A DNA stretch of 64,000 nt from Actinomycetospora chiangmaiensis DSM 45062 (GTDB taxonomy: Bacteria; Actinomycetota; Actinomycetes; Mycobacteriales; Pseudonocardiaceae), in NCBI RefSeq assembly GCF_000379625.1, contig NZ_KB903218.1, positions 62,001 through 126,000 on the forward strand, in the 5' to 3' direction. Below are positions 1 to 64,000 of this stretch, piece after piece. A program made the translations under genes and the position numbers. A model generated the notes under the pieces. It searched no databases. It saw nothing but the letters and a program-made list of their open reading frames with translations, and was not told where the DNA came from. Numbering within the stretch: the first letter of the stretch is position 1; each line of letters begins with the position of its first letter.

Positions 1-109
1 CGAGGCCGGACAGCAGACCGAGGGCGTCCGGGAGCTCGGCCAGCGGGATTCCCGGCCGGGTGTTCACAGGCTGGGTGGTGTCGGGCTGCGGAACGACGGG
101 TGCGGCCAT
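1..109 (-). CDS. N-terminus of an unidentified protein (cut by window edge)
   Basis: Only the first 36 codons lie in the window. They read MAAPVVPQPDTTQ, then a Pro-rich stretch, then a likely helix (IPLAELPDALGLLSGL). An ATG at 109 is preceded by GGAGGAG at a good distance, which supports the start. The gene is divergent from the LuxR-type regulator, sharing about 80 bp of promoter space. Too little is visible to assign a family. Confidence 0.5.
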   Translation of the reverse strand, partial: MAAPVVPQPDTTQPVNTRPGIPLAELPDALGLLSGL

Positions 110-191
110 CGAAGTCTCTCCTCCGTGCGACTGATACCGAACGTAGTAATTCGACGGGCGCTCTCCATCCGGGAAACCCCTAGTCGGCAGA

Positions 192-3102
192 GTGAAGGTC
201 GCTTTGTGGTCACCTAGGGTGGTCGGTGTGGGGGACGGCGACGATCGGACACCGCTCGACGACGGAGCGGTCGGCCTGCGCGGTCGCGGCCCCACCTGCC
301 GCTTCCTGGCCGACCGGCTGCGGGAGGCGACGGAGCGGGCGGTCGTCGTTCTCGCCGAGGGCGAGCCCGGCTCGGGCAAGTCGACCCTGTGTCGCGAGAC
401 CGCCGATCGCGCGCGTCGGGACGGGTTCCGCGTGATCACGATGGTGGGGATCCAGGGGGAGAGCGACATCGCTCTCGCGGCGCTGTCCGCCCTCCTCCGG
501 CCGCTCCTCCCAGACGCTGCGTCCCTCCCCGAGAAGCGGCGCCGCGCCGTCCACGCGGTCACCGGAGCGAGCGACGACGAGGCACCTGACCGCTTCGCCC
601 TGGGCGTCGCCGTGCTCGGGCTGTTCGCGGCGGTGACCGAGCGCGTCCCACTGCTGATCGTCATCGACGACGCCCACTGGCTCGACCAGCTGTCCGCGGA
701 CGTCCTGTCGTTCGTGGCTCGCCGACTCGGGGATGACCCCGTGATGCTGCTTGCGGCCACGCGCCCCGGCCCGTGTCCGCTCGTCCTGGAGGGCGCGGCC
801 GTCCCGCTGGCGGTGGGGCCGCTCGACCTCCCCGCACTCGCGTGCGTGCTCGACGACGCCGGATACGCGACGAGCCCCGAGGTCCTCCGCGCGATCGAGG
901 CGGTCAGCGGCGGGCTCCCACTGGCAGCGCTCGAGACGGCGGCCGCCCTCTCCGCGGCCCACCGCGCCGGGAACGCTCCGCTACCCGATCCGTTGCCGGT
1001 CGGTCGCCGCGTCGGGGAAGCCTACCGACGGCGGCTCGACAGCTTGCCGGACCGGACCCTGGAGGCACTCGCCGTCGTCGTCGCCGCCGGGACGGCGCCC
1101 CCCACGCTGCTCGAGGCGGGCCTGGCTACGGACGGCCTCTCGATCGTCGATCTCGAGCCGGCCGAGGACGCGGGCATCCTCCGGCTCGCCGCCGACGGCA
1201 CCGTCGTCTTCGGGCATCCGCTCCTGCGCGCAGCGGCCTTCGCCGTGCTGACCCCCAGCGTCCGTCGCCGCGCCCAGCGGGCGCTGGCCGCCGTGACGGC
1301 ACCGGACGCGGTCGATGCCGACGCCGAACGACATGCGCGCCACCTCCTCGGGGCCGCCTTCGGGCCGGAGGACGAGCTCGCCGACGCGCTCGACGCCGCC
1401 GGACGCGCCCTCGCGCACCGAGCGGGTCCGGCCGGTGCCGCCGACGTGCTCGGGCAGGCGGCCGAGATGACCCCGCCGGGTCCGCGTCGCGTCGCGCGCC
1501 ACCTCGTCGCCGCCCAGGCGTGCCTCGCCGCGGGCCTGCCCGCACGGGCCCGTCGTCATGCCGGGGAGGTCCTCGTAAAAGGTGTCGACGCGACGGCCAG
1601 GTGCGACGCCCACCTCGTCATGCTCGCGACCGCGGTCTGGGGACCCGAGGGCACGGCGCGAGCCCACGTCGCCGCCGAGGAGGCCGAACGGATCCGGGAG
1701 GCCGACCCGGCCCGTGCGGTCCGACTCCTCGTCCCCGTCTGCAGCGTGGCGATGAGCCACGGCGCCCTCCCGGAGGCGCTCGACCTCGCGCGGCGCGGCC
1801 GTGCCTGGGCCGGGGACGACCGGGTCGACGCGCCGACGGGGCGGAGTGCCTCCCAGCTGTGCGCGATGTCCCTCGTCCTGTCCGGGCGGCACGCCGAGGC
1901 GCGTTCGGTGCTGGACGGCCTCCCCGACGAGCCTCCGTCCGGGAGCACCGACCTCCCCGGCCACGCCCAGACCCTCGTGCGACTCGAACGGCTGGGGGAG
2001 GCCGAGCGGTCGGTGCGCGAGCAGCTGGCTGCGGGCGGACGCGACGACGCGCCGTCCGCCCGGGCCCACGCCCTCGCGTGCGCGGGCGAGGTGTACGGCT
2101 GGCAGGGCCGGTGGGCCGAGGCGCTCGCCGCCGGGGACGAGGCGGTCGATCTCGCCCACGAGACCGGCGAGCACCTGCTCGGCCTCTTCGCGCGCGGGGA
2201 CCGGGCGTGGCTCGACGCCGCGCGTGGGAACGACCGGCGCTGTCGCGACGACGTCGGGACCGTGCTCGCGGGGGAGCACGAGATGCCCGCGCCACCGCTG
2301 CGCATCTACGCCCTCGCGGCGCTCGGACTCCTGGAACTCGGTCGCGATGACCTCCCGGCCGCGGTGGCGGCCCTGCTCGGCGCCGAGGACCGTCGCCAGG
2401 AGCTCAGCTGCTACGACCCGCGGGCGGTCCCGTTCGGACCGGACCTCGTCGAAGCACTCGCACGCTCCGGCGACCTCGACGGGGCGCGACGCGTCCTCGA
2501 CCGGTTCGACGGCCTCGTCGAGGCATCCGACACGGCGTGGGCCCGGGCCACGAGCGCCCGCTGCCACGCCCTCCTCGCCGACCCCGACGCCGCGGACGAC
2601 TGGTTCTTGCGTGCCATGGAGCATCACGCGCGGTCCTCACCGTTCGACCGGGCGCGCACGCAGCTGTGCTGGGGCCGCCACCTGAGGCGGCGCCGCGACA
2701 TCCGGGCGAGTCGGTCGGTGCTCCGCGAGGCACGGACGACCTTCGCCGCACTGGGCCGTCCCTTGGACCTCGGCCGCGGCGGCCGAGCTGCGGGCGGCGG
2801 GGGAGCGACCGCCATCCGAAGGGCGGGACGACCTCCGCGAGCTGAGCCCGCAGGAGTTGCGGTGTGCGCTCGCCGTCGCGGACGGGATGAGCAACCGGGA
2901 GGCGGCCTCCGCACTCTTCCTCAGCCCGAAGACCGTCGAGTACCACCTGCGCAAGGTCTACGCGAAGCTCCGCGTGACCTCCCGGACGCAGCTCGTGCGT
3001 GCCCTGTCCACCCCGCACAACGAGTCGGGTCCGAAGGTCCCGGCCCCCCGAGTGCCCGCCGACGGGAAACCCTCCGTCCGCGTGGGCGATCGAGCCGGCT
3101 GA
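192..3102 (+). pseudogene. LAL-type LuxR-family regulator split by a frameshift
   Basis: Large ATP-binding LuxR (LAL/MalT-like) regulator: an N-terminal STAND ATPase, a long helical repeat region and a C-terminal LuxR HTH. Walker A is GEPGSGKST near residue 60 and Walker B is LLIVIDDAHWLD near residue 155. The first frame codes through LREARTTFAALGRP. From about base 2763 the expected continuation (TSAAAELRAAGERP, then the HTH with GMSNREAASALFLSPKTVEYH) is in the next frame, ending at the TGA at 3100-3102. One extra T at about 2763 explains the break. The intact protein would be about 970 aa. It is either a real inactivation that removes the DNA-binding domain or a sequencing error. GTG at 192 is the longest start; GTG 219 or 228 are alternatives. 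Confidence 0.82.
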
Positions 3103-3213
3103 CCGAGGCCCAGCGCCGTCGCGGCCTGGGACCGGACGGTGCGGGCGGGTGATCATCGAGCCTGGGACCAGCAGGGCCTGGGAGCGACTGCCGTGTGCGC
3201 GCACGGTGGAGCC

Positions 3214-3987
3214 ATGACCACCAGCACCCCGATCGGCCTCCTCCATGACAAGATCGTCTTCATCACCGGTGCGAGCCGGGGAATTGGTGCGGCGGCGGGC
3301 CGACTGTTCGCCCGCGAGGGTGCCGCCGTGGTGCTCGCCTCCCGGAGCGCCGACGCGCTCGACCGCCTGGTCGCCGACATCCGCGCCGAGGGTGGGGTCG
3401 CGGACGCCGTGATGGTCGACCTGGCCGACGCGGCGAGCATCACCGCGGCCCTCGCGCGGGTCGACGAGCTGCACGGCCGGCTCGACGGCGCCTTCAACAA
3501 CGGCGCCGCGATCCAGCAGCCCGGCCCGCTCGACACCACCACCGACGAGGACATCGACGAGCAGTTCGCGGTCAACTTCCGCGCGCACTGGACGGCGATG
3601 ACGGCCGAGGCGGCGCTGATGCGGCGGTCGGGCGGCGGCGCGATCGTCAACACGTCGAGCATCGGCAGCCGCCGGGCCAACGCGCAGCTGCCCGCGTACG
3701 GCGCCATGAAGCGCGCGCTGAACAGCATCACCGAGTCGGCCGCGGTCACGTGGGGGCCGCACGGCATCCGGGTCAACGGCATCACCCCGGGCGGCACCGC
3801 GACCGAGATGATCGACACCTGGGAGGCGGCCTCGCCCGGCGTCACCGAGCGGATCGAGGCCAGCATCCCGCTCGGCCGCATGGCCCGGCCGGAGGAGGTC
3901 GCCGAGGTCGCCGGCTGGCTGCTCAGCGACCGGGCGTCCATGGTCACCGGCGCGATCGTCCCGGTCGACGGCGGCGCCGGAGCCTGA
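3214..3987 (+). CDS. Short-chain dehydrogenase/reductase (SDR)
   Basis: Classical SDR of 257 aa, the usual length. It has the NAD(P)-binding motif TGASRGIG near the N-terminus, the active-site serine in NTSSIGS and the catalytic YxxxK as YGAMK. The C-terminus ends with the usual VTGAIVPVDGG. The structural NNAG motif reads NNGA, a small deviation. ATG 3214 is chosen because the SDR fold begins there; the open frame upstream looks non-coding. Substrate is unknown; closest in type to FabG or glucose dehydrogenase-like SDRs. Confidence 0.9.
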   Translation: MTTSTPIGLLHDKIVFITGASRGIGAAAGRLFAREGAAVVLASRSADALDRLVADIRAEGGVADAVMVDLADAASITAALARVDELHGRLDGAFNNGAAIQQPGPLDTTTDEDIDEQFAVNFRAHWTAMTAEAALMRRSGGGAIVNTSSIGSRRANAQLPAYGAMKRALNSITESAAVTWGPHGIRVNGITPGGTATEMIDTWEAASPGVTERIEASIPLGRMARPEEVAEVAGWLLSDRASMVTGAIVPVDGGAGA

Positions 3988-4012
3988 CGGGCACCGACCC
4001 CTCGTCGGGAAC

Positions 4013-4780
4013 ATGCGTGCGGCGGCGCAGGGTCCAGGGGAATCTCGGTCCGTGGTGCTGTCCCCGGTCTCGCTCGTGGCGCTGGTCGCCGGGATCGTGC
4101 TGCTCGGGGCCGGCACGCTCGCGTGGAGCGGGGCGTGGCGCGGATGGGCACGGCCGGAACCGACCCGCTCGGCGCCGATCACGCTGATGCCGGGGGTCGG
4201 GCTGTTCCTCGTGGCGCTCGGCGTGCTGCCGCTGATCACCGCGCCGGTCGGCGGGGTCGTGGTGCTGGCCGCGTTCCTGGCGGCCCTCGGGTCGTGGCTG
4301 GTGCTGCTGTCGGAACCGCCGTGGTGGGGACCGCGCTGGTGGCGGGACCGCGACGCCGCCGGTCCGTCCGACGTCGAGGACGTGCTGTGGGCCGGTCGGG
4401 TGCCGCCGGAGCACGACAGCGAGGACCTCGTGCTCCGCGAACGGGCGCCCGAGATGCCCCGGTGGCGCCGCGAGGTGGTGCTGCTCGACCCCGCGCTCGG
4501 CCGTCCGACCCTCGTGCACGACGACGGGGCCTGCCGCGGCTCGCTGCTCGCCTTCGCCGACGAGCTCGTGTTCGCGGCCGCCCGCCGCGACGACGCGACA
4601 CGCCCCGGCCCGACGATCCGGGTGCTGCCGGCCCCTCTCGACCTCGCGCGGGAACCGGGTCCGCGGGACGGCCGCCCGGTGGTGGTCGTGACCGCCGCGG
4701 ACGGGACGCGGTGCCGCTTCGAGGTCACCGGTCCCTGGGCGCTGGTGTCCGCGCTCCGACGCTCGTACCCATCATCATGA
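4013..4780 (+). CDS. Membrane protein of unknown function
   Basis: A protein of 255 aa with three probable N-terminal membrane segments (about residues 18-38, 57-75 and 78-100), followed by a soluble, charged C-terminal domain of about 150 aa. It starts 25 bp after the SDR stop, so the two may be co-transcribed. No family recognised. GTG 4052 is an alternative start just before the first hydrophobic segment. Confidence 0.65.
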   Translation: MRAAAQGPGESRSVVLSPVSLVALVAGIVLLGAGTLAWSGAWRGWARPEPTRSAPITLMPGVGLFLVALGVLPLITAPVGGVVVLAAFLAALGSWLVLLSEPPWWGPRWWRDRDAAGPSDVEDVLWAGRVPPEHDSEDLVLRERAPEMPRWRREVVLLDPALGRPTLVHDDGACRGSLLAFADELVFAAARRDDATRPGPTIRVLPAPLDLAREPGPRDGRPVVVVTAADGTRCRFEVTGPWALVSALRRSYPSS

Positions 4781-4880
4781 CGTAGCCCGAATGGGCGACG
4801 TTTCGGCGTGTCGATAACGGGGTGTCGGTGCGCTTCGACACGAGCTGTGACAGGCGTGGTTCGGTCGGGGGGAGCCCATC

Positions 4881-5534
4881 ATGACGATGCAGCAGGACGG
4901 TTCGCAGCACGGGCAGTACGGCCACCCGTCGCAGTACGGGTGGGTGCAGATGCCGGCCGGCGGAGTCCCGGTGCCGCCGCCCGCGCCTCGCAACGGCCTC
5001 GCCACCGCCGGCTTCGTCGTCGCCCTGATCGGTGCCGTGCTCGCGCTGATCCCGATCATTGGGATCGTCTCGTGGGTGCTCTCGCCCGTGGGACTCGTGC
5101 TCTCGATCGTCGGCATCGTCGCGGCCTCGAAGTCCGGCATCGGACGGGGACTCGCGATCGCGGGGGCCGTCCTCGGTGCCGTCGGTCTGCTGATCTGCAT
5201 GATCTGGGTGGCGGTCATCGGGTCGGCCGTGTCGAAGGCGCCGAGCTACAGCTCAGGCACCTACTCGCCCTCGTCGAGCTCGTCCTCCTCCGCGGTGAGC
5301 CTGCCCGCCGGGACCTACGTGGCCGGCACCTACGCCGTCGGGTCCGAGATCCAGGCCGGGACGTACAGCACGACGGGGTCCCAGTGGTGCTACTGGGCTC
5401 GGCTGAGCAGCGCGGACGGCGAGCTGAGCTCCATCAACGCGAACGACAACGTGCAGGGCAGCTCGACGATGGTCGTGAAGTCCTCGGACCAGTACATCGA
5501 GTTCAGCGGGACCTGCACCTGGACGAAGAAGTAG
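4881..5534 (+). CDS. DUF4190-like membrane protein with C-terminal extracellular domain
   Basis: A protein of 217 aa. A Gln/Pro-rich cytoplasmic N-terminus is followed by three or four membrane segments (residues about 45-120) resembling the DUF4190 arrangement. A Ser-rich linker leads to a C-terminal domain with AGTYAVGSEIQAGTY and CYWARLSSADGE, a pattern I know from secreted actinobacterial proteins of unknown function. ATG 4881 has GGGGGAG upstream. A long hairpin follows the stop. Confidence 0.75.
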   Translation: MTMQQDGSQHGQYGHPSQYGWVQMPAGGVPVPPPAPRNGLATAGFVVALIGAVLALIPIIGIVSWVLSPVGLVLSIVGIVAASKSGIGRGLAIAGAVLGAVGLLICMIWVAVIGSAVSKAPSYSSGTYSPSSSSSSSAVSLPAGTYVAGTYAVGSEIQAGTYSTTGSQWCYWARLSSADGELSSINANDNVQGSSTMVVKSSDQYIEFSGTCTWTKK

Positions 5535-5548
5535 CCGATCTCGTCCGT

Positions 5549-5597
5549 GACGAACGGGTCGTTCGTGGCTTCTATACGCACGAGCGACCCGTTCGTC
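5549..5597. terminator. Long hairpin, 19-bp stem
   Basis: Arms at 5549-5567 and 5579-5597 pair over 19 bp with one G-T pair; the loop is 11 nt. It starts 14 bp after the stop of the DUF4190-like gene. No T-tract follows, as is common for actinobacterial terminators. Confidence 0.7.
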
Positions 5598-5684
5598 CCG
5601 TACGCGGCATCCCCGGACACCCTGCGAGGGCACGCTGCGCGCCGTCGACCGGACGCTCGGCCAGGCCGTGCCACACTCGCCGGC

Positions 5685-6116
5685 GTGATCGAGGACGTCC
5701 CGGCCGACCTGCGTGAGCGCATCGTCGCCGGCCTGCGGGAGGCGGGCGCACGGTTCGCCCTGCTTCATGGCAGCCGGGCCGCCGGGACGCACCGCCCGGA
5801 CTCCGACGTCGACGTCGCCGCGTGGTGGGGGGACTCGGCCCCGGCGTCGTTCGAGGTGTCGCTGCCGCCCTCGGTGGACCTCCTCGTGCTGGACACGGCG
5901 CCGCTGGAGCTGCGCGGTCGGGTGGCCCAGCACGGACTCCTCCTGTTCGACGACGACCCCCGGGCGCGCGTGCACTGGGTCGCGACGACGCGGAAGATTT
6001 ACGCCGACGAGCGTCCGCGCCTGGAGCGGGCGCACCGGGAGTTCCTCGAAGGGCTGCGGCGGCGTTCTGGCTCCAGGAGCACCAACGCCGCTGATTCGTT
6101 GGGCCGACCGGGCTAA
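5685..6116 (+). CDS. MNT-family nucleotidyltransferase, without a HEPN partner
   Basis: A protein of 143 aa with the minimal nucleotidyltransferase fold. G29-S30 is followed by ten residues and then D41-V-D43 (the GS-X10-DxD signature), and a third acidic strand in VDLLVLD. The C-terminal helix resembles MntA-type antitoxins. MntA proteins normally sit next to a HepT (HEPN) toxin; none is visible here, since the next gene is an unrelated repeat protein. GTG 5685 is chosen because sequence before it overlaps the upstream hairpin and is not conserved-looking. It may be an orphan antitoxin or a substrate-modifying transferase. Confidence 0.75.
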   Translation: MIEDVPADLRERIVAGLREAGARFALLHGSRAAGTHRPDSDVDVAAWWGDSAPASFEVSLPPSVDLLVLDTAPLELRGRVAQHGLLLFDDDPRARVHWVATTRKIYADERPRLERAHREFLEGLRRRSGSRSTNAADSLGRPG

Positions 6117-6188
6117 CCACGCGTCCCGCACGGGTGAGGCACGGGCACCAGGTGCAACACCGGCCGCCTCCGCTCGGACATACCGAGC

Positions 6189-7784
6189 ATGACGCGGATT
6201 GATGACGGCGCGGTCACGGAGGTGCCGGCCGGCGAGGCGATCGACGCGGCGCTCGCCGAGTGCGGTCGGGTGCTCGTGACGGGCCCGTCGGTGGTCGCGG
6301 TGCGTGCGGTCCTCGCGGCGGCGGTCGAGCGGCACGGCGAGGACCTCGACGTCCTCGACGACGCCCTGCCGGCGCAGCTCGAGGCGCTGCCGGACCGGGG
6401 CCTCATCGGCGCCCGGCCCGCCGTGCTCGACGCGGTGCTCGGTCCGGTCCCCGACCTGCCGTTCGTTCTCGTGGAGACCCTTCCCGACGACGAGTGCGAG
6501 GTCCCGGAGGCCCTCCGCGCGGTCGTGGCGGCCGTGACCGACCGGCACCGCCTCGCCGTCGGGAACGCCCTCGACGAGACCGAGCTGGCGGCCCTCACCG
6601 CGGACACCGACGGCCTGGCGGCGGCGGTCGAGGGCGGGTTCGTGCACCGCACGACCCGCGACGGACGGCCGCACCTCGCGCCCGACCCCGCCGTCGTCGA
6701 CCACGCCGAGGCCGTCCGGCCCATCACCACCGACTTCGCCCGCCGGCTGCGCGAGGTCGCCGACCCGGCCGAGCTCCTGGTCGCCGGCCGCGTGGCCGTG
6801 GCACGCGGCGACGCCGGCGTCGGTGCCGTCCTGCTGGGGCGGCTCGACCCCGACGAGGTGCCGGTCGAGGCGGCGTGGGCGGTCGCGACGGCCGCCGAGC
6901 AGCACGGGCACGACGAGGCGGCCGCGCGCTGGCACCGGTCCGTCGCCGCCCGTGGCGACGCCGAGGACGCCCGTGCCTCCCGGCGGGCCGCGGGCCTGGC
7001 CGAACTGCGCTCCGGGCGGCGACGCGCCGCCCACGACCTCCTGGCCGGCATCGACGGCGCCGACCGCGCCACCCAGGACCTGCTCGCGCGTCTCGCGCTG
7101 GCCGAGCCGGACTCCGCGGACCGCCGGATCGAGGCCCGGCGACGCTTCGAGCTCGCGGCCGACGGCGACGACGAGCTCGCGGCCGCCGCGGCCCTGGCAC
7201 TCGTGTCGATGGCCCGACAGGACGGGGACGACGACGCCGCCGTCCGGTGGCTCCGATTCGCGATCCGCACCACCGCCGACCGGGAGCGGGGCACGCGAGC
7301 GCGCATCGTCCTGATCCCCGTCCTGGCCCGCCTCGGCCGGACCGCGGAGGCACACGCCGCCGCGGACGACCTCGACGACCACCTCGTCGACTCCGACCCC
7401 CGGCCCTGGCGCGAGGCCCTCGTCCTGGCCCGGGCCGCGCTCGCCCGGGCGACCGGCGACCTCGCGCTCACGCGCATCGTCCTCGACGGCGCTGCCGCGG
7501 ACCTGCGCGGTGCGGCGTGGTCGGCGGCCTCGGTCGAGCTCGACGTCGCGCGGGGGCTCGTCGACGAGGTGCTCGACGCCGGACGGCCGGAGTGGAGCCA
7601 CCTGCGGGCGGTCCGCTCGGACCGCCCGGAGCTCTCGTCCGCCCTCGACCCGCAGCACCGGCTCCGCACGGCCCGCCAGGTCGCCCTGCGCACCCGAGAC
7701 GGACAGCTCGTCGTGGTGCCGACGCCGCGGCGGGCGGAGACGGCGGTCGCGAGCTCGGCGGCGCCCGTGCCGTTGCCGCGCTAG
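6189..7784 (+). CDS. Repeat-rich protein resembling a P-loop-less STAND ATPase
   Basis: A soluble 531-aa protein, rich in Ala/Asp/Arg. Residues about 25-125 follow the order of a STAND ATPase (RVLVTGPSVVAVRAVLAAAV where Walker A is expected, LPFVLVETLPDDE where Walker B is expected), but the GxxGxGK[ST] signature is absent. Residues about 190-470 are helical TPR-like repeats (AAAVRWLRFAIRT, AEAHAAADDLDD). There is no C-terminal HTH. This layout is that of a LAL regulator lacking ATP binding and DNA binding. The homology is my inference; the function is unknown. Confidence 0.6.
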   Translation: MTRIDDGAVTEVPAGEAIDAALAECGRVLVTGPSVVAVRAVLAAAVERHGEDLDVLDDALPAQLEALPDRGLIGARPAVLDAVLGPVPDLPFVLVETLPDDECEVPEALRAVVAAVTDRHRLAVGNALDETELAALTADTDGLAAAVEGGFVHRTTRDGRPHLAPDPAVVDHAEAVRPITTDFARRLREVADPAELLVAGRVAVARGDAGVGAVLLGRLDPDEVPVEAAWAVATAAEQHGHDEAAARWHRSVAARGDAEDARASRRAAGLAELRSGRRRAAHDLLAGIDGADRATQDLLARLALAEPDSADRRIEARRRFELAADGDDELAAAAALALVSMARQDGDDDAAVRWLRFAIRTTADRERGTRARIVLIPVLARLGRTAEAHAAADDLDDHLVDSDPRPWREALVLARAALARATGDLALTRIVLDGAAADLRGAAWSAASVELDVARGLVDEVLDAGRPEWSHLRAVRSDRPELSSALDPQHRLRTARQVALRTRDGQLVVVPTPRRAETAVASSAAPVPLPR

Positions 7785-7785
7785 C

Positions 7786-7829
7786 GAGTGCGGCGAAGTG
7801 CATCAGCGGTGGCGCACTCCGCCGCACTC
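7786..7829 (+). terminator. Hairpin, 16-bp stem
   Basis: Arms at 7786-7801 and 7814-7829 pair over 16 bp with one mismatch and a 12-nt loop. It begins 2 bp after the stop of the preceding repeat protein. Confidence 0.7.
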
Positions 7830-7880
7830 CGCGAACGCTGCCCGCGCACCCGCCGTCGGGAACGCGCACACTCGGAGGCG

Positions 7881-9242
7881 ATGACCGCCGAAGCACCCCC
7901 CACGCGCGACCGCTACACCCCGGTGCCCGACGAGATCGACGCCGTCGACCTGCCGGTCGAGGGGGCGCTGCCGCCCGAGCTGGACGGCCGCTACATCCGC
8001 AACGGCCCGAACCCGCTGCCCGGCGACGACCCCGGGCACTGGTTCCGCGGGCACGGGATGCTGCACGGCCTGCGGCTGCGGAACGGGCGCGCGGAGTGGT
8101 ATCGCAACCGGTGGGTGCGCACCCGGGCGCTCGAGGGGAAGCCGTTCCTCGGGCTCCGCGGTCCCGACCTCACCGCCGTCCCCGCCAACACCCACATCGT
8201 GCCGCAGGCGGGGAAACTGCTCGCGCTGGTCGAGCAGGGGTTCCCGTACGAGGTCGACGAGGACCTCGACACGGTCGGCCCGTGCGACTTCGACGGCCGC
8301 CTGAAGACCGCCATGTGCGCCCACCCGAAGACCGACCCGGTCACCGGGGAGATGCACTTCCACGGCTATTCGCCGTTCCCGCCGTACCTGACCTACCACC
8401 GGCTGTCGGCGACGGGCGAGCTGATCGAGAGTCGTCCGGTGTCGGTCGACCGGCCGACGATGATGCACGACCTCGCGATCACCGACCGTCACGCGATCTT
8501 CCTCGACCTGCCGATGACGTTCGCCTGGCGGCGCATGGTCGTCTCCGGCATGCCGTTCGGCTGGGAGGAGCGCTACGGCGCGCGGCTCGGCGTCATGGCC
8601 CTCGACGACCCGGCCGCGCCGGTGCGTTGGTTCGAGATCGACCCCTGCTACGTCTTCCACGTCGGGACCGCGGTCTTCCTTCCCGACGACGGGTCGGGGC
8701 GGATCGTGCTCGACGGTGCCCGCTACTCGGGCCCCGATGCCGCCGCGCTCTTCCCGTCGAAGCGCCGGCGCCGGCCGCAGCGGGACCCGGCGTCGGAGGC
8801 CGTGGCGCTCGGCGTCGCGCGCTACCACCGCTGGACGCTGGACCTCACCACCGGCGCCGTCAGTGGGACCGCGCTCGACGACCGCCCGCTCGAGATGCCG
8901 ACGCTCGACGACGACCGGGTGGGCCGGTCCGCCCGCTACCGGTACGCCGTCGCGTCGGGTCGGTACAGCGACGCCGTCGTGAAGCTCGACCTCGACACGG
9001 GCGTCACCACCACCCACGACCCGGGCCGTGACGTCTCCGCCGGTGAGGCCGTGTTCGTCCCCTCCGCCGCCCCCGACCGCGCCGAGGACGACGGCTGGCT
9101 GCTCACCATCACCACGCGCCGCGACGGGTCGGCGTCCCGGCTGCTCGTGCTCGACGCCTCGGACATCACGCGGACCGTCGCCGCCGTCACCCTGCCCCGC
9201 GGGGTTCCGGCAGGGTTCCACGGGAGCTGGATCCCGGCCTGA
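7881..9242 (+). CDS. Carotenoid oxygenase (RPE65/CCD family)
   Basis: A protein of 453 aa with the seven-bladed propeller signature of carotenoid cleavage dioxygenases. All four iron-ligand histidines can be placed: CAHPKTD (about 147), MMHDLAIT (about 196), YVFHV (about 260) and GFHGSW (about 446). The N-terminal GRYIRNGPNP motif is typical. ATG 7881 has GGAGG upstream. The family cleaves polyene double bonds with O2, giving apocarotenals; members may also act on stilbenes. No carotenoid synthesis genes are nearby. The 3' end overlaps the convergent glycosyltransferase by 56 bp. Confidence 0.93.
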   Translation: MTAEAPPTRDRYTPVPDEIDAVDLPVEGALPPELDGRYIRNGPNPLPGDDPGHWFRGHGMLHGLRLRNGRAEWYRNRWVRTRALEGKPFLGLRGPDLTAVPANTHIVPQAGKLLALVEQGFPYEVDEDLDTVGPCDFDGRLKTAMCAHPKTDPVTGEMHFHGYSPFPPYLTYHRLSATGELIESRPVSVDRPTMMHDLAITDRHAIFLDLPMTFAWRRMVVSGMPFGWEERYGARLGVMALDDPAAPVRWFEIDPCYVFHVGTAVFLPDDGSGRIVLDGARYSGPDAAALFPSKRRRRPQRDPASEAVALGVARYHRWTLDLTTGAVSGTALDDRPLEMPTLDDDRVGRSARYRYAVASGRYSDAVVKLDLDTGVTTTHDPGRDVSAGEAVFVPSAAPDRAEDDGWLLTITTRRDGSASRLLVLDASDITRTVAAVTLPRGVPAGFHGSWIPA

Positions 9243-10482
9243 GCGCGGTGCACGGCGCCAACCGGCGGCAGGCGGCCCGGGCGCGGTACCGGCCGACCGG
9301 CCGCCCCTCGACGAGGTCGACCACGGTGGCGAGGTAGCGGTCGCGCTGCCGGTCCCAGGCCAGCGGCTCGGCCCGCTCCCGGGCACGGGCCACCAGCGCC
9401 GCACGGCGGTCGGGGGAGCGGTGCAGGGCGAGCACCGCGCGGGCGAGGTCCTCGGCGTCCCCGGACTCGAAGGACTCCACGGCGTCACCGAACGTCTCCT
9501 GCATCGACCGCGTCCGCGAGGCGACCACCGGCACGCCCATGACGACGAAGTCGAAGATCTTGCCGGGCAGCGCCACGTCCCGGAACGGGTCCCGACGCAC
9601 GGCGAGCACCCCGACGTCGGCGCGCGCGAGGGCGTCGACGAGGTCGGGCATCGGCACGAAGCCGCCGCTGAAGGACACCAGGTCGGCCACCCCGAGCTCG
9701 TCGGCCAGGCGCCGCAGGCCCGACAGCGCCGGCCCGTCCCCGTAGAGCTCCAGGTGCAGCCCGGGCACACGGTCGCGCAGCAGCGCCACCGCCCGCAGCA
9801 CCGTGTCCAGCCCGTAGTGCTCCTCGATCGTGCCGTGGGAGACGAGCGTGAACCGGTCGTCCTCGAGGGTCGTCCGGGGCCGCGGCACGGCGAACACGGC
9901 CGGGTCGGCGCCGTCCATCACGGTCGTGATGCGGTCGGCGTCCGCGCCGCGGCGCAGGAAGACCGCGCGCATCTGGTCGGTCGGGGTGATGACGTGATCG
10001 GCCAGCAGGATCGCGGCCTGCTCGAGGCGTGCCAGCAGCACGACGACGGGGTGGCGCGACCCGCCCCCGAACTTCGTCGCGAAGAACTCCGGCATGCACT
10101 CCTGCAGGTCGAGCAGCACCCGCGCGCCCAGCAGTCGGGGCACGAACCCGGCGAGCACCAGGACGTCCGGGACCGAGTGGATCTGCACCACCCGGTAGCG
10201 CCGGACCCCGTGGGCGAGCGCCACCAGCACCGTCGCGGCCACCAGGAACGCGGTGTACTCGGCGACGTACCCGAGCGTCCCGGCCTCCGGGTGGTGGCGC
10301 AGCGGCAGCCGGTGGATCCGCACCCGGCCGTGCCGTTCGCGGACGGGCTCACCGGGGGCCCGCAGGCAGAGCACGTCGACGTCGAAACCCCGCGCCACGA
10401 GTGCGTGCACGGCGCGTGCCACCCGGCTGTCGCGGGGCACGTAGTGCTGGCGCACCACGCACACCCGCGGCCGCCGCCTCAC
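9187..10482 (-). CDS. Family-4-type glycosyltransferase
   Basis: A protein of 431 aa in the GT-B fold. The N-terminal acceptor domain starts VCVVRQHYVPRDSRV. The C-terminal donor domain carries HGTIEEHYGLD and the nucleotide-sugar part around PGKIFDFVVMGVPVVAS. A hydrophobic helix near residue 95 may anchor it to the membrane, as in WbuB-like enzymes. GTG 10482 overlaps the upstream stop by 4 nt (GTGA), so it is translationally coupled to the lipoprotein gene. Likely adds a sugar to a lipid-linked exopolysaccharide unit; donor and acceptor are unknown. Confidence 0.9.
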   Translation of the reverse strand: MRRRPRVCVVRQHYVPRDSRVARAVHALVARGFDVDVLCLRAPGEPVRERHGRVRIHRLPLRHHPEAGTLGYVAEYTAFLVAATVLVALAHGVRRYRVVQIHSVPDVLVLAGFVPRLLGARVLLDLQECMPEFFATKFGGGSRHPVVVLLARLEQAAILLADHVITPTDQMRAVFLRRGADADRITTVMDGADPAVFAVPRPRTTLEDDRFTLVSHGTIEEHYGLDTVLRAVALLRDRVPGLHLELYGDGPALSGLRRLADELGVADLVSFSGGFVPMPDLVDALARADVGVLAVRRDPFRDVALPGKIFDFVVMGVPVVASRTRSMQETFGDAVESFESGDAEDLARAVLALHRSPDRRAALVARARERAEPLAWDRQRDRYLATVVDLVEGRPVGRYRARAACRRLAPCTALRPGSSSRGTLPEPRGAG

Positions 10483-11360
10483 GACGCCCACCCCAGCCAC
10501 GGCTTGTCCGCCAGCGCCTGCTGCACCCGGGCGATGTAGCCCCGGGCCGCGTCGTTGTACCAGGCCCCGGCGTACCACCGGCCCACGCAGCCCCACAGGT
10601 CCCCGGGGTGGTAGGCCGCTCCCAACCAGGGCTCCCAGCCCTCGTAGCACCCGCGGATGATGGCCCCGTAGGTGTCCACGGCGTAGGCCGTCGAGTTCTC
10701 GGTCCAGGGCCAGCCGCCGTAGCCGTCCTGCGTCGGGTCGTTCAGGGTGCACCACTTGGCCTGCATGATCCCGAAGCTGGACGGCCCGTCGGGCCCGTAC
10801 GGCGCGCCGGGCGGAGAGCCGCCGCAGTCGCCGAAGTCGCCGTACCCCTGCTGGGCGATCGGCTTGCCGTCCTGGTCCTTGTGGTTCTGATACCAGCCCG
10901 ACTCCGTGGCGGCCTCCGCGCGGATCAGCTCGTCGGGCAGCCCCCACTTCGCGGCGGCCCACTGGAAGATCTCGTCGGTGGTCCCGGTGAAGTTCCCGGT
11001 GATCCGCCCGAAGACCGCCTGTTCGTTGGTCATCCCGGGGTAGCCGGCGGGCCGGAAGTCCGCGGGCGGGACCTGGTGGTTGGCCACGGTGTTGTCCGGC
11101 CGCGGCTCCCACGTCGAGCGCCGGACCAGCGCCGCCGCGGCGACGTCGTCGGGCAGCGACCCGAAGGCGCCGACCGGGCGCAGCGTGAGGTAGCCGTCGC
11201 GCGGCGGCAGGCCGTGCGGGGGCGAGGTGTCGGGTACGGCGGAGCGGGCCTGCGGTCCCGGTGTCCCCGAGGGGTCCACCGCGGCGGGCACCGACGAACA
11301 GGCCGCCACGGCGAGGAGCACCAGCACGGCGAGCAGCACCGGCGCCGTCCGCCGCCTCAC
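10479..11360 (-). CDS. Lipoprotein with lytic-transglycosylase-like (SLT) domain
   Basis: A 293-aa protein. The signal peptide ends in lipobox VAAC with Cys21, so it should be lipid-anchored outside the membrane. The region WGLPDELIRAEAATESGWYQ resembles the SLT fold, with the probable catalytic Glu in ATESGW; FGIMQAKW matches the GLMQ-type motif of the family. Such enzymes cleave peptidoglycan glycan strands, which would help export or anchoring of a polysaccharide. GTG 11360 with GGGAGG upstream overlaps the previous stop by 4 nt. A substrate other than peptidoglycan cannot be excluded. Confidence 0.82.
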   Translation of the reverse strand: MRRRTAPVLLAVLVLLAVAACSSVPAAVDPSGTPGPQARSAVPDTSPPHGLPPRDGYLTLRPVGAFGSLPDDVAAAALVRRSTWEPRPDNTVANHQVPPADFRPAGYPGMTNEQAVFGRITGNFTGTTDEIFQWAAAKWGLPDELIRAEAATESGWYQNHKDQDGKPIAQQGYGDFGDCGGSPPGAPYGPDGPSSFGIMQAKWCTLNDPTQDGYGGWPWTENSTAYAVDTYGAIIRGCYEGWEPWLGAAYHPGDLWGCVGRWYAGAWYNDAARGYIARVQQALADKPWLGWAS

Positions 11361-12583
11361 CGTGCCTCCCCCGCGGTCGCGAGGACGCGTCGGGCCGCGC
11401 GGACCCGACGTCGGGCCGCGGCGGCCGAGACCCGCGCCCGCCGGACCGGCCCGTGCTGGCTCGCCCGGTGCACGTACCACCGCCAGATCGGGGCGCTGCT
11501 GCGCCGCTGCCAGAGCGACCAGCCCAGCGCGAGGTCGTCGCCGCCGTCGAGCCAGGCGTCCGGGTCCTCGAACCAGGCGCTGCTGCGCTCGGCCTCGACC
11601 TGCCACGGCCGGATCTCCCGCCGACGACGACGGCCGTAGTCGGCCAGCGCGCCCGGCAGGCGCTCCCGGTCGACGCCCGCGACGTGCTCGGCCAGGGCCG
11701 CCGCGTCGCCGAGCGCGAGCCTGGTGCCGGACCCGATCGCGAAGTGCGTGGTGTGCGCGGCGTCGCCGACCAGCGCGATCCGGCCGTGGTGCCAGCGCTC
11801 GGCGGTCACGGCGCGGAACGTCTGCCACGGCGCCGCGGTGCCGGTCCCGGGCCCGGTCCCGATCCGCAGCGGCGCGCCGTGCAGCACCGGCTCGAAGAGC
11901 TCGACGAGCGTGTCCAGGCACGCCGCCGTGTCGAGGCGGTCGAAGCCGAGGGCGGACCACGTGGTCGGCGGGGCCTCGACGATGAAGGTGCTGGTGTCGG
12001 CGTCGAACCGGTAGGCGTGGCACCAGATCCAGCCGGCGCCGGTGTCGACGAACCCGAAGGTGAAGGTGTCGAAGAGCGCGGGCGTGCCGAGCCAGAGGTA
12101 GCGGTTCACGCCGCAGGTCACGTGCGCCCGGAACGTCCGCGCGTGGGCCTGCCGGACCGCGCTGCCTGCCCCGTCGGCGGCGACGACGAGCCCGTCCCCG
12201 TCGGGGTCGAGTAGATCCGCCGGCGCGGGTTCGTCGCTCCGCACCTCCACCCCGAGGGCGCGGGCGCGGGCGCCGAGCAGCTCGAGCAGGGCGTGGCGGC
12301 CGACGGCGTAGCCCGACCCGCCGAGGAACACCGGCGCCCGGTGCCCGACCTGCACGGCCTGCCCGTCCCACACCACCGCGGCGCGCCGCAGGGCGCGCGC
12401 CGAGACCGGGTCGACCCGGTGCATCTCGTCGAGCAGGTCGTCCCAGAACACGACCCCCCAGCCGTGCGTGACGCCCGGCGGGTTGCGCTCCCAGACCGTC
12501 ACCGGGCGTCCCGGCTCGCGGCGGGCGAGCGCGACGGCGGTGTAGAGCCCGGCCGGGCCCCCACCCACGCAATGGGTTCTCAC
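11357..12583 (-). CDS. FAD-dependent class A monooxygenase
   Basis: A protein of 408 aa in the p-hydroxybenzoate hydroxylase fold. GGGPAGL at the N-terminus binds FAD, ADGAGS is the DG motif and LVGDAAHTTHFAIGSG is the GD motif. The segment HGWGVVFWDD is shared with salicylyl-CoA / anthraniloyl-CoA 5-hydroxylases. The C-terminal 40 residues are Arg-rich. GTG 12583 has GGAGGAG upstream. It is the first gene of a three-gene coupled operon with a lipoprotein and a glycosyltransferase, an odd setting for an aromatic hydroxylase. Substrate unknown. Confidence 0.88.
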   Translation of the reverse strand: MRTHCVGGGPAGLYTAVALARREPGRPVTVWERNPPGVTHGWGVVFWDDLLDEMHRVDPVSARALRRAAVVWDGQAVQVGHRAPVFLGGSGYAVGRHALLELLGARARALGVEVRSDEPAPADLLDPDGDGLVVAADGAGSAVRQAHARTFRAHVTCGVNRYLWLGTPALFDTFTFGFVDTGAGWIWCHAYRFDADTSTFIVEAPPTTWSALGFDRLDTAACLDTLVELFEPVLHGAPLRIGTGPGTGTAAPWQTFRAVTAERWHHGRIALVGDAAHTTHFAIGSGTRLALGDAAALAEHVAGVDRERLPGALADYGRRRRREIRPWQVEAERSSAWFEDPDAWLDGGDDLALGWSLWQRRSSAPIWRWYVHRASQHGPVRRARVSAAAARRRVRAARRVLATAGEAR

Positions 12584-12693
12584 GGTTGCTCCTCCGACTC
12601 GGCAAGTAGGGACTTTGGACCCGGGTCCACCGGCCCCCGCGCTGGCAGCCTGGGCCGGCGGCCGCCGCCCGGGGGCCGCGGTGAGGGGGCGGG

Positions 12694-13818
12694 ATGGACG
12701 TGCGGGTGATCTCCGAGCTCGACCCGGCGGCCGAGCGGGAGTGGGACGCGCTGGTCGCGGCCACCCCGGGCAGCGACGTCAACCAGCTCTCGGCGTGGGC
12801 CCGGGTCCGCGCCACGCTCGGCTACACGGCGCGCCACGTCACGATCCGCGAGGAGGGCCACCTCGTCGCGGGCGCGCAGCTGCTCCTGCGGACCGCCGCC
12901 GGCCCGGCCGGGCTGGCCTACCTGCCGTCGGGACCCGTCGTCGCCCCGGCCGCCGCGGACCGCGAGCGCGTGGTGGCGCGGCTCGCCGAGACCCTCGCGG
13001 GCTGGGCGAACCCGGTCCGGCCGCTGTTCGTGCAACCACCCGACGACGGCGAGGACGTCAGCGCCGCGCTGCTCGCCCGCGGCTTCCGACGGTCGAGCGC
13101 GGGGGTGGCCCCGGCGGGCACCCTGCGCCTCGACCTCGCCGTGCCCGAGGAGACCCTGCGGGCCGGGCTCGGCCGACGGCTGCGCTACTGGACCGGGAAG
13201 TGGGCCGACCGCGGGGTCGTGGTGCGCCGCGGCGACGAGCGCGACGTCGCCCTGCTCGGCGACCTCATGGCGCACACCGCCCGCCACCAGGGGTACCAGC
13301 CGCTGCCGCCCGCCTACGTCGAGGCGTTCCACCGCGAGCTCGCCCCGACCGGGCACGCCGTGCTCTTCGTCGGCGAGGTGCACGGCCGGCCCGTCGCCGC
13401 CGACCTGCTCACCGGCTGCGGCGGGGTGATCAAGGGCCGGCTGGGCGGGTTCGACCGGTCGGGCCCCGCGGGCAAGCTGAGCGTCCCCGGGGCGATGCGC
13501 TGGGCGGCGATCCGCTGGGCCCGCGACGAGGGCTACCGCTGGTTCGACTTCGGGGGTATCGACGCCGGGATGCTCGCCGACCTGGCGGCGGGACGGACCG
13601 ACCGCGAGGAGTCCTGGCCGGGCGCGGACCGCGCCAAGCTGTCCTTCGGCGGCGTGCCGTACGCCTACCCGCCCGCCGTCGAGCAGCTGTCGCCCCCGGC
13701 GCGGTGGGCGCTCGACGGCGCCACGCGCAGTGCGGCCGGACGCCGGCTGCTGGCGGTGGCCACCGAGCGCCTCCGCGGCGCGCGTCCTCGTCATGCCGTC
13801 CCCCCTCAGCAGAAGTAG
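12694..13818 (+). CDS. FemAB-like GNAT-fold transferase (A)
   Basis: A protein of 374 aa with tandem GNAT-type halves as in FemX/FemAB and exopolysaccharide FemAB-related proteins. Recognisable segments are WDALVAATPGSDVNQLSAWARV near the start and GYRWFDFGGID in the second half, where FemAB proteins carry the W-F-D-F-G pattern. Members transfer aminoacyl groups from tRNA to cell-wall precursors or acylate glycans. It is convergent with a second, different member of the same superfamily, overlapping by 13 bp. Confidence 0.78.
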   Translation: MDVRVISELDPAAEREWDALVAATPGSDVNQLSAWARVRATLGYTARHVTIREEGHLVAGAQLLLRTAAGPAGLAYLPSGPVVAPAAADRERVVARLAETLAGWANPVRPLFVQPPDDGEDVSAALLARGFRRSSAGVAPAGTLRLDLAVPEETLRAGLGRRLRYWTGKWADRGVVVRRGDERDVALLGDLMAHTARHQGYQPLPPAYVEAFHRELAPTGHAVLFVGEVHGRPVAADLLTGCGGVIKGRLGGFDRSGPAGKLSVPGAMRWAAIRWARDEGYRWFDFGGIDAGMLADLAAGRTDREESWPGADRAKLSFGGVPYAYPPAVEQLSPPARWALDGATRSAAGRRLLAVATERLRGARPRHAVPPQQK

Positions 13819-14876
13819 CGGTAGAGCGCCCGACCGGCGCGGGCGGTGAGTTCGTCGGGCACGGCGGGGTCGGTCAGCAGCGCGGTGACCTCGCCGAGCA
13901 GGTCGTCGACCCGGCGGGTCGCCGGCGCCGGTCCGAACCGGAGCCCGAGGACCGTGCGCTCGTCGTCGGCCCACCGGCGCTTGTAGGCGACGAGGCCGGG
14001 CTGGTCGAGGTCGCTGACGCCCCAGTCGACGGCGCGCAGCCCGCGCTCGAGGCCGTGGCACAGGCCCGCCCAGAACAGCGCGTCGTTCGGCCGCAGCGCG
14101 AGCGCCCCGGCCCGCGAGGCGCCGAACTTGTAGGACAGGACGTCGCCCCACTCCAGGAACAGCGCGCCCGCGACGACCTCGTCGTCGACCTCGGCGAGCA
14201 GGACGGCCATCCGGTCGTCCGCGCCGAACTCGACGGCCAGCTCCTCGAACAGCTCGGGCGGCGGCGCGAGCATCCCGTACCGTTCCCGACGGCGGGTCAC
14301 GTGCAGTCGGTGCATCGCGTGCAGCCCGGCGGGTGTGGTGTCGCGCCGGACGCGCACCCCGCGCCGGGCGGCGAGCCGCACGTTGCGCCACGCGCCGGGG
14401 TGCAGCCGGGCCGCCAGGGTCCCGGCGTCGCCGCCGGAGCCGTGGGAGCCGTCCAGGGTGGTGGCGTGCCAGGCGGCCCGCCCGGTCACCGCCGCGTCGG
14501 CGGGTGGGCGGACCGACCCGTCGTCGAGCCGGCGGACCGTCCACGGCACCTCGGGGGGCCGGTCCGCGACGAGCCGGCCGAGCACGTCGGGGTCGGCGGG
14601 CAGCGGGTCGGCCCGGTCGGAGAAGGGCAGGCTGACCCACCGGGCGCCGCGGACGTCGTCGACGGGCACCCAGGCGAGGCCGCCGAGCGTCCCGTCCGGG
14701 CCCGGCACGAGACGTGCCCGCGGGGTGAAGCCGTAGGTCCGGCACACCGCGCGCAACCAGGGCGGCGAGGCGAAGAGGCTGCCGTCGGCGGTCGCGGCCC
14801 ACGCGGCCCAACGGGGGTCGTCGCGCGGGTCGACCTCGACGAGCGTGGCGGCCGGGATGGTCGGGACGGTGGTCAC
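13806..14876 (-). CDS. FemAB-like GNAT-fold transferase (B)
   Basis: A protein of 356 aa, related in fold to the plus-strand neighbour but clearly different in sequence. LFASPPWLRAVCRTYGFTP, the RRRERYGMLAPPPELFEEL helix and ALRPNDALFWAGLCHGLERG are typical of FemAB-related exopolysaccharide proteins. GTG 14876 overlaps the stop of the polymerase/priming-transferase gene by 4 nt, so it is the last gene of the sugar-oxidoreductase operon. Probably attaches an amino acid or acyl group to a glycan amino sugar; this fits the amino-sugar genes upstream (inference). Confidence 0.8.
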   Translation of the reverse strand: MTTVPTIPAATLVEVDPRDDPRWAAWAATADGSLFASPPWLRAVCRTYGFTPRARLVPGPDGTLGGLAWVPVDDVRGARWVSLPFSDRADPLPADPDVLGRLVADRPPEVPWTVRRLDDGSVRPPADAAVTGRAAWHATTLDGSHGSGGDAGTLAARLHPGAWRNVRLAARRGVRVRRDTTPAGLHAMHRLHVTRRRERYGMLAPPPELFEELAVEFGADDRMAVLLAEVDDEVVAGALFLEWGDVLSYKFGASRAGALALRPNDALFWAGLCHGLERGLRAVDWGVSDLDQPGLVAYKRRWADDERTVLGLRFGPAPATRRVDDLLGEVTALLTDPAVPDELTARAGRALYRYFC

Positions 14877-16927
14877 CGGGCACCGTCCCCGCGCACTAGC
14901 ACCGGCACGGTCCGCAGCACGATCCGCAGGTCCTGCCGCAGCCCGCGCCGGTGCACGTAGTCGAGGTCGAGGCGCAGCATGTCCAGCGTGCCCAGGGTGC
15001 TGCGCCCCTCGACCTGCCAGAGCCCGGTGAGGCCCGGGAGCACCGAGAAGCGGGCGTCGAACTCGCGGGGGAACAGCGGTGCCTCCCACTCCAGGCACGG
15101 CCGGGGGCCGACGAGCGTCATGTCGCCGCGCAGCACGTTCAACAGCTGCGGCAGCTCGTCGACGCTCGTGCGGCGCAGGACCCGGCCGACGCGGGTGATC
15201 CGGGCGTCACCGGCGGGCTTCGTGCTGCCGTCGACGGCGGTGTCCTCGCCCCGCAGCTCCGCCGCCACGAGCGCGCGGAGCCCGACGTCGGAGCCGCCGA
15301 CGCGCATCGACCGGAACTTGTAGAGCACGAACGGGCGTCGGTGCAGGCCCACCCGCCGTTGCCGGACGAGCACCGGGCCGGCGCCGCTCAGCCGCACCAC
15401 GAGCGCGATCGCGAGCAGCGGCACGGCCAGCACCACCAGCGCGACCGACGCCACCACCAGGTCCGCCCCGCGGCGCAGCACGACCGACCGCGGCCGGGGC
15501 GACGCGGGCGCCACGGCGACCACCGAGGCCCCCGCCACGGTCCCGAGCAGGACGAACAGCAGGTCCCCGGTGCCGCGCAGGGTGAGGTGCGCGTCGAGCA
15601 CCGAGACCACGAGCAGGGTCCACCAGCTCACCCGGAGCGCCTGGGCCAGGGCCGCCCGGCCGTGCGGGCCGTCGGCCGCGTCCCGGGCGGTGCGCAGGAC
15701 CGCCACCGAGAACCAGACGAAGCCCAGCAGCAGGGGGAGGCCGCCGATCCAGATCAGCTCCAGGTACCCGGACTCGAGGTAGATCAGGTCCCGCCACGTC
15801 TCCGGGGCGGGCAGCACCGAGTCCGGGCGGACCCCGAGCAGGATCGCCGGCGGCGTGAGGGCGGGCAGGTAGAAGTGGGTGAGGTTGTCCCAGCGGGTGA
15901 GCCAGCTGATCGGGACCCCCGAGGCGGCGGTGTCCTGCAGGCGGGTGGTGACGACGGGGACGGCGACCGCGGCGAGGACCAGCCCCGGCAGCAGCGCGCG
16001 CCCCGCCCGTCGTCGCAGGCGCGGGAAGGCCGCGAGCAGGAACCCGGCGGCGACCACCGCGGAGAGCCACGCCGTCACCTGACCGGTCGCGAGGACGCCG
16101 GCGACGAGCAGCACGGCCGCGATGACCCGTTCCCGGACGCCCAGCAGCCCCCGCGCCGCGGCGCAGACGAGGACCACCGCGGCGATGACCAGCACGTCGC
16201 CGGTGGCGAGCGGCGACCCCAGCGTCGTCGTGCCGCGCTCGGCGAGGGCGGCCGGGCCGTCGGCGGCCGACGACCACCACGTCCCCAGCACCGCCAGCAC
16301 CGGGGACACCTGCAGGGTCTGCAGCACCGCGATCACCGCCACGGCTGCGGCCGGCCAGACCACCAGGCGCGCGACCCGCACCAGCTGCGGCGTGCCGCGG
16401 ACGGTGACCCGGACGAGGACGTAGAGCGCCGCCAGCTTGAGCAGCGGCAGCGTCGCGGCGACGTCGCCCTGGGAGGGGGTGAGCCCGCGGAGCAGCTGGG
16501 AGGCGAGCGGCCACACCGTCGCTAGCCCGAGCAGGACGGCCAGGGGCAGGTCCACCCGGCTCACGGCGGGACGGACGAACCCCCGGCGCAGGCCCCGCAC
16601 GAGGCCGCCGGCCGCCGCGCCGAGGAGCACCAGGGCGAGCACCAGTTCGTTCGGCCGGACGAGCGGGAGCAGCGTGGACCGGTCGATGCCGGCGAGGAAC
16701 GGCAGCGTCGCGAGGTAGACGTACACCCCGGTCACCGGTCGCAGCGCGGTGACGACGAGGAGGGTCCCGACGACGAGGACCCCGAGGACGACGCCCACGG
16801 TGAGCTGGGCCGTCGCGGTCCCGAGCCGGGAGGCGCCGACCGCGAGGGCCGCGGTCACAACGACGGCGGCGGCGAGGACCGCGGGCGGCACGTCACCGAC
16901 GCGGGGGCGGACGGCCGGGCTCACCAT
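14873..16927 (-). CDS. O-antigen-ligase-type polymerase fused to a priming sugar transferase
   Basis: One uninterrupted 684-aa frame. Residues about 1-470 are a multi-pass membrane protein (ten or more hydrophobic segments) of the O-antigen ligase/Wzy type. Residues about 485-684 are a complete bacterial sugar transferase domain: one membrane helix, YKFRSMRVGG (about 535), TSVDELPQLLNVLRGDMTLVGPRP and LPGLTGLWQVEGRS. The two activities, polymerisation and loading of the first sugar phosphate on undecaprenyl phosphate, are normally separate proteins. ATG 16927, or GTG 16924 giving a GTGA overlap with the upstream stop. Confidence 0.85.
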   Translation of the reverse strand: MVSPAVRPRVGDVPPAVLAAAVVVTAALAVGASRLGTATAQLTVGVVLGVLVVGTLLVVTALRPVTGVYVYLATLPFLAGIDRSTLLPLVRPNELVLALVLLGAAAGGLVRGLRRGFVRPAVSRVDLPLAVLLGLATVWPLASQLLRGLTPSQGDVAATLPLLKLAALYVLVRVTVRGTPQLVRVARLVVWPAAAVAVIAVLQTLQVSPVLAVLGTWWSSAADGPAALAERGTTTLGSPLATGDVLVIAAVVLVCAAARGLLGVRERVIAAVLLVAGVLATGQVTAWLSAVVAAGFLLAAFPRLRRRAGRALLPGLVLAAVAVPVVTTRLQDTAASGVPISWLTRWDNLTHFYLPALTPPAILLGVRPDSVLPAPETWRDLIYLESGYLELIWIGGLPLLLGFVWFSVAVLRTARDAADGPHGRAALAQALRVSWWTLLVVSVLDAHLTLRGTGDLLFVLLGTVAGASVVAVAPASPRPRSVVLRRGADLVVASVALVVLAVPLLAIALVVRLSGAGPVLVRQRRVGLHRRPFVLYKFRSMRVGGSDVGLRALVAAELRGEDTAVDGSTKPAGDARITRVGRVLRRTSVDELPQLLNVLRGDMTLVGPRPCLEWEAPLFPREFDARFSVLPGLTGLWQVEGRSTLGTLDMLRLDLDYVHRRGLRQDLRIVLRTVPVLVRGDGAR

Positions 16928-18546
16928 GCCGGCCGCCCCGTCCGCGACACGACCCCGCGCAGCGTCGCCCGCAGCGTCGCCGCGTACACCCCGACGACGA
17001 CGAGGCCCGCGGCCGCGAGGGCCGCCACCGCCAGGAGCTCGCCGGGGGCCACGACGTCGAGCAGCGCCCGGGCGGCGAGGGCGACCGGCACGGCGACCAC
17101 GACGCCGGCGCCCAGCGCGAGGAGGGCGGGCCGGGCCACGAGCGCGCGGCCGGGCAGCGTGCGGCGCAGCCGGGCGAGCACGAGGACGGTGCAGCCTGCA
17201 TCGCGCACCAGGACCGCGACGCACAGCAGCGCCGGTCGCAGCGCGGGCGCGGCGGCCAGGGCGGCGACGCCGACGGCGGTGCCGAGGACGGTGCCCACGT
17301 CGGTGGCGAACCGGGCCCCGCGTACGTCGAGGCGGGCGAAGAGCGCCTGGCGGCCCATCTCGTAGGTGCCCCCGAACACCTGCGACACCCCGATGACCGC
17401 CACGCACACGGCCAGCGACGCGACCACCTCGCGGGTGTGGAGCTCTCCGGCGGCGAGCACCGCGGCCAGGGGGCCGGCGAGGGCGACGAGCACGACGGCG
17501 GCGCCGACGCCCACGAACGCGGCGTACCCGGCGCCCTGCCGCCAGCCGCGGGCGAAGGCGGCCCCGTCGTCGTCGTGCGCGGCCCGCGAGAGCCCCGGCA
17601 GCACCGCGGTGGCGACCGCCCGCGCGCCCAGGGCCGTCGGGACCGCGCCGATGCTGTACGCCAGCCAGAACACGGGGACCCCGCCGGGCACGGTGGACGC
17701 GACCGCCAGCAGCACGAACACCCCGGCCGCGGGGAGTGCGGCGACCCGGACCGACCCGCGCAGCCGCCGGACCACCACGCCGACCTCGGGGTCGTGCCGG
17801 CGCCACCGGGGCCGCATCGTCGTCCCGGCCCGCGCCGCACCCCAGCACTGCAGGCCCGCGTGCAGCGCCACGGCCGCCGTGGCGCCCGCACCGAGCGCGA
17901 GGACGGCCCCGACCGGTGCCGTCCCGACGTCCATCCCCGGCCCGCGCACCACGAGGATCGCGAGGACCACGGCGACCAGCCCCAGGTTCTCGACGGCGGG
18001 TGCGGCGGCCGCGAGCGCGAACCGCTGCCGGGCCTGCTGGGCCGCGGCCCCGAGGTAGGCCAGCGTGTACAGCGGCACCTGCGGGGCCACGCAGCACAGC
18101 AGGAGCACCGCGACCCGGAAGGCCCGGTCCGCCACGGCCGGGTCGTCCACGCCGGTGGTGAGCACCCACGCGACGGCGGGGGCGGCGACCACGATCGCCA
18201 GCGCGAGCCCGGCCGCCGCCGCGAGCAGCAGGCCGGTCAGGCCGTCGACCAGGTGGCGGTGGTCCGCAGCGCTGCCGGGGGCGCGCGCCCGCACGACGGC
18301 GGGCACCACCACCAGGGCGAGCACGGGGCCCGCCATCACCTCGTAGAGCAGGTTCGGCACCTGGTTGGTCGACTGGAACACGTTGGCGAACCACGTCGGG
18401 CCGAACACCGCCCCGACCGCGACCACGCGCAGCAGGCCGGTGACGCGGCTGACCGTCGTCCAGCCGGCGACGGTGAGCGAGCTGCGCGCCGTGCCGGCGC
18501 CCCGGGGGGACGCGACCCGGGCCGTGCCCGCCCCGGCCCGGGTCAT
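16921..18546 (-). CDS. MurJ/MviN-family lipid-linked oligosaccharide flippase
   Basis: A protein of 541 aa with 13-14 membrane segments. The start SSLTVAGWTTVSRVTGLLRVVAVGAVFG and the FQSTNQVPNLLYEVMAG loop are typical of the MOP-superfamily MviN/MurJ group. It should flip an undecaprenyl-PP-linked sugar unit across the membrane. Within this operon it most likely serves the exopolysaccharide, not lipid II. ATG 18546 overlaps the Wzz-like stop as ATGA; an in-frame upstream start exists but would overlap further. Confidence 0.88.
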   Translation of the reverse strand: MTRAGAGTARVASPRGAGTARSSLTVAGWTTVSRVTGLLRVVAVGAVFGPTWFANVFQSTNQVPNLLYEVMAGPVLALVVVPAVVRARAPGSAADHRHLVDGLTGLLLAAAAGLALAIVVAAPAVAWVLTTGVDDPAVADRAFRVAVLLLCCVAPQVPLYTLAYLGAAAQQARQRFALAAAAPAVENLGLVAVVLAILVVRGPGMDVGTAPVGAVLALGAGATAAVALHAGLQCWGAARAGTTMRPRWRRHDPEVGVVVRRLRGSVRVAALPAAGVFVLLAVASTVPGGVPVFWLAYSIGAVPTALGARAVATAVLPGLSRAAHDDDGAAFARGWRQGAGYAAFVGVGAAVVLVALAGPLAAVLAAGELHTREVVASLAVCVAVIGVSQVFGGTYEMGRQALFARLDVRGARFATDVGTVLGTAVGVAALAAAPALRPALLCVAVLVRDAGCTVLVLARLRRTLPGRALVARPALLALGAGVVVAVPVALAARALLDVVAPGELLAVAALAAAGLVVVGVYAATLRATLRGVVSRTGRPAW

Positions 18547-19478
18547 GATCCCGCGGCGCGACGCTGGCGGCGCCACGCGAGGAGGGCCCCGACGGCGAGG
18601 GCGACGACCAGCCCGCTCACGGCGCCGGTGACCGTGGCGAGCACCGGCTGCGGGCCCACCGCGCCGTCGGCGTGGGCCGGCACGACGATCTGGGCCTGCG
18701 GCTGGGCCACCTGGGCGAGCATCAGGGTGTCGAGCTGCGAGCTGAGGCTGCCCGCCCGGTCGGCGACCGCCGTCAGCTGGGCGAGGGCGGGCGCGCTCCC
18801 GTCGGTCCGCAGCTGCTGGATCTGGTTCTGGGCCGCTGTCAGCTGGCCCTGCAGGTACCGCATCTGGTCCGACGCGGGCTGCGCCGACGCACTGACCTGC
18901 AGGTACTGCTTGGTGATCGCGTCGGCGACCCGGACGGCCGTGTCCGGCGACGGGTCGCGCACCTCGACGGTGAGCAGCTCGCTGCCGTCGGGCACCGTCA
19001 CGCTGACCTTCTCGGCCAGCGTCGCCGGCGTCAGCCCGTACTGGGCCGCGACCGGGCCGAGCACCGCGTTGCTCGTCGCGAGCAGCGTCTGGGTCGTCAG
19101 GTTCCGGTCCTCGCGCAGGAACCCGGTCGGCTGCTCCTGGCTGATGATGTAGAGCACCGTGGCGCGGCCCGCGTACTCGGTCGGCGAGAGGAGCGCCGCG
19201 GCGAGCCCCACGGCCGCGCCGAGCAGGACGATCCCGAGCCCCAGCACCGCCGCCCGGACCAGCGCCGAGGCACCCCGTCCCGACGGCGGGTCGTCCGGTT
19301 CCGCCGGGTCGTCCTCGGCTCCCGCGGCTCCGGCGGGACCCGGCCCCGACCCGTCGTCGGGACCGCCTCGGCGCGTCTCCAGCAGCCCGACCGTCCGGGT
19401 CCGCTCCTCCTCGGGCGCCGGACCGGGGTCCTCGGCGACCGCACCGTTGCGTCGGGTCTCGTCCTGCTGATCGGTCAC
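18543..19478 (-). CDS. Wzz-like polysaccharide chain-length / copolymerase protein
   Basis: A protein of 311 aa. A disordered acidic/Pro-rich N-terminus of about 75 residues precedes one membrane helix (about 78-98), an extracellular domain with YAGRATVLYIIS and a coiled coil (RYLQGQLTAAQNQIQQLRT), and a second helix near residue 285. This is the Wzz topology of capsule chain-length regulators; no tyrosine-kinase domain is attached. GTG 19478, 4-nt overlap with the aminotransferase stop. Confidence 0.82.
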   Translation of the reverse strand: MTDQQDETRRNGAVAEDPGPAPEEERTRTVGLLETRRGGPDDGSGPGPAGAAGAEDDPAEPDDPPSGRGASALVRAAVLGLGIVLLGAAVGLAAALLSPTEYAGRATVLYIISQEQPTGFLREDRNLTTQTLLATSNAVLGPVAAQYGLTPATLAEKVSVTVPDGSELLTVEVRDPSPDTAVRVADAITKQYLQVSASAQPASDQMRYLQGQLTAAQNQIQQLRTDGSAPALAQLTAVADRAGSLSSQLDTLMLAQVAQPQAQIVVPAHADGAVGPQPVLATVTGAVSGLVVALAVGALLAWRRQRRAAGS

Positions 19479-20665
19479 GGGGTGCTCCTCGGGGCGGTCA
19501 CGACGGGCCGGATCGCGGCGCCGTCGTCCGGAGGGGGGTCGGTGTCGCGGGTCGCGCCGGCGAGGACGTCCGCCACCCGGTCGACCTGCGCGGGTGTCAT
19601 CGCGGGGAAGCAGGGCAGCGAGAGGATCCGTCGGGCGGCCGCCTCGGCGACGGGCAGCACGGGGGCGTGGTGACCGGTGCGGAAGGCCGGCTGGCGGTGG
19701 CAGGGGACCGGGTAGTGGACGCCCCAGCCGATCCCGGCGGCGCCCAGCGCGGCCCCGACCTCGTCGCGGCGGTCGACGCGCACCACCGCGAGGTGGTGCA
19801 CGGGTTCGGAGCGCGGGTCGACGTCGAGCAGGCGGCACCGGGCGGGCAGCCGCTCCGCGTAGCGCGCCACCACCTGCCGTCGGGCCTCGTTGTCGACGTC
19901 GAGGCGCCGCAGCCGCGGTCGCAGCGCGGCGGCCTGCAGGGTGTCGAGGCGGCTGTTGCGTCCGCTCGTGCGGTGCAGGTGCCGGTCGTGGGGGTCGCGG
20001 CCGTGATCGGCCAGACGACGCACCCGCGCGAGCAGGTCGGCGTCGCGGCTGGTCACCGCGCCGCCGTCGCCGAGCGCGCCGAGGTTCTTGCCGGGGTAGA
20101 AGCTGAAGGCCGCCGCCACGCCGGCGGCCCCGGCCCGCACGCCGTCGCGGCGCGCCCCGTGGGCCTGCGCCGCGTCCTCCACGAGCGCGAGGCCGTGCCG
20201 GTCGGCGACCGCCGCGAGCGCCGGCATGTCCGCCACCTGGCCGAACAGGTGCACCGCGACGACGGCCGCGGTGCGCGGGCCGACGGCGGCCGCGACCGCC
20301 GCCGGGTCGACGAGGAGGTCGCCCGGCCGCACGTCGACGAAGCGCGGGGTCGCCCCGACCGCGCGGACCGCCTCGGCGGTCGCGACGAAGGTGTTGGTCG
20401 GCACGATCACCTCGCAGCCGCGCCCGATGCCGAGCGCGGCGAGGATCAGCTCCAGGGCGTCGGTGCCGTTGCCGACGCCGACGCAGCCGCCCGTGCCGAC
20501 GAAGGCGCCGAACTCCTGCTCGAAGGCCGCCACCTCCGGGCCGCCCACGAACCGGCCGTGCGCGAGCACCGCGGTCCAGGCGGCGTCGAGTTCGGGGCGG
20601 ACCCGCTCGTGCTCGGCGGTGAGGTCGAGGAACGGGACCGCGGTGGGCAGCCCGACGGTGGTCAC
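19475..20665 (-). CDS. DegT/DnrJ/EryC1 sugar aminotransferase
   Basis: PLP-dependent aminotransferase of 396 aa. FSFYPGKNLGALGDGGAV carries the Schiff-base lysine, EDAAQAHGA the cofactor Asp, and FLDLTAEHERVRPEL is the family's usual N-terminus. Acts on a keto-sugar nucleotide to give an amino sugar. It directly follows (4-nt overlap) a Gfo/Idh/MocA oxidoreductase, the pairing that makes 3-amino UDP- or dTDP-sugars in other bacteria. The last 30 residues are a variable tail. GTG 20665. Confidence 0.93.
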   Translation of the reverse strand: MTTVGLPTAVPFLDLTAEHERVRPELDAAWTAVLAHGRFVGGPEVAAFEQEFGAFVGTGGCVGVGNGTDALELILAALGIGRGCEVIVPTNTFVATAEAVRAVGATPRFVDVRPGDLLVDPAAVAAAVGPRTAAVVAVHLFGQVADMPALAAVADRHGLALVEDAAQAHGARRDGVRAGAAGVAAAFSFYPGKNLGALGDGGAVTSRDADLLARVRRLADHGRDPHDRHLHRTSGRNSRLDTLQAAALRPRLRRLDVDNEARRQVVARYAERLPARCRLLDVDPRSEPVHHLAVVRVDRRDEVGAALGAAGIGWGVHYPVPCHRQPAFRTGHHAPVLPVAEAAARRILSLPCFPAMTPAQVDRVADVLAGATRDTDPPPDDGAAIRPVVTAPRSTP

Positions 20666-21684
20666 GACGCGGTCCCCAGCGACCGCACGGTCGCGGCGTG
20701 GCGGTCCGCCGTCGCGTGGTCGGTGGCGGCGAGGACCCGGACGACGTCGAGGCCGCGCTCACCCGGCGTCGCGGGGGTGGCGCCGGTCCGCAGGCACTCC
20801 ACGAAGTGCGAGTCCTGCACCAGGAGCGGCTCGGAGAACCGGATGTAGGGCGAGACGATGTCGCCGGTCCGGTAGGACACCGGCATGGCGTGCGCCGCGT
20901 CGGGCTCCAGCGCGCTGACCCCGATGTCGTAGACGCGGACCCGCTCGTTGTCGGAGAGGTCGTTGTAGACCGCCATCTTGCGTTCCCCGACGACGGTCAC
21001 GCGCCGCACCTTGCACGGGTCCAGCCAGCTCACGTGGACGTACGCGTTGACCTGCCGCCGGGCGAACTCCATCCGCAGGTAGGCGACGTCGGCGTGACGT
21101 TGCCCGACGTGCCGGCGGGCCCACACCTCGGTCTCGGCCGGCATCTCGTCGAGCAGGTAGGAGACGATCGAGATGTCGTGCGGAGCGAGATCCCAGACGA
21201 CGTTGCAGTCGGCCTGGTACCGACCGAGATCGAGCCGGGCGGTGTCGATGTAGAGAATGCGCCCGAGTTCGCCGGAATCGATGATCTCCTTCAATTTCCA
21301 CACGGCGGGGTTGTATTCGAACGTGTGCCCCGCCATCAGGCACACGTTCCGCGTGCGGGCGAGATCCACCATCGCCACCGCGTCGGCCACCGACGTCGCC
21401 ATCGGTTTCTCGACGAGCACGCCGCGGCCCGCGTCCAGCGCCGTCAGCGCCAGGTCGGCGTGGGCGGCGGGCGGGGCGGCCACGACCACCGCGTCGAGGT
21501 CGTCGAGGCACTGCTCGAGGCTGCCGACGCAGCTCACGGGCCCGTGGACCCGCCGGGCCTCCGCGAGCCGCGCCGGCACCGCGTCGATGACGACGACCTC
21601 GACCCCGGGCAGTCCGCCCAGGACCCGCACGTGCTTGGACCCCCAGTAGCCGTACCCCACCACGCCGATCCGCAAGGAATTCAC
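20662..21684 (-). CDS. Gfo/Idh/MocA-family sugar oxidoreductase
   Basis: A protein of 340 aa. Rossmann motif IGVVGYGYWGSKHV, then VLVEKPMATS with the conserved EKP lysine, and CNVVWDLAPHDISI with the catalytic His. Similar in layout to WlbA/WbpB-type UDP-sugar 3-dehydrogenases. First gene of the coupled operon 21684-13806. GTG 21684 is chosen because the beta-strand of the Rossmann fold starts 4 residues later; GGGGG lies just upstream. Likely oxidises C3 of a nucleotide sugar for the following aminotransferase. Confidence 0.9.
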   Translation of the reverse strand: MNSLRIGVVGYGYWGSKHVRVLGGLPGVEVVVIDAVPARLAEARRVHGPVSCVGSLEQCLDDLDAVVVAAPPAAHADLALTALDAGRGVLVEKPMATSVADAVAMVDLARTRNVCLMAGHTFEYNPAVWKLKEIIDSGELGRILYIDTARLDLGRYQADCNVVWDLAPHDISIVSYLLDEMPAETEVWARRHVGQRHADVAYLRMEFARRQVNAYVHVSWLDPCKVRRVTVVGERKMAVYNDLSDNERVRVYDIGVSALEPDAAHAMPVSYRTGDIVSPYIRFSEPLLVQDSHFVECLRTGATPATPGERGLDVVRVLAATDHATADRHAATVRSLGTAS

Positions 21685-21952
21685 GATCCCCCCTCGCCAC
21701 GCGACCACCTGTCGCCGCAGGATGCGGACTCAAGCACGGGGATTCCTCGCGGTCACCGCCGTCCGACGGAGTCAGGACCTAAGTCCCCTCGCGTCCGATC
21801 CGGGGTCGTGGTCGTGCCCGCGCGCGTTCTCACGCTCCGTATCCACACCGTCACGGTCGCTCTCGACGTGCGGGAGTGGAACACGTTGCATCGATTCCCG
21901 TCACGGAATCGCATCGAATGCGTCGCGGGACGGGTGGGGCGGTCACGGAAAA
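21685..21952 (-). other. Promoter region of exopolysaccharide operon 1
   Basis: 268 bp without a gene, between the start of the Gfo-type gene and the 3' end of the monooxygenase gene. It is less GC-rich than its surroundings around 21840-21970. It holds one perfect inverted repeat (listed separately). No confident -10/-35 pair could be named. Confidence 0.5.
21892..21911. promoter_or_regulatory. Inverted repeat, candidate operator
   Basis: CGATTCC and GGAATCG arms (7 bp each, perfect) separated by 6 bp. GCATCGA occurs directly before and again just after it, so the site may be part of a larger array. It lies about 208 bp upstream of the Gfo-type start. Binding protein unknown. Confidence 0.35.
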
Positions 21953-23911
21953 TTACCGAGGAATTGCGCAGCGGAGCGGGCCGTCCGCCTCCCCGTCACC
22001 CCCGTCCGAGGACCCTGGTGGTCGGCGCAGGTCGTGGTCCGCTGCCCCCGACGCCTCCAGGCGGGCCCGGTAGTCGACGATCCGCCACGGCAACGTGTTG
22101 ACCACGCGTCCGGCCGCGTTGCGGTACCAGTTGGTCATGCCGGGGTGGGTCCAGATCATCCCGGCGTGCGCGGCGTCGACCTCGGCGTCGTAGGCCGCGG
22201 CGACCTCCGGGCGCACCTCGATCGCGCTCGACCCGGCGTCGAGCAGACCGGCGATCAATCGGGCGACGTAGCGCATCTGCAGCTCGATGATCGTGATCTG
22301 CGAGCCGCCGTGGCCGAGGGCCGTGTTCGGGCCGGAGAGCAGGAACAGGTTCGGGAAGCCGGGGACGGTCACGCCGAGGTGGGCGTGGGCGTCGTCGTCG
22401 CCCCACACCTGCGCCAGCGACCGCCCCGCACGGCCCCGCACGTCCACCCCGGCCAGGAACTCGTGCGCGGCGAAGCCCGTGGCCAGCACGACGACGTCCG
22501 CGGGGTACTCGGCGCCCGACGTCGTCCGCAGCCCGTGGGGCAGCACCTCGGCCACGGCCTCCGTCACGAGCTCGACGTCGTCGCGGCGCAGCGCGGCGAA
22601 CCAGCCGTTGTCGAGCAACATCCGCTTCCCGAACGGCGGGTAGTGGGGGAGGGCCTTCGCGACGAGGTCGGGGCGGCCCGCGAGCTCGGCCTCCAGGTAG
22701 CGCGTGAAGTGCCGGCGGTGGCCGTCGTTGGCGGCGTTCACCGACCGCTCCGGGTGCTCCCAGGCGGGGTCGACGACGAGCGCGGGGTGCACCTTGTCGT
22801 TGAACGTCCAGGCCAGCCGGGCGCGGTACCAGCCGGCGTAGTAGGGCACCTCGGCGAGGACCTGCTGCTTGTCGGCGCCGATCTCGTCGAAGTAGCCCTC
22901 GTGCGGCGCGATCCACTGCGGGGAGCGCTGGAAGATCGTCACGCCCCCGGCCGACCCGGCGATGCGGGGGACGATCTGCATGGCGCTCGCCCCGGTCCCG
23001 ACCACCGCGACCCGTCGTCCGGCGAGCTCCAGCCCGTCCGGCCAGCGGGCGGAGTGGAACAACGGACCGTCGAAGCCGTCGAGCCCCGGTAGATCGGGCA
23101 CCGTCGGCCGGTTGAGCTGCCCGACCGCGGAGATGAGCAGCGACGCCGACCGGGTCTCGCGAGAGCCGTCCCGATGACGGGTCACGACCTCCCACCGGTG
23201 GGTCGCCTCGTCCCACGTGGCGGCCTCGACCTCGACGCCGAACTCGATCGACCGGCGCAGGTCGGCCTCGTCGGAGTAGTCGCGCAGGTAGTCGAACACC
23301 TCGTCGCGGCGGCCGAACGCGGTCGACCACGGGTGCGGGCGGAACGAGTAGGAGTACAGGTGGCTGGGGGTGTCGACCCCCGCCCCGGGGTAGCGGTTCT
23401 CCCACCACGTGCCGGCGACCTCGGTGTTCCGCTCGAGGGCGGTCACCGGGATGCCCATCTCCCGCAACGTCGCGACGGCGAGGAGCCCGCCGACCCCAGC
23501 GCCGATGACGAGCGCGTCCGTGCCGGGCGGCACCGTTGGGTGCGGGGCCGGTTCCGGTGCCGCGACCCCGAGGGTCTCGGCCATCATCGGCTCGAACTCG
23601 TCGCCGACCGGCTCCCCGGTGAACGTCCGCAGCATCCGCAGGAGCAGCTCGCCGCGGGGGGCCGGGATCGCGACCGGGGTCCCGGCGTGGAAGGCCGCGA
23701 CCGCGTCGGCCGCCGCGTCCCGGATCTCCGCCCGGACGTCGTCGGGCAGCCCGCCGGTGTCGTGGTCGTCGAGCCCCCGGGCGCGGGTCGGCGCGTAGGG
23801 CGGCTCCAGCCACCGGAGGTCGCCGGTCAGCTGGACCAGGCACATCGTCAGGCACGGCACGTTGGCCGCGTCGAGGGCGCGGCGGAGATCGGTGCGGCTG
23901 ACGGTGGTCAC
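21953..23911 (-). CDS. Baeyer-Villiger-type flavin monooxygenase
   Basis: A protein of 652 aa. Two Rossmann motifs are visible, GAGVGG (FAD, about residue 137) and VVGTGASAMQ (NADPH). Between them is the fingerprint FDGPLFHSARWP, matching FxGxxxHxxxW of Baeyer-Villiger monooxygenases. An N-terminal extension of about 130 residues before the FAD site is like that of the longer steroid/ketone BVMOs. Inserts one oxygen next to a ketone. It diverges from a nitroreductase / acyl-CoA ligase / TetR operon, suggesting a shared catabolic role. GTG 23911. Confidence 0.92.
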   Translation of the reverse strand: MTTVSRTDLRRALDAANVPCLTMCLVQLTGDLRWLEPPYAPTRARGLDDHDTGGLPDDVRAEIRDAAADAVAAFHAGTPVAIPAPRGELLLRMLRTFTGEPVGDEFEPMMAETLGVAAPEPAPHPTVPPGTDALVIGAGVGGLLAVATLREMGIPVTALERNTEVAGTWWENRYPGAGVDTPSHLYSYSFRPHPWSTAFGRRDEVFDYLRDYSDEADLRRSIEFGVEVEAATWDEATHRWEVVTRHRDGSRETRSASLLISAVGQLNRPTVPDLPGLDGFDGPLFHSARWPDGLELAGRRVAVVGTGASAMQIVPRIAGSAGGVTIFQRSPQWIAPHEGYFDEIGADKQQVLAEVPYYAGWYRARLAWTFNDKVHPALVVDPAWEHPERSVNAANDGHRRHFTRYLEAELAGRPDLVAKALPHYPPFGKRMLLDNGWFAALRRDDVELVTEAVAEVLPHGLRTTSGAEYPADVVVLATGFAAHEFLAGVDVRGRAGRSLAQVWGDDDAHAHLGVTVPGFPNLFLLSGPNTALGHGGSQITIIELQMRYVARLIAGLLDAGSSAIEVRPEVAAAYDAEVDAAHAGMIWTHPGMTNWYRNAAGRVVNTLPWRIVDYRARLEASGAADHDLRRPPGSSDGGDGEADGPLRCAIPR

Positions 23912-23982
23912 GAGCGGGACCTTACGGCGGGTAGGGCGGTGCTGCGCAAGCGTCCGTCCGAGCTGCTACGAAGGGCTTGACG

Positions 23983-23998
23983 TGTGGTCGGGACCACA
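23983..23998. promoter_or_regulatory. Perfect palindrome, probable TetR operator
   Basis: TGTGGTC-GG-GACCACA, a 7+2+7 perfect palindrome in the divergent region between the BVMO and nitroreductase genes, 45 bp before the nitroreductase ATG. TTGACG at 23977-23982 directly abuts it and could be the -35 box. Repression by the TetR protein encoded at the operon's end (26273) is the likely reading. Confidence 0.55.
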
Positions 23999-24043
23999 GC
24001 ACAGTGACGGTTCCTGGCCTACCCGCTGATAGGAGAACCGGCG

Positions 24044-24694
24044 ATGGAGCTGGACGAGGCGATGCGGACCACCGGGACGTGCCGGTACTTCCGTGACGAC
24101 CCGGTGCCCGACGAGGTGCTGCACGCGGCGATCGACGTCGCCCGCTTCGGGCCGCAGGGCGGCAACCGGCAGCCGGTGAAGTGGATCGTCGTGCGCGACC
24201 CCGCTCGCAAGCAGGCGCTCGCCGACCTGTACCTGCCGATGTGGGAGGCCTACTTCGCCGGGATCGGCGAGGGCACCGTGCAGGCCAACGCGCTGCCGAA
24301 GACGGTCCGCGACGCCGACCACTTCGCCCGCCACCTCGCCGAGGTGCCCGCGATCCTCGTGCTCTGCGCCGAGACCGCCGGCCTGCACCCGACGGACACC
24401 GACCTGGGTCGGCTGTCGGTGGTGGGCGGCGCGTCGATCTACCCGACGATGCAGAACCTCTGCCTGGCGCTGCGCGCCCAGGGCGTCGCCACGGCGGTGA
24501 CGACGCTGCTGTGCGCGGTCGAGCCGCAGGTCCGCGAGCTGCTGGCCGTCCCGGACGACCACATCACCGCCGCCCACGTCGCCGTCGGCTACCCGGCGAA
24601 GGCCTTCCCGACGAGGCTGTCGCGCACCCCGGTCGAGGAGATCACCTTCGACGAGACCTTCGGGCGCCCGATGTTCGCCGGGGCGCCCGCGTGA
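24044..24694 (+). CDS. Nitroreductase-family FMN oxidoreductase
   Basis: A protein of 216 aa. Family start MELDEAMRTTGTCRYFRDDPVPDEVL with the Arg that binds FMN phosphate; ARFGPQGGNRQPVKWIVV is the substrate/FMN loop; GASIYPTMQNLCLALRAQGVAT and VAVGYPA complete the fold. RBS AGGAGA upstream of ATG 24044. First gene of an operon with an acyl-CoA ligase (4-nt overlap). May reduce a nitro group or act as an enone/flavin reductase. Confidence 0.92.
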   Translation: MELDEAMRTTGTCRYFRDDPVPDEVLHAAIDVARFGPQGGNRQPVKWIVVRDPARKQALADLYLPMWEAYFAGIGEGTVQANALPKTVRDADHFARHLAEVPAILVLCAETAGLHPTDTDLGRLSVVGGASIYPTMQNLCLALRAQGVATAVTTLLCAVEPQVRELLAVPDDHITAAHVAVGYPAKAFPTRLSRTPVEEITFDETFGRPMFAGAPA

Positions 24695-26280
24695 GCGCTG
24701 CGGCCGACGTCCGCGCGCTCCCCGAGGTCCACCGTCGCCCCGTCGGCCGGGCGACGATCGGGGACCAGCTCCGCCGCCACGCGCGCACGCAGGGTGCCCG
24801 GGTCGCGGTGGTCTCCTACGACGGCGGCTCGCGGCGCGAGACCACGTACGGCGAGCTCGACCGGCGCGCGAACGGGGTCGCGCACCACCTCGTGGGTCTC
24901 GGGGTCCGGCGCGGCGACCGGGTGGCCGTCATGGCCCGCAACGGCGTCGACGTCGTCGCCGTCTACTACGGCGCGCTGAAGGCCGGCGCGGCGTTCACGG
25001 GGGTCAACGTGCTGCACGGCCGCGACGAGGTCGCGGCGCAGCTCGAGCACGCCGAACCCGCCGTCGTCGTGGCCGGGCCGGAGTACGTCGACCTGCTCGG
25101 ACCGATCACCACCGGCGTGTCCGGCCGGATCGTCCTCGGCCGGGCCGAGGGCTGGACCGCGCTCCCCGACGTGGTCGCGGGGCCTGACCACGAGCCCGAC
25201 GTGGACGTCGACGAGCACGACCTCGCGATGCTCGTCTACACGTCCGGCACCGAATCCACGCCGAAGGGCGTGATGATCCCGCACCGCAACTACCTGATCT
25301 CCACCGCACCGGCGTGGAGCTGGGGCCTGCGGACCGGCCCGGACGACACCTGGCTGTTCGCCATGCCGTTCTTCACGATCGCCGGGCTCGGCTCGATGAC
25401 GACCCTGACGATGATGGGCGCGACCCTCGTGCTGCCCGACTCGCTCGACCCCGCCCGGGCGCTGGAGCTGATCGCGTCGGAGCGGGTCACCGTCGTCGCG
25501 CAGACCCCGACCTTCTACCTCGCGCTCGCCCGCGACCCCGGGTTCGGGCCGGCGGCGGTCGGCACGGTGCGCCGGGCGATGACCTACGGCGGCCAGGTGT
25601 CGCCGGCCGCAGTCGACGCATGGGCCGACGCCGCGGACGGGGTGGTCTGGGGGACGTACTGGGGCCAGTCGGAGCTCTCCCAGCTCGGGTCGGTCGGCTG
25701 GTTCTCCCGGCTCGAGGACATCCCGGACGCCGATCCGTCGTGGATCGGCACGCCGGTGACGCACCTGGAGACCCGGATCGTCCGCCCCGACGGCGCCGAC
25801 GCCGCGCCGGGGGAGACCGGCGAGCTCTGGTGCCGCTCGCCCTCGGTGATGCTGGGCTACTTCAAGGAGCCCGAACGGACCGAGGCCGTGTTCTCCGACG
25901 ACGGGTGGCTGCGCACCGGGGACATCGTGCGGTCCGACGCGGCCGGCAACCTGTTCTTCGCCGACCGCGCCCGGGACATGATCAAGTCCGGTGGGTTCAA
26001 CGTGTCCTCGCAGGAGGTCGAGCGGGTGCTGCACTCCCATCCCGACGTGCTGCGCGCCGCCGTGGTGGGCCGGCCCGACGAGTACTGGTCGGAGGCGGTG
26101 ACCGCGTTCGTGATCGTGCGCTCGCCCGTGGCACCCGCCGCGCTCGTCGCCTACTGCCGGGAGCGCCTGGCGTCGTACAAGACGCCGAAGACGGTCCACG
26201 TGGTGGAGTCGTTCCCGGTCGACGGGCAGGGCAAGGTGCTCAAGCGCGAGCTGCGGCGCGTCGACGTGCCCGATGTCTGA
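24691..26280 (+). CDS. Acyl-CoA synthetase (FadD-like AMP-forming ligase)
   Basis: ANL-superfamily ligase of 529 aa. ATP loop YTSGTESTPKGV (about 182-193), acyl-adenylate motif YWGQSE in the TxE position, WLRTGDIV and the hinge DRARDMIKSGGFNV, and the catalytic Lys in GKVLKREL. Activates a carboxylic acid as AMP-ester and transfers it to CoA. GTG 24691 overlaps the nitroreductase stop by 4 nt; the TetR gene overlaps its end by 8 nt. Substrate may be a fatty or steroid-side-chain acid (inference). Confidence 0.92.
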   Translation: MSAAADVRALPEVHRRPVGRATIGDQLRRHARTQGARVAVVSYDGGSRRETTYGELDRRANGVAHHLVGLGVRRGDRVAVMARNGVDVVAVYYGALKAGAAFTGVNVLHGRDEVAAQLEHAEPAVVVAGPEYVDLLGPITTGVSGRIVLGRAEGWTALPDVVAGPDHEPDVDVDEHDLAMLVYTSGTESTPKGVMIPHRNYLISTAPAWSWGLRTGPDDTWLFAMPFFTIAGLGSMTTLTMMGATLVLPDSLDPARALELIASERVTVVAQTPTFYLALARDPGFGPAAVGTVRRAMTYGGQVSPAAVDAWADAADGVVWGTYWGQSELSQLGSVGWFSRLEDIPDADPSWIGTPVTHLETRIVRPDGADAAPGETGELWCRSPSVMLGYFKEPERTEAVFSDDGWLRTGDIVRSDAAGNLFFADRARDMIKSGGFNVSSQEVERVLHSHPDVLRAAVVGRPDEYWSEAVTAFVIVRSPVAPAALVAYCRERLASYKTPKTVHVVESFPVDGQGKVLKRELRRVDVPDV

Positions 26281-26875
26281 GCCGGTCCCGCTGTCGGGCC
26301 GCCGCCGGGTCACGCCGGAGCAGATCGTCGACGCGGCGGCGGCGTTGTTCGCCCGCGAGGGCTACCACGCCGTCGGCACCCGGCACATCGCTGACGAGCT
26401 CGGCATCCGCGGGGCCAGCCTGTACCACCACTACCGGTCGAAGGAGGAGATCCTCGCGGCCATCTGCCGGCGGGTGACCGCCGAGCCGGTCGAGGAGACC
26501 CTGCCGCTGCTCGACGACGCCGGCACGCCCGGCACCCGGCTGGCGGCGCTGGTCCGGGCGCACCTGCGCCACCTGGTCCGACGCCGGGTGGAGTTCCTCG
26601 TCGGGCTCCAGGAACTCGCGGCGCTGACTCCCGAGCACCGGGCCGAGGTCGAGGCGCACCGGAGGCACTACCAGCGACGGGTGCGGGACACCGTGGCCGC
26701 CGGGGTGCGGTCGGGCGAGTTCACGGTGGACGACCCGGCCCTGGCGGCCCTCGCGCTGCTCGACGCGCTCAACGGCACGGCCCGGTGGTTGGACCCTGCC
26801 GGCCCGCGGTCCCCGGACACCGTCGCCAACATGTACGTCCGGATGCTCGTGGACGGGCTGCTGGGCCGACGCTAG
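26273..26875 (+). CDS. TetR-family transcriptional regulator
   Basis: A protein of 200 aa. Residues about 14-60 form the HTH (ALFAREGYHAVGTRHIADELGIRGASLYHHYRSKEE pattern). The C-terminal ligand domain (RRVEFLVGLQELAALTPEHRAE) resembles KstR2-type regulators that sense CoA thioesters. Encoded last in the nitroreductase-ligase operon. Probably binds the palindrome at 23983 and is released by the ligase's acyl-CoA product (inference). Confidence 0.9.
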   Translation: MSEPVPLSGRRRVTPEQIVDAAAALFAREGYHAVGTRHIADELGIRGASLYHHYRSKEEILAAICRRVTAEPVEETLPLLDDAGTPGTRLAALVRAHLRHLVRRRVEFLVGLQELAALTPEHRAEVEAHRRHYQRRVRDTVAAGVRSGEFTVDDPALAALALLDALNGTARWLDPAGPRSPDTVANMYVRMLVDGLLGRR

Positions 26876-26882
26876 GTCGACG

Positions 26883-26931
26883 AGTGCCGTGTGTGGTGCG
26901 CGGTGGTCCCCGATGCACCGCACACGCCACT
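26883..26931. terminator. Bidirectional hairpin, 17-bp stem
   Basis: Arms 26883-26899 and 26915-26931 pair over 17 bp with one mismatch and one G-T; the loop is 15 nt. It lies between convergent genes (TetR on plus, HepT on minus), so it can end transcription from both sides. Confidence 0.65.
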
Positions 26932-26964
26932 GATGGACCCAGCGCGGCAAGACGGCGGTTCCCG

Positions 26965-27381
26965 TCAGCCCCGATCGCGCAGGACGACCAGGAACGCGCG
27001 GAGATCGGTCGGTCCGGACGCCGCGATCGCGTGCACCCGCGCGAGGTCGAGCTTCCCGTAGGCGTGGACGATGAGATTCCGGAACGCAGCGGCGCGCGCC
27101 AGACGTTCGGCGAGGGCGCTGTCGAGGACGTCCGACGCTGCCAGCAGGCGGAAGGCGTCGCCGTAGGTCGGCGGGGTCCCGGATCCCAGGCGAACACTGG
27201 CCGACATCGCGAGATCGATGACGATCTGGATGGCCTGCCAGAGATGCAGGATCACCGTGTCGGTCGCCGACGACATCGGACGGAGGTCGTCCGGGTCGTC
27301 CGGTAGCGCCGTGGCCACACGGTCGAGATGGGCGAGCACGCTCGCGCTGCGTTCGGCGAGCAGCTCGGGGTCGACCGTCAT
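26965..27381 (-). CDS. hepT: HepT-like HEPN-domain toxin
   Basis: A protein of 138 aa, all-helical. R101-NLIV-H106-A-Y108 matches the RX4HXY signature of HepT RNases, where the Tyr is the site modified by the MntA antitoxin. ATG 27381 overlaps the MntA stop as ATGA. In characterised systems HepT cleaves RNA and MntA blocks it by AMPylation. DUF86-type length and helix pattern are normal. Confidence 0.85.
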   Translation of the reverse strand: MTVDPELLAERSASVLAHLDRVATALPDDPDDLRPMSSATDTVILHLWQAIQIVIDLAMSASVRLGSGTPPTYGDAFRLLAASDVLDSALAERLARAAAFRNLIVHAYGKLDLARVHAIAASGPTDLRAFLVVLRDRG

Positions 27382-27770
27382 CCGAGCGACGCCAGGACCT
27401 CGGCCTGGGCAGCGCGGATGACCGGCTCGGCGTCGCACCAGAACCGCACGGCCTCGAGCCGGAAGTCGAGGAAGACCTCCGGGCGGGCCTCCACCAGGGC
27501 CACTCCGTCCCGCGCGGCGCGGAACCGGAGGAGTGCGCTGGCACGACGGAGGTCGACCAGGTCGACCGCGTCGGTCACGAGTGTCGAGCTGAGGACGTCG
27601 AGGAGGGCCGCCGGATCGACGTCGGTCCCGGGAGCGGACTGGTAGCCGACGTCCCAGTCGGATGTCGGCCCGGCGTCCCCACGCGCGCGCGAACCGTGCA
27701 GGACGAGGAGCTCGACGCCGACGAGCGCCGCGCGGCCGCGCAGGGCCGCCGCGATCTCGTCGTTCTCCAC
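27378..27770 (-). CDS. mntA: MntA-like nucleotidyltransferase antitoxin
   Basis: A protein of 130 aa. G26-S27 followed by ten residues and D38-W-D40 gives the GS-X10-DxD site of MNT enzymes; a third acidic strand follows in AVDLVDL. Directly upstream of and coupled to the HepT gene, the standard antitoxin-first order. Known MntA proteins add AMP to the Tyr of HepT. GTG 27770 is the start closest to the fold; a 39-bp gap separates it from the divergent FMN reductase. Confidence 0.85.
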   Translation of the reverse strand: MENDEIAAALRGRAALVGVELLVLHGSRARGDAGPTSDWDVGYQSAPGTDVDPAALLDVLSSTLVTDAVDLVDLRRASALLRFRAARDGVALVEARPEVFLDFRLEAVRFWCDAEPVIRAAQAEVLASLG

Positions 27771-27809
27771 ACCGGGAACCGTATCGCGGTCCGGTCCTAG
27801 GCTGCCCCG

Positions 27810-28340
27810 GTGACGGTGCTGCTGGTCTCGGGGAGCACCCGGGCGGGATCGACGAACACGGCGCTGCTGCGCACCGCGGCCGCCATGGACCCGCAGCGGA
27901 CGCGGCTCTACGACGGGCTCGCGGCGCTGCCCGCGTTCAACCCCGACGACGACGTCGAGCCGCTCCCGCCCGCCGTCGCCGACCTCCGGGGTGCGCTGGC
28001 CGCCGCCGACGCCCTGCTGATCTGCACGCCGGAGTACGCGGGCGCGCTCCCAGGGGCGTTCAAGAACCTGCTCGACTGGACCGTCGGTGGGGCCGAGATG
28101 CCGGGCCTGCCGACGGGGTGGATCAACGCGGCGGGGGTGGCGGCGCCGACCGGCGGGGCCGGCGCACACACCGAGCTCGCGACCGTGCTGGGCTACGTCC
28201 AGGCGCGCGTCGTGCCGGCGGCCTGCCGTCGGGTGCCGCTCTCCCGCGCCCAGGTCGGCGACGACGGGCTGATCGACGACCCGGCCGTGCGCGCCGAGAT
28301 CAGGGCCGCCCTGGACGCCCTGGGTGGCTTCGCCCCGTGA
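27810..28340 (+). CDS. NAD(P)H-dependent FMN reductase
   Basis: A flavodoxin-fold protein of 176 aa. VSGSTRAGSTNTALL binds the FMN phosphate; TPEYAGALPGAFKNLLDW is the family's flavin/dimer signature. Reduces FMN, quinones or azo compounds with NAD(P)H. GTG 27810. The stop codon lies within the left arm of a long palindromic hairpin. Confidence 0.92.
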   Translation: MTVLLVSGSTRAGSTNTALLRTAAAMDPQRTRLYDGLAALPAFNPDDDVEPLPPAVADLRGALAAADALLICTPEYAGALPGAFKNLLDWTVGGAEMPGLPTGWINAAGVAAPTGGAGAHTELATVLGYVQARVVPAACRRVPLSRAQVGDDGLIDDPAVRAEIRAALDALGGFAP

Positions 28341-28376
28341 GCAGAAAGTGGGCTTATAGCCCCACTTTCTGCTCAC
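28337..28376. terminator. 40-nt near-perfect palindrome holding both convergent stop codons
   Basis: Two 20-nt half sites, GTGAGCAGAAAGTGGG... and ...CCCACTTTCTGCTCAC, centred on TA|TA with a single mismatch (T-G, a wobble on the plus transcript). The TGA of the plus FMN reductase (28338-28340) and the TGA of the minus dehydrogenase (28373-28375) are both inside the arms at mirrored positions. Shares its core and outer ends with the palindrome at 43061. Confidence 0.85.
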
Positions 28377-29212
28377 ATGGCGGAGCCACCGCCGAGCTCC
28401 ACGAGGGCCGTGACGTCGGCGTCGGCCCACCCGTCGGCGGCGACGCGGAGGTAGGCGTCGCGGGCCGCCGCGGTCACCGGGAACGAGGCGTCGCCCAGGT
28501 CCAGGGCGTGCGAGAGGTCCTTGGCCGCGAGCGGGCTCGTGAACCATCCGGCGTGCTGGGGGTCGACGAACCCGTCGACGCGGTTGGCCAACCCGGGCGC
28601 GAGCATGGGGGACTCGCGCAGCAGGTCGGTGAGGGCGGTGTCGTCCAGCCCGGCGGCTCGGCCGAGGCGCACGGTCTCCGCCACCATCGCGACCCCGACC
28701 AGCAGCAGCTGGTTCGACAGCAGCTTCACGACGGAGGCGCGGGCCGGGTCCTCGCCCGCCTCGGTGGTGGCCACGAACGCGGCCCACAGTGGGGCGAGGG
28801 TGGAGCGGGCGGGTCCCGGACCCCCGACGAGCCACCGCGCCTGCCCGGCCTGTACGGCATGGGGTGCACCGAGGATCGGGGCCGCGACGAAACGCGACCC
28901 GTAGGCCGCGGCGAGCGTGGTCTGGGTGCCCGGCGCGACGGTCGAGGCGTTCACGACGAGCATCCCCGTCCACGCCGCGCGCGCCTCGCCGCCGGGCAGG
29001 GCCACCTCGAGCAGACTCGCGTCGTCGGCGAGGGACACGACCACCGCGTCGGCGGTCGCAGCGTCGGGATCGGCGAGGACCTCGGCGCGGCCCTCGAACG
29101 GGGTGGTGCGGGCGGGCGACCGGTTCCAGACCTCGAGCTCGTGTCCCTCGTCGAGCAGCCGCTCGGCCAGGGCACTGCCCATCCCACCGAGCCCGATCAC
29201 CGCGATGCGCAT
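28373..29212 (-). CDS. NAD(P)-dependent 3-hydroxyisobutyrate dehydrogenase-like enzyme
   Basis: A protein of 279 aa. N-terminal Rossmann motif GLGGMGSALAERL, then VVNASTVAPGTQ as the substrate loop, and VVKLLSNQLLLVG with the catalytic Lys near residue 170. The C-terminal helical domain is normal length. Group includes 3-hydroxyisobutyrate dehydrogenases, tartronate semialdehyde reductases and imine reductases; the Lys argues against the imine reductase group. ATG 29212. Confidence 0.88.
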   Translation of the reverse strand: MRIAVIGLGGMGSALAERLLDEGHELEVWNRSPARTTPFEGRAEVLADPDAATADAVVVSLADDASLLEVALPGGEARAAWTGMLVVNASTVAPGTQTTLAAAYGSRFVAAPILGAPHAVQAGQARWLVGGPGPARSTLAPLWAAFVATTEAGEDPARASVVKLLSNQLLLVGVAMVAETVRLGRAAGLDDTALTDLLRESPMLAPGLANRVDGFVDPQHAGWFTSPLAAKDLSHALDLGDASFPVTAAARDAYLRVAADGWADADVTALVELGGGSAM

Positions 29213-29251
29213 GCCGCGAGCCTGCCAGCCCGCGGCACCCGACGTCGGGCC

Positions 29252-29545
29252 TCAGCCCTCGACGGGGACGAGCGGGTGGATGGCCGGCGGCGCGGCGAGG
29301 TGCTCGCCGGCCACGGCGAACGCCTGGGCGACGTGCGGGGTCTGCATGTGGGCGTCCAGGTCGGCCTGCTCGCGCCACTGCTCGACCGTGACGAAGACCG
29401 TCGGCTCCGCGGCGGAGCGGGTGAGCTCGTAGGACAGGCAGCCCTCCTCGCCGCGGGTCGCGGTGACCAGCTCCGCGAGGGCTCGACCGACGAGCTCCTC
29501 CGAGCCCGGCTTGGCGGTGATCAGGGCGACGACCTGCAGCGACAT
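29252..29545 (-). CDS. ABM-domain (antibiotic biosynthesis monooxygenase-like) protein
   Basis: A protein of 97 aa with one dimeric alpha/beta barrel ABM domain: VALITAKPGSEELVGRALAE, then EEGCLSYEL and FVTVEQWREQADLDAHMQTPH, the family pattern. Such proteins are cofactor-free monooxygenases or quinone-handling proteins like YgiN. ATG 29545. Between it and the dehydrogenase (start 29212) lies a perfect CCCGACGTCGGG palindrome at 29238. Confidence 0.88.
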   Translation of the reverse strand: MSLQVVALITAKPGSEELVGRALAELVTATRGEEGCLSYELTRSAAEPTVFVTVEQWREQADLDAHMQTPHVAQAFAVAGEHLAAPPAIHPLVPVEG

Positions 29546-29557
29546 GGCGTCACCGTA

Positions 29558-29593
29558 GCGGGGTGGTGCGCACTCGCATGGCGCACCACCCGC
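29558..29593 (-). terminator. Hairpin after katG
   Basis: GGTGGTGCGC at 29562-29571 pairs perfectly with GCGCACCACC at 29581-29590 over a 9-nt loop; three further GCG/CGC pairs extend the stem past a one-base bulge. It sits between the katG stop and the downstream ABM gene. Confidence 0.7.
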
Positions 29594-29598
29594 CACGC

Positions 29599-31851
29599 TC
29601 ACCCGACCGCGACGTCGTACCGGTCGGACATCATCACCTTGTCCCACACCGCGACGAAGTCGCGCACGAACCGCTCCTGACCGTCGCTGCCCGCGTACAC
29701 CTCGGCCACGGCGCGCAGCTGCGAGTTGGACCCGAAGACGAGGTCGTTGCGGCCCGCCTGGAAGACCGGGCGGCCGCTCTCGCGGTCGTCGAGGGTGAAC
29801 GAGGTGCCGGCGTCGTCCACCTTCCTCCACTCGTAGTCCATGCTCGTCAGCACGTCGAAGAAGTCCGTGCTGAGCGTGCCGACCCGGTTGGTGAACACCC
29901 CGGAGCCCGAGCCGTCGTGGTTGCAGCCCAGCACCCGCAGGCCGCCGGTGAGCACGACCCACTCCGGCGCGCTGAGGTTCAGCTGGGCCGCCTTGTCGAG
30001 GAACAGCTCCTCCGGGGCGATCCGGGCGACCTGCGCGTACCCGTCGAGCTGGTAGTTGCGGAACCCGTCGACCACCGGCGCGAGCCAGTTGAACTGCGGC
30101 ACGTCCGTCTGCTCCTGGTACGCGTCGACGCGACCCGGGGTGAACGGCACGGTCACCGGCACCCCGGCGGCCGCCGCTGCCTGCTCGACCGCGACGCAGC
30201 CGCCCAGCACGATCAGGTCGGCGAGGCTGACGCCGGACTCGGCCGCCGCCACCTCACGGAGCTTCGCGACGACGGGCACGGTGCGGGCGTTGACCGCCCA
30301 GTCCTTCTGCGGGGCCAGGGCGATGCGGGCGCCGTTCGCGCCACCGCGCTTGTCGGTGTCGCGGTAGGTGACCGCCGAGGAGAAGGCGGTGTAGGCCAGG
30401 TCGGACACCGAGAGGCCGGAGTCGAGCAGGACCTGCTTGAGGCGGTTGACCTCGGCCTCGTCGATCACGGCACCGTCGTGCGCGGGCAGCGGGTCCTGCC
30501 AGATGAAGTCCTCCGCCGCGACCTCGGGGCCGAGGTAGCGCGACTTCGGGCCCATGTCGCGGTGGGTCAGCTTGTACCAGGCCTTCGAGAACTCCTGGGT
30601 GAAGTAGTCGAAGTCGGCGAGGAAGCGCTCGCAGATCTCGCGGTAGACCGGGTCGACCTTGAGCGCGATGTCGCTGGTCATCATCATCAGCGGGTGCTCG
30701 ACGCCGGGGAGGTGGGCGTCGGGCGTCTTCGGGGCGTCCGGGTCGACCGGCTTCCACTGCGACGCGCCCGCCGGGCTCTGCGTCTGCTCCCACTCGTGGC
30801 CGAAGAGGTTCTCGAGGTAGGAGTTGTCCCACTGCGTGGGGTTCTGGGTCCACGAACCCTCGATGCCGTTGGTCATCGTGTACTGGGCGTTGCCGGACCC
30901 CTCGGGGTTGTCCCAGCCCAGACCCATCTGCTCCATGGGCGAGATCTCCGGCGGTGCCCCGATCCGGTCCGGCGCGACGGCGCCGTGGCTCTTGCCGAAG
31001 GCGTGGCCCCCGGCGATGAGCGCGACCGTCTCCTCGTCGTTCATGGCCATCCGGCCGAAGGTGATGCGGATGTCGACCGCGGACGCGGCGGGGTCGCCGT
31101 TGCCCTCGGGGCCCTCCGGGTTGACGTAGATCAGCGACTGGTGCGACGCGGCGAGGGGCTGCTCGAGCTCGTAGCCGCTCTCGCCCGGCCGGGTGCTCCA
31201 CCGCTGGTCGCGGTTGACCATGTCGTCGTAGGACTTCACGTCGGACATGTCGATGTACTCGGGACCCCAGTAGGTCGAGTCGTCGGCCTCCCACGCGTCG
31301 CGGCGACCGCCGCCGAAGCCCGTCGTCGGGAAGCCCATGACCTCCAGGGCCACGTTCCCGGTGAGGATCATGAGGTCGGCCCAGGAGAGCGCCGAGCCGT
31401 ACTTCTTCTTGATCGGCCAGAGCAGGCGGCGCGACTTGTCGGTGTTGCCGTTGTCCCACCAGCTGGAGATCGGGGCGAAGCGCTGCATGGCCTGGCCGGC
31501 GCCGCCGCGGCCGTCGGCGATGCGGTAGGTGCCCGCTGCGTGCCACGCCATCCGGATCATCTGCGGGGCGTAGTTGCCGTAGTCCGAGGGCCACCAGGAG
31601 ACCGACGTCGTCATGAAGTGCCGGATGTCGGCCTTCAGCTCCGCCAGGTCGATCGAGGCGAACGCCGCGGTGTAGTCGTCCTCCGACAGCGGGTTCGCCG
31701 CCGCGCCGTTGCGGTGCAGCTGCTCGACGCGCAGGCGGTCCGGGTACCAGTCGGAGAGCGTCGGCGGGGTGGTGTACGCGCCGCCGAGGGTGTTGCCGCC
31801 GAAGGGGCACGCCCCCTCGAGGACCTCGGAGTACTCGGCGTATTCGGTCAT
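29599..31851 (-). CDS. katG: Catalase-peroxidase KatG
   Basis: A protein of 750 aa, normal for KatG with both halves present. Distal triad Arg100-Trp103-His104 in [12 protein letters not shown]; the adduct Tyr in [10 protein letters not shown] and Met in RMAMNDEE; proximal heme His in [14 protein letters not shown]. The C-terminal, heme-free half runs to [14 protein letters not shown]. Dismutates H2O2 and has peroxidase activity; homologues activate isoniazid. No FurA-type regulator lies next to it. ATG 31851. Confidence 0.98.
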
Positions 31852-31981
31852 GAGGTGGGGCCCCTTGCGGTAGAGGACGGTCGGCGGGCCCGCACGATCT
31901 GTCGGCCCTCGATCGTTTACCCCGGCCCGCGCGGTCGACACCGACGCGGTGACGAGTCCTCGCACTCGTCCTCACGGCCCG

Positions 31982-32021
31982 CCGGCCGCCGCCGTGCTCG
32001 CCCGAGCACGGCGGCGGCCGG
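31982..32021 (-). terminator. Strong hairpin, 18-bp perfect stem
   Basis: Arms 31982-31999 and 32004-32021 pair perfectly over 18 G/C-rich bp with a GCCC loop. It lies 14 bp past the stop of the minus-strand DUF4190-type gene, between it and katG. Confidence 0.8.
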
Positions 32022-32035
32022 TGCGACCCCGGGGG

Positions 32036-32593
32036 TCAGCCGATCCGGGCGATCTGGAAGCCGACCTGGGTGCCGTTCACGGTGTTGACCGTGATGCCGA
32101 ACTGCGCGGGGGCGCCGCCGACGGTCCCGGAGCACGTCGTGGTGGCGCCGATCTGACCGGGCAGCTGCTCGGCGCAGGTGACGTTCGTGGCGGCCGTCTG
32201 GGCGGCGACCTCGGTCGCGAGCTGGTCCGGGGCGACGACCGGGGTGTTGGCAGCCGACGGGGCGGTCGGGGCCTGCTGCGAGCTGTCGGGCTGCTGCGGG
32301 AGCTGGCTCGCGACCGACGCGGCCATGATGGTGACGATCACGGCGGTCAGCAGGCCGATCACGGTGAAGGCGATGGACAGCCACATGCCGGCGGTCGCGA
32401 GACCGCGGCCGTTCTCGTGGCGCTCGGCGGCCTGGCGGCGGCCCATGATGCCGAAGACGATGCCGAGCGGGGAGAACACGAACGCGAAGACGATCGAGAG
32501 GATCGCCATGACGTTGGTGCGCTGCGGCGTGGTGGGGGCGTACGCGGTGGCGGGCTGCTCGGGCGAGGCGTGCGGGGGGAGCTGCTGCGTCAT
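32036..32593 (-). CDS. DUF4190/DUF4333-type membrane protein
   Basis: A protein of 185 aa. A Pro-rich N-terminus is followed by two membrane segments of the DUF4190 type (MAILSIVFAFVFSPLGIVFGIMG and LATAGMWLSIAFTVIGLLTAVIV), then an extracellular domain with CAEQLPGQIGATTTCSGTVGG, the Cys-pair pattern of DUF4333. Function unknown; such proteins are common in actinobacterial envelopes. ATG 32593. Confidence 0.82.
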   Translation of the reverse strand: MTQQLPPHASPEQPATAYAPTTPQRTNVMAILSIVFAFVFSPLGIVFGIMGRRQAAERHENGRGLATAGMWLSIAFTVIGLLTAVIVTIMAASVASQLPQQPDSSQQAPTAPSAANTPVVAPDQLATEVAAQTAATNVTCAEQLPGQIGATTTCSGTVGGAPAQFGITVNTVNGTQVGFQIARIG

Positions 32594-32808
32594 CGTTCGG
32601 AAGTCCTCACGGGAATCGCTCCGCCGACGGAGGTGCCGGCGGGGTCGACGCTGCGGTGATCGCCGCAGGGCCACGCGATGCGACGGCGCCGGACGATCTT
32701 GATCGGTTCTTCACACGAATGTCGTAGTTTCGACGCGGGAGTTCGTCACCAGAGGTGTACGCCTCTGCCGTCGGACTGAGGTCGATCCCGCCCGGGCACT
32801 CCCGGCCC

Positions 32809-34062
32809 GTGCCGCGCACCCTCCCCGCGACGCCGCTCGACGAGGCCTTCCTGGACCTCCGCGCGGTGTCGGTGCTCTCCGTCCACCTCGAGATCCGGGT
32901 GGCCGGGCACGTCGACACCGCCCGCCTCGCCACGGCACTCGCGCGGGCGGCCGACGCGCACCCGATGGCCCGGGCGCGGCCCGCGCCGGAGCCGCCGTGG
33001 GCGCTGCGCGCGCGGTGGGTCCTCGACGCCCCGCTCGCGGTCGAGGTCTCCGACGACGTGACCGTCGCCCGCGACGAGCTCCAGTCGCGGCTGCCCGACG
33101 ACCGGGCGGTGGCCGTCGTCGTCGCCCGCGATCCCGATGGCGACGTCATCGCCTTCCGGTTCCACCACGCCGCGATCGACGGGCGCGGGGCGCTGCGGTT
33201 CGTCGCCTCGGTCGTCGACGCCTACGCCGGGCGGAGACTTCCCGACGCCGGGCTCGGGCGGGCCCGCGACCTCCGGCGCCTCGCCGGCGCCCGGGGCGTG
33301 CGGGACGTCGCGGCCCGCGCGGGCAAGATCGCCTCCGACGCGTGGGGGCGCGCGGCACTCACCCGGGTCGCCGGCGACGGGGGAGCGGACGGCCCCCACC
33401 ACGCGTTCGTGACCCGCCGTCTGGAACCCGGCGTCGTGGCGGCCCTGCGGGGGTCGCGACCGTCGGGCGCGACCCTCAACGACCTCCTGCTCGCCGCCCA
33501 CCTGCGCACGGTCGTCGCGTGGAACGCGCGGCAGGGCGCGCGGGTGGGGCGCAGCGTCTCGGTGATGATGCCGGTCGACCTGCGCGGGGACGACGAATCC
33601 GTGGCCAACCTCGCGAGCTACGTCGCGGTCGTGGTGCCGACCCGGGACCTCGCCGACGCCGCGTCGGCGGTCGCCGCCGTGGCCGCGCAGACCCGGGCGG
33701 TCAAGGAGCAGGGCACCGCGGGGTGGATCGTCGACGTGCTGTCCGTCCTCGTCGCGCCGCGCGGGGTGAAGCGCGTGATGCCTCGGCTGCTGCCGCTGGT
33801 CGAGGGACGCTTCGTCGAGACGACGATCCTGTCGAACCTCGGGCCGGCGGCCCTCGGCGACCTGGCGGAGGCGGGCCGGGTCCGCGAGGTCCGGTTCAGC
33901 CCGCCCAACCTCTCACCGCGCATGGCGGTGACCCTCGGCGTCGTCGGTCACGACGACGGGCTGACCCTCACCTGGCGCTCGCTGCGCCGGGACATCGGCC
34001 CGGCCGGGCTCGAGGTCGTCGCCCGGATGTTCCTCGAGACGCTCGGCGCGGACCGGGGCTGA
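32809..34062 (+). CDS. Condensation-fold acyltransferase (WS/DGAT- or Pap-like)
   Basis: A protein of 417 aa. FHHAAIDGRGALRFV carries the HHxxxDG active-site motif shared by WS/DGAT wax ester synthases, polyketide-associated Pap proteins and NRPS condensation domains. TTILSNLGP in the second half matches the NxGP-type segment. No carrier protein or NRPS is nearby. Start chosen at GTG 32809, just before LPATPLDEAFLDL, the usual beginning; GTG 32755 would add 18 residues. Acyl donor and acceptor unknown. Confidence 0.78.
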   Translation: MPRTLPATPLDEAFLDLRAVSVLSVHLEIRVAGHVDTARLATALARAADAHPMARARPAPEPPWALRARWVLDAPLAVEVSDDVTVARDELQSRLPDDRAVAVVVARDPDGDVIAFRFHHAAIDGRGALRFVASVVDAYAGRRLPDAGLGRARDLRRLAGARGVRDVAARAGKIASDAWGRAALTRVAGDGGADGPHHAFVTRRLEPGVVAALRGSRPSGATLNDLLLAAHLRTVVAWNARQGARVGRSVSVMMPVDLRGDDESVANLASYVAVVVPTRDLADAASAVAAVAAQTRAVKEQGTAGWIVDVLSVLVAPRGVKRVMPRLLPLVEGRFVETTILSNLGPAALGDLAEAGRVREVRFSPPNLSPRMAVTLGVVGHDDGLTLTWRSLRRDIGPAGLEVVARMFLETLGADRG

Positions 34063-34158
34063 GTCGAGGGGGGAGTCGGAGGGGAGGAGGCCCGCTCTGC
34101 TGGAGCCCCCACCCGTGCGCAGACCATAACGGCTCTTACCTGGTTGTGCAAAACCGTT

Positions 34159-35079
34159 CTACGCCGCAGCGGCCCGGTCGGGCGTCGAGCGGGCGGCCGC
34201 GTCCCGGTCCTCGAGGGCACGGCGGACCGCGTCGTCGTAGGGCATCGGGTCGAACGGGACGAGCCGACGGATCGCGTCGTCGCGGACCACGACCTCGTTC
34301 GACATCGAGTCGATCAGGGAGCGGCCGGTGGCGGTGTCGACGTCGGTGACCAGTGACAGCCACCGCGAGGACAGCGACGGCGTGAGCAGCGGCACCGGCA
34401 CGATGGCGAGGCGGCGCCGGCCCATGACGGCCGCGGCCCGCTGCATCATGTCGGCGTACACGAGCACGTCGGGGCCGCCGACGTCGAAGGCGCGACCCGT
34501 GGTGGCGTCGACGTCGAGAACGGCGACGAGGTAGTGCACGACGTCGTCGATCGCGATCGGCTGCGTCCGGGTGTACACCCAGCGCGGGCACACCATGGCC
34601 GGCAGGTGGGAGACCAGCTGCCGGGTCATCTCCCACGAGATGCCGCCGTGCCCGACGATGATGCCGGCCCGGATCGTCGTCACCGGCACGCCGCCCTCGG
34701 CGAGGTGCGACTCGACCTCGCGGCGGCTGCGCAGGTGGTCGGAGAGGTCGTCACGGTCGTCACCCAGGCCACCGAGGTACACGATCCGCCGCACCCCGGC
34801 CGCGGCAGCGGCCCGACCGAAGGCGCGGGCACCGTCGGCGTCGGCGCGCACGAAGTCGGCGCGGTCGAGCGAGTGCACCAAGTAGTAGGCCACGTCGTGG
34901 CCCTCCAGCGCGCCGCGCAGCGTCGCCGGTTCGTGCACGTCACCGCGCACCGGATCGCCGCACCCCTCGTACCGCTCGGGGCGCCGGGTCATGGCGGACA
35001 CGGCGTGGCCGGCGTCGTGCAGGGCCTCGCACAGCCGCTGCCCGACGAAGCCGGACGCGCCCGCGATCAACAAACGCAT
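34159..35079 (-). CDS. NAD(P)-binding atypical SDR (NmrA/YbjT-like)
   Basis: A protein of 306 aa. N-terminal LLIAGASGFVGQRLCEAL is the atypical GxxGxxG Rossmann motif. AYYLVHSLDRADF and RIVYLGGLGDD are characteristic of the DUF2867-linked epimerase-like group. The active-site Tyr of classical SDRs is not evident. ATG 35079 with GGAGGG upstream. May act as a redox sensor or an oxidoreductase with unknown substrate. Confidence 0.82.
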   Translation of the reverse strand: MRLLIAGASGFVGQRLCEALHDAGHAVSAMTRRPERYEGCGDPVRGDVHEPATLRGALEGHDVAYYLVHSLDRADFVRADADGARAFGRAAAAAGVRRIVYLGGLGDDRDDLSDHLRSRREVESHLAEGGVPVTTIRAGIIVGHGGISWEMTRQLVSHLPAMVCPRWVYTRTQPIAIDDVVHYLVAVLDVDATTGRAFDVGGPDVLVYADMMQRAAAVMGRRRLAIVPVPLLTPSLSSRWLSLVTDVDTATGRSLIDSMSNEVVVRDDAIRRLVPFDPMPYDDAVRRALEDRDAAARSTPDRAAAA

Positions 35080-35178
35080 GCCCTCCTGGTACCCCGTGGC
35101 CAAACCTCGCGGCGCCGGGCACCTGTCGTCGGGACCGCTCCTCCCGACGTCGGGTCCGCCCCGGCTACCGTCCGCGCC

Positions 35179-35922
35179 ATGCCCGCCGACGGCCCGACCA
35201 TCCTCGCCACCTCCGGCGGCCTGCGCCGCGCCGACCGCATCGACTGGCAGGTCGCCCCGCTGACCCACCACGCGGTCGAGCTGGCCGGGGTGACCGGCCG
35301 TGCGCCCCGGGTGTGCCTGATCCCGACGGCGGTGGGCGACGACCCGCGCCTCGTCATGACCTTCTACGACAACGCCTCGCGCCTCGGCTGGGCCGCGAGC
35401 CACGTCGCGCTGATCCCGATGCCCAACGTCGACGACCTGCGCGCGCACCTGCTCGCGCAGGACGTCATCTGGGTGTGGGGCGGCAGCGTGGCCGCCCTGC
35501 TCGCGCTCTGGCGCCTGAACGGGCTCGACACGATCCTGCGCGAGGCGTGGGAGGCCGGGGTGGTGCTCACGGGCGTCTCGGCGGGGTCGATCTGCTGGCA
35601 CGTCGGCGGCACGACCGACTCGTTCGGCCCGACGCTCCAGCCGGTGATCAACGGCCTCGCGCTGCTGCCGTACGCGAACGGCGTGCACTACGACTCGGAG
35701 TCCGAGCGCCGTCCCCTGCTGCACCGGCTCGTCGCCGAGCAGATCGTGCCCACCGCGTACGCCACCGACGACGGCGCCGGGCTGCTCTACCGCGGCACGG
35801 AGCTCGCCGAGGTCCTCACCGAACGCGACGGTGCCCGCGCCTACCGGGTCGAGCGCGGCCCGGACGGTGCCGCGGTGGAGACCGAGCTGGACTTCCGCCG
35901 ACTGCCGTCGCCGTCCTCGTAG
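35179..35922 (+). CDS. Peptidase E-like (S51) hydrolase
   Basis: A protein of 247 aa with the class I glutamine amidotransferase-like fold. GVSAGSICWH holds the nucleophile Ser in the S51 elbow; WVWGGSVAALLALWR corresponds to the GGN-type loop; His in GVHYDSESE may complete the catalytic set. Known members hydrolyse Asp-X dipeptides. ATG 35179. Confidence 0.85.
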   Translation: MPADGPTILATSGGLRRADRIDWQVAPLTHHAVELAGVTGRAPRVCLIPTAVGDDPRLVMTFYDNASRLGWAASHVALIPMPNVDDLRAHLLAQDVIWVWGGSVAALLALWRLNGLDTILREAWEAGVVLTGVSAGSICWHVGGTTDSFGPTLQPVINGLALLPYANGVHYDSESERRPLLHRLVAEQIVPTAYATDDGAGLLYRGTELAEVLTERDGARAYRVERGPDGAAVETELDFRRLPSPSS

Positions 35923-35931
35923 GCTGCGCCC

Positions 35932-36123
35932 GTGGATCGTCGGCGGGTGGTCGCGCTCGTGCTCGTCGGGCTCGCGATCCTCTGGCTCCCGCTGAACCAG
36001 CCGGTCGAGGGCCCGCAGCTGCTGCGCCTCTCCGAGACCCACGCCGTGACCACGGCCGACCTGCTCTCGGTCGCGCTCGTGCTGGTCGCGGCGTGGTTGT
36101 GGTGGTCGAGCCGGTCGCGCTGA
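35932..36123 (+). CDS. Small two-helix membrane protein
   Basis: A protein of 63 aa with hydrophobic segments at about residues 6-20 and 45-58 and basic ends (MDRRR, SSRSR). GTG 35932, 9 bp after the peptidase E-like stop, so likely co-transcribed. High GC at third positions agrees with coding. No family recognised. Confidence 0.5.
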   Translation: MDRRRVVALVLVGLAILWLPLNQPVEGPQLLRLSETHAVTTADLLSVALVLVAAWLWWSSRSR

Positions 36124-36127
36124 GACG

Positions 36128-36820
36128 TCAGCGCACGCCCGCGCGGCTGTGCCGTGGTGGGGCGTCGGCAGCAGGGACCGGGCGCGGCGGGGTCGGCCGG
36201 ACGGGCGGGGCGCCGTGACCGGCCGCCGCGTACATCGGGGGAGCGGGCGCACGGGCGGGCACGGTCTCCGCCTCGTCAGCGCGCACCGGGCGGGGCGCGG
36301 GTGGGGAGGGCGGTGCGGGCGGCGTGGGTGGCGTGGGTGGCGTGGGTGGCGTGGTCGGGGCGGGCGGCGCGGGCGGCGTGGTCGGCGCGGGCGGCATCGC
36401 GGGCCCACGCCCGTCGTCGGGAGCGCTCTCGACGCGGGCCTGCGCCTGCGCCTCGAGGAGGTCGCGGATCTGGGTGAGGAGCTCGACGTCCGTCGGCTGC
36501 GACGGGCCCGCCTCCTCGCCGCGCAGGCGCCGGTTCTGGATCGCCTTCATCGGGGCGACGACCAGGAAGTACACGACCCCGGCCGTGATGAAGAACGTGA
36601 TCGCCTGGTTGATGAAGGTCGCGTAGTCGAACGGCACGCCGCTGACGCGGAACGTGCCGCGGAACTGGTCGCCGCCGGGGGAGAGCAGCTGGATGAGCGG
36701 CTTGAGGAACGACTCGGTGAAGGCCGTGACGACCGCCGTGAACGCGGCACCGATGACGACCGCCACCGAGAGGTCGATGACGTTCCCGCGGAGCAGGAAG
36801 TCCTTGAATCCCTTGAGCAT
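36128..36820 (-). CDS. mscL: Large-conductance mechanosensitive channel with a long Pro-rich tail
   Basis: Residues 1-125 are a standard MscL: FKDFLLRGNVIDLSVAVVIG at the N-terminus, two membrane helices, and VVAPMKAIQNRRLRGEEAG before the cytoplasmic helix (ELLTQIRDLLEAQAQ). Residues about 135-230 are an added tail rich in Pro, Thr and Ala with PTTPPAPPAP-type repeats. MscL is normally 130-150 aa; this one is 230. It opens under membrane tension during osmotic downshock. ATG 36820. Confidence 0.95.
   Translation of the reverse strand: MLKGFKDFLLRGNVIDLSVAVVIGAAFTAVVTAFTESFLKPLIQLLSPGGDQFRGTFRVSGVPFDYATFINQAITFFITAGVVYFLVVAPMKAIQNRRLRGEEAGPSQPTDVELLTQIRDLLEAQAQARVESAPDDGRGPAMPPAPTTPPAPPAPTTPPTPPTPPTPPAPPSPPAPRPVRADEAETVPARAPAPPMYAAAGHGAPPVRPTPPRPVPAADAPPRHSRAGVR
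36321..36356 (-). repeat. 9-bp tandem repeat inside mscL
   Basis: Three exact copies of GGCGTGGGT plus one altered copy. On the coding strand they give Thr-Pro-Pro units of the MscL tail. Prone to slippage in steps of three residues, so tail length may vary between strains. Confidence 0.7.
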
Positions 36821-37032
36821 CGTGGTCCTCGGGCAGGGAGCTGGGGAGCTGGCCCCGAGGCTAGGGATCGCACCCCGACGCCGAGGAAGCGCGATCGGCG
36901 GGTCGCGGTGGGTCGGCCGTGCAGTGCGGTGAGCGTCGCGGCGCCGATCGGGCCCGCTCCGGACGCCGCACGACACGCACCGCCGACCGACCCGGCGTGT
37001 GGTGACCGGCGCGACCCGCCGTCGGGAAGGCC

Positions 37033-38376
37033 CTACCGCGTCAGCGAGCGCAGCAGCATCGTCTCCGCGAGGACGCAGCGGCGGAACATCGCGAGGTGCA
37101 GGCTCTCGTCGATCCCGTGCCAGCGCGAGGCCGGGTCACCGACGCCGGTGACGAGCACGGTCGCGCCCGGGAAGGTGCGGGCGAACTCGGCGATGAACGG
37201 GATCGTGCCGCCCATCCCCATCTCGACGGCCTCGGAGCCGAAGGCGGCGGAGAGGGCCTCGCGGGCGAGGTCGTAGACGGTGCCCTCGGCGGACAGCGCG
37301 AACGGCTCGCCGGAGGCGTGCAGCGAGACCTCCAGGCCCACGCCCCACGGGGCCTGGCGCTGCAGGTGTTCGCGGACCGCCTCGAAGGCCGACGCCGTCG
37401 CGTCGCCCGGCGCCAGGCGCACGCTGATCATCGCGCGGGCGCGGTGCACGAGGATGTTCGCCGCGCCCTCGACGGCCGGGGCGTCGACGCCGAGCACCGC
37501 GATCGCCGGCTGCTGCGCGACCCGCTCCTCGATCGACCCGGTGCCGAGCAGGTCCACGCCCTCCAGGACGCCGGCGTCCCCGCGGAACTGCTCCTCCGAC
37601 ATCCCGGGCACGTCGGAGGACCCGCGCACGAGCCCCGGCACCGCGACCGACCCCTTGTCGTCGTGCAGCGTCGCGAGCAGGCGGCACAGCGCGGTGAGGG
37701 CGTCGCCGGCCGGACCGCCGAACAACCCCGAGTGCACTGCGCGCTCGAGCATCGACACCTCGACGACGATGTTCGTGAGTCCCCGCAGCGACGTGGTCAG
37801 CGCGGGCACGTCGACCGCCGGGTTGCCGGCGTCCGCGATGACGATGACGTCGGCCGCGAGTGCGGCATGGTGCTCGGCGAGCAGCGCGGACAGCGTCGGC
37901 GACCCCGACTCCTCCTCGCCCTCCACGAACAACGTCACCCCGACCGGAGGGCGACCGTCGTACGCGCGCAGCGTGGCGAGGTGTGTCATCACGCCGGCCT
38001 TGTCGTCCGCGGCGCCGCGCCCGTAGAGCCGGCCGTCGCGCTCCGTGGGCTCGAACGGGGCGGAGGTCCAGAGCTCGTCGCCGCCGGTCGGCTGCACGTC
38101 GTGGTGGGCGTAGAGCATCACGGTCGGCTGGCCCTCGGGCGCCGGCCAGCGCGCGACGACGGCCGGTGCCCCGCCCGCCGCGGCGAGCACCTCCACCGAC
38201 GACGCGCCGGCCTCCCGCGCGAGCATGGCCACGGCGTCGGCCGACCGGCGGGTGTCCTCGCGGTGGGCCGGGTCGGCCCAGATGCTGGGGATGCGGACGA
38301 GACCGTCGAGGTCACGCCGGGCATCGGGGAGCACCGCGTCGACGGCGGTCTGCAGATCGGCGGGAACGTCAGCCAT
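37033..38376 (-). CDS. M20-family metallodipeptidase
   Basis: A protein of 447 aa. Metal ligands and catalytic residues are in YAHHDVQPTG (His, Asp), GRGAADDKAGV (bridging Asp), FVEGEEESGSP (general base Glu pair) and WHGIDESL (last His). The lid domain lies between residues about 200 and 310. Cleaves dipeptides or N-acyl amino acids with Zn or Mn. ATG 38376. Confidence 0.94.
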   Translation of the reverse strand: MADVPADLQTAVDAVLPDARRDLDGLVRIPSIWADPAHREDTRRSADAVAMLAREAGASSVEVLAAAGGAPAVVARWPAPEGQPTVMLYAHHDVQPTGGDELWTSAPFEPTERDGRLYGRGAADDKAGVMTHLATLRAYDGRPPVGVTLFVEGEEESGSPTLSALLAEHHAALAADVIVIADAGNPAVDVPALTTSLRGLTNIVVEVSMLERAVHSGLFGGPAGDALTALCRLLATLHDDKGSVAVPGLVRGSSDVPGMSEEQFRGDAGVLEGVDLLGTGSIEERVAQQPAIAVLGVDAPAVEGAANILVHRARAMISVRLAPGDATASAFEAVREHLQRQAPWGVGLEVSLHASGEPFALSAEGTVYDLAREALSAAFGSEAVEMGMGGTIPFIAEFARTFPGATVLVTGVGDPASRWHGIDESLHLAMFRRCVLAETMLLRSLTR

Positions 38377-38446
38377 GCCGCGACCCTAGGCCCCGTGGCG
38401 CCCGGGCGAGCGGGATTCACGGGTCGCTCCTGCGGACGCCGTTCGG

Positions 38447-38953
38447 TCAGCGTGCGGCCAGTTCCCTGGCCCGGTCGAGGGCGTCGGTCGTGCCCTCCAC
38501 CGCCCGGCGCGCGACGGCGCCCTCGAGGAGCAGGAAGAGGTACTCCGCGCGGTCGGGGTCGCCCGTCAGCCGCGTCAGCTCGTCGCGGACCGCCTGCTTG
38601 TGGGCCTGGATCACGGCAAAGGCCGGGTGGTCGCGGGGGAGCTCCGCGGCGGCGCGCTGGAACCCGCACCCGAGGTCGGTGTCGAACTGCGGGTGCGCGA
38701 GGTAGCTGTCGAACACGGTGTCCACCTGCGGTTTCGCGGCGAGGCGTTCCTGCAGGTCGGCCCACCACCGGTCGTGCCGGCGCTGCAGGTACGCGGTGAC
38801 CAGGGCGGCCTTGGAGCCGAACTGGTCGTAGAGCGTCTTCTTCGTGACGCCGGCCGCCTCGGCGATCCCCGCGACCCCGACCGCCGTGATCCCGTGCGTA
38901 TAGAAGAGCGCCGAGGCGTGGTCGAGGATGCGCTGCCCCGCGGGAGTCGTCAT
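38447..38953 (-). CDS. TetR-family regulator
   Basis: A protein of 168 aa. HTH at about residues 25-50 (VAGIAEAAGVTKKTLYDQFG). C-terminal domain with CGFQRAAAELPRDHPAF, a pattern of the AcrR-like group with TetR_C-type ligand pocket. Divergent from a HAD hydrolase gene across 71 bp that holds two related palindromic sites, so it likely controls itself and the hydrolase. ATG 38953. Confidence 0.9.
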   Translation of the reverse strand: MTTPAGQRILDHASALFYTHGITAVGVAGIAEAAGVTKKTLYDQFGSKAALVTAYLQRRHDRWWADLQERLAAKPQVDTVFDSYLAHPQFDTDLGCGFQRAAAELPRDHPAFAVIQAHKQAVRDELTRLTGDPDRAEYLFLLLEGAVARRAVEGTTDALDRARELAAR

Positions 38954-38963
38954 GACTTGACGG

Positions 38964-38980
38964 TATACCGACCGGTGGGT
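38964..38980. promoter_or_regulatory. Candidate TetR operator O1
   Basis: TATACCGACCGGTGGGT contains an imperfect ACCGACCGGT core. It lies 11 bp before the TetR ATG. Its centre is 28 bp from the centre of O2. Confidence 0.5.
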
Positions 38981-38990
38981 CAAGGTGCGT

Positions 38991-39008
38991 GTAAACCGAT
39001 CGGTCTAC
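38991..39008. promoter_or_regulatory. Candidate TetR operator O2
   Basis: GTAAACCGATCGGTCTAC: a perfect 10-bp ACCGATCGGT core with nearly matching flanks. This is close to the TAGACCGATCGGTCTA-type sites known for several TetR/AcrR repressors. It lies 17 bp before the HAD gene start. Confidence 0.6.
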
Positions 39009-39024
39009 CTGTGGGGGAGTCGCC

Positions 39025-39741
39025 ATGATCCGCGCCATGACCTTCGACGTCGTCGGGACGTTGATCGACTTCGAGTCGGGCATCCTGCGGTGTATCCGGT
39101 CCTTCTCGCCCGTTCCCGACGACCGGTCGGTGCTGGCGGCGTTCGGCGCCGCCGAGGACGCCCAGCAGCGGCTCACGCCCGAGCGACCGTTCCCGGCGAT
39201 GCTCGACCCGATCTCGGTGCAGCTGGCCGCCGAGCTCGGGATTCCGGAGCTGGCCGGTTCGCCGTCGCCGCTGCGGTGGTCACTGGGCTCGTGGCCGGCG
39301 TTCCCCGACGCCGCCGAGGTGCTGGCCCGCTGGCGCGACCGGTTCGTGCTGGTGGCGCTGACGAACGCCGACCGGGCCGCGCTCGAGGCGTGGGGCCCGG
39401 CACTGGGGCACCCGTTCCACGCCACGGTGACCGTCGACGAGGTCGGCGTGAACAAGCCGGACCCGCGCATGTTCGAGGCGGCCCTGGACAAGCTCGCCGC
39501 GGTCGGGATCGGCCGGGACGAGGTGCTGCACGTCGCCCAGAGCCAGTACCACGACATCGGCGCGGCGCACGCGCTCGGCCTGCGCACCTGCTGGGTCGAA
39601 CGGCGGCACGGGCAGGCTGGTACCGGGGCGACGCCGACCGCGACCGTCGTCCGGCCCGACCTGCACGTCCGCTCACTCGCGGAGCTCGACGAACTCCTCC
39701 AGGGCACGGCGGTACTCGACGGCGGGCGGGCGGCGGGGTAG
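39025..39741 (+). CDS. HAD-superfamily hydrolase (haloacid dehalogenase-like)
   Basis: A protein of 238 aa. TFDVVGTLID holds the nucleophile Asp8; LVALTNADRAAL is motif II; NKPDPRMFEAAL holds the motif III Lys; VAQSQYHDIGAAHALG replaces motif IV. The DVVGT form is typical of L-2-haloacid dehalogenase type II relatives. RBS GGGGGAG before ATG 39025; ATG 39037 is possible. Substrate unknown. Confidence 0.88.
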   Translation: MIRAMTFDVVGTLIDFESGILRCIRSFSPVPDDRSVLAAFGAAEDAQQRLTPERPFPAMLDPISVQLAAELGIPELAGSPSPLRWSLGSWPAFPDAAEVLARWRDRFVLVALTNADRAALEAWGPALGHPFHATVTVDEVGVNKPDPRMFEAALDKLAAVGIGRDEVLHVAQSQYHDIGAAHALGLRTCWVERRHGQAGTGATPTATVVRPDLHVRSLAELDELLQGTAVLDGGRAAG

Positions 39742-40214
39742 CGATATTGCCCGGGCCGGGAACCTCCGGCGACGAGGTCGCCGGTCGCCGGTCGCGCGTG
39801 ATCTGCCGCGCCGTCGCGACCCACGCGACGTCGAGCCACCCGGCCGCGGCGACGACGGCGGCCCCCAGCACCGCCGTCGTCGCCCTCCGCGACCGTCGCG
39901 CCCCGTCGCCCCCTCCCCCCGGCGGGGCGGTGTGTCAGCGCGAGCGGCTCACGTGCTGATCACACCCGCTGGACCTTTCGTACGCCTTTCAATCCTGCGG
40001 ACCGGTCGGCACGGGCTGCCACGGCCGGTTGTGTCGTGGTGTGCGGGCGCGGGTCTTGCGGACGACGTCGAGGACCTCGCCGTGGGTGCGAGGACCACGG
40101 GGATGACGTCGGTGTCGCACGCCGCGGTCGTCCCGACTGCGGCCGCCCCCGCCGGGGTGCGTGGCGGTCACCGTGATGGCGACGCGGGCTGCCCCGGGAG
40201 GGAACGGCGTCCGA
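39742..40214. other. Intergenic stretch with no convincing gene
   Basis: 473 bp (728 bp if the small gene at 40215 is not real). Open frames here are Arg/Pro-rich and look like noise. The part at 39950-40010 is the least GC-rich and could hold a promoter. I see no hairpin comparable to the other terminators. Confidence 0.5.
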
Positions 40215-40388
40215 TCATCCGCGTCGCCGTGACTCGGATGAACCGGAGCGCTCCTGCTCCTGCTCCTCGACGAACAGCACCCGGGCTCCGTCGCGGGCGA
40301 GGGCGGTGGCGATCTCCACGGCCGCCGACACGGCCGAGAACTCCGTCCCCTCGACCACGGCGACCACCCGGCACTCGCGCAACGACAT
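40215..40388 (-). CDS. Possible small protein, 57 aa
   Basis: CRVVAVVEGTEFSAVSAAVE, then IATALARDGARVLFVEEQEQE, reads like a beta-alpha-beta unit with typical GC-rich third positions for this genome. The C-terminus (SGSSESRRRG) is low complexity. No clear RBS; GTG 40412 is an alternative start. It follows the MEDS operon on the same strand. No family recognised; may be a gene remnant. Confidence 0.35.
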   Translation of the reverse strand: MSLRECRVVAVVEGTEFSAVSAAVEIATALARDGARVLFVEEQEQERSGSSESRRRG

Positions 40389-40469
40389 GGCGAGCGCCGT
40401 CGTCGCGGCCACCCACGGGGCGTGGCGTCGATCGGACCCCCGGCGCGACCGCCACCGGGAGCAGGAAGA

Positions 40470-41345
40470 TCAGCGGGTGCCGGTGAGGACCCGGACGGTG
40501 CGGCCGTGCCGGTCGTCGTGGGCGGTGGCGTGGTCGCAGAAGCGGGTGAGGTGGGCGAAGCGGGGGTCCTCGACGGCGACCCCGGCACCACCGGCCACCT
40601 CGGGCACGGCCCGGCACTCGGCGACCACCGCGTCCGCGCTCACCCGGACGTCGAGGGTGTGCTCCCCGGGCGGGAGGTCGGCGGGCCCGGGGACCAGCTC
40701 GACCCCGCAGGCGAGCAGCATCGCCTCGTGGGCGGCGAGCACGGCGGCCTCGGCGCGCTCGCCGTAAAGCCCGGCGTCGCGCACCGCGGCGGCGACCCGG
40801 TGGCGCAGCGCCGCGAGCGCCGCCCCGTCGGGGACCGGGACCCGGTCGACCGACGAGCCGAGGACCGCCGCGGGCACGGGGCTCGTCGGGGCGGGCGGGA
40901 GGTGGTCGGGGGAGGGGACGGGGCCGTCGGGGGTGAGCAGCCACGGGTGCGCGCGCCGGGCGGCCTCGACCAGGACCGGGGGGTAGACGCACAGCACCGC
41001 CAGCGCCTGGTCGGCGAGCAGCACGGAGAGCGCGTCCTCGGCGAGCGCGCGGACGTCGGGGTCGGCGTCGGCGCAGCTCCGACCGACCACCACGGCGCCC
41101 GGCCCGAGGTCGGCGAGCCGGTGGCCGAGGACGGTGGGGTCGACGTCGACCGGGGCGGGCAGGTCCAGGGGGGCGTCCGGGCGGGCGTCGCGGAACGTCC
41201 GGGCGCCGCGCCGGTCGAGCACCACCTCCACGGGGGCGCCGGCGGCGAGCGCGGTGTCCACGGCGGGCAGGCAGAGCCGGGCGAGGTCCTCGGGGTCCTC
41301 CGCGACGACGGCCGCGTGCAGCAATCCCGCCCCGCCCGGGCTCAC
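40470..41345 (-). CDS. MEDS-domain protein with degenerate kinase-like C-terminus (RsbA-type)
   Basis: A protein of 291 aa. Residues about 5-150 resemble the MEDS sensory domain (LLHAAVVAEDPEDLARLCLPAVDTALAAGAPVEVVLDRR). Residues about 175-290 align in order with the HATPase domain of RsbA-family anti-sigma regulators, but the N-box Asn (AVLAAHEAMLLACG) and the glycine-rich ATP lid are not visible. So ATP binding is doubtful. GTG 41345 overlaps the STAS partner's stop by 4 nt. Likely part of a partner-switching circuit. Confidence 0.68.
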   Translation of the reverse strand: MSPGGAGLLHAAVVAEDPEDLARLCLPAVDTALAAGAPVEVVLDRRGARTFRDARPDAPLDLPAPVDVDPTVLGHRLADLGPGAVVVGRSCADADPDVRALAEDALSVLLADQALAVLCVYPPVLVEAARRAHPWLLTPDGPVPSPDHLPPAPTSPVPAAVLGSSVDRVPVPDGAALAALRHRVAAAVRDAGLYGERAEAAVLAAHEAMLLACGVELVPGPADLPPGEHTLDVRVSADAVVAECRAVPEVAGGAGVAVEDPRFAHLTRFCDHATAHDDRHGRTVRVLTGTR

Positions 41346-42214
41346 GCGTCCCCGCCCTCGCGGAGCACGATGGTGTCGGGCCGCTCCAGCGCGTCGAGCA
41401 GGCGGCGCAGCAGCCGGGGCGGTTCGTGCAGCACGAGCCGCTGTCCGGCGGGTGCCGACCGGGCGGCCAGCACCATCAGCTGGGCGCAGGCGACGTCGAC
41501 GAACCCCACCGCGCCCAGGTCGACGTGCAGGTCCGGGCTCTGCCCGGTGCCCGCCTCGGCGGTGGTGCGGGCCCGGCGCATGGCCCCGGTCAGCGCCCCG
41601 CCGAAGCGCTGGGCCACGTGCGCGTCGAGGTCGCCGGAGACCCGCCAGCGCCCGCACGACTGGTGGGCGCCCCAGCCGACGTCGAGCACGTCACGGTGGT
41701 GGATGCCGAGCGAGTGGACGACGTGGACCTCGTTCTCCACGGCCGTCGTCAGCTGGCAGAGCACGTGCAGCGGGAAGCGGGCCGTGAGGTCGTCGTAGCC
41801 GCCCTCCTGCTGCGCGAAGACCGCCACCTCGTCGTCGTCGGCGAGCGGGCGGCGGGACGACTCCTGCGTCATCGCCACCGAGGTCCAGCCCTCGTCGAGC
41901 GCGCGGTGCAGCTCCTCGGCCTGGACCCGGTGCAGCCCCTCCGCGGTCCCGTCGACGAGGTCGACGAGGCGCGGGAAGTCCATGAACTCCAGCTGCCCGG
42001 TCGCCAGCGCCCGCCGCGTGCGCACCGTCGCCTGCGGGCCGGCGATCCAGTGCTTCTCGAGGCGCCGGTCCTCGCCGAGCCAGCCCTTGTAGTAGACCTT
42101 CGCGCCGAAGGCCAGCTCGCGGTCGAGCCAGGCGGCGGTGCCGACCCGCTGCCCGTGATCGCTCTCGGCGACCTGCAGCAGATGCGCGCGCGCCGGGCCC
42201 GCGTCCACCGTCAT
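41342..42214 (-). CDS. MEDS-STAS protein (anti-anti-sigma-like)
   Basis: A protein of 290 aa. N-terminal MEDS domain (HLLQVAESDHGQRV, ELAFGAKVYYKGWLGED). Residues about 185-285 are a STAS domain: LHVDLGAVGFVDVACAQLMVLAARSAPAGQRLVLHEPP. The phosphorylatable Ser usual in D-[ST]-S-G loops is replaced (GFVDVACAQ). ATG 42214. Coupled to the RsbA-like gene; together they look like a sensing switch controlling an unlinked sigma factor. Confidence 0.78.
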   Translation of the reverse strand: MTVDAGPARAHLLQVAESDHGQRVGTAAWLDRELAFGAKVYYKGWLGEDRRLEKHWIAGPQATVRTRRALATGQLEFMDFPRLVDLVDGTAEGLHRVQAEELHRALDEGWTSVAMTQESSRRPLADDDEVAVFAQQEGGYDDLTARFPLHVLCQLTTAVENEVHVVHSLGIHHRDVLDVGWGAHQSCGRWRVSGDLDAHVAQRFGGALTGAMRRARTTAEAGTGQSPDLHVDLGAVGFVDVACAQLMVLAARSAPAGQRLVLHEPPRLLRRLLDALERPDTIVLREGGDA

Positions 42215-42382
42215 CGCGTCCGTGACTCCCGCGTCCGTCCCCCGACGTCCGAGGCCCGGCCCCGCCGACCGGATCCGCCGGACAGCATCGCCCGGACGAG
42301 ACCCGTCCGGGACCGTTCACGACCCAGGTTCACCCGATACGCACGGGTTGTGACGTGGCGTGACCACTCTAAGGTCCCCGGT

Positions 42383-43072
42383 ATGCCGGTCCTCCTCGGT
42401 GACGCCTACCGCGACGCCCACGGGCGCGTGGACGCGCGGATGCGCTCTCTCGCCGCCCTCGACCCCGACGCCCTGGGCACCCTGGTGCCCGCCTGCCCCG
42501 GGTGGACGGTGCACGCCGTGGTGTCGCACCTCGTCGGCATCGCGGCCGACGCCCTCGCCGGGCGTCTCACCGGCCCGCCCGACGACGAGTGGACCGCCGG
42601 CCAGGTCGACCAGCGGCTGGGTGTCCCCGTCGAGGACGTGCTGGCCGAGTGGGCTCCGTTGGTCGACCCGATGGTCGCCGGGCTCAACGACCGGAGGATC
42701 CCACCGCCGGCCTGCGCCGACGCCCTCGTCCACGAGGGGGACGTCGTCGAGGCGCTCGGCGACGAGGTGCCGCCGGTCGAGACGTGGGGCGGGGTCGCCA
42801 CGATGCTCTGCGGTGGGTGGCTCAAGGGGCTCCGCGTGCCGGGGACCCTCGTGGTGCGCACGGACGGGAAGGAGTTGACCGGTGGCACCGGGGACGGGCC
42901 GACCGCCACGCTGACGGTCGGGCGGTGGGAGTTCTTCCGGGGCGTGTTCAGCCGACGCAGCCTCGACCAGATGCGGGCCTGGGACTGGGACGGTGACCCG
43001 GAGCCGTGGCTCGCCCCGCTGTGCGTGTTCGGCCCGCGGACGGACGATGTGCCTCCGGCACGTGAGCACTGA
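42383..43072 (+). CDS. Maleylpyruvate isomerase/MDMPI-fold protein
   Basis: A protein of 229 aa. LVPACPGWTVHAVVSHLVGI is the N-terminal signature of the mycothiol-dependent maleylpyruvate isomerase (DinB-like) family, with metal-binding His residues in HAVVSH and DALVHEGD. C-terminal SCP2-like part: LVVRTDGKELTGG. ATG 42383. Its last codons (ARG-GLU-HIS-stop) lie inside a 42-bp palindrome shared with the convergent patatin gene. Confidence 0.85.
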   Translation: MPVLLGDAYRDAHGRVDARMRSLAALDPDALGTLVPACPGWTVHAVVSHLVGIAADALAGRLTGPPDDEWTAGQVDQRLGVPVEDVLAEWAPLVDPMVAGLNDRRIPPPACADALVHEGDVVEALGDEVPPVETWGGVATMLCGGWLKGLRVPGTLVVRTDGKELTGGTGDGPTATLTVGRWEFFRGVFSRRSLDQMRAWDWDGDPEPWLAPLCVFGPRTDDVPPAREH

Positions 43073-43102
43073 GTGGGGCTATAGCCCCACTCAGTGCTCA
43101 CG
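43061..43102. terminator. Perfect 42-bp palindrome encoding the ends of two convergent genes
   Basis: Half site CGTGAGCACTGAGTGGGG followed by CTA, then its exact reverse complement; no mismatch over 21+21 bp. Stop codon of the plus MDMPI gene at 43070-43072 and of the minus patatin gene at 43091-43093 are at mirrored positions. Both proteins therefore end in the same residues, REH. Core and outer ends match the palindrome at 28337, with a compensated 3-bp change in each arm. Confidence 0.9.
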
Positions 43103-44101
43103 AGCCGCAGGCACCTCGCTCCGGTAGCGCTCGCGGTAGGCGTCCCAGTCGAACTCGGACAGGAATGCGGCGGCCGCGTCGTAGCCGCGCCGGTACAACG
43201 CGTCGGTGCGGGCGCGGCTGATGCCGAAGTCGAGCAGCCCGACGGTGCCGGCGTCGACGTGGATCGTCCGCGCCGCGACCCACGGCCGGTTGAGGTAGGC
43301 CTGGTCGCGGCCGACCACCATCGTCGTCAGGAGCTGCTCGAGCAGGCGCAGGGCCGTCGGCTGCGGCCAGGAGTCGAGCGGGACACGGTAGAGCGCGACC
43401 CGGTCCCCGACGCCGGGGCGGGTGGTGATGGTGACCCCGAACGTCGGCCAGCCGGGCGGGGCGCCGTCGGTGCGGTCCAGCGAGTCGATCGGGAAGTTGG
43501 AGAGCAGCCCGCCGTCGACCAGCGTCGAGGACACGGTGCCCGATCCGTGCACCAGTGTCGTCGGGCGGAACAGGAACGGGATCGACATCGACGCCCGCAC
43601 CGCCTCGGCCACCGGCTGGGTGTCGGGGTCGAGGCCGTACACGCTGCGGTAGTCCCACGGCAGGCGGACGAGCTGGCCGAGGGTGAGGTCGGAGCAGGTC
43701 ACGACGAGGGAGTAGCGCTGCTCCGGGGGCAGGGCCGGGTCGTCGAGGCGCAGGTCGGCCCAGGTCCGCACGCCGAGCGCCGCGAGCTCGTCGGTGATCC
43801 AGGACAGCAGGTAGTCGCCGGTGTAGAGCCCGGCGCCGGTGAGCAGCGAGAGCACCGGCCCGACGAGGGGCAGGCGGCCGACGCCGTGCCGGTCGGCGAC
43901 GGCACGGAAGTCCAGCCGGCGGGTGATCTCCCCGAGCCGGTCGCCCCGGGCGCCCGCCGCGGCGATCGCGCCCACGAGGGCCCCCGCGGACGTCCCCGAG
44001 ATCCGTTGCGGGGTGTATCCAGCGTCGGTCACGGCGGCGACCGCCCCGGCCAGGCCGATCCCCTTGACCCCACCACCCTCGAGCACCAGGTCAGCACGCA
44101 T
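43091..44101 (-). CDS. Patatin-like phospholipase
   Basis: A protein of 336 aa. Oxyanion loop GGGVKGIG, nucleophile GTSAGA (GxSxG), and catalytic Asp in STLVDGGLLSNFP (DGG). Ser-Asp dyad esterase acting on lipids. A hydrophobic stretch near residue 75 may give membrane contact. ATG 44101 places the oxyanion loop at residue 8; ATG 44116 is possible. Ends AAREH within the palindrome. Confidence 0.9.
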   Translation of the reverse strand: MRADLVLEGGGVKGIGLAGAVAAVTDAGYTPQRISGTSAGALVGAIAAAGARGDRLGEITRRLDFRAVADRHGVGRLPLVGPVLSLLTGAGLYTGDYLLSWITDELAALGVRTWADLRLDDPALPPEQRYSLVVTCSDLTLGQLVRLPWDYRSVYGLDPDTQPVAEAVRASMSIPFLFRPTTLVHGSGTVSSTLVDGGLLSNFPIDSLDRTDGAPPGWPTFGVTITTRPGVGDRVALYRVPLDSWPQPTALRLLEQLLTTMVVGRDQAYLNRPWVAARTIHVDAGTVGLLDFGISRARTDALYRRGYDAAAAFLSEFDWDAYRERYRSEVPAAREH

Positions 44102-44138
44102 CACCACACCGATCATGCTCCGGACGGCGGCGTCGTGC

Positions 44139-45428
44139 TCAGCGCCGCGCGCCGCACGTCCCGCAGGCGGACCCGGGCGTGAGCGGGGTCCCGCACAGCG
44201 CGCAGACCTGCTCCGGTCCTGACATCGGGTCGCGCGACCACGCGCCCGCAGGCTCCGGCGCCGCCGACGCCCGCGTCGGGTCCGGCAGCCCGTCAGCGGG
44301 CGTGGCGTACCAGGCGTGCGCGGGCACGGGCGCCGTCCCGGCGGGCGCGGTTCCGGGGGCCGCGGTGCGGGCGGGCGCGGGGCCGAGCGCGTGCACCCGG
44401 TCGAGCAGGCGCCGCACCACGGGCAGCGGGGCGTCGCCGAAGTGGGCCCGGGCGTCGTCGGGGATCCACAGCGCGCCGACCACCACGGCCGCGACCGCGA
44501 GCCCGAACAGCGTCCAGCGGTCCCAGGCCAGGAGCGCCCCGAGTCCCGCGAGGCCGGCGAGCACGGTCGCGGTGACGCGGGCGCCCCGTCCGGAGCGCGG
44601 CGGGGTGCGGGCCAGGGCCGAGAAGACCCAGAGCTGCAGTGCGGCGAGGCCGGCACAGAACACGGCGGCGACGAGGACGAAGCCGCCGATCACGCCGAGC
44701 ACCTCGCCGAGGGCCGTCCCGAGCTCGGACTCGGCGCCCACCGACGCCGTCACCAGACCGCCCGCGAGCGCGGCCAGCCCCACCACCCCGAGCACGACGG
44801 CCGCGAGGATCCAGCCGATCGCGGCGCCCAGCGAGCCGGTGCGCACCAGCAGTACCGACACCGGGCCGCGCACCGGGCGGGCGTAGGGCCCGACGAACCA
44901 CTCCCGGGCGTCGGGGACGAGGGCGAGCACGACGGCGGCCCCGACGGTGAGCAGCGCGGCGGCGGCCAGCGGGACCACCAGCAGGCCCGACACCAGCGCG
45001 CACAGCCCGAGGGCCGCGCCCACCACGGTGAAGGCCCGGGCCGGTCGGCTGCCGAGCGCGAGGAACGCGGCGGCGAGCCCGAGCCACACGGTCCCCACCA
45101 GCCCGAACCCGGGGGACGCCGTGCCCGCCGCGCTCGCGAGCACCGCCAGTTGGTCGGTGGACAGCGCGTCGGCGGTGGAGAGCGACCCGATCAGCGTCGT
45201 GAGGCACAGCACCCCGCCGAGCGCGAGCGCCCCGATCGCGGCCCACAGCAGCACGGGCATGGCCTGGGCCCGGCCGGCGGGCCGTGCCCCGACCGGCGCA
45301 GCGAGGGTGGCCGGGGCGGCGGCAGGACCCGACGTCGGGACCGGGGGAGCGGGCATGCCGCAGGAGCGGCACCAGCCGCCCTCGACCGGCCCCCCGCCGC
45401 ACTGCCGGCACTGCTGCATACCGCCCAT
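44139..45428 (-). CDS. Polytopic membrane protein capped by a zinc ribbon at each end
   Basis: A protein of 429 aa. N-terminal ribbon CRQCGGGPVEGGWCRSCG (two CxxC pairs), then about eight membrane segments, then a Pro/Ala linker and a C-terminal ribbon CALCGTPLTPGSACGTCG. No family recognised. Two cytoplasmic zinc ribbons on one membrane core is unusual. It diverges from the LmeA-like gene over 65 bp. ATG 45428. Confidence 0.72.
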   Translation of the reverse strand: MGGMQQCRQCGGGPVEGGWCRSCGMPAPPVPTSGPAAAPATLAAPVGARPAGRAQAMPVLLWAAIGALALGGVLCLTTLIGSLSTADALSTDQLAVLASAAGTASPGFGLVGTVWLGLAAAFLALGSRPARAFTVVGAALGLCALVSGLLVVPLAAAALLTVGAAVVLALVPDAREWFVGPYARPVRGPVSVLLVRTGSLGAAIGWILAAVVLGVVGLAALAGGLVTASVGAESELGTALGEVLGVIGGFVLVAAVFCAGLAALQLWVFSALARTPPRSGRGARVTATVLAGLAGLGALLAWDRWTLFGLAVAAVVVGALWIPDDARAHFGDAPLPVVRRLLDRVHALGPAPARTAAPGTAPAGTAPVPAHAWYATPADGLPDPTRASAAPEPAGAWSRDPMSGPEQVCALCGTPLTPGSACGTCGARR

Positions 45429-45493
45429 GGCACCACAGAACGGCGCCGACCCGCGGGAGGTACGGCCGCCGACGGTGGGCAGACTGGCCGATC

Positions 45494-46102
45494 ATGGGAC
45501 TCGCGGACGCGTGGTTCGCGCTGCTGCGTACGGCGGTGGCCGCCGGGGCGCGGGACCGGGTCCTCACGCTGCCGACGGCGGCGGGTCCGGTGCGGCTGCG
45601 CGTGGCGTCGGTGACGTTCGCGGGCGGCTCGCTGCTGCGACCGGGCCGGGTGCGCGACGTGCGGGTGGAGGCGACGGACGTCGAGTGGGCGGGCCTCGCG
45701 GTCCCGCGCGCGCAGGTACACGTGGCGACGGTCGACGTCCGGCTGTCCGGGGCGCTCGAACCGGCGGGCGTGACGGTGTCCGGGATGGTGCCGCTGCCGA
45801 CGGTGCAGGCGCTCCTCGACCGGTCGGGCGGGGCGACGCTACGCGTCGGGCTCGCCGACGGGGTCCCGGTGCTGCGCTGGTCCCGGGCGCCGCGCGGGCC
45901 CGCCGTCGAGGTGCGCCCGGAGATCGTCGACGCCGGGCTGGTGCTGCGGGCCGTCGCGGTCCGGTCCCGACGACGGCGCTGGCGGCTCCCCGCGCGACTC
46001 CCGGTGCTGCCCGGCAGCGGGCTGCCGCTGCCGGGCGGGTTCCGGCTCGAGGACGTGACACCGGGAGCGGACGGGGTGGCGGTGCGGCTGCACCGGCCGT
46101 GA
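45494..46102 (+). CDS. LmeA-like phospholipid-binding protein (DUF2993)
   Basis: A protein of 202 aa. LRVASVTFAGGSLLRPGRVRDVRVEATDVEWAGL with following short beta-strands (VHVATVDVRLSGALE) matches the DUF2993/LmeA pattern. LmeA of mycobacteria binds phospholipid and supports lipomannan maturation. No clear signal peptide is seen here, unlike LmeA. ATG 45494. Confidence 0.65.
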   Translation: MGLADAWFALLRTAVAAGARDRVLTLPTAAGPVRLRVASVTFAGGSLLRPGRVRDVRVEATDVEWAGLAVPRAQVHVATVDVRLSGALEPAGVTVSGMVPLPTVQALLDRSGGATLRVGLADGVPVLRWSRAPRGPAVEVRPEIVDAGLVLRAVAVRSRRRRWRLPARLPVLPGSGLPLPGGFRLEDVTPGADGVAVRLHRP

Positions 46103-46105
46103 GCG

Positions 46106-46372
46106 TCAGGAGACGGGCAGCGCCTCGGGGCTGGAGCGACGCTGGGCCGGGACGGCGACGTCGTCCGCGGCGGCCGCCGCCGCGACGAGGGCCTCCCGAC
46201 GACGGGCGCGGCGGAGCGCGTCCGCCCGGTCGGCCTCGGCACGCACCGCGGCGCGGGCCTGGTCGTCGAGGGTGCCGCGGCGGGCCATCGCGACGAACGG
46301 CGCGATCAGCCAGGCTCCCGCGGTGGCCCCGACGGCGGCAGCAGCGGTGATCATCATGGTGTCCCCCGACAT
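46106..46372 (-). CDS. Small membrane-anchored protein
   Basis: A protein of 88 aa with one N-terminal hydrophobic helix (MITAAAAVGATAGAWLIAPFVAMA) and an Ala/Arg/Glu-rich helical tail. ATG 46372 is chosen; ATG 46423 would add 17 residues. 3' end nearly touches the convergent LmeA-like gene. Function unknown. Confidence 0.55.
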   Translation of the reverse strand: MSGDTMMITAAAAVGATAGAWLIAPFVAMARRGTLDDQARAAVRAEADRADALRRARRREALVAAAAAADDVAVPAQRRSSPEALPVS

Positions 46373-46462
46373 CGACGGACGCTCCGGGCGGAGCGTGCTC
46401 ACCACGGTGTCGTGCTGCGGCATCCGGTCGTTAACGTAACCACCCGATCGGATGAGCAACCT

Positions 46463-48085
46463 TCACCCGAGTCGCGCTGCGGCGGCGAACCCGACGACCA
46501 GGGCGGCGACGAGGAACAGCACCACCACGGCGACCCCGATCACCTGACCGGCGGACGTCGAACGCGGACCGAGGCGTCCCCCGCGGAGCGCCGGCGGCAG
46601 CCCGGGCGCGACGACCGCGCCGAGCAGGCCCCCGACGGCGCCCCAGGCGAGGCCGAGGACCACCGCGGTGGCGAGGTCGAGCTGCACGCCGAACGGGCCG
46701 ACGACGACCGAGGTGGCCGGGACCGCCGCGCCGAGGAGCACGGCGAGGGCGGGGCCGAGCGCCCAGCCGCGGCGCACCGCCACGTCGGGCGCGGGGGCGT
46801 GCAGGGCGGCGACCATCCCGCCGAGGGTGCAGACGACGACCGCGACCAGCGGCGCGAGCCACCACGACGGGCCCTCGCCCAGCAGGTGCACCAGCCCGAT
46901 CTCGCCGTCGGCGACGGGCACCCGCGGGGTGAGGGGGACGCCGACGCCGACGGCGAACGCCACCAGCAGGGCCGACGGCGCGAACACGATCACGAGCAGC
47001 ACGGCGGCGACGGCCGGGGTGCCACCGGTGGGGGTCGCGCCGGTCGGGAGCCCGGTGCCGGTGCGGGCGAGCACCGCCGCCACCACGAGCGCGAGGCCGA
47101 CCAGCCAGCACGCACCGAGAATGGCGCCCAGCCCGGCGACGGGGCCCGCGAGCAGGTCGCGCGGGCGGCGCAGGGCAACGGGCAGGGCGTCGGGGCGCCG
47201 CCATGCGATCGCGAGGGCGAGCGCGCCGCCGAACCAGAGCGTGCCGCCGAGCAGCGTCGGCGCCACCGCGACGGTGAGCGTCCCGTCGGCCGCCCCCGCC
47301 CGCCCGGCCACCGCGACCGCCGCGAGGCCCGCGACGAACAGCAGCAGCGCGCGCGCCGCCTGCAGCGGGACCTCTGCCGCGGGGCGGGTGCGGGCGACGA
47401 CGAGGGCGGCGCCGACCGCGACCGCGGCGCCGGTGACGAGGAGGGGAGTGGCCGCGACGGTCGCGCCGAGGCCGATCGGGGCGAGGGTGACCGCCACCGA
47501 CCCGCCCACCCCGAGGGCCACGGCGACCGGCAGGAGCAGCAGCGGCGAGCCGGCGGCGGCGTCCGCACCGAGCGTCACCGCGAGCACGGCCCCGGGCAGG
47601 GCGAGGACGGCGAGCACGACGAGGGCCGTGAGCGCCGCGGCGGCCCAGTCGGCGGCCGACCCGACCCGCACCGTCGGCCGGGCGACCGACGCCGGCCCGC
47701 GGGGGACACCGGCGTTCGGGGTGTCGTGCAGCGGCACCCGCACACGAGCGGAGGGCGTGAGGGCGGGACGGTCGGCGGTCGGCCAGGGCGCGGGGCGGCC
47801 CTCGCCCTCCGGACGACGGGGGCGGGGGACCGCCCGCGCGGGCGTCGCGGGGTGCTGCGCGGTCGGGGCAGGGGCAGGGGTCGGGGTCCGGGACGGCGTC
47901 GGCAGCGGCCCGGAGCGGGACCCGGCCACGGCCGCGTCGGCGGTACCCGTGGGTGTCACCGCCGCGCGGGCCGGGGCCTCCTGCGGCGCCTGCCGGGGGG
48001 CGGGCACGTCGACCGCCCCGCAGGAGCGACAGAACGCCCAGTCGTCCGTCCGCGGCGCTCCGCACCGTGAGCACGACCCTGCCAC
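46463..48085 (-). CDS. Zinc-ribbon polytopic membrane protein
   Basis: A protein of 540 aa. N-terminal ribbon CSRCGAPRTDDWAFCRSCG, a Pro-rich linker of about 100 residues, then about 12 membrane segments. Shares layout with the protein at 44139 but not obvious sequence. GTG 48085 places the first Cys at residue 5. Function unknown; a DUF-type membrane protein. Confidence 0.7.
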   Translation of the reverse strand: MAGSCSRCGAPRTDDWAFCRSCGAVDVPAPRQAPQEAPARAAVTPTGTADAAVAGSRSGPLPTPSRTPTPAPAPTAQHPATPARAVPRPRRPEGEGRPAPWPTADRPALTPSARVRVPLHDTPNAGVPRGPASVARPTVRVGSAADWAAAALTALVVLAVLALPGAVLAVTLGADAAAGSPLLLLPVAVALGVGGSVAVTLAPIGLGATVAATPLLVTGAAVAVGAALVVARTRPAAEVPLQAARALLLFVAGLAAVAVAGRAGAADGTLTVAVAPTLLGGTLWFGGALALAIAWRRPDALPVALRRPRDLLAGPVAGLGAILGACWLVGLALVVAAVLARTGTGLPTGATPTGGTPAVAAVLLVIVFAPSALLVAFAVGVGVPLTPRVPVADGEIGLVHLLGEGPSWWLAPLVAVVVCTLGGMVAALHAPAPDVAVRRGWALGPALAVLLGAAVPATSVVVGPFGVQLDLATAVVLGLAWGAVGGLLGAVVAPGLPPALRGGRLGPRSTSAGQVIGVAVVVLFLVAALVVGFAAAARLG

Positions 48086-48209
48086 CGCACACCCCCGTCC
48101 CCGCCCGCCCCCCGACGGCGCGGACCCCCCGTGATCACACGTCGTCGGCGCGCCCGGGTCGAGGGACACGAACGGGGGGCCTCGGCGGGCGGTACGGCCG
48201 AAGGGGTGA

Positions 48210-49049
48210 TCACCGCCGGCCGCGGGCCACCACCCCGAAGGTGTTCGGCGGGGCCCAGTGCCGCCCGAGCGCCTGGGCCCACCCGGCCTGGGTGGACCAG
48301 TAGTGCTCGAGCCGGACGTCGGCGAACCGCCCGGCGAGCAGCGTCGCCACGGCCTGCTCGTCGACACCGTCGCGGACGCAGTGGTACTCGCTCATGTCCG
48401 ACGGGTCGTTCTCGTCGTAGACCCCGCGGAGTCGCCGAGCCTGGGTCCGCAGCCCGCGCGCGAGGTCCCCGCGGGTGGTGCGCCACGCCAGGGTCGCGGC
48501 CCGGGCGAGCGCCCGCGACGGCCGGCCCTGGCGGGAGTAGAGCACCGGGTCCTGGAAGGAGACGAGGGCCCCGCCCGGCTCGACGACGGCCGCGGCGCGC
48601 GCGAGGGCGTCGAGGTAGTCCGGGATGTGGTGCAGCACCGACATGAACACGACGAGGTCGACCCGGCCGTGCGCCGCGAGGTCCCCGGTGGGGTCGTGGA
48701 CCACCCGCACGCGGGGGTTGTGGCGGAACCGGCCGGCGAGGTGGGTGGCGCTCGGGGCGCTCATCTCGGTGACGACCACCTCGGCGCCCGCCGCCAGCAG
48801 GGTCTCGGTGAACGGCCCGTGCCCGGCCCCGACCTCGAGGACGCGCACCGGCCGTCCCGCACGGTCGGCGCGGTCGCCGAGGTCGGCGACGGTCGCGTTG
48901 AGGACGTCCCGCATCCACGTGTTGAGGCGGGCGTGCATGAGGTGCGGCGAGCCGTCCACGTAGTCGTGGCCGTCGCCGTGGACCGCCTCCTGCAGCTCGT
49001 GCATGGACGCGGGGGCCGTGGTCGGCTCGACCGTGGTCGCGGGGTTCAC
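48210..49049 (-). CDS. SAM-dependent methyltransferase
   Basis: A class I methyltransferase of 279 aa. VRVLEVGAGHGPFTETLL is SAM motif I; DLVVFMSVLHHIPDY is motif II/III; VVEPGGALVSFQDP follows. Last gene of an operon with two beta-helix acyltransferases; GTG 49049 overlaps the preceding stop by 4 nt. Probably methylates a sugar or a carried lipid of the polysaccharide (inference). Confidence 0.88.
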   Translation of the reverse strand: MNPATTVEPTTAPASMHELQEAVHGDGHDYVDGSPHLMHARLNTWMRDVLNATVADLGDRADRAGRPVRVLEVGAGHGPFTETLLAAGAEVVVTEMSAPSATHLAGRFRHNPRVRVVHDPTGDLAAHGRVDLVVFMSVLHHIPDYLDALARAAAVVEPGGALVSFQDPVLYSRQGRPSRALARAATLAWRTTRGDLARGLRTQARRLRGVYDENDPSDMSEYHCVRDGVDEQAVATLLAGRFADVRLEHYWSTQAGWAQALGRHWAPPNTFGVVARGRR

Positions 49050-49837
49050 TGGACTCCGTTTCGGCGTGGGGTGGGCACCGAGACGTAGCCCTCGGTACGG
49101 GTGAAGTGGGCGCCCGAGATCGGGCGCTTGGGGGTCGCCGGGTTGCCGGCGTAGAGGTGGCCCGCGAGGGGGAGCTCGCCCTTGAGGACCGAGCCCATCG
49201 CCACCAGGCACCCGTCGGGCACGGTGGTGCCGGGGACGAGGACGACGGTGCTGCCGACGAGGCAGCGGTCGCCGATCGCGACCGCGAAGGGCTGTTGCAC
49301 GTTCTGCTCGACGTCGATGCCGTGGGTGATGATCGTGGAGCGCACCCCGGCGATCGAGGTGAACTCGCCGATCGAGACGCCGCCGCTCACGTCGAGGTAG
49401 TGCCGGCTCATCAGCGCCGACTCGCGACCCATGACGAACGTGCCGGGACGGTCGTCGTCGGGGAAGGCGACGCCGAAGGCGGGCACCGCCGAAATCCAGT
49501 TCCACTGCAGGACGTGGGCGTTCTCGCCGAACCGCACGAGGCGCACCGACCGGATCACCGTGCCCGTGCCGACCGACGACGACGCCGCGAGGTCGAGCAT
49601 CCCGACGCGCAGCAGCAGGCACGGCGCCACCCTCGCGCGCGGCGAGACGCGATGACCGAGCAGGCGCAGCAGGGCGTTCTTCGCCCGGGAGGCGGGCAGC
49701 ACCCCGACGAGCAGCACCAGCACCGTGCGCAGCGGGCCGGGCAGCGGGGGCAGGGGTCCCCTGGCCGGGTGACGTGGCGTGTGGCTGCGGCCGTTCGGAG
49801 TAGTGCTCGGGGAAGCTGAGGTGGTCGACGCCGTCAT
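49046..49837 (-). CDS. Left-handed beta-helix acyltransferase (A)
   Basis: A protein of 263 aa. Hexapeptide repeats in VGTGTVIRSVRLVRF and SIGEFTSIAGVRSTIITHGID; GDRCLVGSTVVLVPGTTVPDGCLVAMGSVL completes the helix. A hydrophobic N-terminal segment (LRTVLVLLVGVLP) may anchor it. O- or N-acetyltransferase of a glycan. ATG 49837 overlaps the upstream stop as ATGA. Confidence 0.82.
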   Translation of the reverse strand: MTASTTSASPSTTPNGRSHTPRHPARGPLPPLPGPLRTVLVLLVGVLPASRAKNALLRLLGHRVSPRARVAPCLLLRVGMLDLAASSSVGTGTVIRSVRLVRFGENAHVLQWNWISAVPAFGVAFPDDDRPGTFVMGRESALMSRHYLDVSGGVSIGEFTSIAGVRSTIITHGIDVEQNVQQPFAVAIGDRCLVGSTVVLVPGTTVPDGCLVAMGSVLKGELPLAGHLYAGNPATPKRPISGAHFTRTEGYVSVPTPRRNGVQ

Positions 49838-50550
49838 CGGAAGCGCTCCCCGATCACCGATGGCCGTGGGGTCCCGTAGACGGCGCCGGCCGGGACGTCG
49901 CGATCGACGACGGTGTTGGGAGTGACGATGCAGGAGCGTCCGACGCGCACGCCGCGCAGCACGATGCAGCGGGTGGTCACCCACGCGCCGTCCTCGATGA
50001 CGACCGGCGCGGTCACGACGCCCATGTGGTGGCGGTCGTGGGAACCCGTCGTCACGAAGGTCTCCTGGGAGAGCACGGCGTCGTGGCCCAGCGTCACGAG
50101 GTCCCGGTTGGAGATCCACACACCCTCGCCGATCCAGCACCGGTCGCCGACGTGCAGGTTCCAGGGGAACCGCACCCGCACCCGGGGCCGGATGATCACG
50201 TCGCGGCCGATCTCGGCGCCGAACGCCCGCAGCGCCCGGGCGCGCAGCCGCGAGGAGGGCTGCAGCGAGTTCGTCACCACGAGCCGCTGCACCACCCACC
50301 ACAGGAACACCTGCCAGCTGGGCCGGGCCCGCGGGTCGTCGAGCGGCGGCACCTCGCCGAGGTCCACCACCGGCACCGGGTGGGTGGTCGGAGGGACCGG
50401 CGCGGCCGGGGCCGCCGCGTCACCGTGCCGGGCGGCGGCGCGGGCGATGCGGGTCCGACGGTCGAGGTCGCCCGCCGGACGCGGCAGGTCGGGGGCCGGC
50501 TCGGTGCCTGCCTCCGGGGGCACCGTCGAGGGTGCCTCGCTGCTGGTCAT
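49834..50550 (-). CDS. WcaF-like sugar O-acetyltransferase (B)
   Basis: A protein of 238 aa. SSRLRARALRAFGAEIGRDVIIRPRVRVRFPWNL, then GDRCWIGEGVWISN and VVIEDGAWVTTRC, match colanic-acid-type acetyltransferases (WcaF), with the catalytic His in TTGSHDRHH. The N-terminal 70 residues are Pro/Ala-rich and extra. First gene of the acyltransferase-methyltransferase operon; divergent from the SGNH gene with only 33 bp between starts. ATG 50550. Confidence 0.85.
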   Translation of the reverse strand: MTSSEAPSTVPPEAGTEPAPDLPRPAGDLDRRTRIARAAARHGDAAAPAAPVPPTTHPVPVVDLGEVPPLDDPRARPSWQVFLWWVVQRLVVTNSLQPSSRLRARALRAFGAEIGRDVIIRPRVRVRFPWNLHVGDRCWIGEGVWISNRDLVTLGHDAVLSQETFVTTGSHDRHHMGVVTAPVVIEDGAWVTTRCIVLRGVRVGRSCIVTPNTVVDRDVPAGAVYGTPRPSVIGERFR

Positions 50551-50583
50551 GACCACTCCGGAATCGTCGAGGGGGAACACCGG

Positions 50584-51324
50584 GTGAACCGGTACGTGTG
50601 GCAGGTGCGGCAGGCGTGGGGGCGGTTGTCGCCCGGCGCCCGCCGGGGAGTCTCGGGCGGGGTCGCGGTGCTCGTGCTGGCCCTCGTCGTGGCCGTGGTG
50701 CTCGGCGTGACGCTGCGGTTCTCCGACGTCGACGCCGCCGCGGCCACCGACCGCGGCGCCGACGTCGCCGTGATCGGCGACTCGATCTCGCAGGGCACCA
50801 AGCTCGGCGGGACCGGGCGGGCCAACTGGACCGCGATCGTGGGGGCGGCCCGGGGCTGGCGGGTCACCGACGTCGCCGTCGGCGGCACCGGGTACGTCTA
50901 CGCCTCGCCCGGCACGCAGGACTTCGCGGCCGGGCAGCTCGACCGGGCGGTCGCGGTGCGGCCGGGCACGGTCGTGGTGCAGGGTTCGCGCAACGACGGC
51001 CTGACCCCGCTCCCGCAGGTCTCCGCCGCGGCGGCCGACCTGTACCGGCAGCTGCAGGACCGCCTGCCCGGGGTGCACCTGATCGTCATCGGGCCGGTCT
51101 GGTCCGACGGCACCATCACCCCGAGCCTCGAGGCCCTGCGCGACGCGGTCCGCACGCCCGCCCTGGCCGCCGGGGCGACGTTCATCGACCCCATCGGCGA
51201 GAACTGGTTCGCCGGTGCCGCGGGCGCCCAGCCGCCCGTGATCGGCAGCGACGGCGTCCACCCGACCGACGCCGGGCACCGTCTCATCGCCGACCGCGTG
51301 CTGCGCGCCCTCGAGCGGGGCTGA
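50584..51324 (+). CDS. Membrane-anchored SGNH/GDSL hydrolase
   Basis: A protein of 246 aa. One N-terminal membrane helix (about 23-43), then IGDSISQG with nucleophile Ser67, GSRND as block III (Asn), and SDGVHPTDAGH with the Asp/His of block V. Extracellular esterase; with the acetyltransferases next door it may tune the acylation of the polysaccharide. GTG 50584 with GAGGGGG upstream. Confidence 0.88.
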   Translation: MNRYVWQVRQAWGRLSPGARRGVSGGVAVLVLALVVAVVLGVTLRFSDVDAAAATDRGADVAVIGDSISQGTKLGGTGRANWTAIVGAARGWRVTDVAVGGTGYVYASPGTQDFAAGQLDRAVAVRPGTVVVQGSRNDGLTPLPQVSAAAADLYRQLQDRLPGVHLIVIGPVWSDGTITPSLEALRDAVRTPALAAGATFIDPIGENWFAGAAGAQPPVIGSDGVHPTDAGHRLIADRVLRALERG

Positions 51325-51344
51325 GACCCGACCCGGCACCGGAC

Positions 51345-52151
51345 TCACCGCTTCCGGAGGAAGATCATGAGGGTGGCGCCGGCGGCCGACGGCAGCACCT
51401 TGTTCACCCCGAGCAGTGCGCGCATCGCGAGCGTGGAGCCCCCGACGTAGGCCGGCTCCGCGCTCGTCGCGTACACGTGGTGGTCGAAGCGGTGCTCCGG
51501 GAACCAGCGCCGCAGGGCCTCGCGGGAGTTCAGCTCGTAGGCCACCGGGAACGTGTCGCGCTCCTGCTTCGCCGGCTGCAGGCGGTGCAGGAAGGCGTGG
51601 TGCAGCCCGTTCGGCACGAGGCGTGCGCTCATCCCGACGACGCCCCATTTGCGCGGGGTGCGGGCGCACAGCCACCCGCCGGGCCGCAGGACCCGGTCGA
51701 CCTCGGCGGCGAGCACCTCGGGGTTCGCCACGTGCTCGAAGGTCCAGTTGGAGACGATCATGTCCACCGAGGCGTCGGCCAGCGGGAACGCACCGGCCGG
51801 GTCGTAGACCTCGGCGCGGGTGAGCGCCGGGTTCTCCCGGACGGCCGGGTCGACGTCGAGGCCGATCAGCTCGGCGCAGCGCGGCCGGAGCCGCTGCAGC
51901 TCCCGCCGGGCGGGCACCGGGTCCTCGAGGAACTTGCCGCGGCCGGCGCCGAGGTCCACGACGACGTCGGTGGGGCGCAGCAGCGAGCCCACCCGGAAGT
52001 AGAACTCGACGGTGCCGTCCAGGCGGGTGTACCCGCCCGCCCCGAACTCGGGGAAGACCTGCGCGACGGGGGTGGTCCCGACGACGGACGGGGTCGGCGG
52101 CGGCGACACGGCTGCCGTCGGGGCGGTGGGGCGCGGCTCGAGGGTGGTCAT
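51345..52151 (-). CDS. SAM-dependent methyltransferase
   Basis: A protein of 268 aa. DVVVDLGAGRGKFLED is SAM motif I; VDMIVSNWTFEHVANPEV and VLRPGGWLCARTP are motifs II and III of Methyltransf_11. Last gene of the flippase-lipoprotein-polymerase operon (ATGA overlap). Probably methylates a sugar in the glycan; ATG 52151. Confidence 0.88.
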   Translation of the reverse strand: MTTLEPRPTAPTAAVSPPPTPSVVGTTPVAQVFPEFGAGGYTRLDGTVEFYFRVGSLLRPTDVVVDLGAGRGKFLEDPVPARRELQRLRPRCAELIGLDVDPAVRENPALTRAEVYDPAGAFPLADASVDMIVSNWTFEHVANPEVLAAEVDRVLRPGGWLCARTPRKWGVVGMSARLVPNGLHHAFLHRLQPAKQERDTFPVAYELNSREALRRWFPEHRFDHHVYATSAEPAYVGGSTLAMRALLGVNKVLPSAAGATLMIFLRKR

Positions 52152-53689
52152 CGTGGGTCTCCGGTGAGGGCGGGAGCCGGGGCCGGCTCGGCGGTGGGGG
52201 TGGAAGCGGGGGTGGCGGCGGGAACGGCGGTACGGGTCGAGACGAGCCAGAGCACCCCGACCATCACGACGACCCGGGCCATCGCCTGCAGCAGCGAGCC
52301 GCGCAGCAGGATGAACTCGTAGCCGGCGACGGCGGGGACGAGGACGGCGGCCAGTGGCGTGCCGCCCCCCGCCCAGAGGCGGGCCCGGACGAGGGAGTCG
52401 TCGAGGCGGCGGGCGGCGAGACCGGCGCCGCCGAGGAAGGCGATGACGCCGACCCAGCCGAAGTCCACCCAGCCCTCGGCCCAGAGCGGCGAGTCGAGGT
52501 TGGTGAACCGGAACCCGATCTGGTGGGCGATGAGCACCGCGGTGTTGTCGGGCTTGTCGGGCCACACCGAGCGCGGGAACCAGAAGAGCAGGTCGCCCGC
52601 GAGCTGCTCGCCCGCGGAGAAGCCGTTCACGTCGGTGACGCGCAGTGCGATGCCGACGTCGGTCACCGAGCCGTAGTCGGTCTTGGCGAGGACGTAGTCG
52701 ATCGGGCGGGAGTAGTCGTTGCCGCGCAGGTTGTACTGCTTGGCGGTGGCGTCGCTGACCCGCGTCGCGTCGAGGTAGGGGAAGACGACGAGCGAGCTCA
52801 TCGCGAAGAGGGTGACGAAGGCGGCGAGGACCAGGGGCCGGGACGTGCGCCGGTAGAGGTAGACGACGCCGAGGATCACGGTGAACGCCCAGAAGCGGGA
52901 GTTCGAGATCGGGTTGTTGACCAACGCGTTGATCCCGAGCAGCAGCGCGAACAGCAGCTGGTTCGACACGGTGCGCCGCACGGCGCGGTCGTCGACCATG
53001 AGCTTGCCCAGCGTCAGCAGTGCGATGTAGGGCATCACGTTCGCGAACACCGCGAGCAGCCCGCCGGTCGCGTTGCTGGTGGCGGTGTAGAGCCCCTGCT
53101 CGGTCAGCGTGTCGAACACCGCCTGCCGGCTGGACAGCAGCGCCGACGGGCCGCCGAGGACCGTGACGAACAGCGGCGAGAGGAGCACCGAGAGCCAGCC
53201 GAGCTGCAGGACCCGCCGGCGGTCGAGCAGCCGGCGGGGCGCGGCGGGCACCCCGGTCGGCCGCAGCCGCGAGGCCACGTCGAAGCAGAGCATCCCGAGC
53301 ACCACGACGAGGCCCTGGCGCAGCTGCTCGTCGGGGGTCAGCGAGACCCCGAGGGGGTTGGTGTCCGCGAGGGCCTGGGTCAGCCCGGCCACCGCGATCC
53401 AGCAGTAGGTGAAGATCCAGAACCCGATCGTCAGCCACTGCGGCCGGGCCTGCCACATCAGGCCCAGCAGCCGTACGGCGCTGTAGACCGTCGCGACCGC
53501 GAAGAGCAGGGCCGGGAGCCCGAGGGCGGGCTGCCCGTCGAGGACGGGGACGAAGAACAGCGCCGTCGGGACCCCGATCAGCGCCGCGAAGCAGAGCAGG
53601 GGCACCAGGAACTGGACCCCGGTGAGGGGCACCGGCGGGAAGCTCGGTGCGTCGAAGGCGTCCCGCAGGCGGGACCGTCGGGTGCTCAT
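52148..53689 (-). CDS. Wzy-like polysaccharide polymerase
   Basis: A membrane protein of 513 aa with 10-12 segments and a large periplasmic loop near residues 300-400 (NDYSRPIDYVLAKTDYG), the layout of Wzy/O-antigen polymerases. It shows no clear sequence kinship with the polymerase part at 14873. Joins flipped repeat units into chains. ATG 53689, ATGA overlap. Confidence 0.78.
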   Translation of the reverse strand: MSTRRSRLRDAFDAPSFPPVPLTGVQFLVPLLCFAALIGVPTALFFVPVLDGQPALGLPALLFAVATVYSAVRLLGLMWQARPQWLTIGFWIFTYCWIAVAGLTQALADTNPLGVSLTPDEQLRQGLVVVLGMLCFDVASRLRPTGVPAAPRRLLDRRRVLQLGWLSVLLSPLFVTVLGGPSALLSSRQAVFDTLTEQGLYTATSNATGGLLAVFANVMPYIALLTLGKLMVDDRAVRRTVSNQLLFALLLGINALVNNPISNSRFWAFTVILGVVYLYRRTSRPLVLAAFVTLFAMSSLVVFPYLDATRVSDATAKQYNLRGNDYSRPIDYVLAKTDYGSVTDVGIALRVTDVNGFSAGEQLAGDLLFWFPRSVWPDKPDNTAVLIAHQIGFRFTNLDSPLWAEGWVDFGWVGVIAFLGGAGLAARRLDDSLVRARLWAGGGTPLAAVLVPAVAGYEFILLRGSLLQAMARVVVMVGVLWLVSTRTAVPAATPASTPTAEPAPAPALTGDPR

Positions 53690-54372
53690 GAGGCCCAGCT
53701 CTCGTCGAGGAGGACGGTGGCGGCGCCCGGGCCCAGGGAGAAGAACTCCCAGCCCGGCACGCTGCCGCGGACGTCGGCGATGGACGGGTCGGTCACGGTC
53801 TCCACCGAGCCGTCGGGGAGGGTGATCGCCGCGGTCGGGCCGCCGTCCAGGTCGATCGAGACCGTGAACCGCGTGCCGTCCTGCGGCAGGGAGACCGGGC
53901 CGTCGCGCAGCGCGGTCAGCGTCGTCCCGCTCGCCACCGAGTAGATCCAGCGGTGCGGGCCGATGACGAAGTGGCACTGGGTGTCGGAGATCGGCCGCCG
54001 CGTCCACGTCGCGAGGCACAGCGAGCCGGTCAGGGGGTCGCCGGGTCCGAAGGCGAAGCGGGCGCCGAGCGTGCGCACCGGGCGTCCGAGCTCCTGGCTC
54101 AGGTACACCGCGCCCTTCCCGGTGAGGTTCCCGACGGCGGCTCCTCCCGCGATGGAGGGCACGGCAGGCACGCCGAGGTTGGTGACGAGGAGCGGGACCC
54201 CCTCGTCGCCGGTGGCCGGGAGTGGTCCGGCGGGCCGGCGGGACCAGACCGTGCGCAGGTCCGGCCCGCTCTGCGCGAGCGGCTGGACGGGGCCGCCCGG
54301 GGCGGCGCACGCCGCGAGCGGGAGCAGGCTCGCCGTGGCGAGCCCGGACAGGAGGAAGGCACGACGCTTCAC
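53686..54372 (-). CDS. Predicted Tat-type lipoprotein
   Basis: A protein of 228 aa. MKRRAFLLSG followed by lipobox LAAC with Cys22: a lipoprotein signal with twin arginine and FLL, consistent with Tat export. The mature part is beta-rich (RIYSVASGTT-like strands, FTVSIDLDGGPTAAITLPDGS) and may be a jelly-roll glycan-binding fold. Not recognised as a family. Sits between flippase and polymerase genes. GTG 54372. Confidence 0.68.
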   Translation of the reverse strand: MKRRAFLLSGLATASLLPLAACAAPGGPVQPLAQSGPDLRTVWSRRPAGPLPATGDEGVPLLVTNLGVPAVPSIAGGAAVGNLTGKGAVYLSQELGRPVRTLGARFAFGPGDPLTGSLCLATWTRRPISDTQCHFVIGPHRWIYSVASGTTLTALRDGPVSLPQDGTRFTVSIDLDGGPTAAITLPDGSVETVTDPSIADVRGSVPGWEFFSLGPGAATVLLDESWAS

Positions 54373-55616
54373 GGGACGGGGACCTCCGGGGTGACGGGGG
54401 TGCGGGGGAGCGGCGCGCGTTCGGCGACGACGGCCATGACGGTCAGCGAGACGGCGCCGGCGAGCGCCATGCCCCAGGCGAGCCCGTGGACCCCGGCGAC
54501 GAGCATCCCGAGCAGGGCCCCGCCGAGGACGCCGGTGGTGATGACGAGCTGCACGCCGAACAGCGCGCGGGCTCGGCGGGTGCCGCGCAGGCGGGCGTGG
54601 AAGGCGACGGTCAGCCCGGCGAGCGCGCACTGGATCGCCACCGGGATCACGAGGTCGGCGAACGCGGTGTACCGGGGGAAGAGCAGGTCGAGCAGGTCGT
54701 GGCGCAGCGGGATGGCGGCGAGGACGACGAGCCCGAGCACGGCCATGGCCCCGACGGAGACCGTCCGCGCCCGGTCCACGCCCGCGTCGTCCCCGGCGGC
54801 CGCCCGTCGCGCGAACACCGGGGTGAGCAGGACCAGGACGGCCGCCATGAACGTCATCGGCGGCTGGTAGACGAGGAGCTGGACCGCACGGAGCCCGGCG
54901 GCGTCGACGGGGGCGAGGAGCAGGCCGGCGCCCAGGAGGACCACGTAGATCTGGCTCTGCCCGATGATGCTGACGCCGGTGAACCACCCCGAGAGGTACC
55001 GGGTGGCCCGCAGCCACGGCCGCGGGTCGGTCGGACGACCGGGGCCGAGCAGGGGCAGGACGGCGACGCCCGCGAGCGCGCCCACCCCCCACGCGGCGGC
55101 GAGCCCGCCGACGGTCCAGGCACCGGTCGCGGCCGTCCCGACGAGCGCGACGGCCTGCGTCAGGGCCCAGGCGCCGTCGATCGCGAGGGCCCGCGCGGTG
55201 TCGGAGCGGGCGAAGAAGACGTACCGGCCGGCGTCGGCGACGAGGGCCCCGGGCAGCCAGAGGGCGAACACCGTGAGCCAGACCAGCGGGCCGCCGACGA
55301 CCGCGCCGACGAGGAACGCGACCAGGCCGCCCGCGAGTCCGAGGACGGCGGCGGCGCCGAGGGCCGAGCCGACGAGGCGGCGGGCCTCGTGCTCGTCGTC
55401 GACGGTGGGCAGGTGCGCGAGCATGGGTTCGCCGACGAAGGCGCGCACCGCGGCGGAGTAGATCGTGACCACCGCGTAGGCGACGACGAAGGAGCCGAAG
55501 GCCTCCGGAGCGAGGACCACCGAGGCGATGAACGCGGTGAGGTAGTTGGTCCCGGAACTGAGCACCTGGTCGGCGACCCCGAGGGCCGCTCGACGGGACG
55601 TCGGTACTGCTGACAC
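54369..55616 (-). CDS. Wzx-like polysaccharide flippase
   Basis: A MOP-superfamily protein of 415 aa with 12-14 membrane segments. ALGVADQVLSSGTNYLTAFIASVVLAP is the typical Wzx/MatE opening. First gene of the operon 55616-51345. GTG 55616 has GGGGAGG upstream. Expected to flip the undecaprenyl-PP-linked unit for the Wzy-like neighbour. Confidence 0.85.
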   Translation of the reverse strand: MSAVPTSRRAALGVADQVLSSGTNYLTAFIASVVLAPEAFGSFVVAYAVVTIYSAAVRAFVGEPMLAHLPTVDDEHEARRLVGSALGAAAVLGLAGGLVAFLVGAVVGGPLVWLTVFALWLPGALVADAGRYVFFARSDTARALAIDGAWALTQAVALVGTAATGAWTVGGLAAAWGVGALAGVAVLPLLGPGRPTDPRPWLRATRYLSGWFTGVSIIGQSQIYVVLLGAGLLLAPVDAAGLRAVQLLVYQPPMTFMAAVLVLLTPVFARRAAAGDDAGVDRARTVSVGAMAVLGLVVLAAIPLRHDLLDLLFPRYTAFADLVIPVAIQCALAGLTVAFHARLRGTRRARALFGVQLVITTGVLGGALLGMLVAGVHGLAWGMALAGAVSLTVMAVVAERAPLPRTPVTPEVPVP

Positions 55617-55784
55617 GAAACCTCCCCGGATGCGGCCCGTGGCTGGACCGGCGCACACGGTGATAGCGCCCATTCGGCCTAGCCTGTTACGCCAGAAGCG
55701 CCATCGATTCAGAAGGTCACCCGCGCGTGTCCGGACCGACACCGCCCGGGTGGGGTGTGTCGCGGCGCGGACGGGTGGTGCCGG

Positions 55785-57383
55785 TCACACCCGGCGGGAG
55801 GTGCAGCCCACCGGTGCCTCGCCGGGCGGTGACCACACGGCCACCGTCTGGTCGCCGGTGAGGGAGGTGACCTCGACGTCGCGGGCGGTGTCGACCCAGA
55901 AGGCCGACGCCGCGGGGGCCCCGGAGGCCGCCCGCTGGTCGAGCGCGAGCGTGACGCCCACGGGGTCGGAGGGGCGCTGGGGCGTCGGGTAGCCGAGGAT
56001 GCCGTAGCGGGCGAGGCCGCCCCGGGCGCGGACGACGAGGTCGAGGGAGACGTGGCTGGTGGGGTGGGCCGGGGCGTTGGAGTTGGCCACCGCCCACACC
56101 GTCTGCTGCGCGCCGGTCCCGAGGTGGGTCAGGTGCGCCTGCACCGAGACGTTCGAGCAGTTCACGGCGAGGGCCCGCCGGTCGGCGGTGTCGGTCGCGG
56201 GGATCGAGACCGTGACGTCGGTCAGCGTGATGTCGTAGCACTGCTCGCCGATGTCGATCGCGGTGCTCGCCGTGGCGACGGTACCCGCGGCGAGGGCGGT
56301 GGCCGTGCCGCTGATCGAGCGCAGGATCGAGGAGTGCCCGGCGTGCTTCAGCTCGATCATGCGCGAGCTCCACGTGCCGGACACCCGCTCGATCGTCGAG
56401 AGCACCAGCGCGTTGATCCCGATCATGTTCTCGCAGCGCAGCGTCAGGTCGTGGAACCAGCCGCGCCAGACGCCGTTGCGGGCGGTGAAGCCCGCCGAGT
56501 CGAGCGCGAAGCGCCCCACCTCGACGTTCTGGACGATCTCCCACGGGATGCCGAGGAAGTAGTCCACGCCGGCGTTCACGCACAGCCGGGGGCCGGCGAG
56601 CACGGTGGGGTCGGAGCTCGCCGCGACGATCGTCCACGGCACCGGCAGCTCGAGGGTGAGCGTGGCTCCGGAGATCGCCACGACCCGGTTCCACTGCTCG
56701 GCGTCGTAGGTCAGCCCCTCGAAGTCCACGAAGGGGTCGTTGTCGCAGCGCACGTTGACGACGTCGCCGACCCGCAGCGCCGCGTCGCCGAGGGGCTGGG
56801 TGAGACGGACCGTGCGGGTCCCCGCCGTGATCGGGGCCAGGGTGCGCACCGCCCAGCCGACCCCGGCCCGGTCGGCCTGCATGGCGACCGGGTGGATGTC
56901 GCCGATCCGGAAGCTGTGGGCGAGGGCCCAGTCCAGGTTCGTCGCCCGGGAGCGCGGGTTGACCAGCCGCGTCGTCGGGACCGCGCCGTCCGCCCCCGCC
57001 CCGAGGTGGTGCTGGCCGGAGTGCACGACGATCGCGGTCGAGTGGCGGTAGGTGCCGGCGGGATAGAAGACCCCGGGGACGCCGCGGTCGGCGGCGGCCT
57101 GGATGGCGGCACCGTCGAGCTCGTCGGTGAGGGCGGTGGCGGCCGGGTAGACGCGGCGGGCGTCGTCGAGCGTCGCGAACCGGGTCGAGAGCGGCCGGGA
57201 CACCCCGTCGCCGACCGCGCCGAAGTCGGTCACCACCGCCCAGCCGGCGGCGCGGGCCGCCGCCGTCGTGGTGGGACGGCTCGCGACGAATCCCGGCGGC
57301 GGGGGCGGCAGGGACGCGCCGAGGGCGAGGGCCCCGAGGGCGAGACCGCCGGCGAGGACACTGCGCCGATCGGCGGATGCCAT
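55785..57383 (-). CDS. Tat-exported right-handed beta-helix protein
   Basis: A protein of 532 aa. Signal with DRRSVLAGGLALGALALGA (twin Arg). VVTDFGAVGDGV is the Pectate_lyase_3 / GH28-like opening, followed by coils such as NVEVGRFALDSAGF and DITLTDVTVSIPATDT. Acts outside the cell, probably as polysaccharide lyase, hydrolase or epimerase. Being next to the flippase gene suggests trimming of the secreted polymer (inference). ATG 57383; ATG 57407 possible. Confidence 0.82.
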   Translation of the reverse strand: MASADRRSVLAGGLALGALALGASLPPPPPGFVASRPTTTAAARAAGWAVVTDFGAVGDGVSRPLSTRFATLDDARRVYPAATALTDELDGAAIQAAADRGVPGVFYPAGTYRHSTAIVVHSGQHHLGAGADGAVPTTRLVNPRSRATNLDWALAHSFRIGDIHPVAMQADRAGVGWAVRTLAPITAGTRTVRLTQPLGDAALRVGDVVNVRCDNDPFVDFEGLTYDAEQWNRVVAISGATLTLELPVPWTIVAASSDPTVLAGPRLCVNAGVDYFLGIPWEIVQNVEVGRFALDSAGFTARNGVWRGWFHDLTLRCENMIGINALVLSTIERVSGTWSSRMIELKHAGHSSILRSISGTATALAAGTVATASTAIDIGEQCYDITLTDVTVSIPATDTADRRALAVNCSNVSVQAHLTHLGTGAQQTVWAVANSNAPAHPTSHVSLDLVVRARGGLARYGILGYPTPQRPSDPVGVTLALDQRAASGAPAASAFWVDTARDVEVTSLTGDQTVAVWSPPGEAPVGCTSRRV

Positions 57384-57490
57384 GGTCAACAGCATGGGCC
57401 GTGGGCCGCCGCCGCCCGGCGTCGTGTCGCCCGAAGGTGTGACGGCGAGTATATCGTTAGCCTCAGCAATCAAGACGTGGAGGCTGAGCC

Positions 57491-58723
57491 ATGACGGTGA
57501 CCGTGGAGACCACAGGGGCAGGCACGCCGGAGTCCGGGGACCCGCACTACCCGATGGCCCGGCAGTGCCCGTTCGACCCGCCGCGGGAGCTGACCGAGAT
57601 CCAGGCGCAGGAGCCGGTCCGCCGGGTCACGCTGTGGGACGGCAGCCACCCGTGGCTCGTCACCCGGCACGCCGACGTCCGCGCGGTGCTCGCCGACCAG
57701 CGCTTCTCCGCCGACGTGTTCACCCCCGGGTACCCCGCGACCTCGGCGGGGGTGACGGCGCGCCGCAAGAACGCGCCGAGCTTCATCGCCATGGACGACC
57801 CGCAGCACGCCTTCTTCCGCCGGATGCTCATCAGCGAGTTCAGCGTGAAGGCGATCCGCCGGCTGCAGCCGATGATCACCGAGGCCGTGGACGACCTGCT
57901 CGACGGCATGGCCGCCACGGAGCAGCCGGTCGACCTGGTCCAGGCGTTCGCGCTGCCGCTGCCGAGCCTGGTGATCTGCCGGATGCTCGGCGTGCCCTAC
58001 GCCGACCACCCGTTCTTCCAGGCCCGCTCGCACACGCTGGTCGACACCCGGTCGTCGGTCGAGGACTCGGTGGCCGCCTCCGACGAGCTGCTGGCCTACC
58101 TCGAGGGCCTCGTCGCCGAGCGGGAGACGTCGGGCTCCGAGGACGACCTGCTGGGGCGGCTCGCGGTCCGGCACGTCCGCACCGGCGAGCTGACCCGCCA
58201 CCAGGCGGCCTCGATGGGGCTGCTGCTGCTCGTCGCCGGCCACGAGACCACCGCGAACATGATCGCGCTGGGCACCCTCCTGCTGCTGCAGGACCCGGAG
58301 CAGACCGCGAAGGTGCGCGACGGCGAAGCGGTCGAGGGTGCGGTGGAGGAGCTCCTGCGCCTGCTGACCGTGACCCACTTCGGCCGGCGCCGGGTCGCCA
58401 CCGAGGACGTCGAGATCGGCGGGGTGACCATCCGGGCGGGGGAGGGCGTGGTCGCGGCGGGCGAGATCGCGAACCGCGACCCGGAGGTCTTCGCCGACCC
58501 CGACACCCTCGACGTCGACCGCACGCCGAACCACCACGTCGCGTTCGGCCACGGCGTGCACCAGTGCCTCGGCCAGCAGCTCGCGCGCGTGGAGCTCCAG
58601 GTCGCCTACCCGGCCCTGCTGCGGCGCTTCCCGGGCCTGCAGGTGGACACGCCGCTCGACGAGATCGCCTTCCGCGACGCGATGGTCGTCTACGGGGTGC
58701 ACGAGCTCCCCGTCCGGTGGTGA
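57491..58723 (+). CDS. Cytochrome P450
   Basis: A protein of 410 aa. I-helix LLVAGHETTANM (about 249), K-helix EELLR, heme loop FGHGVHQCLGQQLAR with the Cys near 359. The overall pattern is close to the CYP105-type actinobacterial enzymes. GGAGG before ATG 57491. No ferredoxin or reductase gene is adjacent. Divergent from the beta-helix gene. Substrate unknown. Confidence 0.95.
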   Translation: MTVTVETTGAGTPESGDPHYPMARQCPFDPPRELTEIQAQEPVRRVTLWDGSHPWLVTRHADVRAVLADQRFSADVFTPGYPATSAGVTARRKNAPSFIAMDDPQHAFFRRMLISEFSVKAIRRLQPMITEAVDDLLDGMAATEQPVDLVQAFALPLPSLVICRMLGVPYADHPFFQARSHTLVDTRSSVEDSVAASDELLAYLEGLVAERETSGSEDDLLGRLAVRHVRTGELTRHQAASMGLLLLVAGHETTANMIALGTLLLLQDPEQTAKVRDGEAVEGAVEELLRLLTVTHFGRRRVATEDVEIGGVTIRAGEGVVAAGEIANRDPEVFADPDTLDVDRTPNHHVAFGHGVHQCLGQQLARVELQVAYPALLRRFPGLQVDTPLDEIAFRDAMVVYGVHELPVRW

Positions 58724-58734
58724 GACGCGACGCC

Positions 58735-58857
58735 GACCGTGATGGTGGGAGACGGAGCGCAGCGGAGCTCGACCGTGATGGTGGGAGACGGAGCGCAGCG
58801 GAGCTCGACCGTGATGGTGGGAGACGGAGCGCAGCGGAGCTCGACCCTGATGGTGAG
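58735..58857. repeat. 36-bp tandem repeat, 3.4 copies
   Basis: Three identical copies in a row (58735-58770, 58771-58806, 58807-58842), each GACCGTGATGGTGGGAGACG plus 16 more bases ending GAGCTC, and a partial fourth copy with two changes. Begins 11 bp after the P450 stop. No spacers, so not CRISPR. 36 is a multiple of three, but no gene is needed to explain it. Confidence 0.9.
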
Positions 58858-58897
58858 TCCCTCACCGGTTCTTTCCGGGTACCGGGGAGAATGTCGT

Positions 58898-58926
58898 CCC
58901 GACGGCGGGTCCCACCCGCCGTCGGG
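58898..58926 (+). terminator. Hairpin, 13-bp perfect stem
   Basis: CCCGACGGCGGGT pairs exactly with ACCCGCCGTCGGG across a CCC loop and is followed by AATT. It lies between the P450 with its repeats and the penicillin-binding protein gene. Confidence 0.75.
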
Positions 58927-58956
58927 AATTGTCCGGAATGAGTGGGTCTGGGGTCG

Positions 58957-61221
58957 ATGACGGCGAAGGTGCGGCTGCTGGCCGTGACGGTGATTGCCGG
59001 GATTCTCGTGGCGGGGCTCGTGTTCCCGCTGGTGGGAGGCGTGGGACTGCTGTCCAGCCAGGCGATCGTGGGGGCGCAGGACACCAGTCCGGGCGTGATC
59101 GCGGGGGACATGCCCTCGATCACCACGGTCACCGACATGAACGGTGCGCCCATCGCGTACCTCTACGACCAGAATCGCCAGATCGTCCGGTCCGACCAGA
59201 TCGCGGTGACGATGAAGGCGGCGATCGTCGCCATCGAGGACCGGCGGTTCTTCTCCGAGTCCGGGCTCGACCCCCGCTCGATCGCCCGCGCGGTGGTGAA
59301 CAACGGCTCGGGCGGCTCCACCCAGGGGGCGTCGACCCTGACCGAGCAGTACGTCAAGAACTACGACGAGTACGTCGCCGCGCGGACCCCGGCCGAGCAG
59401 CTCAAGGCCACCGAGGCCACCTTCGGGCGTAAGCTGCGCGAGGCCCGGGTCGCCGAGCAGCTCGACCACTCGCTGTCGAAGGACGAGATCCTCACCCGGT
59501 ACCTCAACGTGGTGTACCTGGGGAACCAGTCGTACGGGGTCGCGGCCGCCGCGCGCACCTACTTCAACACCACGCCCGACAAGCTGACCGTCCCGCAGGC
59601 GGCCCTGCTGGCCGGGATGGTGCAGAGCCCGACGGCCTACGACCCGGTCAACCACCCGCAGGCCGCGACGGGGCGCCGCAACATCGTCATCGACCAGATG
59701 CGCCAGCAGGGTGAGCTCACCCCGGAGCAGGCGGCCGCCGCCACGGCGGCCCCGCTCGGCGTGCCCACCACGCTGACCGGGCTGGCCAACGGCTGCGTCG
59801 GGGCGGGCGACGACGGCTTCTTCTGCAGCTACGTCCTCGACTACCTCGACCAGGCCGGCATCACCCCCGAGCAGCTGCGCTCCGGCGGCTACACGGTGCG
59901 GACCACGCTCGACCCGGCGGCGATGGCCGCCGCCAAGCAGGCCGTCGACGCGAAGGTGCCGCCGACCCAGCCGCACGTGGCCGACACGCTCGCGATCGTG
60001 GAGCCCGGCGCCACCTCGCACCCGGTCCGGGCGCTGGCGGCCAACCGCGGCTACGGGCTGGACGCCGCCGCGGGGCAGACCACCTACGACCTGCCCGTCG
60101 AGCCGGAGAACCTCGGCGCGGGCTCGGTCTACAAGATCTTCACCTCGGCGACCTACCTCCTGGGCGGCGGCGGCATCTCCAATGTCATCCCGGTGCCGCC
60201 GTCGGGGTACGCCTCGCCGCTCTCGCCCGGCTTCGTCGTGGCGAACGACGGCAACTACCCGGGCCAGCTGACCCTGCAGGACGCGCTCGCGCAGTCGCCC
60301 AACACCGCCTTCGTCAAGCTCGAGGAGACGACGGGAGTGGCGCCGGTGGTCGACATGGCCGTGAACATGGGCATGACCTCGCTGGCCAAGCCCACCGCCA
60401 ACGGTGGACCGTCGATCGCCGACACCGTGAAGGCGCAGAACCAGGCGTCGTTCACCCTCGGACCGACGCCGACGTCCCCCCTGGAGCTCGCGAGCGTGGG
60501 CGCGACCCTCGCCTCCCACGGCACCTGGTGCCCGCCCGACCCGGTCATGGCGGTGACCGACGCCTCCGGGGCGCCCGTGACGCTGCCGACGACGACGTGC
60601 CACCAGGCCCTGCCGCCGCAGCTCGCGGACACCCTGATGACCGGGATGTCGAAGGACGACCAGCCCGGCGGCACGTCCGCGGCCTCCGCCGTCGCGGCGG
60701 GCTGGAACCGGCCGACGGCGGCCAAGACCGGGACCACCGAGGTCTCGGAGTCCGGGGCGTTCGTGGGGGCGACCCCGCAGATGTCGGGCGCGTCGATCGT
60801 GTTCGACGACTCCGCCTCGCCCCGCCCGATCTGCTACGGCACCCCGCCGACCTCGTGCGCGACCGGGAACCTGTTCGGTGGCGAGACGCCGGCCGCGACC
60901 TACTACCAGGCGATGACGCAGGTGCTCGCCGGTCAGCCGGTGCAGCCGCTGCCCGCCACCGACCCGCGCTTCATCGCCGGCGGGAACCGGATCGCGGTGC
61001 CGCAGGAGATCGGGCGACCCGTCGACCAGGCGGCCGCGGCGCTGCGGGCCGCGGGCTTCGTGGTCACGACCTCGCAGGTCGACAACCGCTCGCCCGCCGG
61101 CACCGTGGTCGGCCAGACCCCGGGTGGGGGCGGGGGACAGGGGATCGAGGGGCAGACGATCGCCCTGGTGTCCTCCAGCGGGAAGGTGCCGGCGCCCCCG
61201 GCGGCCCCGACCACACCCTGA
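58957..61221 (+). CDS. Class A penicillin-binding protein with PASTA domain
   Basis: A protein of 754 aa. One N-terminal membrane helix. GT51 domain: AIEDRRFFSESGLDPRSIAR with the catalytic Glu, GASTLTEQYVKN. Transpeptidase domain: SVYK (SxxK) in LGAGSVYKIFTSA, SPN in AQSPNTAF, KTGTT. A C-terminal PASTA domain (IPQEIGRP-like start, GTVVGQTPGGGG). Builds and cross-links peptidoglycan. ATG 58957; GTG 58942 possible. Confidence 0.95.
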   Translation: MTAKVRLLAVTVIAGILVAGLVFPLVGGVGLLSSQAIVGAQDTSPGVIAGDMPSITTVTDMNGAPIAYLYDQNRQIVRSDQIAVTMKAAIVAIEDRRFFSESGLDPRSIARAVVNNGSGGSTQGASTLTEQYVKNYDEYVAARTPAEQLKATEATFGRKLREARVAEQLDHSLSKDEILTRYLNVVYLGNQSYGVAAAARTYFNTTPDKLTVPQAALLAGMVQSPTAYDPVNHPQAATGRRNIVIDQMRQQGELTPEQAAAATAAPLGVPTTLTGLANGCVGAGDDGFFCSYVLDYLDQAGITPEQLRSGGYTVRTTLDPAAMAAAKQAVDAKVPPTQPHVADTLAIVEPGATSHPVRALAANRGYGLDAAAGQTTYDLPVEPENLGAGSVYKIFTSATYLLGGGGISNVIPVPPSGYASPLSPGFVVANDGNYPGQLTLQDALAQSPNTAFVKLEETTGVAPVVDMAVNMGMTSLAKPTANGGPSIADTVKAQNQASFTLGPTPTSPLELASVGATLASHGTWCPPDPVMAVTDASGAPVTLPTTTCHQALPPQLADTLMTGMSKDDQPGGTSAASAVAAGWNRPTAAKTGTTEVSESGAFVGATPQMSGASIVFDDSASPRPICYGTPPTSCATGNLFGGETPAATYYQAMTQVLAGQPVQPLPATDPRFIAGGNRIAVPQEIGRPVDQAAAALRAAGFVVTTSQVDNRSPAGTVVGQTPGGGGGQGIEGQTIALVSSSGKVPAPPAAPTTP

Positions 61222-61285
61222 TCCGCGCTCACCCCAACGGGTTGTTCGCGCGAGAAGATCGCGCACAACTGAAGCGATCCCGACG

Positions 61286-61298
61286 TCAGGTAACCTGA
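61286..61298. promoter_or_regulatory. Palindrome, candidate operator
   Basis: TCAGGT-A-ACCTGA, perfect 6+1+6. A related GTCAGG / CCTGAC pair spans 61285-61314. About 250 bp before the priming transferase start. Confidence 0.35.
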
Positions 61299-61407
61299 TC
61301 GTCACGTCGCCTGACCGGGTGAACGTGCGGGGTTCCTGCGACACGATCGCCCGGTCGCGGCGTCGGTCCGGGTCCGGACTGTCGGATCCCGCGTCGAGAT
61401 CACGTCG

Positions 61408-61443
61408 CGATCACGGAACGATACGTCTCACGCTCCGTGATCG
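61408..61443. promoter_or_regulatory. Inverted repeat, candidate operator or attenuator
   Basis: CGATCACGGA at 61408-61417 and TCCGTGATCG at 61434-61443 match exactly, with 16 bp between. Located 106 bp before the priming transferase start, so it may be an operator pair or a leader hairpin. Confidence 0.4.
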
Positions 61444-61548
61444 TCTGTCGGGCTGCGGCCAGCTGCTCCGTTCGGAGTAGCACTCGCGCTCCACCCGCCG
61501 ATGCCTGCCGGTGAACACGACCGGCAGCGAGAGGCGAGGTGATCGTCG

Positions 61549-63063
61549 GTGACCAGCATGCGGACCGGAGCGGACGCCCGGGACGGGGTGCGGACGTCCG
61601 ACCCGCAGGGACCCGTCGTCGGGGTGATCGGGGACCCGCTGACCGCGGCGACCGGCCTGGCGGGGGTGGACGCGGTGCGCCGCACGCGGATGAGCTGGGC
61701 GCGCCGGCTGATGGTGCTCGACCTCGCGGTCGTCGCGGCGGTCGGCCTCGTGGCGGCCTGCTTCGTCCCCTCCATCGTCGCGACGCACCCGGGGATCACC
61801 GCCGCGCTCGTCGTCGGGCTGGTGGTCCTGCTCGGCGTCGCGTTCGCGCTCGGCCGGTGCTGGCACCCGGTCCAGGTGTCCTCGGGCGGGCTGGAGTGCA
61901 CGCGGATCGTGCAGTCGGGGACCGGGGCGCTCCTGGTGCTCGCCCTCACCGAGGTCGCGCTGCGGGACTACCGGCTGCAGCCCTACACGCTGTTCGTGCT
62001 CCCGGCCGCCGTGGTCGCGGTGCTGGTCGGCCGGGGCATCGCCCGGTCGGTCCTGCACCGGCGCCGGCGGCAGGGGATCGGGCTCACCAACGTCCTCGCG
62101 GTCGGCTCGTCCGAGTCGGTGACCGACCTCGTCGAGCGCACCCGACGGGCCCCGGAGTTCGGGTGGACGGTCGTCGCCGCCTGCACCCCGCGGGGGCAGG
62201 GCGACTGCCTCGGCGTCCCCGTCGTCGGGGACCTCGACGACGCGGCCGAGCAGGTCCGGCGCGTCGGCGCCGAGATCGTGGCCGTCGCCCCGGCCCCGGG
62301 CTGGTCGGGGCAACGCCTGCACCGCCTCGCGTGGCGGCTCGAGGGCACCGACCTCGACCTCGTCGTCGACCCCGGGCTCATGGAGATCGCCGGGCCGCGG
62401 CTGCACATGACCCCGGTCGACGGTCTGCCGATGATCCGGCTGACCCAGCCGACCTTCCGCGGCTGGGGCCGGGTGTCCAAGGCGATCGTCGACCGGTTCC
62501 TCGCGGCGAGCGCGATCCTCCTGCTCGCCCCGGTGCTGATCACCCTGGCGGTGCTGGTGAAGCGCGAGGACGGCGGCCGGGTGTTCTTCCGCCAGGAGCG
62601 GGTGGGGCGCGGCGGAGAGACCTTCCGGATGCTCAAGTTCCGGTCGATGGTCGCCGACGCCGAGACCGTCCGCGCGGGGCTCCGCAGCGTGAACGAGGGG
62701 AGCGGACCGCTGTTCAAGGTCCGCGCCGACCCCCGGGTCACGCGCATCGGACGCATCCTGCGGCGCTATTCCCTCGACGAGCTCCCGCAGCTGTTCAACG
62801 TCCTCGGCGGCTCGATGTCCCTGGTGGGTCCCCGCCCGCCGCTGCCCGCGGAGGTCGCGCAGTACGCCGACGACGCCCGCCGACGCCTCCTCGTCCGCCC
62901 CGGCATGACCGGCCTGTGGCAGGTCTCGGGACGGTCCGACCTGTCCTGGGACGAGTCCGTGCGCCTCGACCTGCGCTACGTCGAGAACTGGTCGCCCGGC
63001 CTCGACGTGCACATCCTCGCCCGCACCGTCTCCGCCGTCGTCACCGGCCGCGGCGCGTACTGA
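61549..63063 (+). CDS. WcaJ/WbaP-type priming sugar transferase
   Basis: A protein of 504 aa. Four N-terminal membrane segments, a central Rossmann-like cytoplasmic domain (NVLAVGSSESVTDLVE), and the C-terminal sugar transferase: MLKFRSMVADAE, SLDELPQLFNVLGGSMSLVGPRP, RPGMTGLWQVSGRSDL. Places the first sugar-1-phosphate on undecaprenyl phosphate. GTG 61549 with GAGGTGATC upstream; ATG 61558 is possible. A glycosyltransferase gene follows after 13 bp. Confidence 0.95.
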   Translation: MTSMRTGADARDGVRTSDPQGPVVGVIGDPLTAATGLAGVDAVRRTRMSWARRLMVLDLAVVAAVGLVAACFVPSIVATHPGITAALVVGLVVLLGVAFALGRCWHPVQVSSGGLECTRIVQSGTGALLVLALTEVALRDYRLQPYTLFVLPAAVVAVLVGRGIARSVLHRRRRQGIGLTNVLAVGSSESVTDLVERTRRAPEFGWTVVAACTPRGQGDCLGVPVVGDLDDAAEQVRRVGAEIVAVAPAPGWSGQRLHRLAWRLEGTDLDLVVDPGLMEIAGPRLHMTPVDGLPMIRLTQPTFRGWGRVSKAIVDRFLAASAILLLAPVLITLAVLVKREDGGRVFFRQERVGRGGETFRMLKFRSMVADAETVRAGLRSVNEGSGPLFKVRADPRVTRIGRILRRYSLDELPQLFNVLGGSMSLVGPRPPLPAEVAQYADDARRRLLVRPGMTGLWQVSGRSDLSWDESVRLDLRYVENWSPGLDVHILARTVSAVVTGRGAY

Positions 63064-63076
63064 GAAGAGACCTCCC

Positions 63077-64000
63077 GTGAAGCCGCTCGACATCCTCGTC
63101 CTGGGCCTGAACTACGCACCCGAGCCCACGGGCATCGCGCCCTACACCACCGGGACCGCCCGCTTCCTCGCCGACGCGGGCCACCACGTCCACGTCGTCA
63201 CCGGGTTCCCGCACTACCCGCACTGGGAGATCGCGCCGGAGTACCGGTCGCGGGGCCCGGTCCTGCACGAGCGCGACGGCGACGTCCGGGTGACCCGCGT
63301 GGCCCATCCGGTGCCGACCGACCCGACCGGGACCGGACGGATCCGGATGGAGGCCGCGTTCGCCGCGCGGGCCGCGCTCGTCGCCACCCCCCGGCCCGAC
63401 GTCGTCCTCGCGGTCAGCCCCGCACTGCTCACCGTGGGGGCGGCCCTGCGCCGCCGCCTCGGCGGGGCGGCGCTCGGCGTGATCCCGCAGGACCTCTACA
63501 GCTACGCCATCGCGGAGGCCCAGGCCCTCGGCGGGCACGCGGCGGGGGTGGCGGCGCGCCTGGAGCGTGCCCTGCTGCGCCGCGCCGACGGGGTCGTGGC
63601 CATCCACGCGAGCTTCGCCCGCTCGCTCGCCGACCTCGGCGTCGACCCGCACCGCATCACCACGATCCGGAACTGGAGCCACGTCACGCCCGTCGACGCG
63701 GCCCCGGACCGGGTCCGCGCCCTGCGCCACGCGTTGGGCTGGGCCGACGACGAGATCGTCGCCCTGCACGCGGGGAACATGGGCGCGAAGCAGGGCCTGG
63801 AGAACGTCGTCGAGGCCGCCCGGCTGGCCGACGCGACCGGGGCCGCCGTGCGCTTCGTCCTGCTCGGGACCGGCAACCAGCGGGCCCGGCTCGAACGGCA
63901 CGGGGCCGGCGTCGGGGCGCTGCAGTTCCTCGACCCGCTGCCCGCGGGCGACTTCGAGCTCGCGATGGCCGCCGCCGACGTGCTGGTGCTCAACGAGAAG
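63077..64000 (+). CDS. WbuB-like glycosyltransferase (cut by window end)
   Basis: The first 308 residues are in the window. ILVLGLNYAPEPTGIAPYT is the family start; GFPHYPHWEIAPEYR, then IPQDLYSYAIAEAQALG and LHAGNMGAKQGLENVVEAA are typical of GT4 WbuB-like enzymes that add the second sugar. GTG 63077. It continues past 64000. Confidence 0.92.
   Translation, partial: MKPLDILVLGLNYAPEPTGIAPYTTGTARFLADAGHHVHVVTGFPHYPHWEIAPEYRSRGPVLHERDGDVRVTRVAHPVPTDPTGTGRIRMEAAFAARAALVATPRPDVVLAVSPALLTVGAALRRRLGGAALGVIPQDLYSYAIAEAQALGGHAAGVAARLERALLRRADGVVAIHASFARSLADLGVDPHRITTIRNWSHVTPVDAAPDRVRALRHALGWADDEIVALHAGNMGAKQGLENVVEAARLADATGAAVRFVLLGTGNQRARLERHGAGVGALQFLDPLPAGDFELAMAAADVLVLNEK

What the first reader, a model, noticed from the sequence alone, without database searches (positions are those of the whole stretch)
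28337..43102. A palindrome family with compensated arms at convergent gene ends
The 40-nt palindrome at 28337 and the 42-nt one at 43061 share outer ends (GTGAGCA / TGCTCAC) and core (AGTGGG...TATAGCCCCACT). They differ by a 3-bp block that is changed in both arms: GAA/TTC at one, CTG/CAG at the other. Matched changes imply the paired structure is kept by selection or by a copying mechanism. Both sit between convergent genes and contain both stop codons. Could be a dispersed bidirectional terminator, a REP-like element or a binding site.
Basis: seen in the sequence. Interest (0 to 1): 0.75.

Follow-up and report, generated by a model that had tools for sequence, protein, structure and literature searches.

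The report
Self-matching hairpin repeats at gene ends
An actinobacterium carries about a hundred copies of a 40-letter hairpin, often with tiny hairpins beside it, placed where genes end; related species tend to have their own spelling, largely matched on both arms, which suggests that copies inside a genome are kept alike and mark gene ends.

Summary
Confirmed, and larger than reported. The two palindromes belong to a dispersed family: 92 exact 40-nt copies in this 5.86-Mb genome, matches in 18 of 18 genomes of its genus, Actinomycetospora, and copies in Saccharopolyspora. In Actinomycetospora most flanks add a mini-hairpin with a C(GNA)G or C(GNNA)G loop facing outward (190 of 280 flanks; reverse orientation 8). 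Stems of both hairpin kinds covary. In this genome 31 of 49 copies examined lie between convergent genes, 1 between divergent genes, and 76 of 79 facing stop codons fall within -33..+19 nt of the main stem. Cores tend to be species-specific: orthologous copies differ more than copies within a genome, on average, so copies appear homogenised. No T-tract, no Y1 transposase, no Rfam match. Best reading: a bidirectional hairpin that sets gene 3' ends, copied within genomes by an unknown route, its arms perhaps repaired by hairpin-templated DNA synthesis. Function is inferred; no transcript data were available. A single-stranded-DNA role is not excluded: GNA/GNNA loops are the known ultra-stable DNA hairpins.

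The parts
28337..28376 (.). main 40-nt stem-loop, copy 1 (GAA type), 18-bp arms around TATA
28326..28334 (+). left mini-hairpin GGC[TTC]GCC, copy 1 (reads GGC[GAA]GCC outward on the - strand)
28378..28388 (+). right mini-hairpin TGGC[GGA]GCCA, copy 1
43061..43102 (.). main stem-loop, copy 2 (CTG type), perfect 42-nt palindrome
43049..43061 (+). left mini-hairpin GTGCC[TCC]GGCAC, copy 2
43104..43112 (+). right mini-hairpin GCC[GCA]GGC, copy 2
27810..28340 (+). FMN reductase family gene (PF03358); its TGA stop lies in copy 1
28373..29212 (-). 6-phosphogluconate/3-hydroxyisobutyrate dehydrogenase-like gene (PF03446, PF14833); its TGA stop lies in copy 1
42383..43072 (+). MDMPI_N-domain gene (PF11716); its TGA stop is inside copy 2, tail ..AREH*
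43091..44116 (-). patatin-like phospholipase gene (PF01734); its TGA stop is inside copy 2, tail ..AREH*

Best explanation
A dispersed family of point-symmetric hairpins that mark the 3' ends of genes, most often two convergent genes at once. Shown: a main stem of constant 40 nt with conserved ends (GTGAGCA/TGCTCAC) and a variable but largely arm-matched middle; in Actinomycetospora mostly flanked by short C(GNA)G/C(GNNA)G hairpins oriented outward; tight coupling to stop codons; cores that tend to be species-specific, also at orthologous sites. Inferred: in either transcription direction the hairpin forms in the RNA at the stop codon and ends or trims the transcript without a U-tract, protecting the 3' end; within each genome the copies are homogenised by ectopic copying through an unknown machine, and arm-to-arm template switching during DNA replication helps to restore matched arms.
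For: Copies: 92 exact 40-mers in this genome; matches of a covariance model in 18 of 18 genus genomes. Position: 31 of 49 convergent vs 60 of 295 adjacent pairs, 1 of 49 divergent vs 55 of 295; larger set 94 of 154 convergent, 5 divergent (includes the 49-copy set in part and 3 duplicates). Stops: 76 of 79 facing stops within -33..+19; in the larger set 176 of 184 (with mini-hairpin, -33..+20) and 52 of 58 (without, -23..+18). Structure: main stem 90.0% of cells paired vs 85.1 shuffled, 34 cells changed on both sides vs 13.2, 0 of 500 shuffles for either; mini-hairpins 85.7% vs 60.8, 27 vs 7.4, 0 of 500. In this genome the own arms of a copy differ by 1.24 of 16 positions, arms of different copies by 3.84. 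Homogenisation: with 6 copies drawn from each of 10 genomes the nearest copy is in the same genome in 48% vs 8.5% by chance; within-genome mean distance 9.3 vs 12.5 between, 0 of 2000 permutations; in 13 of 18 orthologous pairs with paralogs to compare, the orthologous copies differ more than the mean of their own paralogs. Interchangeability: of 18 orthologous gene ends without an exact family match, 6 hold an unrelated hairpin of 16 or more net pairs, while 33 of 300 random gene ends without the element have one of 11 or more.
Against: No transcript data. No T-tract: longest T run 0-2 in 300 of 302 flanks. A hairpin that overlaps the stop should be hindered by the ribosome; the E. coli terminator tR2 was almost completely repressed several bp behind a gene (PMC4824070, abstract). 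Only 2 of 10 convergent pairs in the window have the element, and 10 of 70 orthologous ends have neither an intact element nor a hairpin of 11 net pairs (2 of them with a decayed remnant). G-U versus A-C in the sense strand at tandem sites is 16:10, p=0.33. At tandem sites the flank whose sense RNA has the poorer loop is kept at least as often (34 of 43) as the other (26 of 43, p=0.10). Some structure measures do not exceed shuffles: number of pairs with a change on both sides (7 vs 5.7 and 3 vs 2.7), and further pair types (7 vs 6.8); one inner pair of the main stem is unpaired in 25 of 44 copies. In the Saccharopolyspora genome G262 the arm match is weaker: 1.63 vs 2.33, and the lowest of 2000 permutations equals the observed value. 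Coupling to stops is looser in Saccharopolyspora: 27 of 34 within -4..+28, the rest 58-510 away. The copying machine is unknown.
Confidence: 0.55

Rival explanations
1. A non-autonomous mobile palindrome (REP/MITE-like) that spreads by a transposase and is merely tolerated at gene 3' ends.
For: Many copies, 2-183 per genome within one genus, cores that tend to be species-specific, element-encoded protein tails at gene ends and orthologous ends without the element.
Against: No Y1 (REP/RAYT) transposase match in 18 of 18 genomes while 5 of 14 control genomes ring; copy 1 finds no match in the phage or plasmid collections; in Actinomycetospora stops lie within about 20 nt of nearly every copy, whereas tolerated insertions should scatter through spacers, though the coupling is looser in Saccharopolyspora; elements persist at orthologous sites.
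Confidence: 0.2
2. The matched arms are a mutational product: replication template switching between arms keeps rewriting them, and no structure is under selection.
For: Template switching homogenises inverted-repeat arms and can create compensated stems (PMC8604942 and PMC8794818, abstracts). One close pair of orthologs (L082, L084) differs at 4 positions as it stands (counted by eye) and at 2 after inversion of one copy.
Against: Does not explain conserved ends, the constant 40-nt size, position at stops, the 190:8 orientation of the mini-hairpin loops (spacer inversion would mix them) or likeness between unlinked copies.
Confidence: 0.1
3. A protein-binding dyad (insulator, nucleoid or recombinase site) that recognises double-stranded DNA.
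For: Constant length, conserved ends and centre.
Against: The middle varies but stays matched within a copy; the mini-hairpins keep pairing through several pair types, which half-site recognition does not require.
Confidence: 0.08
4. DNA-uptake-like sequence paired into terminators, as in Neisseria and Pasteurellaceae.
For: Lineage-specific spelling at terminator positions. GTGAGCA as a word is in excess in the window: 18 against 6.3 in shuffles, and the 14 outside the two copies still exceed the shuffled mean.
Against: 13 of those 14 single words lie inside called genes, 1 outside; copies per genome are about a hundred, where uptake signals number 1,000 or more (PMC1852404, passage). Only the window was tested.
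Confidence: 0.02

Closest known systems
U-tract-less ('I-shaped') hairpin terminators of actinobacteria (recalled, no call)
   Same: strong GC-rich hairpin at convergent gene ends, no U-tract
   Different: here one dispersed sequence family with conserved ends, constant size, flanking mini-hairpins and stop codons inside
REP/BIME elements with RAYT transposases (general knowledge; PMC12306157 and PMC1590033, passages)
   Same: short dispersed palindromes at gene 3' ends
   Different: no Y1 transposase match in 18 of 18 genomes; near-perfect 40-nt stem; three-hairpin layout
DNA-uptake-sequence terminators of Neisseria/Pasteurellaceae (PMC1852404, passages)
   Same: a repeated word paired head to head to make terminators, lineage-specific spelling
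   Different: single copies of the word in the window lie almost only inside genes
Stem-loop repeat families near gene 3' ends in Bordetella, Yersinia, Enterococcus (PMC1590033, passages)
   Same: hairpin families placed at gene 3' ends
   Different: other hosts; no homogenised species spellings in the passages seen
GNA/GNNA DNA mini-hairpins (PMC4686876, passages)
   Same: same loop class; C-G closing pair here, at least two G-C pairs there
   Different: described there as designed DNA; here a natural, repeated genomic feature

Membership tests
Canonical intrinsic (Rho-independent) terminator | GC-rich hairpin | tested here: met
   (mean MFE -29.3 kcal/mol for the 40-mers)
Canonical intrinsic (Rho-independent) terminator | T-rich tail directly after the stem | tested here: not met
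   T run of 3 in 2 of 302 flanks, 0-2 in the other 300
Canonical intrinsic (Rho-independent) terminator | RNA ends at the element | not testable with these tools
   no transcript data held
REP element | many short palindromes between genes | tested here: met
REP element | Y1-type REP-associated transposase (RAYT) in the genome | tested here: not met
   0 of 18 genomes, controls ring in 5 of 14
DNA uptake sequence | abundant single copies, also between genes | tested here: inconclusive
   window only: the word is in excess, but 13 of 14 single copies lie in called genes
Known Rfam RNA family | match above gathering score | tested here: not met
   no match to 4227 families in the window
MITE | target-site duplication and insertion polymorphism | not tested
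   orthologous ends without the element were seen but no duplication analysis was done

The most novel reading that the evidence does not exclude
A self-copying DNA element that works as folded single strands: each strand carries an ultra-stable GNA/GNNA DNA mini-hairpin on its 3' side, which could prime or guide synthesis and let one copy overwrite others, so that a genome's gene-end hairpins evolve together without a known transposase, while serving as gene boundaries.
Probability: 0.2. Interest if true: 0.88.

Novelty: new variant of a known kind. Interest (0 to 1): 0.7.

Why it matters
Transcription termination in high-GC actinobacteria lacks a clear sequence signature (general knowledge), and this family offers about a hundred copies per genome to test. 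It is also a case where compensatory change, concerted evolution and position at stop codons can be followed together across species, so selection on structure can be separated from hairpin-templated copying. The orientation bias toward GNA/GNNA loops suggests a genomic use for a DNA structure known from designed DNA.

Tried and rejected
Uptake-sequence idea: the word GTGAGCA is in excess in the window (18 vs 6.3), but 13 of the 14 copies outside the two elements lie singly in called genes. REP/RAYT: no Y1 transposase. IS91-type Y2 transposase: 0 of 18, but nothing rang in the control genomes either, so not informative. Reverse transcriptase as copier: matches in 4 of 18 genomes, none in the own genome, so no link. 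One long stem from outer flank to outer flank: RNA folding prefers it at both window copies on both strands, but left and right mini-stems agree in 17 of 75 copies against 20 expected, so it is not the conserved form. RNA-level test by G-U/A-C bias: not significant. Phage and plasmid collections: no match to copy 1. T-tract scan: 2 sites against 1.4 expected in 28200-43300; one is a short inner stem of copy 1 on the minus strand, whose 'tail' is the arm itself. Literature: eight searches aimed at such elements and two at mini-hairpins and template switching; in the listings I saw no description of this family (searches found no paper; one search listed 20 of 730). That is limited to the held open-access library and mostly to titles and abstract starts.

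Limits: genes were called by my own codon-score scripts, not by an annotation pipeline. The 49 copies were chosen by ends-plus-TATA or by the core pattern; 2 further own-genome places (contig 31) were not fetched. One search used the 50 listed of 92 copies of the own genome, the first 27 of 50 listed (58 counted) of G262, and the listed 40-nt copies of G001-G006, G008 and G009; three of other length and the two of G007 were left out. One of the 19 pairs (L095/L040, distance 17) is inflated by a one-base shift of the centre. leave out flanks cut by locus ends.
Full report
Observation. Copy 1 has two imperfect pairs beside the loop; copy 2 is perfect. The block GAA/TTC against CTG/CAG differs in both arms. 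Both copies hold the stop codons of two convergent genes; Pfam places these genes as FMN reductase, NAD-binding dehydrogenase, MDMPI_N-domain protein and patatin.

A family. A search of the own genome gave 37 copies with ends plus TATA and 42 core matches with up to 3 mismatches, with zero for the reversed control. The ends with any 26-nt middle gave 92 copies of exactly 40 nt; allowing 22-28 nt gave 94, so length is nearly constant. Among 297 family genomes, counts with exact ends are 2-183 in the own genus, 4-61 in 7 of 22 genomes of one other genus (g26), and 0-3 elsewhere, near the control level. One g26 genome, G262, has 58 copies of 40 nt, and its copy at C6:5415 is the one in the named locus L133 of Saccharopolyspora oryzae. 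Named hits also came from S. hirsuta and S. indica.

Anatomy. The main stem has nearly invariant outer pairs and a variable middle. In 44 aligned copies 90.0% of cells pair, with 34 cells changed on both sides against 13.2 in shuffles, 0 of 500 reaching it; the number of pairs with such a change (7) is not beyond shuffles (5.7), and one inner pair is unpaired in 25 of 44 copies. In the own genome 77 of 98 flanks hold CGNAG within 8 nt, against 6% of random 13-nt windows; the next three pairs form in 99, 83 and 71% against about 30% at other CGNAG sites. As an alignment of the 35 distinct 11-mers, 85.7% of cells pair against 60.8% shuffled. Over unique Actinomycetospora copies with both flanks held, loops read outward are GN(N)A in 190 of 280 flanks and TN(N)C in 8; random sites give 500 and 500 of 60,000. 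Left and right mini-stems are independent of each other (17 of 75 equal, 20 expected). Saccharopolyspora copies lack these mini-hairpins (0 of 20 flanks), but 11 of 48 flanks carry TGACC, against 4% of random 26-mers.

Position. In the own genome 31 of 49 copies are convergent, 17 tandem and 1 divergent; among 295 adjacent gene pairs in the same loci 60 are convergent and 55 divergent. In the larger set 94 of 154 are convergent and 5 divergent. In Saccharopolyspora 12 of 24 are convergent and 1 divergent, against 21 and 17 of 94 pairs. The element is not universal: 2 of 10 convergent pairs in the window have it. Stop codons fall at preferred points: in the base (GTGA), in the middle (ACTAA or ACTGA), at the loop (TATAG), in the far arm (CTTAG), or near the outer edge of the mini-hairpin; 76 of 79 facing stops are within -33..+19 nt. 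Genes thus share element-encoded tails in three reading frames (ending at GTGA..REH or ..EQKVGL..YSPT). Orthologs can use different frames (L040 and L095, L049 and L081), so the tails are probably not functional parts (inference). In Saccharopolyspora the coupling is looser: 27 of 34 facing stops within -4..+28.

Evolution. Cores tend to be species-specific. In 19 orthologous pairs the two copies differ by 8.8 of 40 positions on average; in 13 of 18 pairs with paralogs to compare, orthologs differ more than the mean of their own paralogs, in 3 the result is mixed and in 2 it is the reverse. Within-genome means are low in some species (2.1 in G010, 3.4 in A. soli, 4.1 in G005) and not in others (8.8 in A. 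termitidis, 9.9 in A. succinea). The loci were chosen by the centre or core pattern, which favours likeness; with samples chosen only by the outer ends, the nearest copy is in the same genome in 48% of cases against 8.5% by chance, and within-genome distance (9.3 vs 12.5) is below every one of 2000 permutations. Several subfamilies coexist within genomes, and some genomes show the effect weakly (G006 13.2 within, 14.1 between; G008 11.8 and 12.6). Taken together the pattern is concerted evolution. The copier is unknown: no Y1 transposase, no reverse transcriptase match in the own genome.

Function. The position at convergent ends, overlap with stops and near absence between divergent genes point to a role at transcript ends. 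I examined 70 orthologous gene ends, most from loci fetched for holding an element: 52 carry it. Of 18 without an exact match, 2 hold a diverged family member, 2 (one junction) a decayed remnant, 6 (five junctions) an unrelated hairpin of 16 or more net pairs, and 8 none of 11 net pairs; 33 of 300 random gene ends without the element have one of 11 or more. Replacement by unrelated hairpins suggests that the hairpin, not its spelling, matters there. Against a simple terminator stand the missing T-tract and the closeness to the stop, which represses the E. coli terminator tR2 (PMC4824070, abstract). A DNA-level role is hinted by the loops: GNA and GNNA loops with G-C pairs are described as extraordinarily stable DNA hairpins (PMC4686876, passages), and 14 of the 17 tetraloops here (GTCA 10, GACA 2, GCTA 2) are not of the GNRA class known from RNA (recalled). 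At tandem sites the flank overlapping the gene end is kept at least as often as the downstream one (34 and 26 of 43), which selection on sense RNA alone would not require.

Matched arms need not mean selection alone: template switching rewrites arms and inverts loops (PMC8794818, PMC8604942, abstracts). It does not explain the oriented loops, the constant size or the likeness between loci. I therefore hold that copying, arm repair and selection at gene ends act together; which part each plays is open.

Noticed in passing
L125 near 4072, L151 5695-5737, L109 near 4334: Long unrelated palindromes (for example GCCATGTGAACGGATGTGGTCG..) sit at orthologous gene ends that lack the family element; they may be further dispersed families.
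   Followed up: partly
L197-L211 and Saccharopolyspora loci of L094-L173: Some flanks of the Saccharopolyspora copies carry a different motif, about TGACCWGCGGAAA six bases out from the stem (11 of 48 flanks hold TGACC).
   Followed up: partly
own genome, e.g. G000:C1:308654, C2:260788, C4:67203: A second subfamily (CTTTCCGTGGC..GCCACGGAAAG) with freely varying loop coexists with the GTGGGG subfamily.
   Followed up: partly
window 31982-32021: A perfect 19-bp inverted repeat with 2-nt loop, unrelated in sequence to the family.
   Followed up: no
window 26875-26965: The convergent spacer there folds into another long hairpin (-81 kcal/mol with 30 nt on either side), without the family ends.
   Followed up: no
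G000:C3:192976 and C8:74640: Two own-genome copies have the GGTCGC core seen in other species such as A. soli and G004, either old relics or imports.
   Followed up: no
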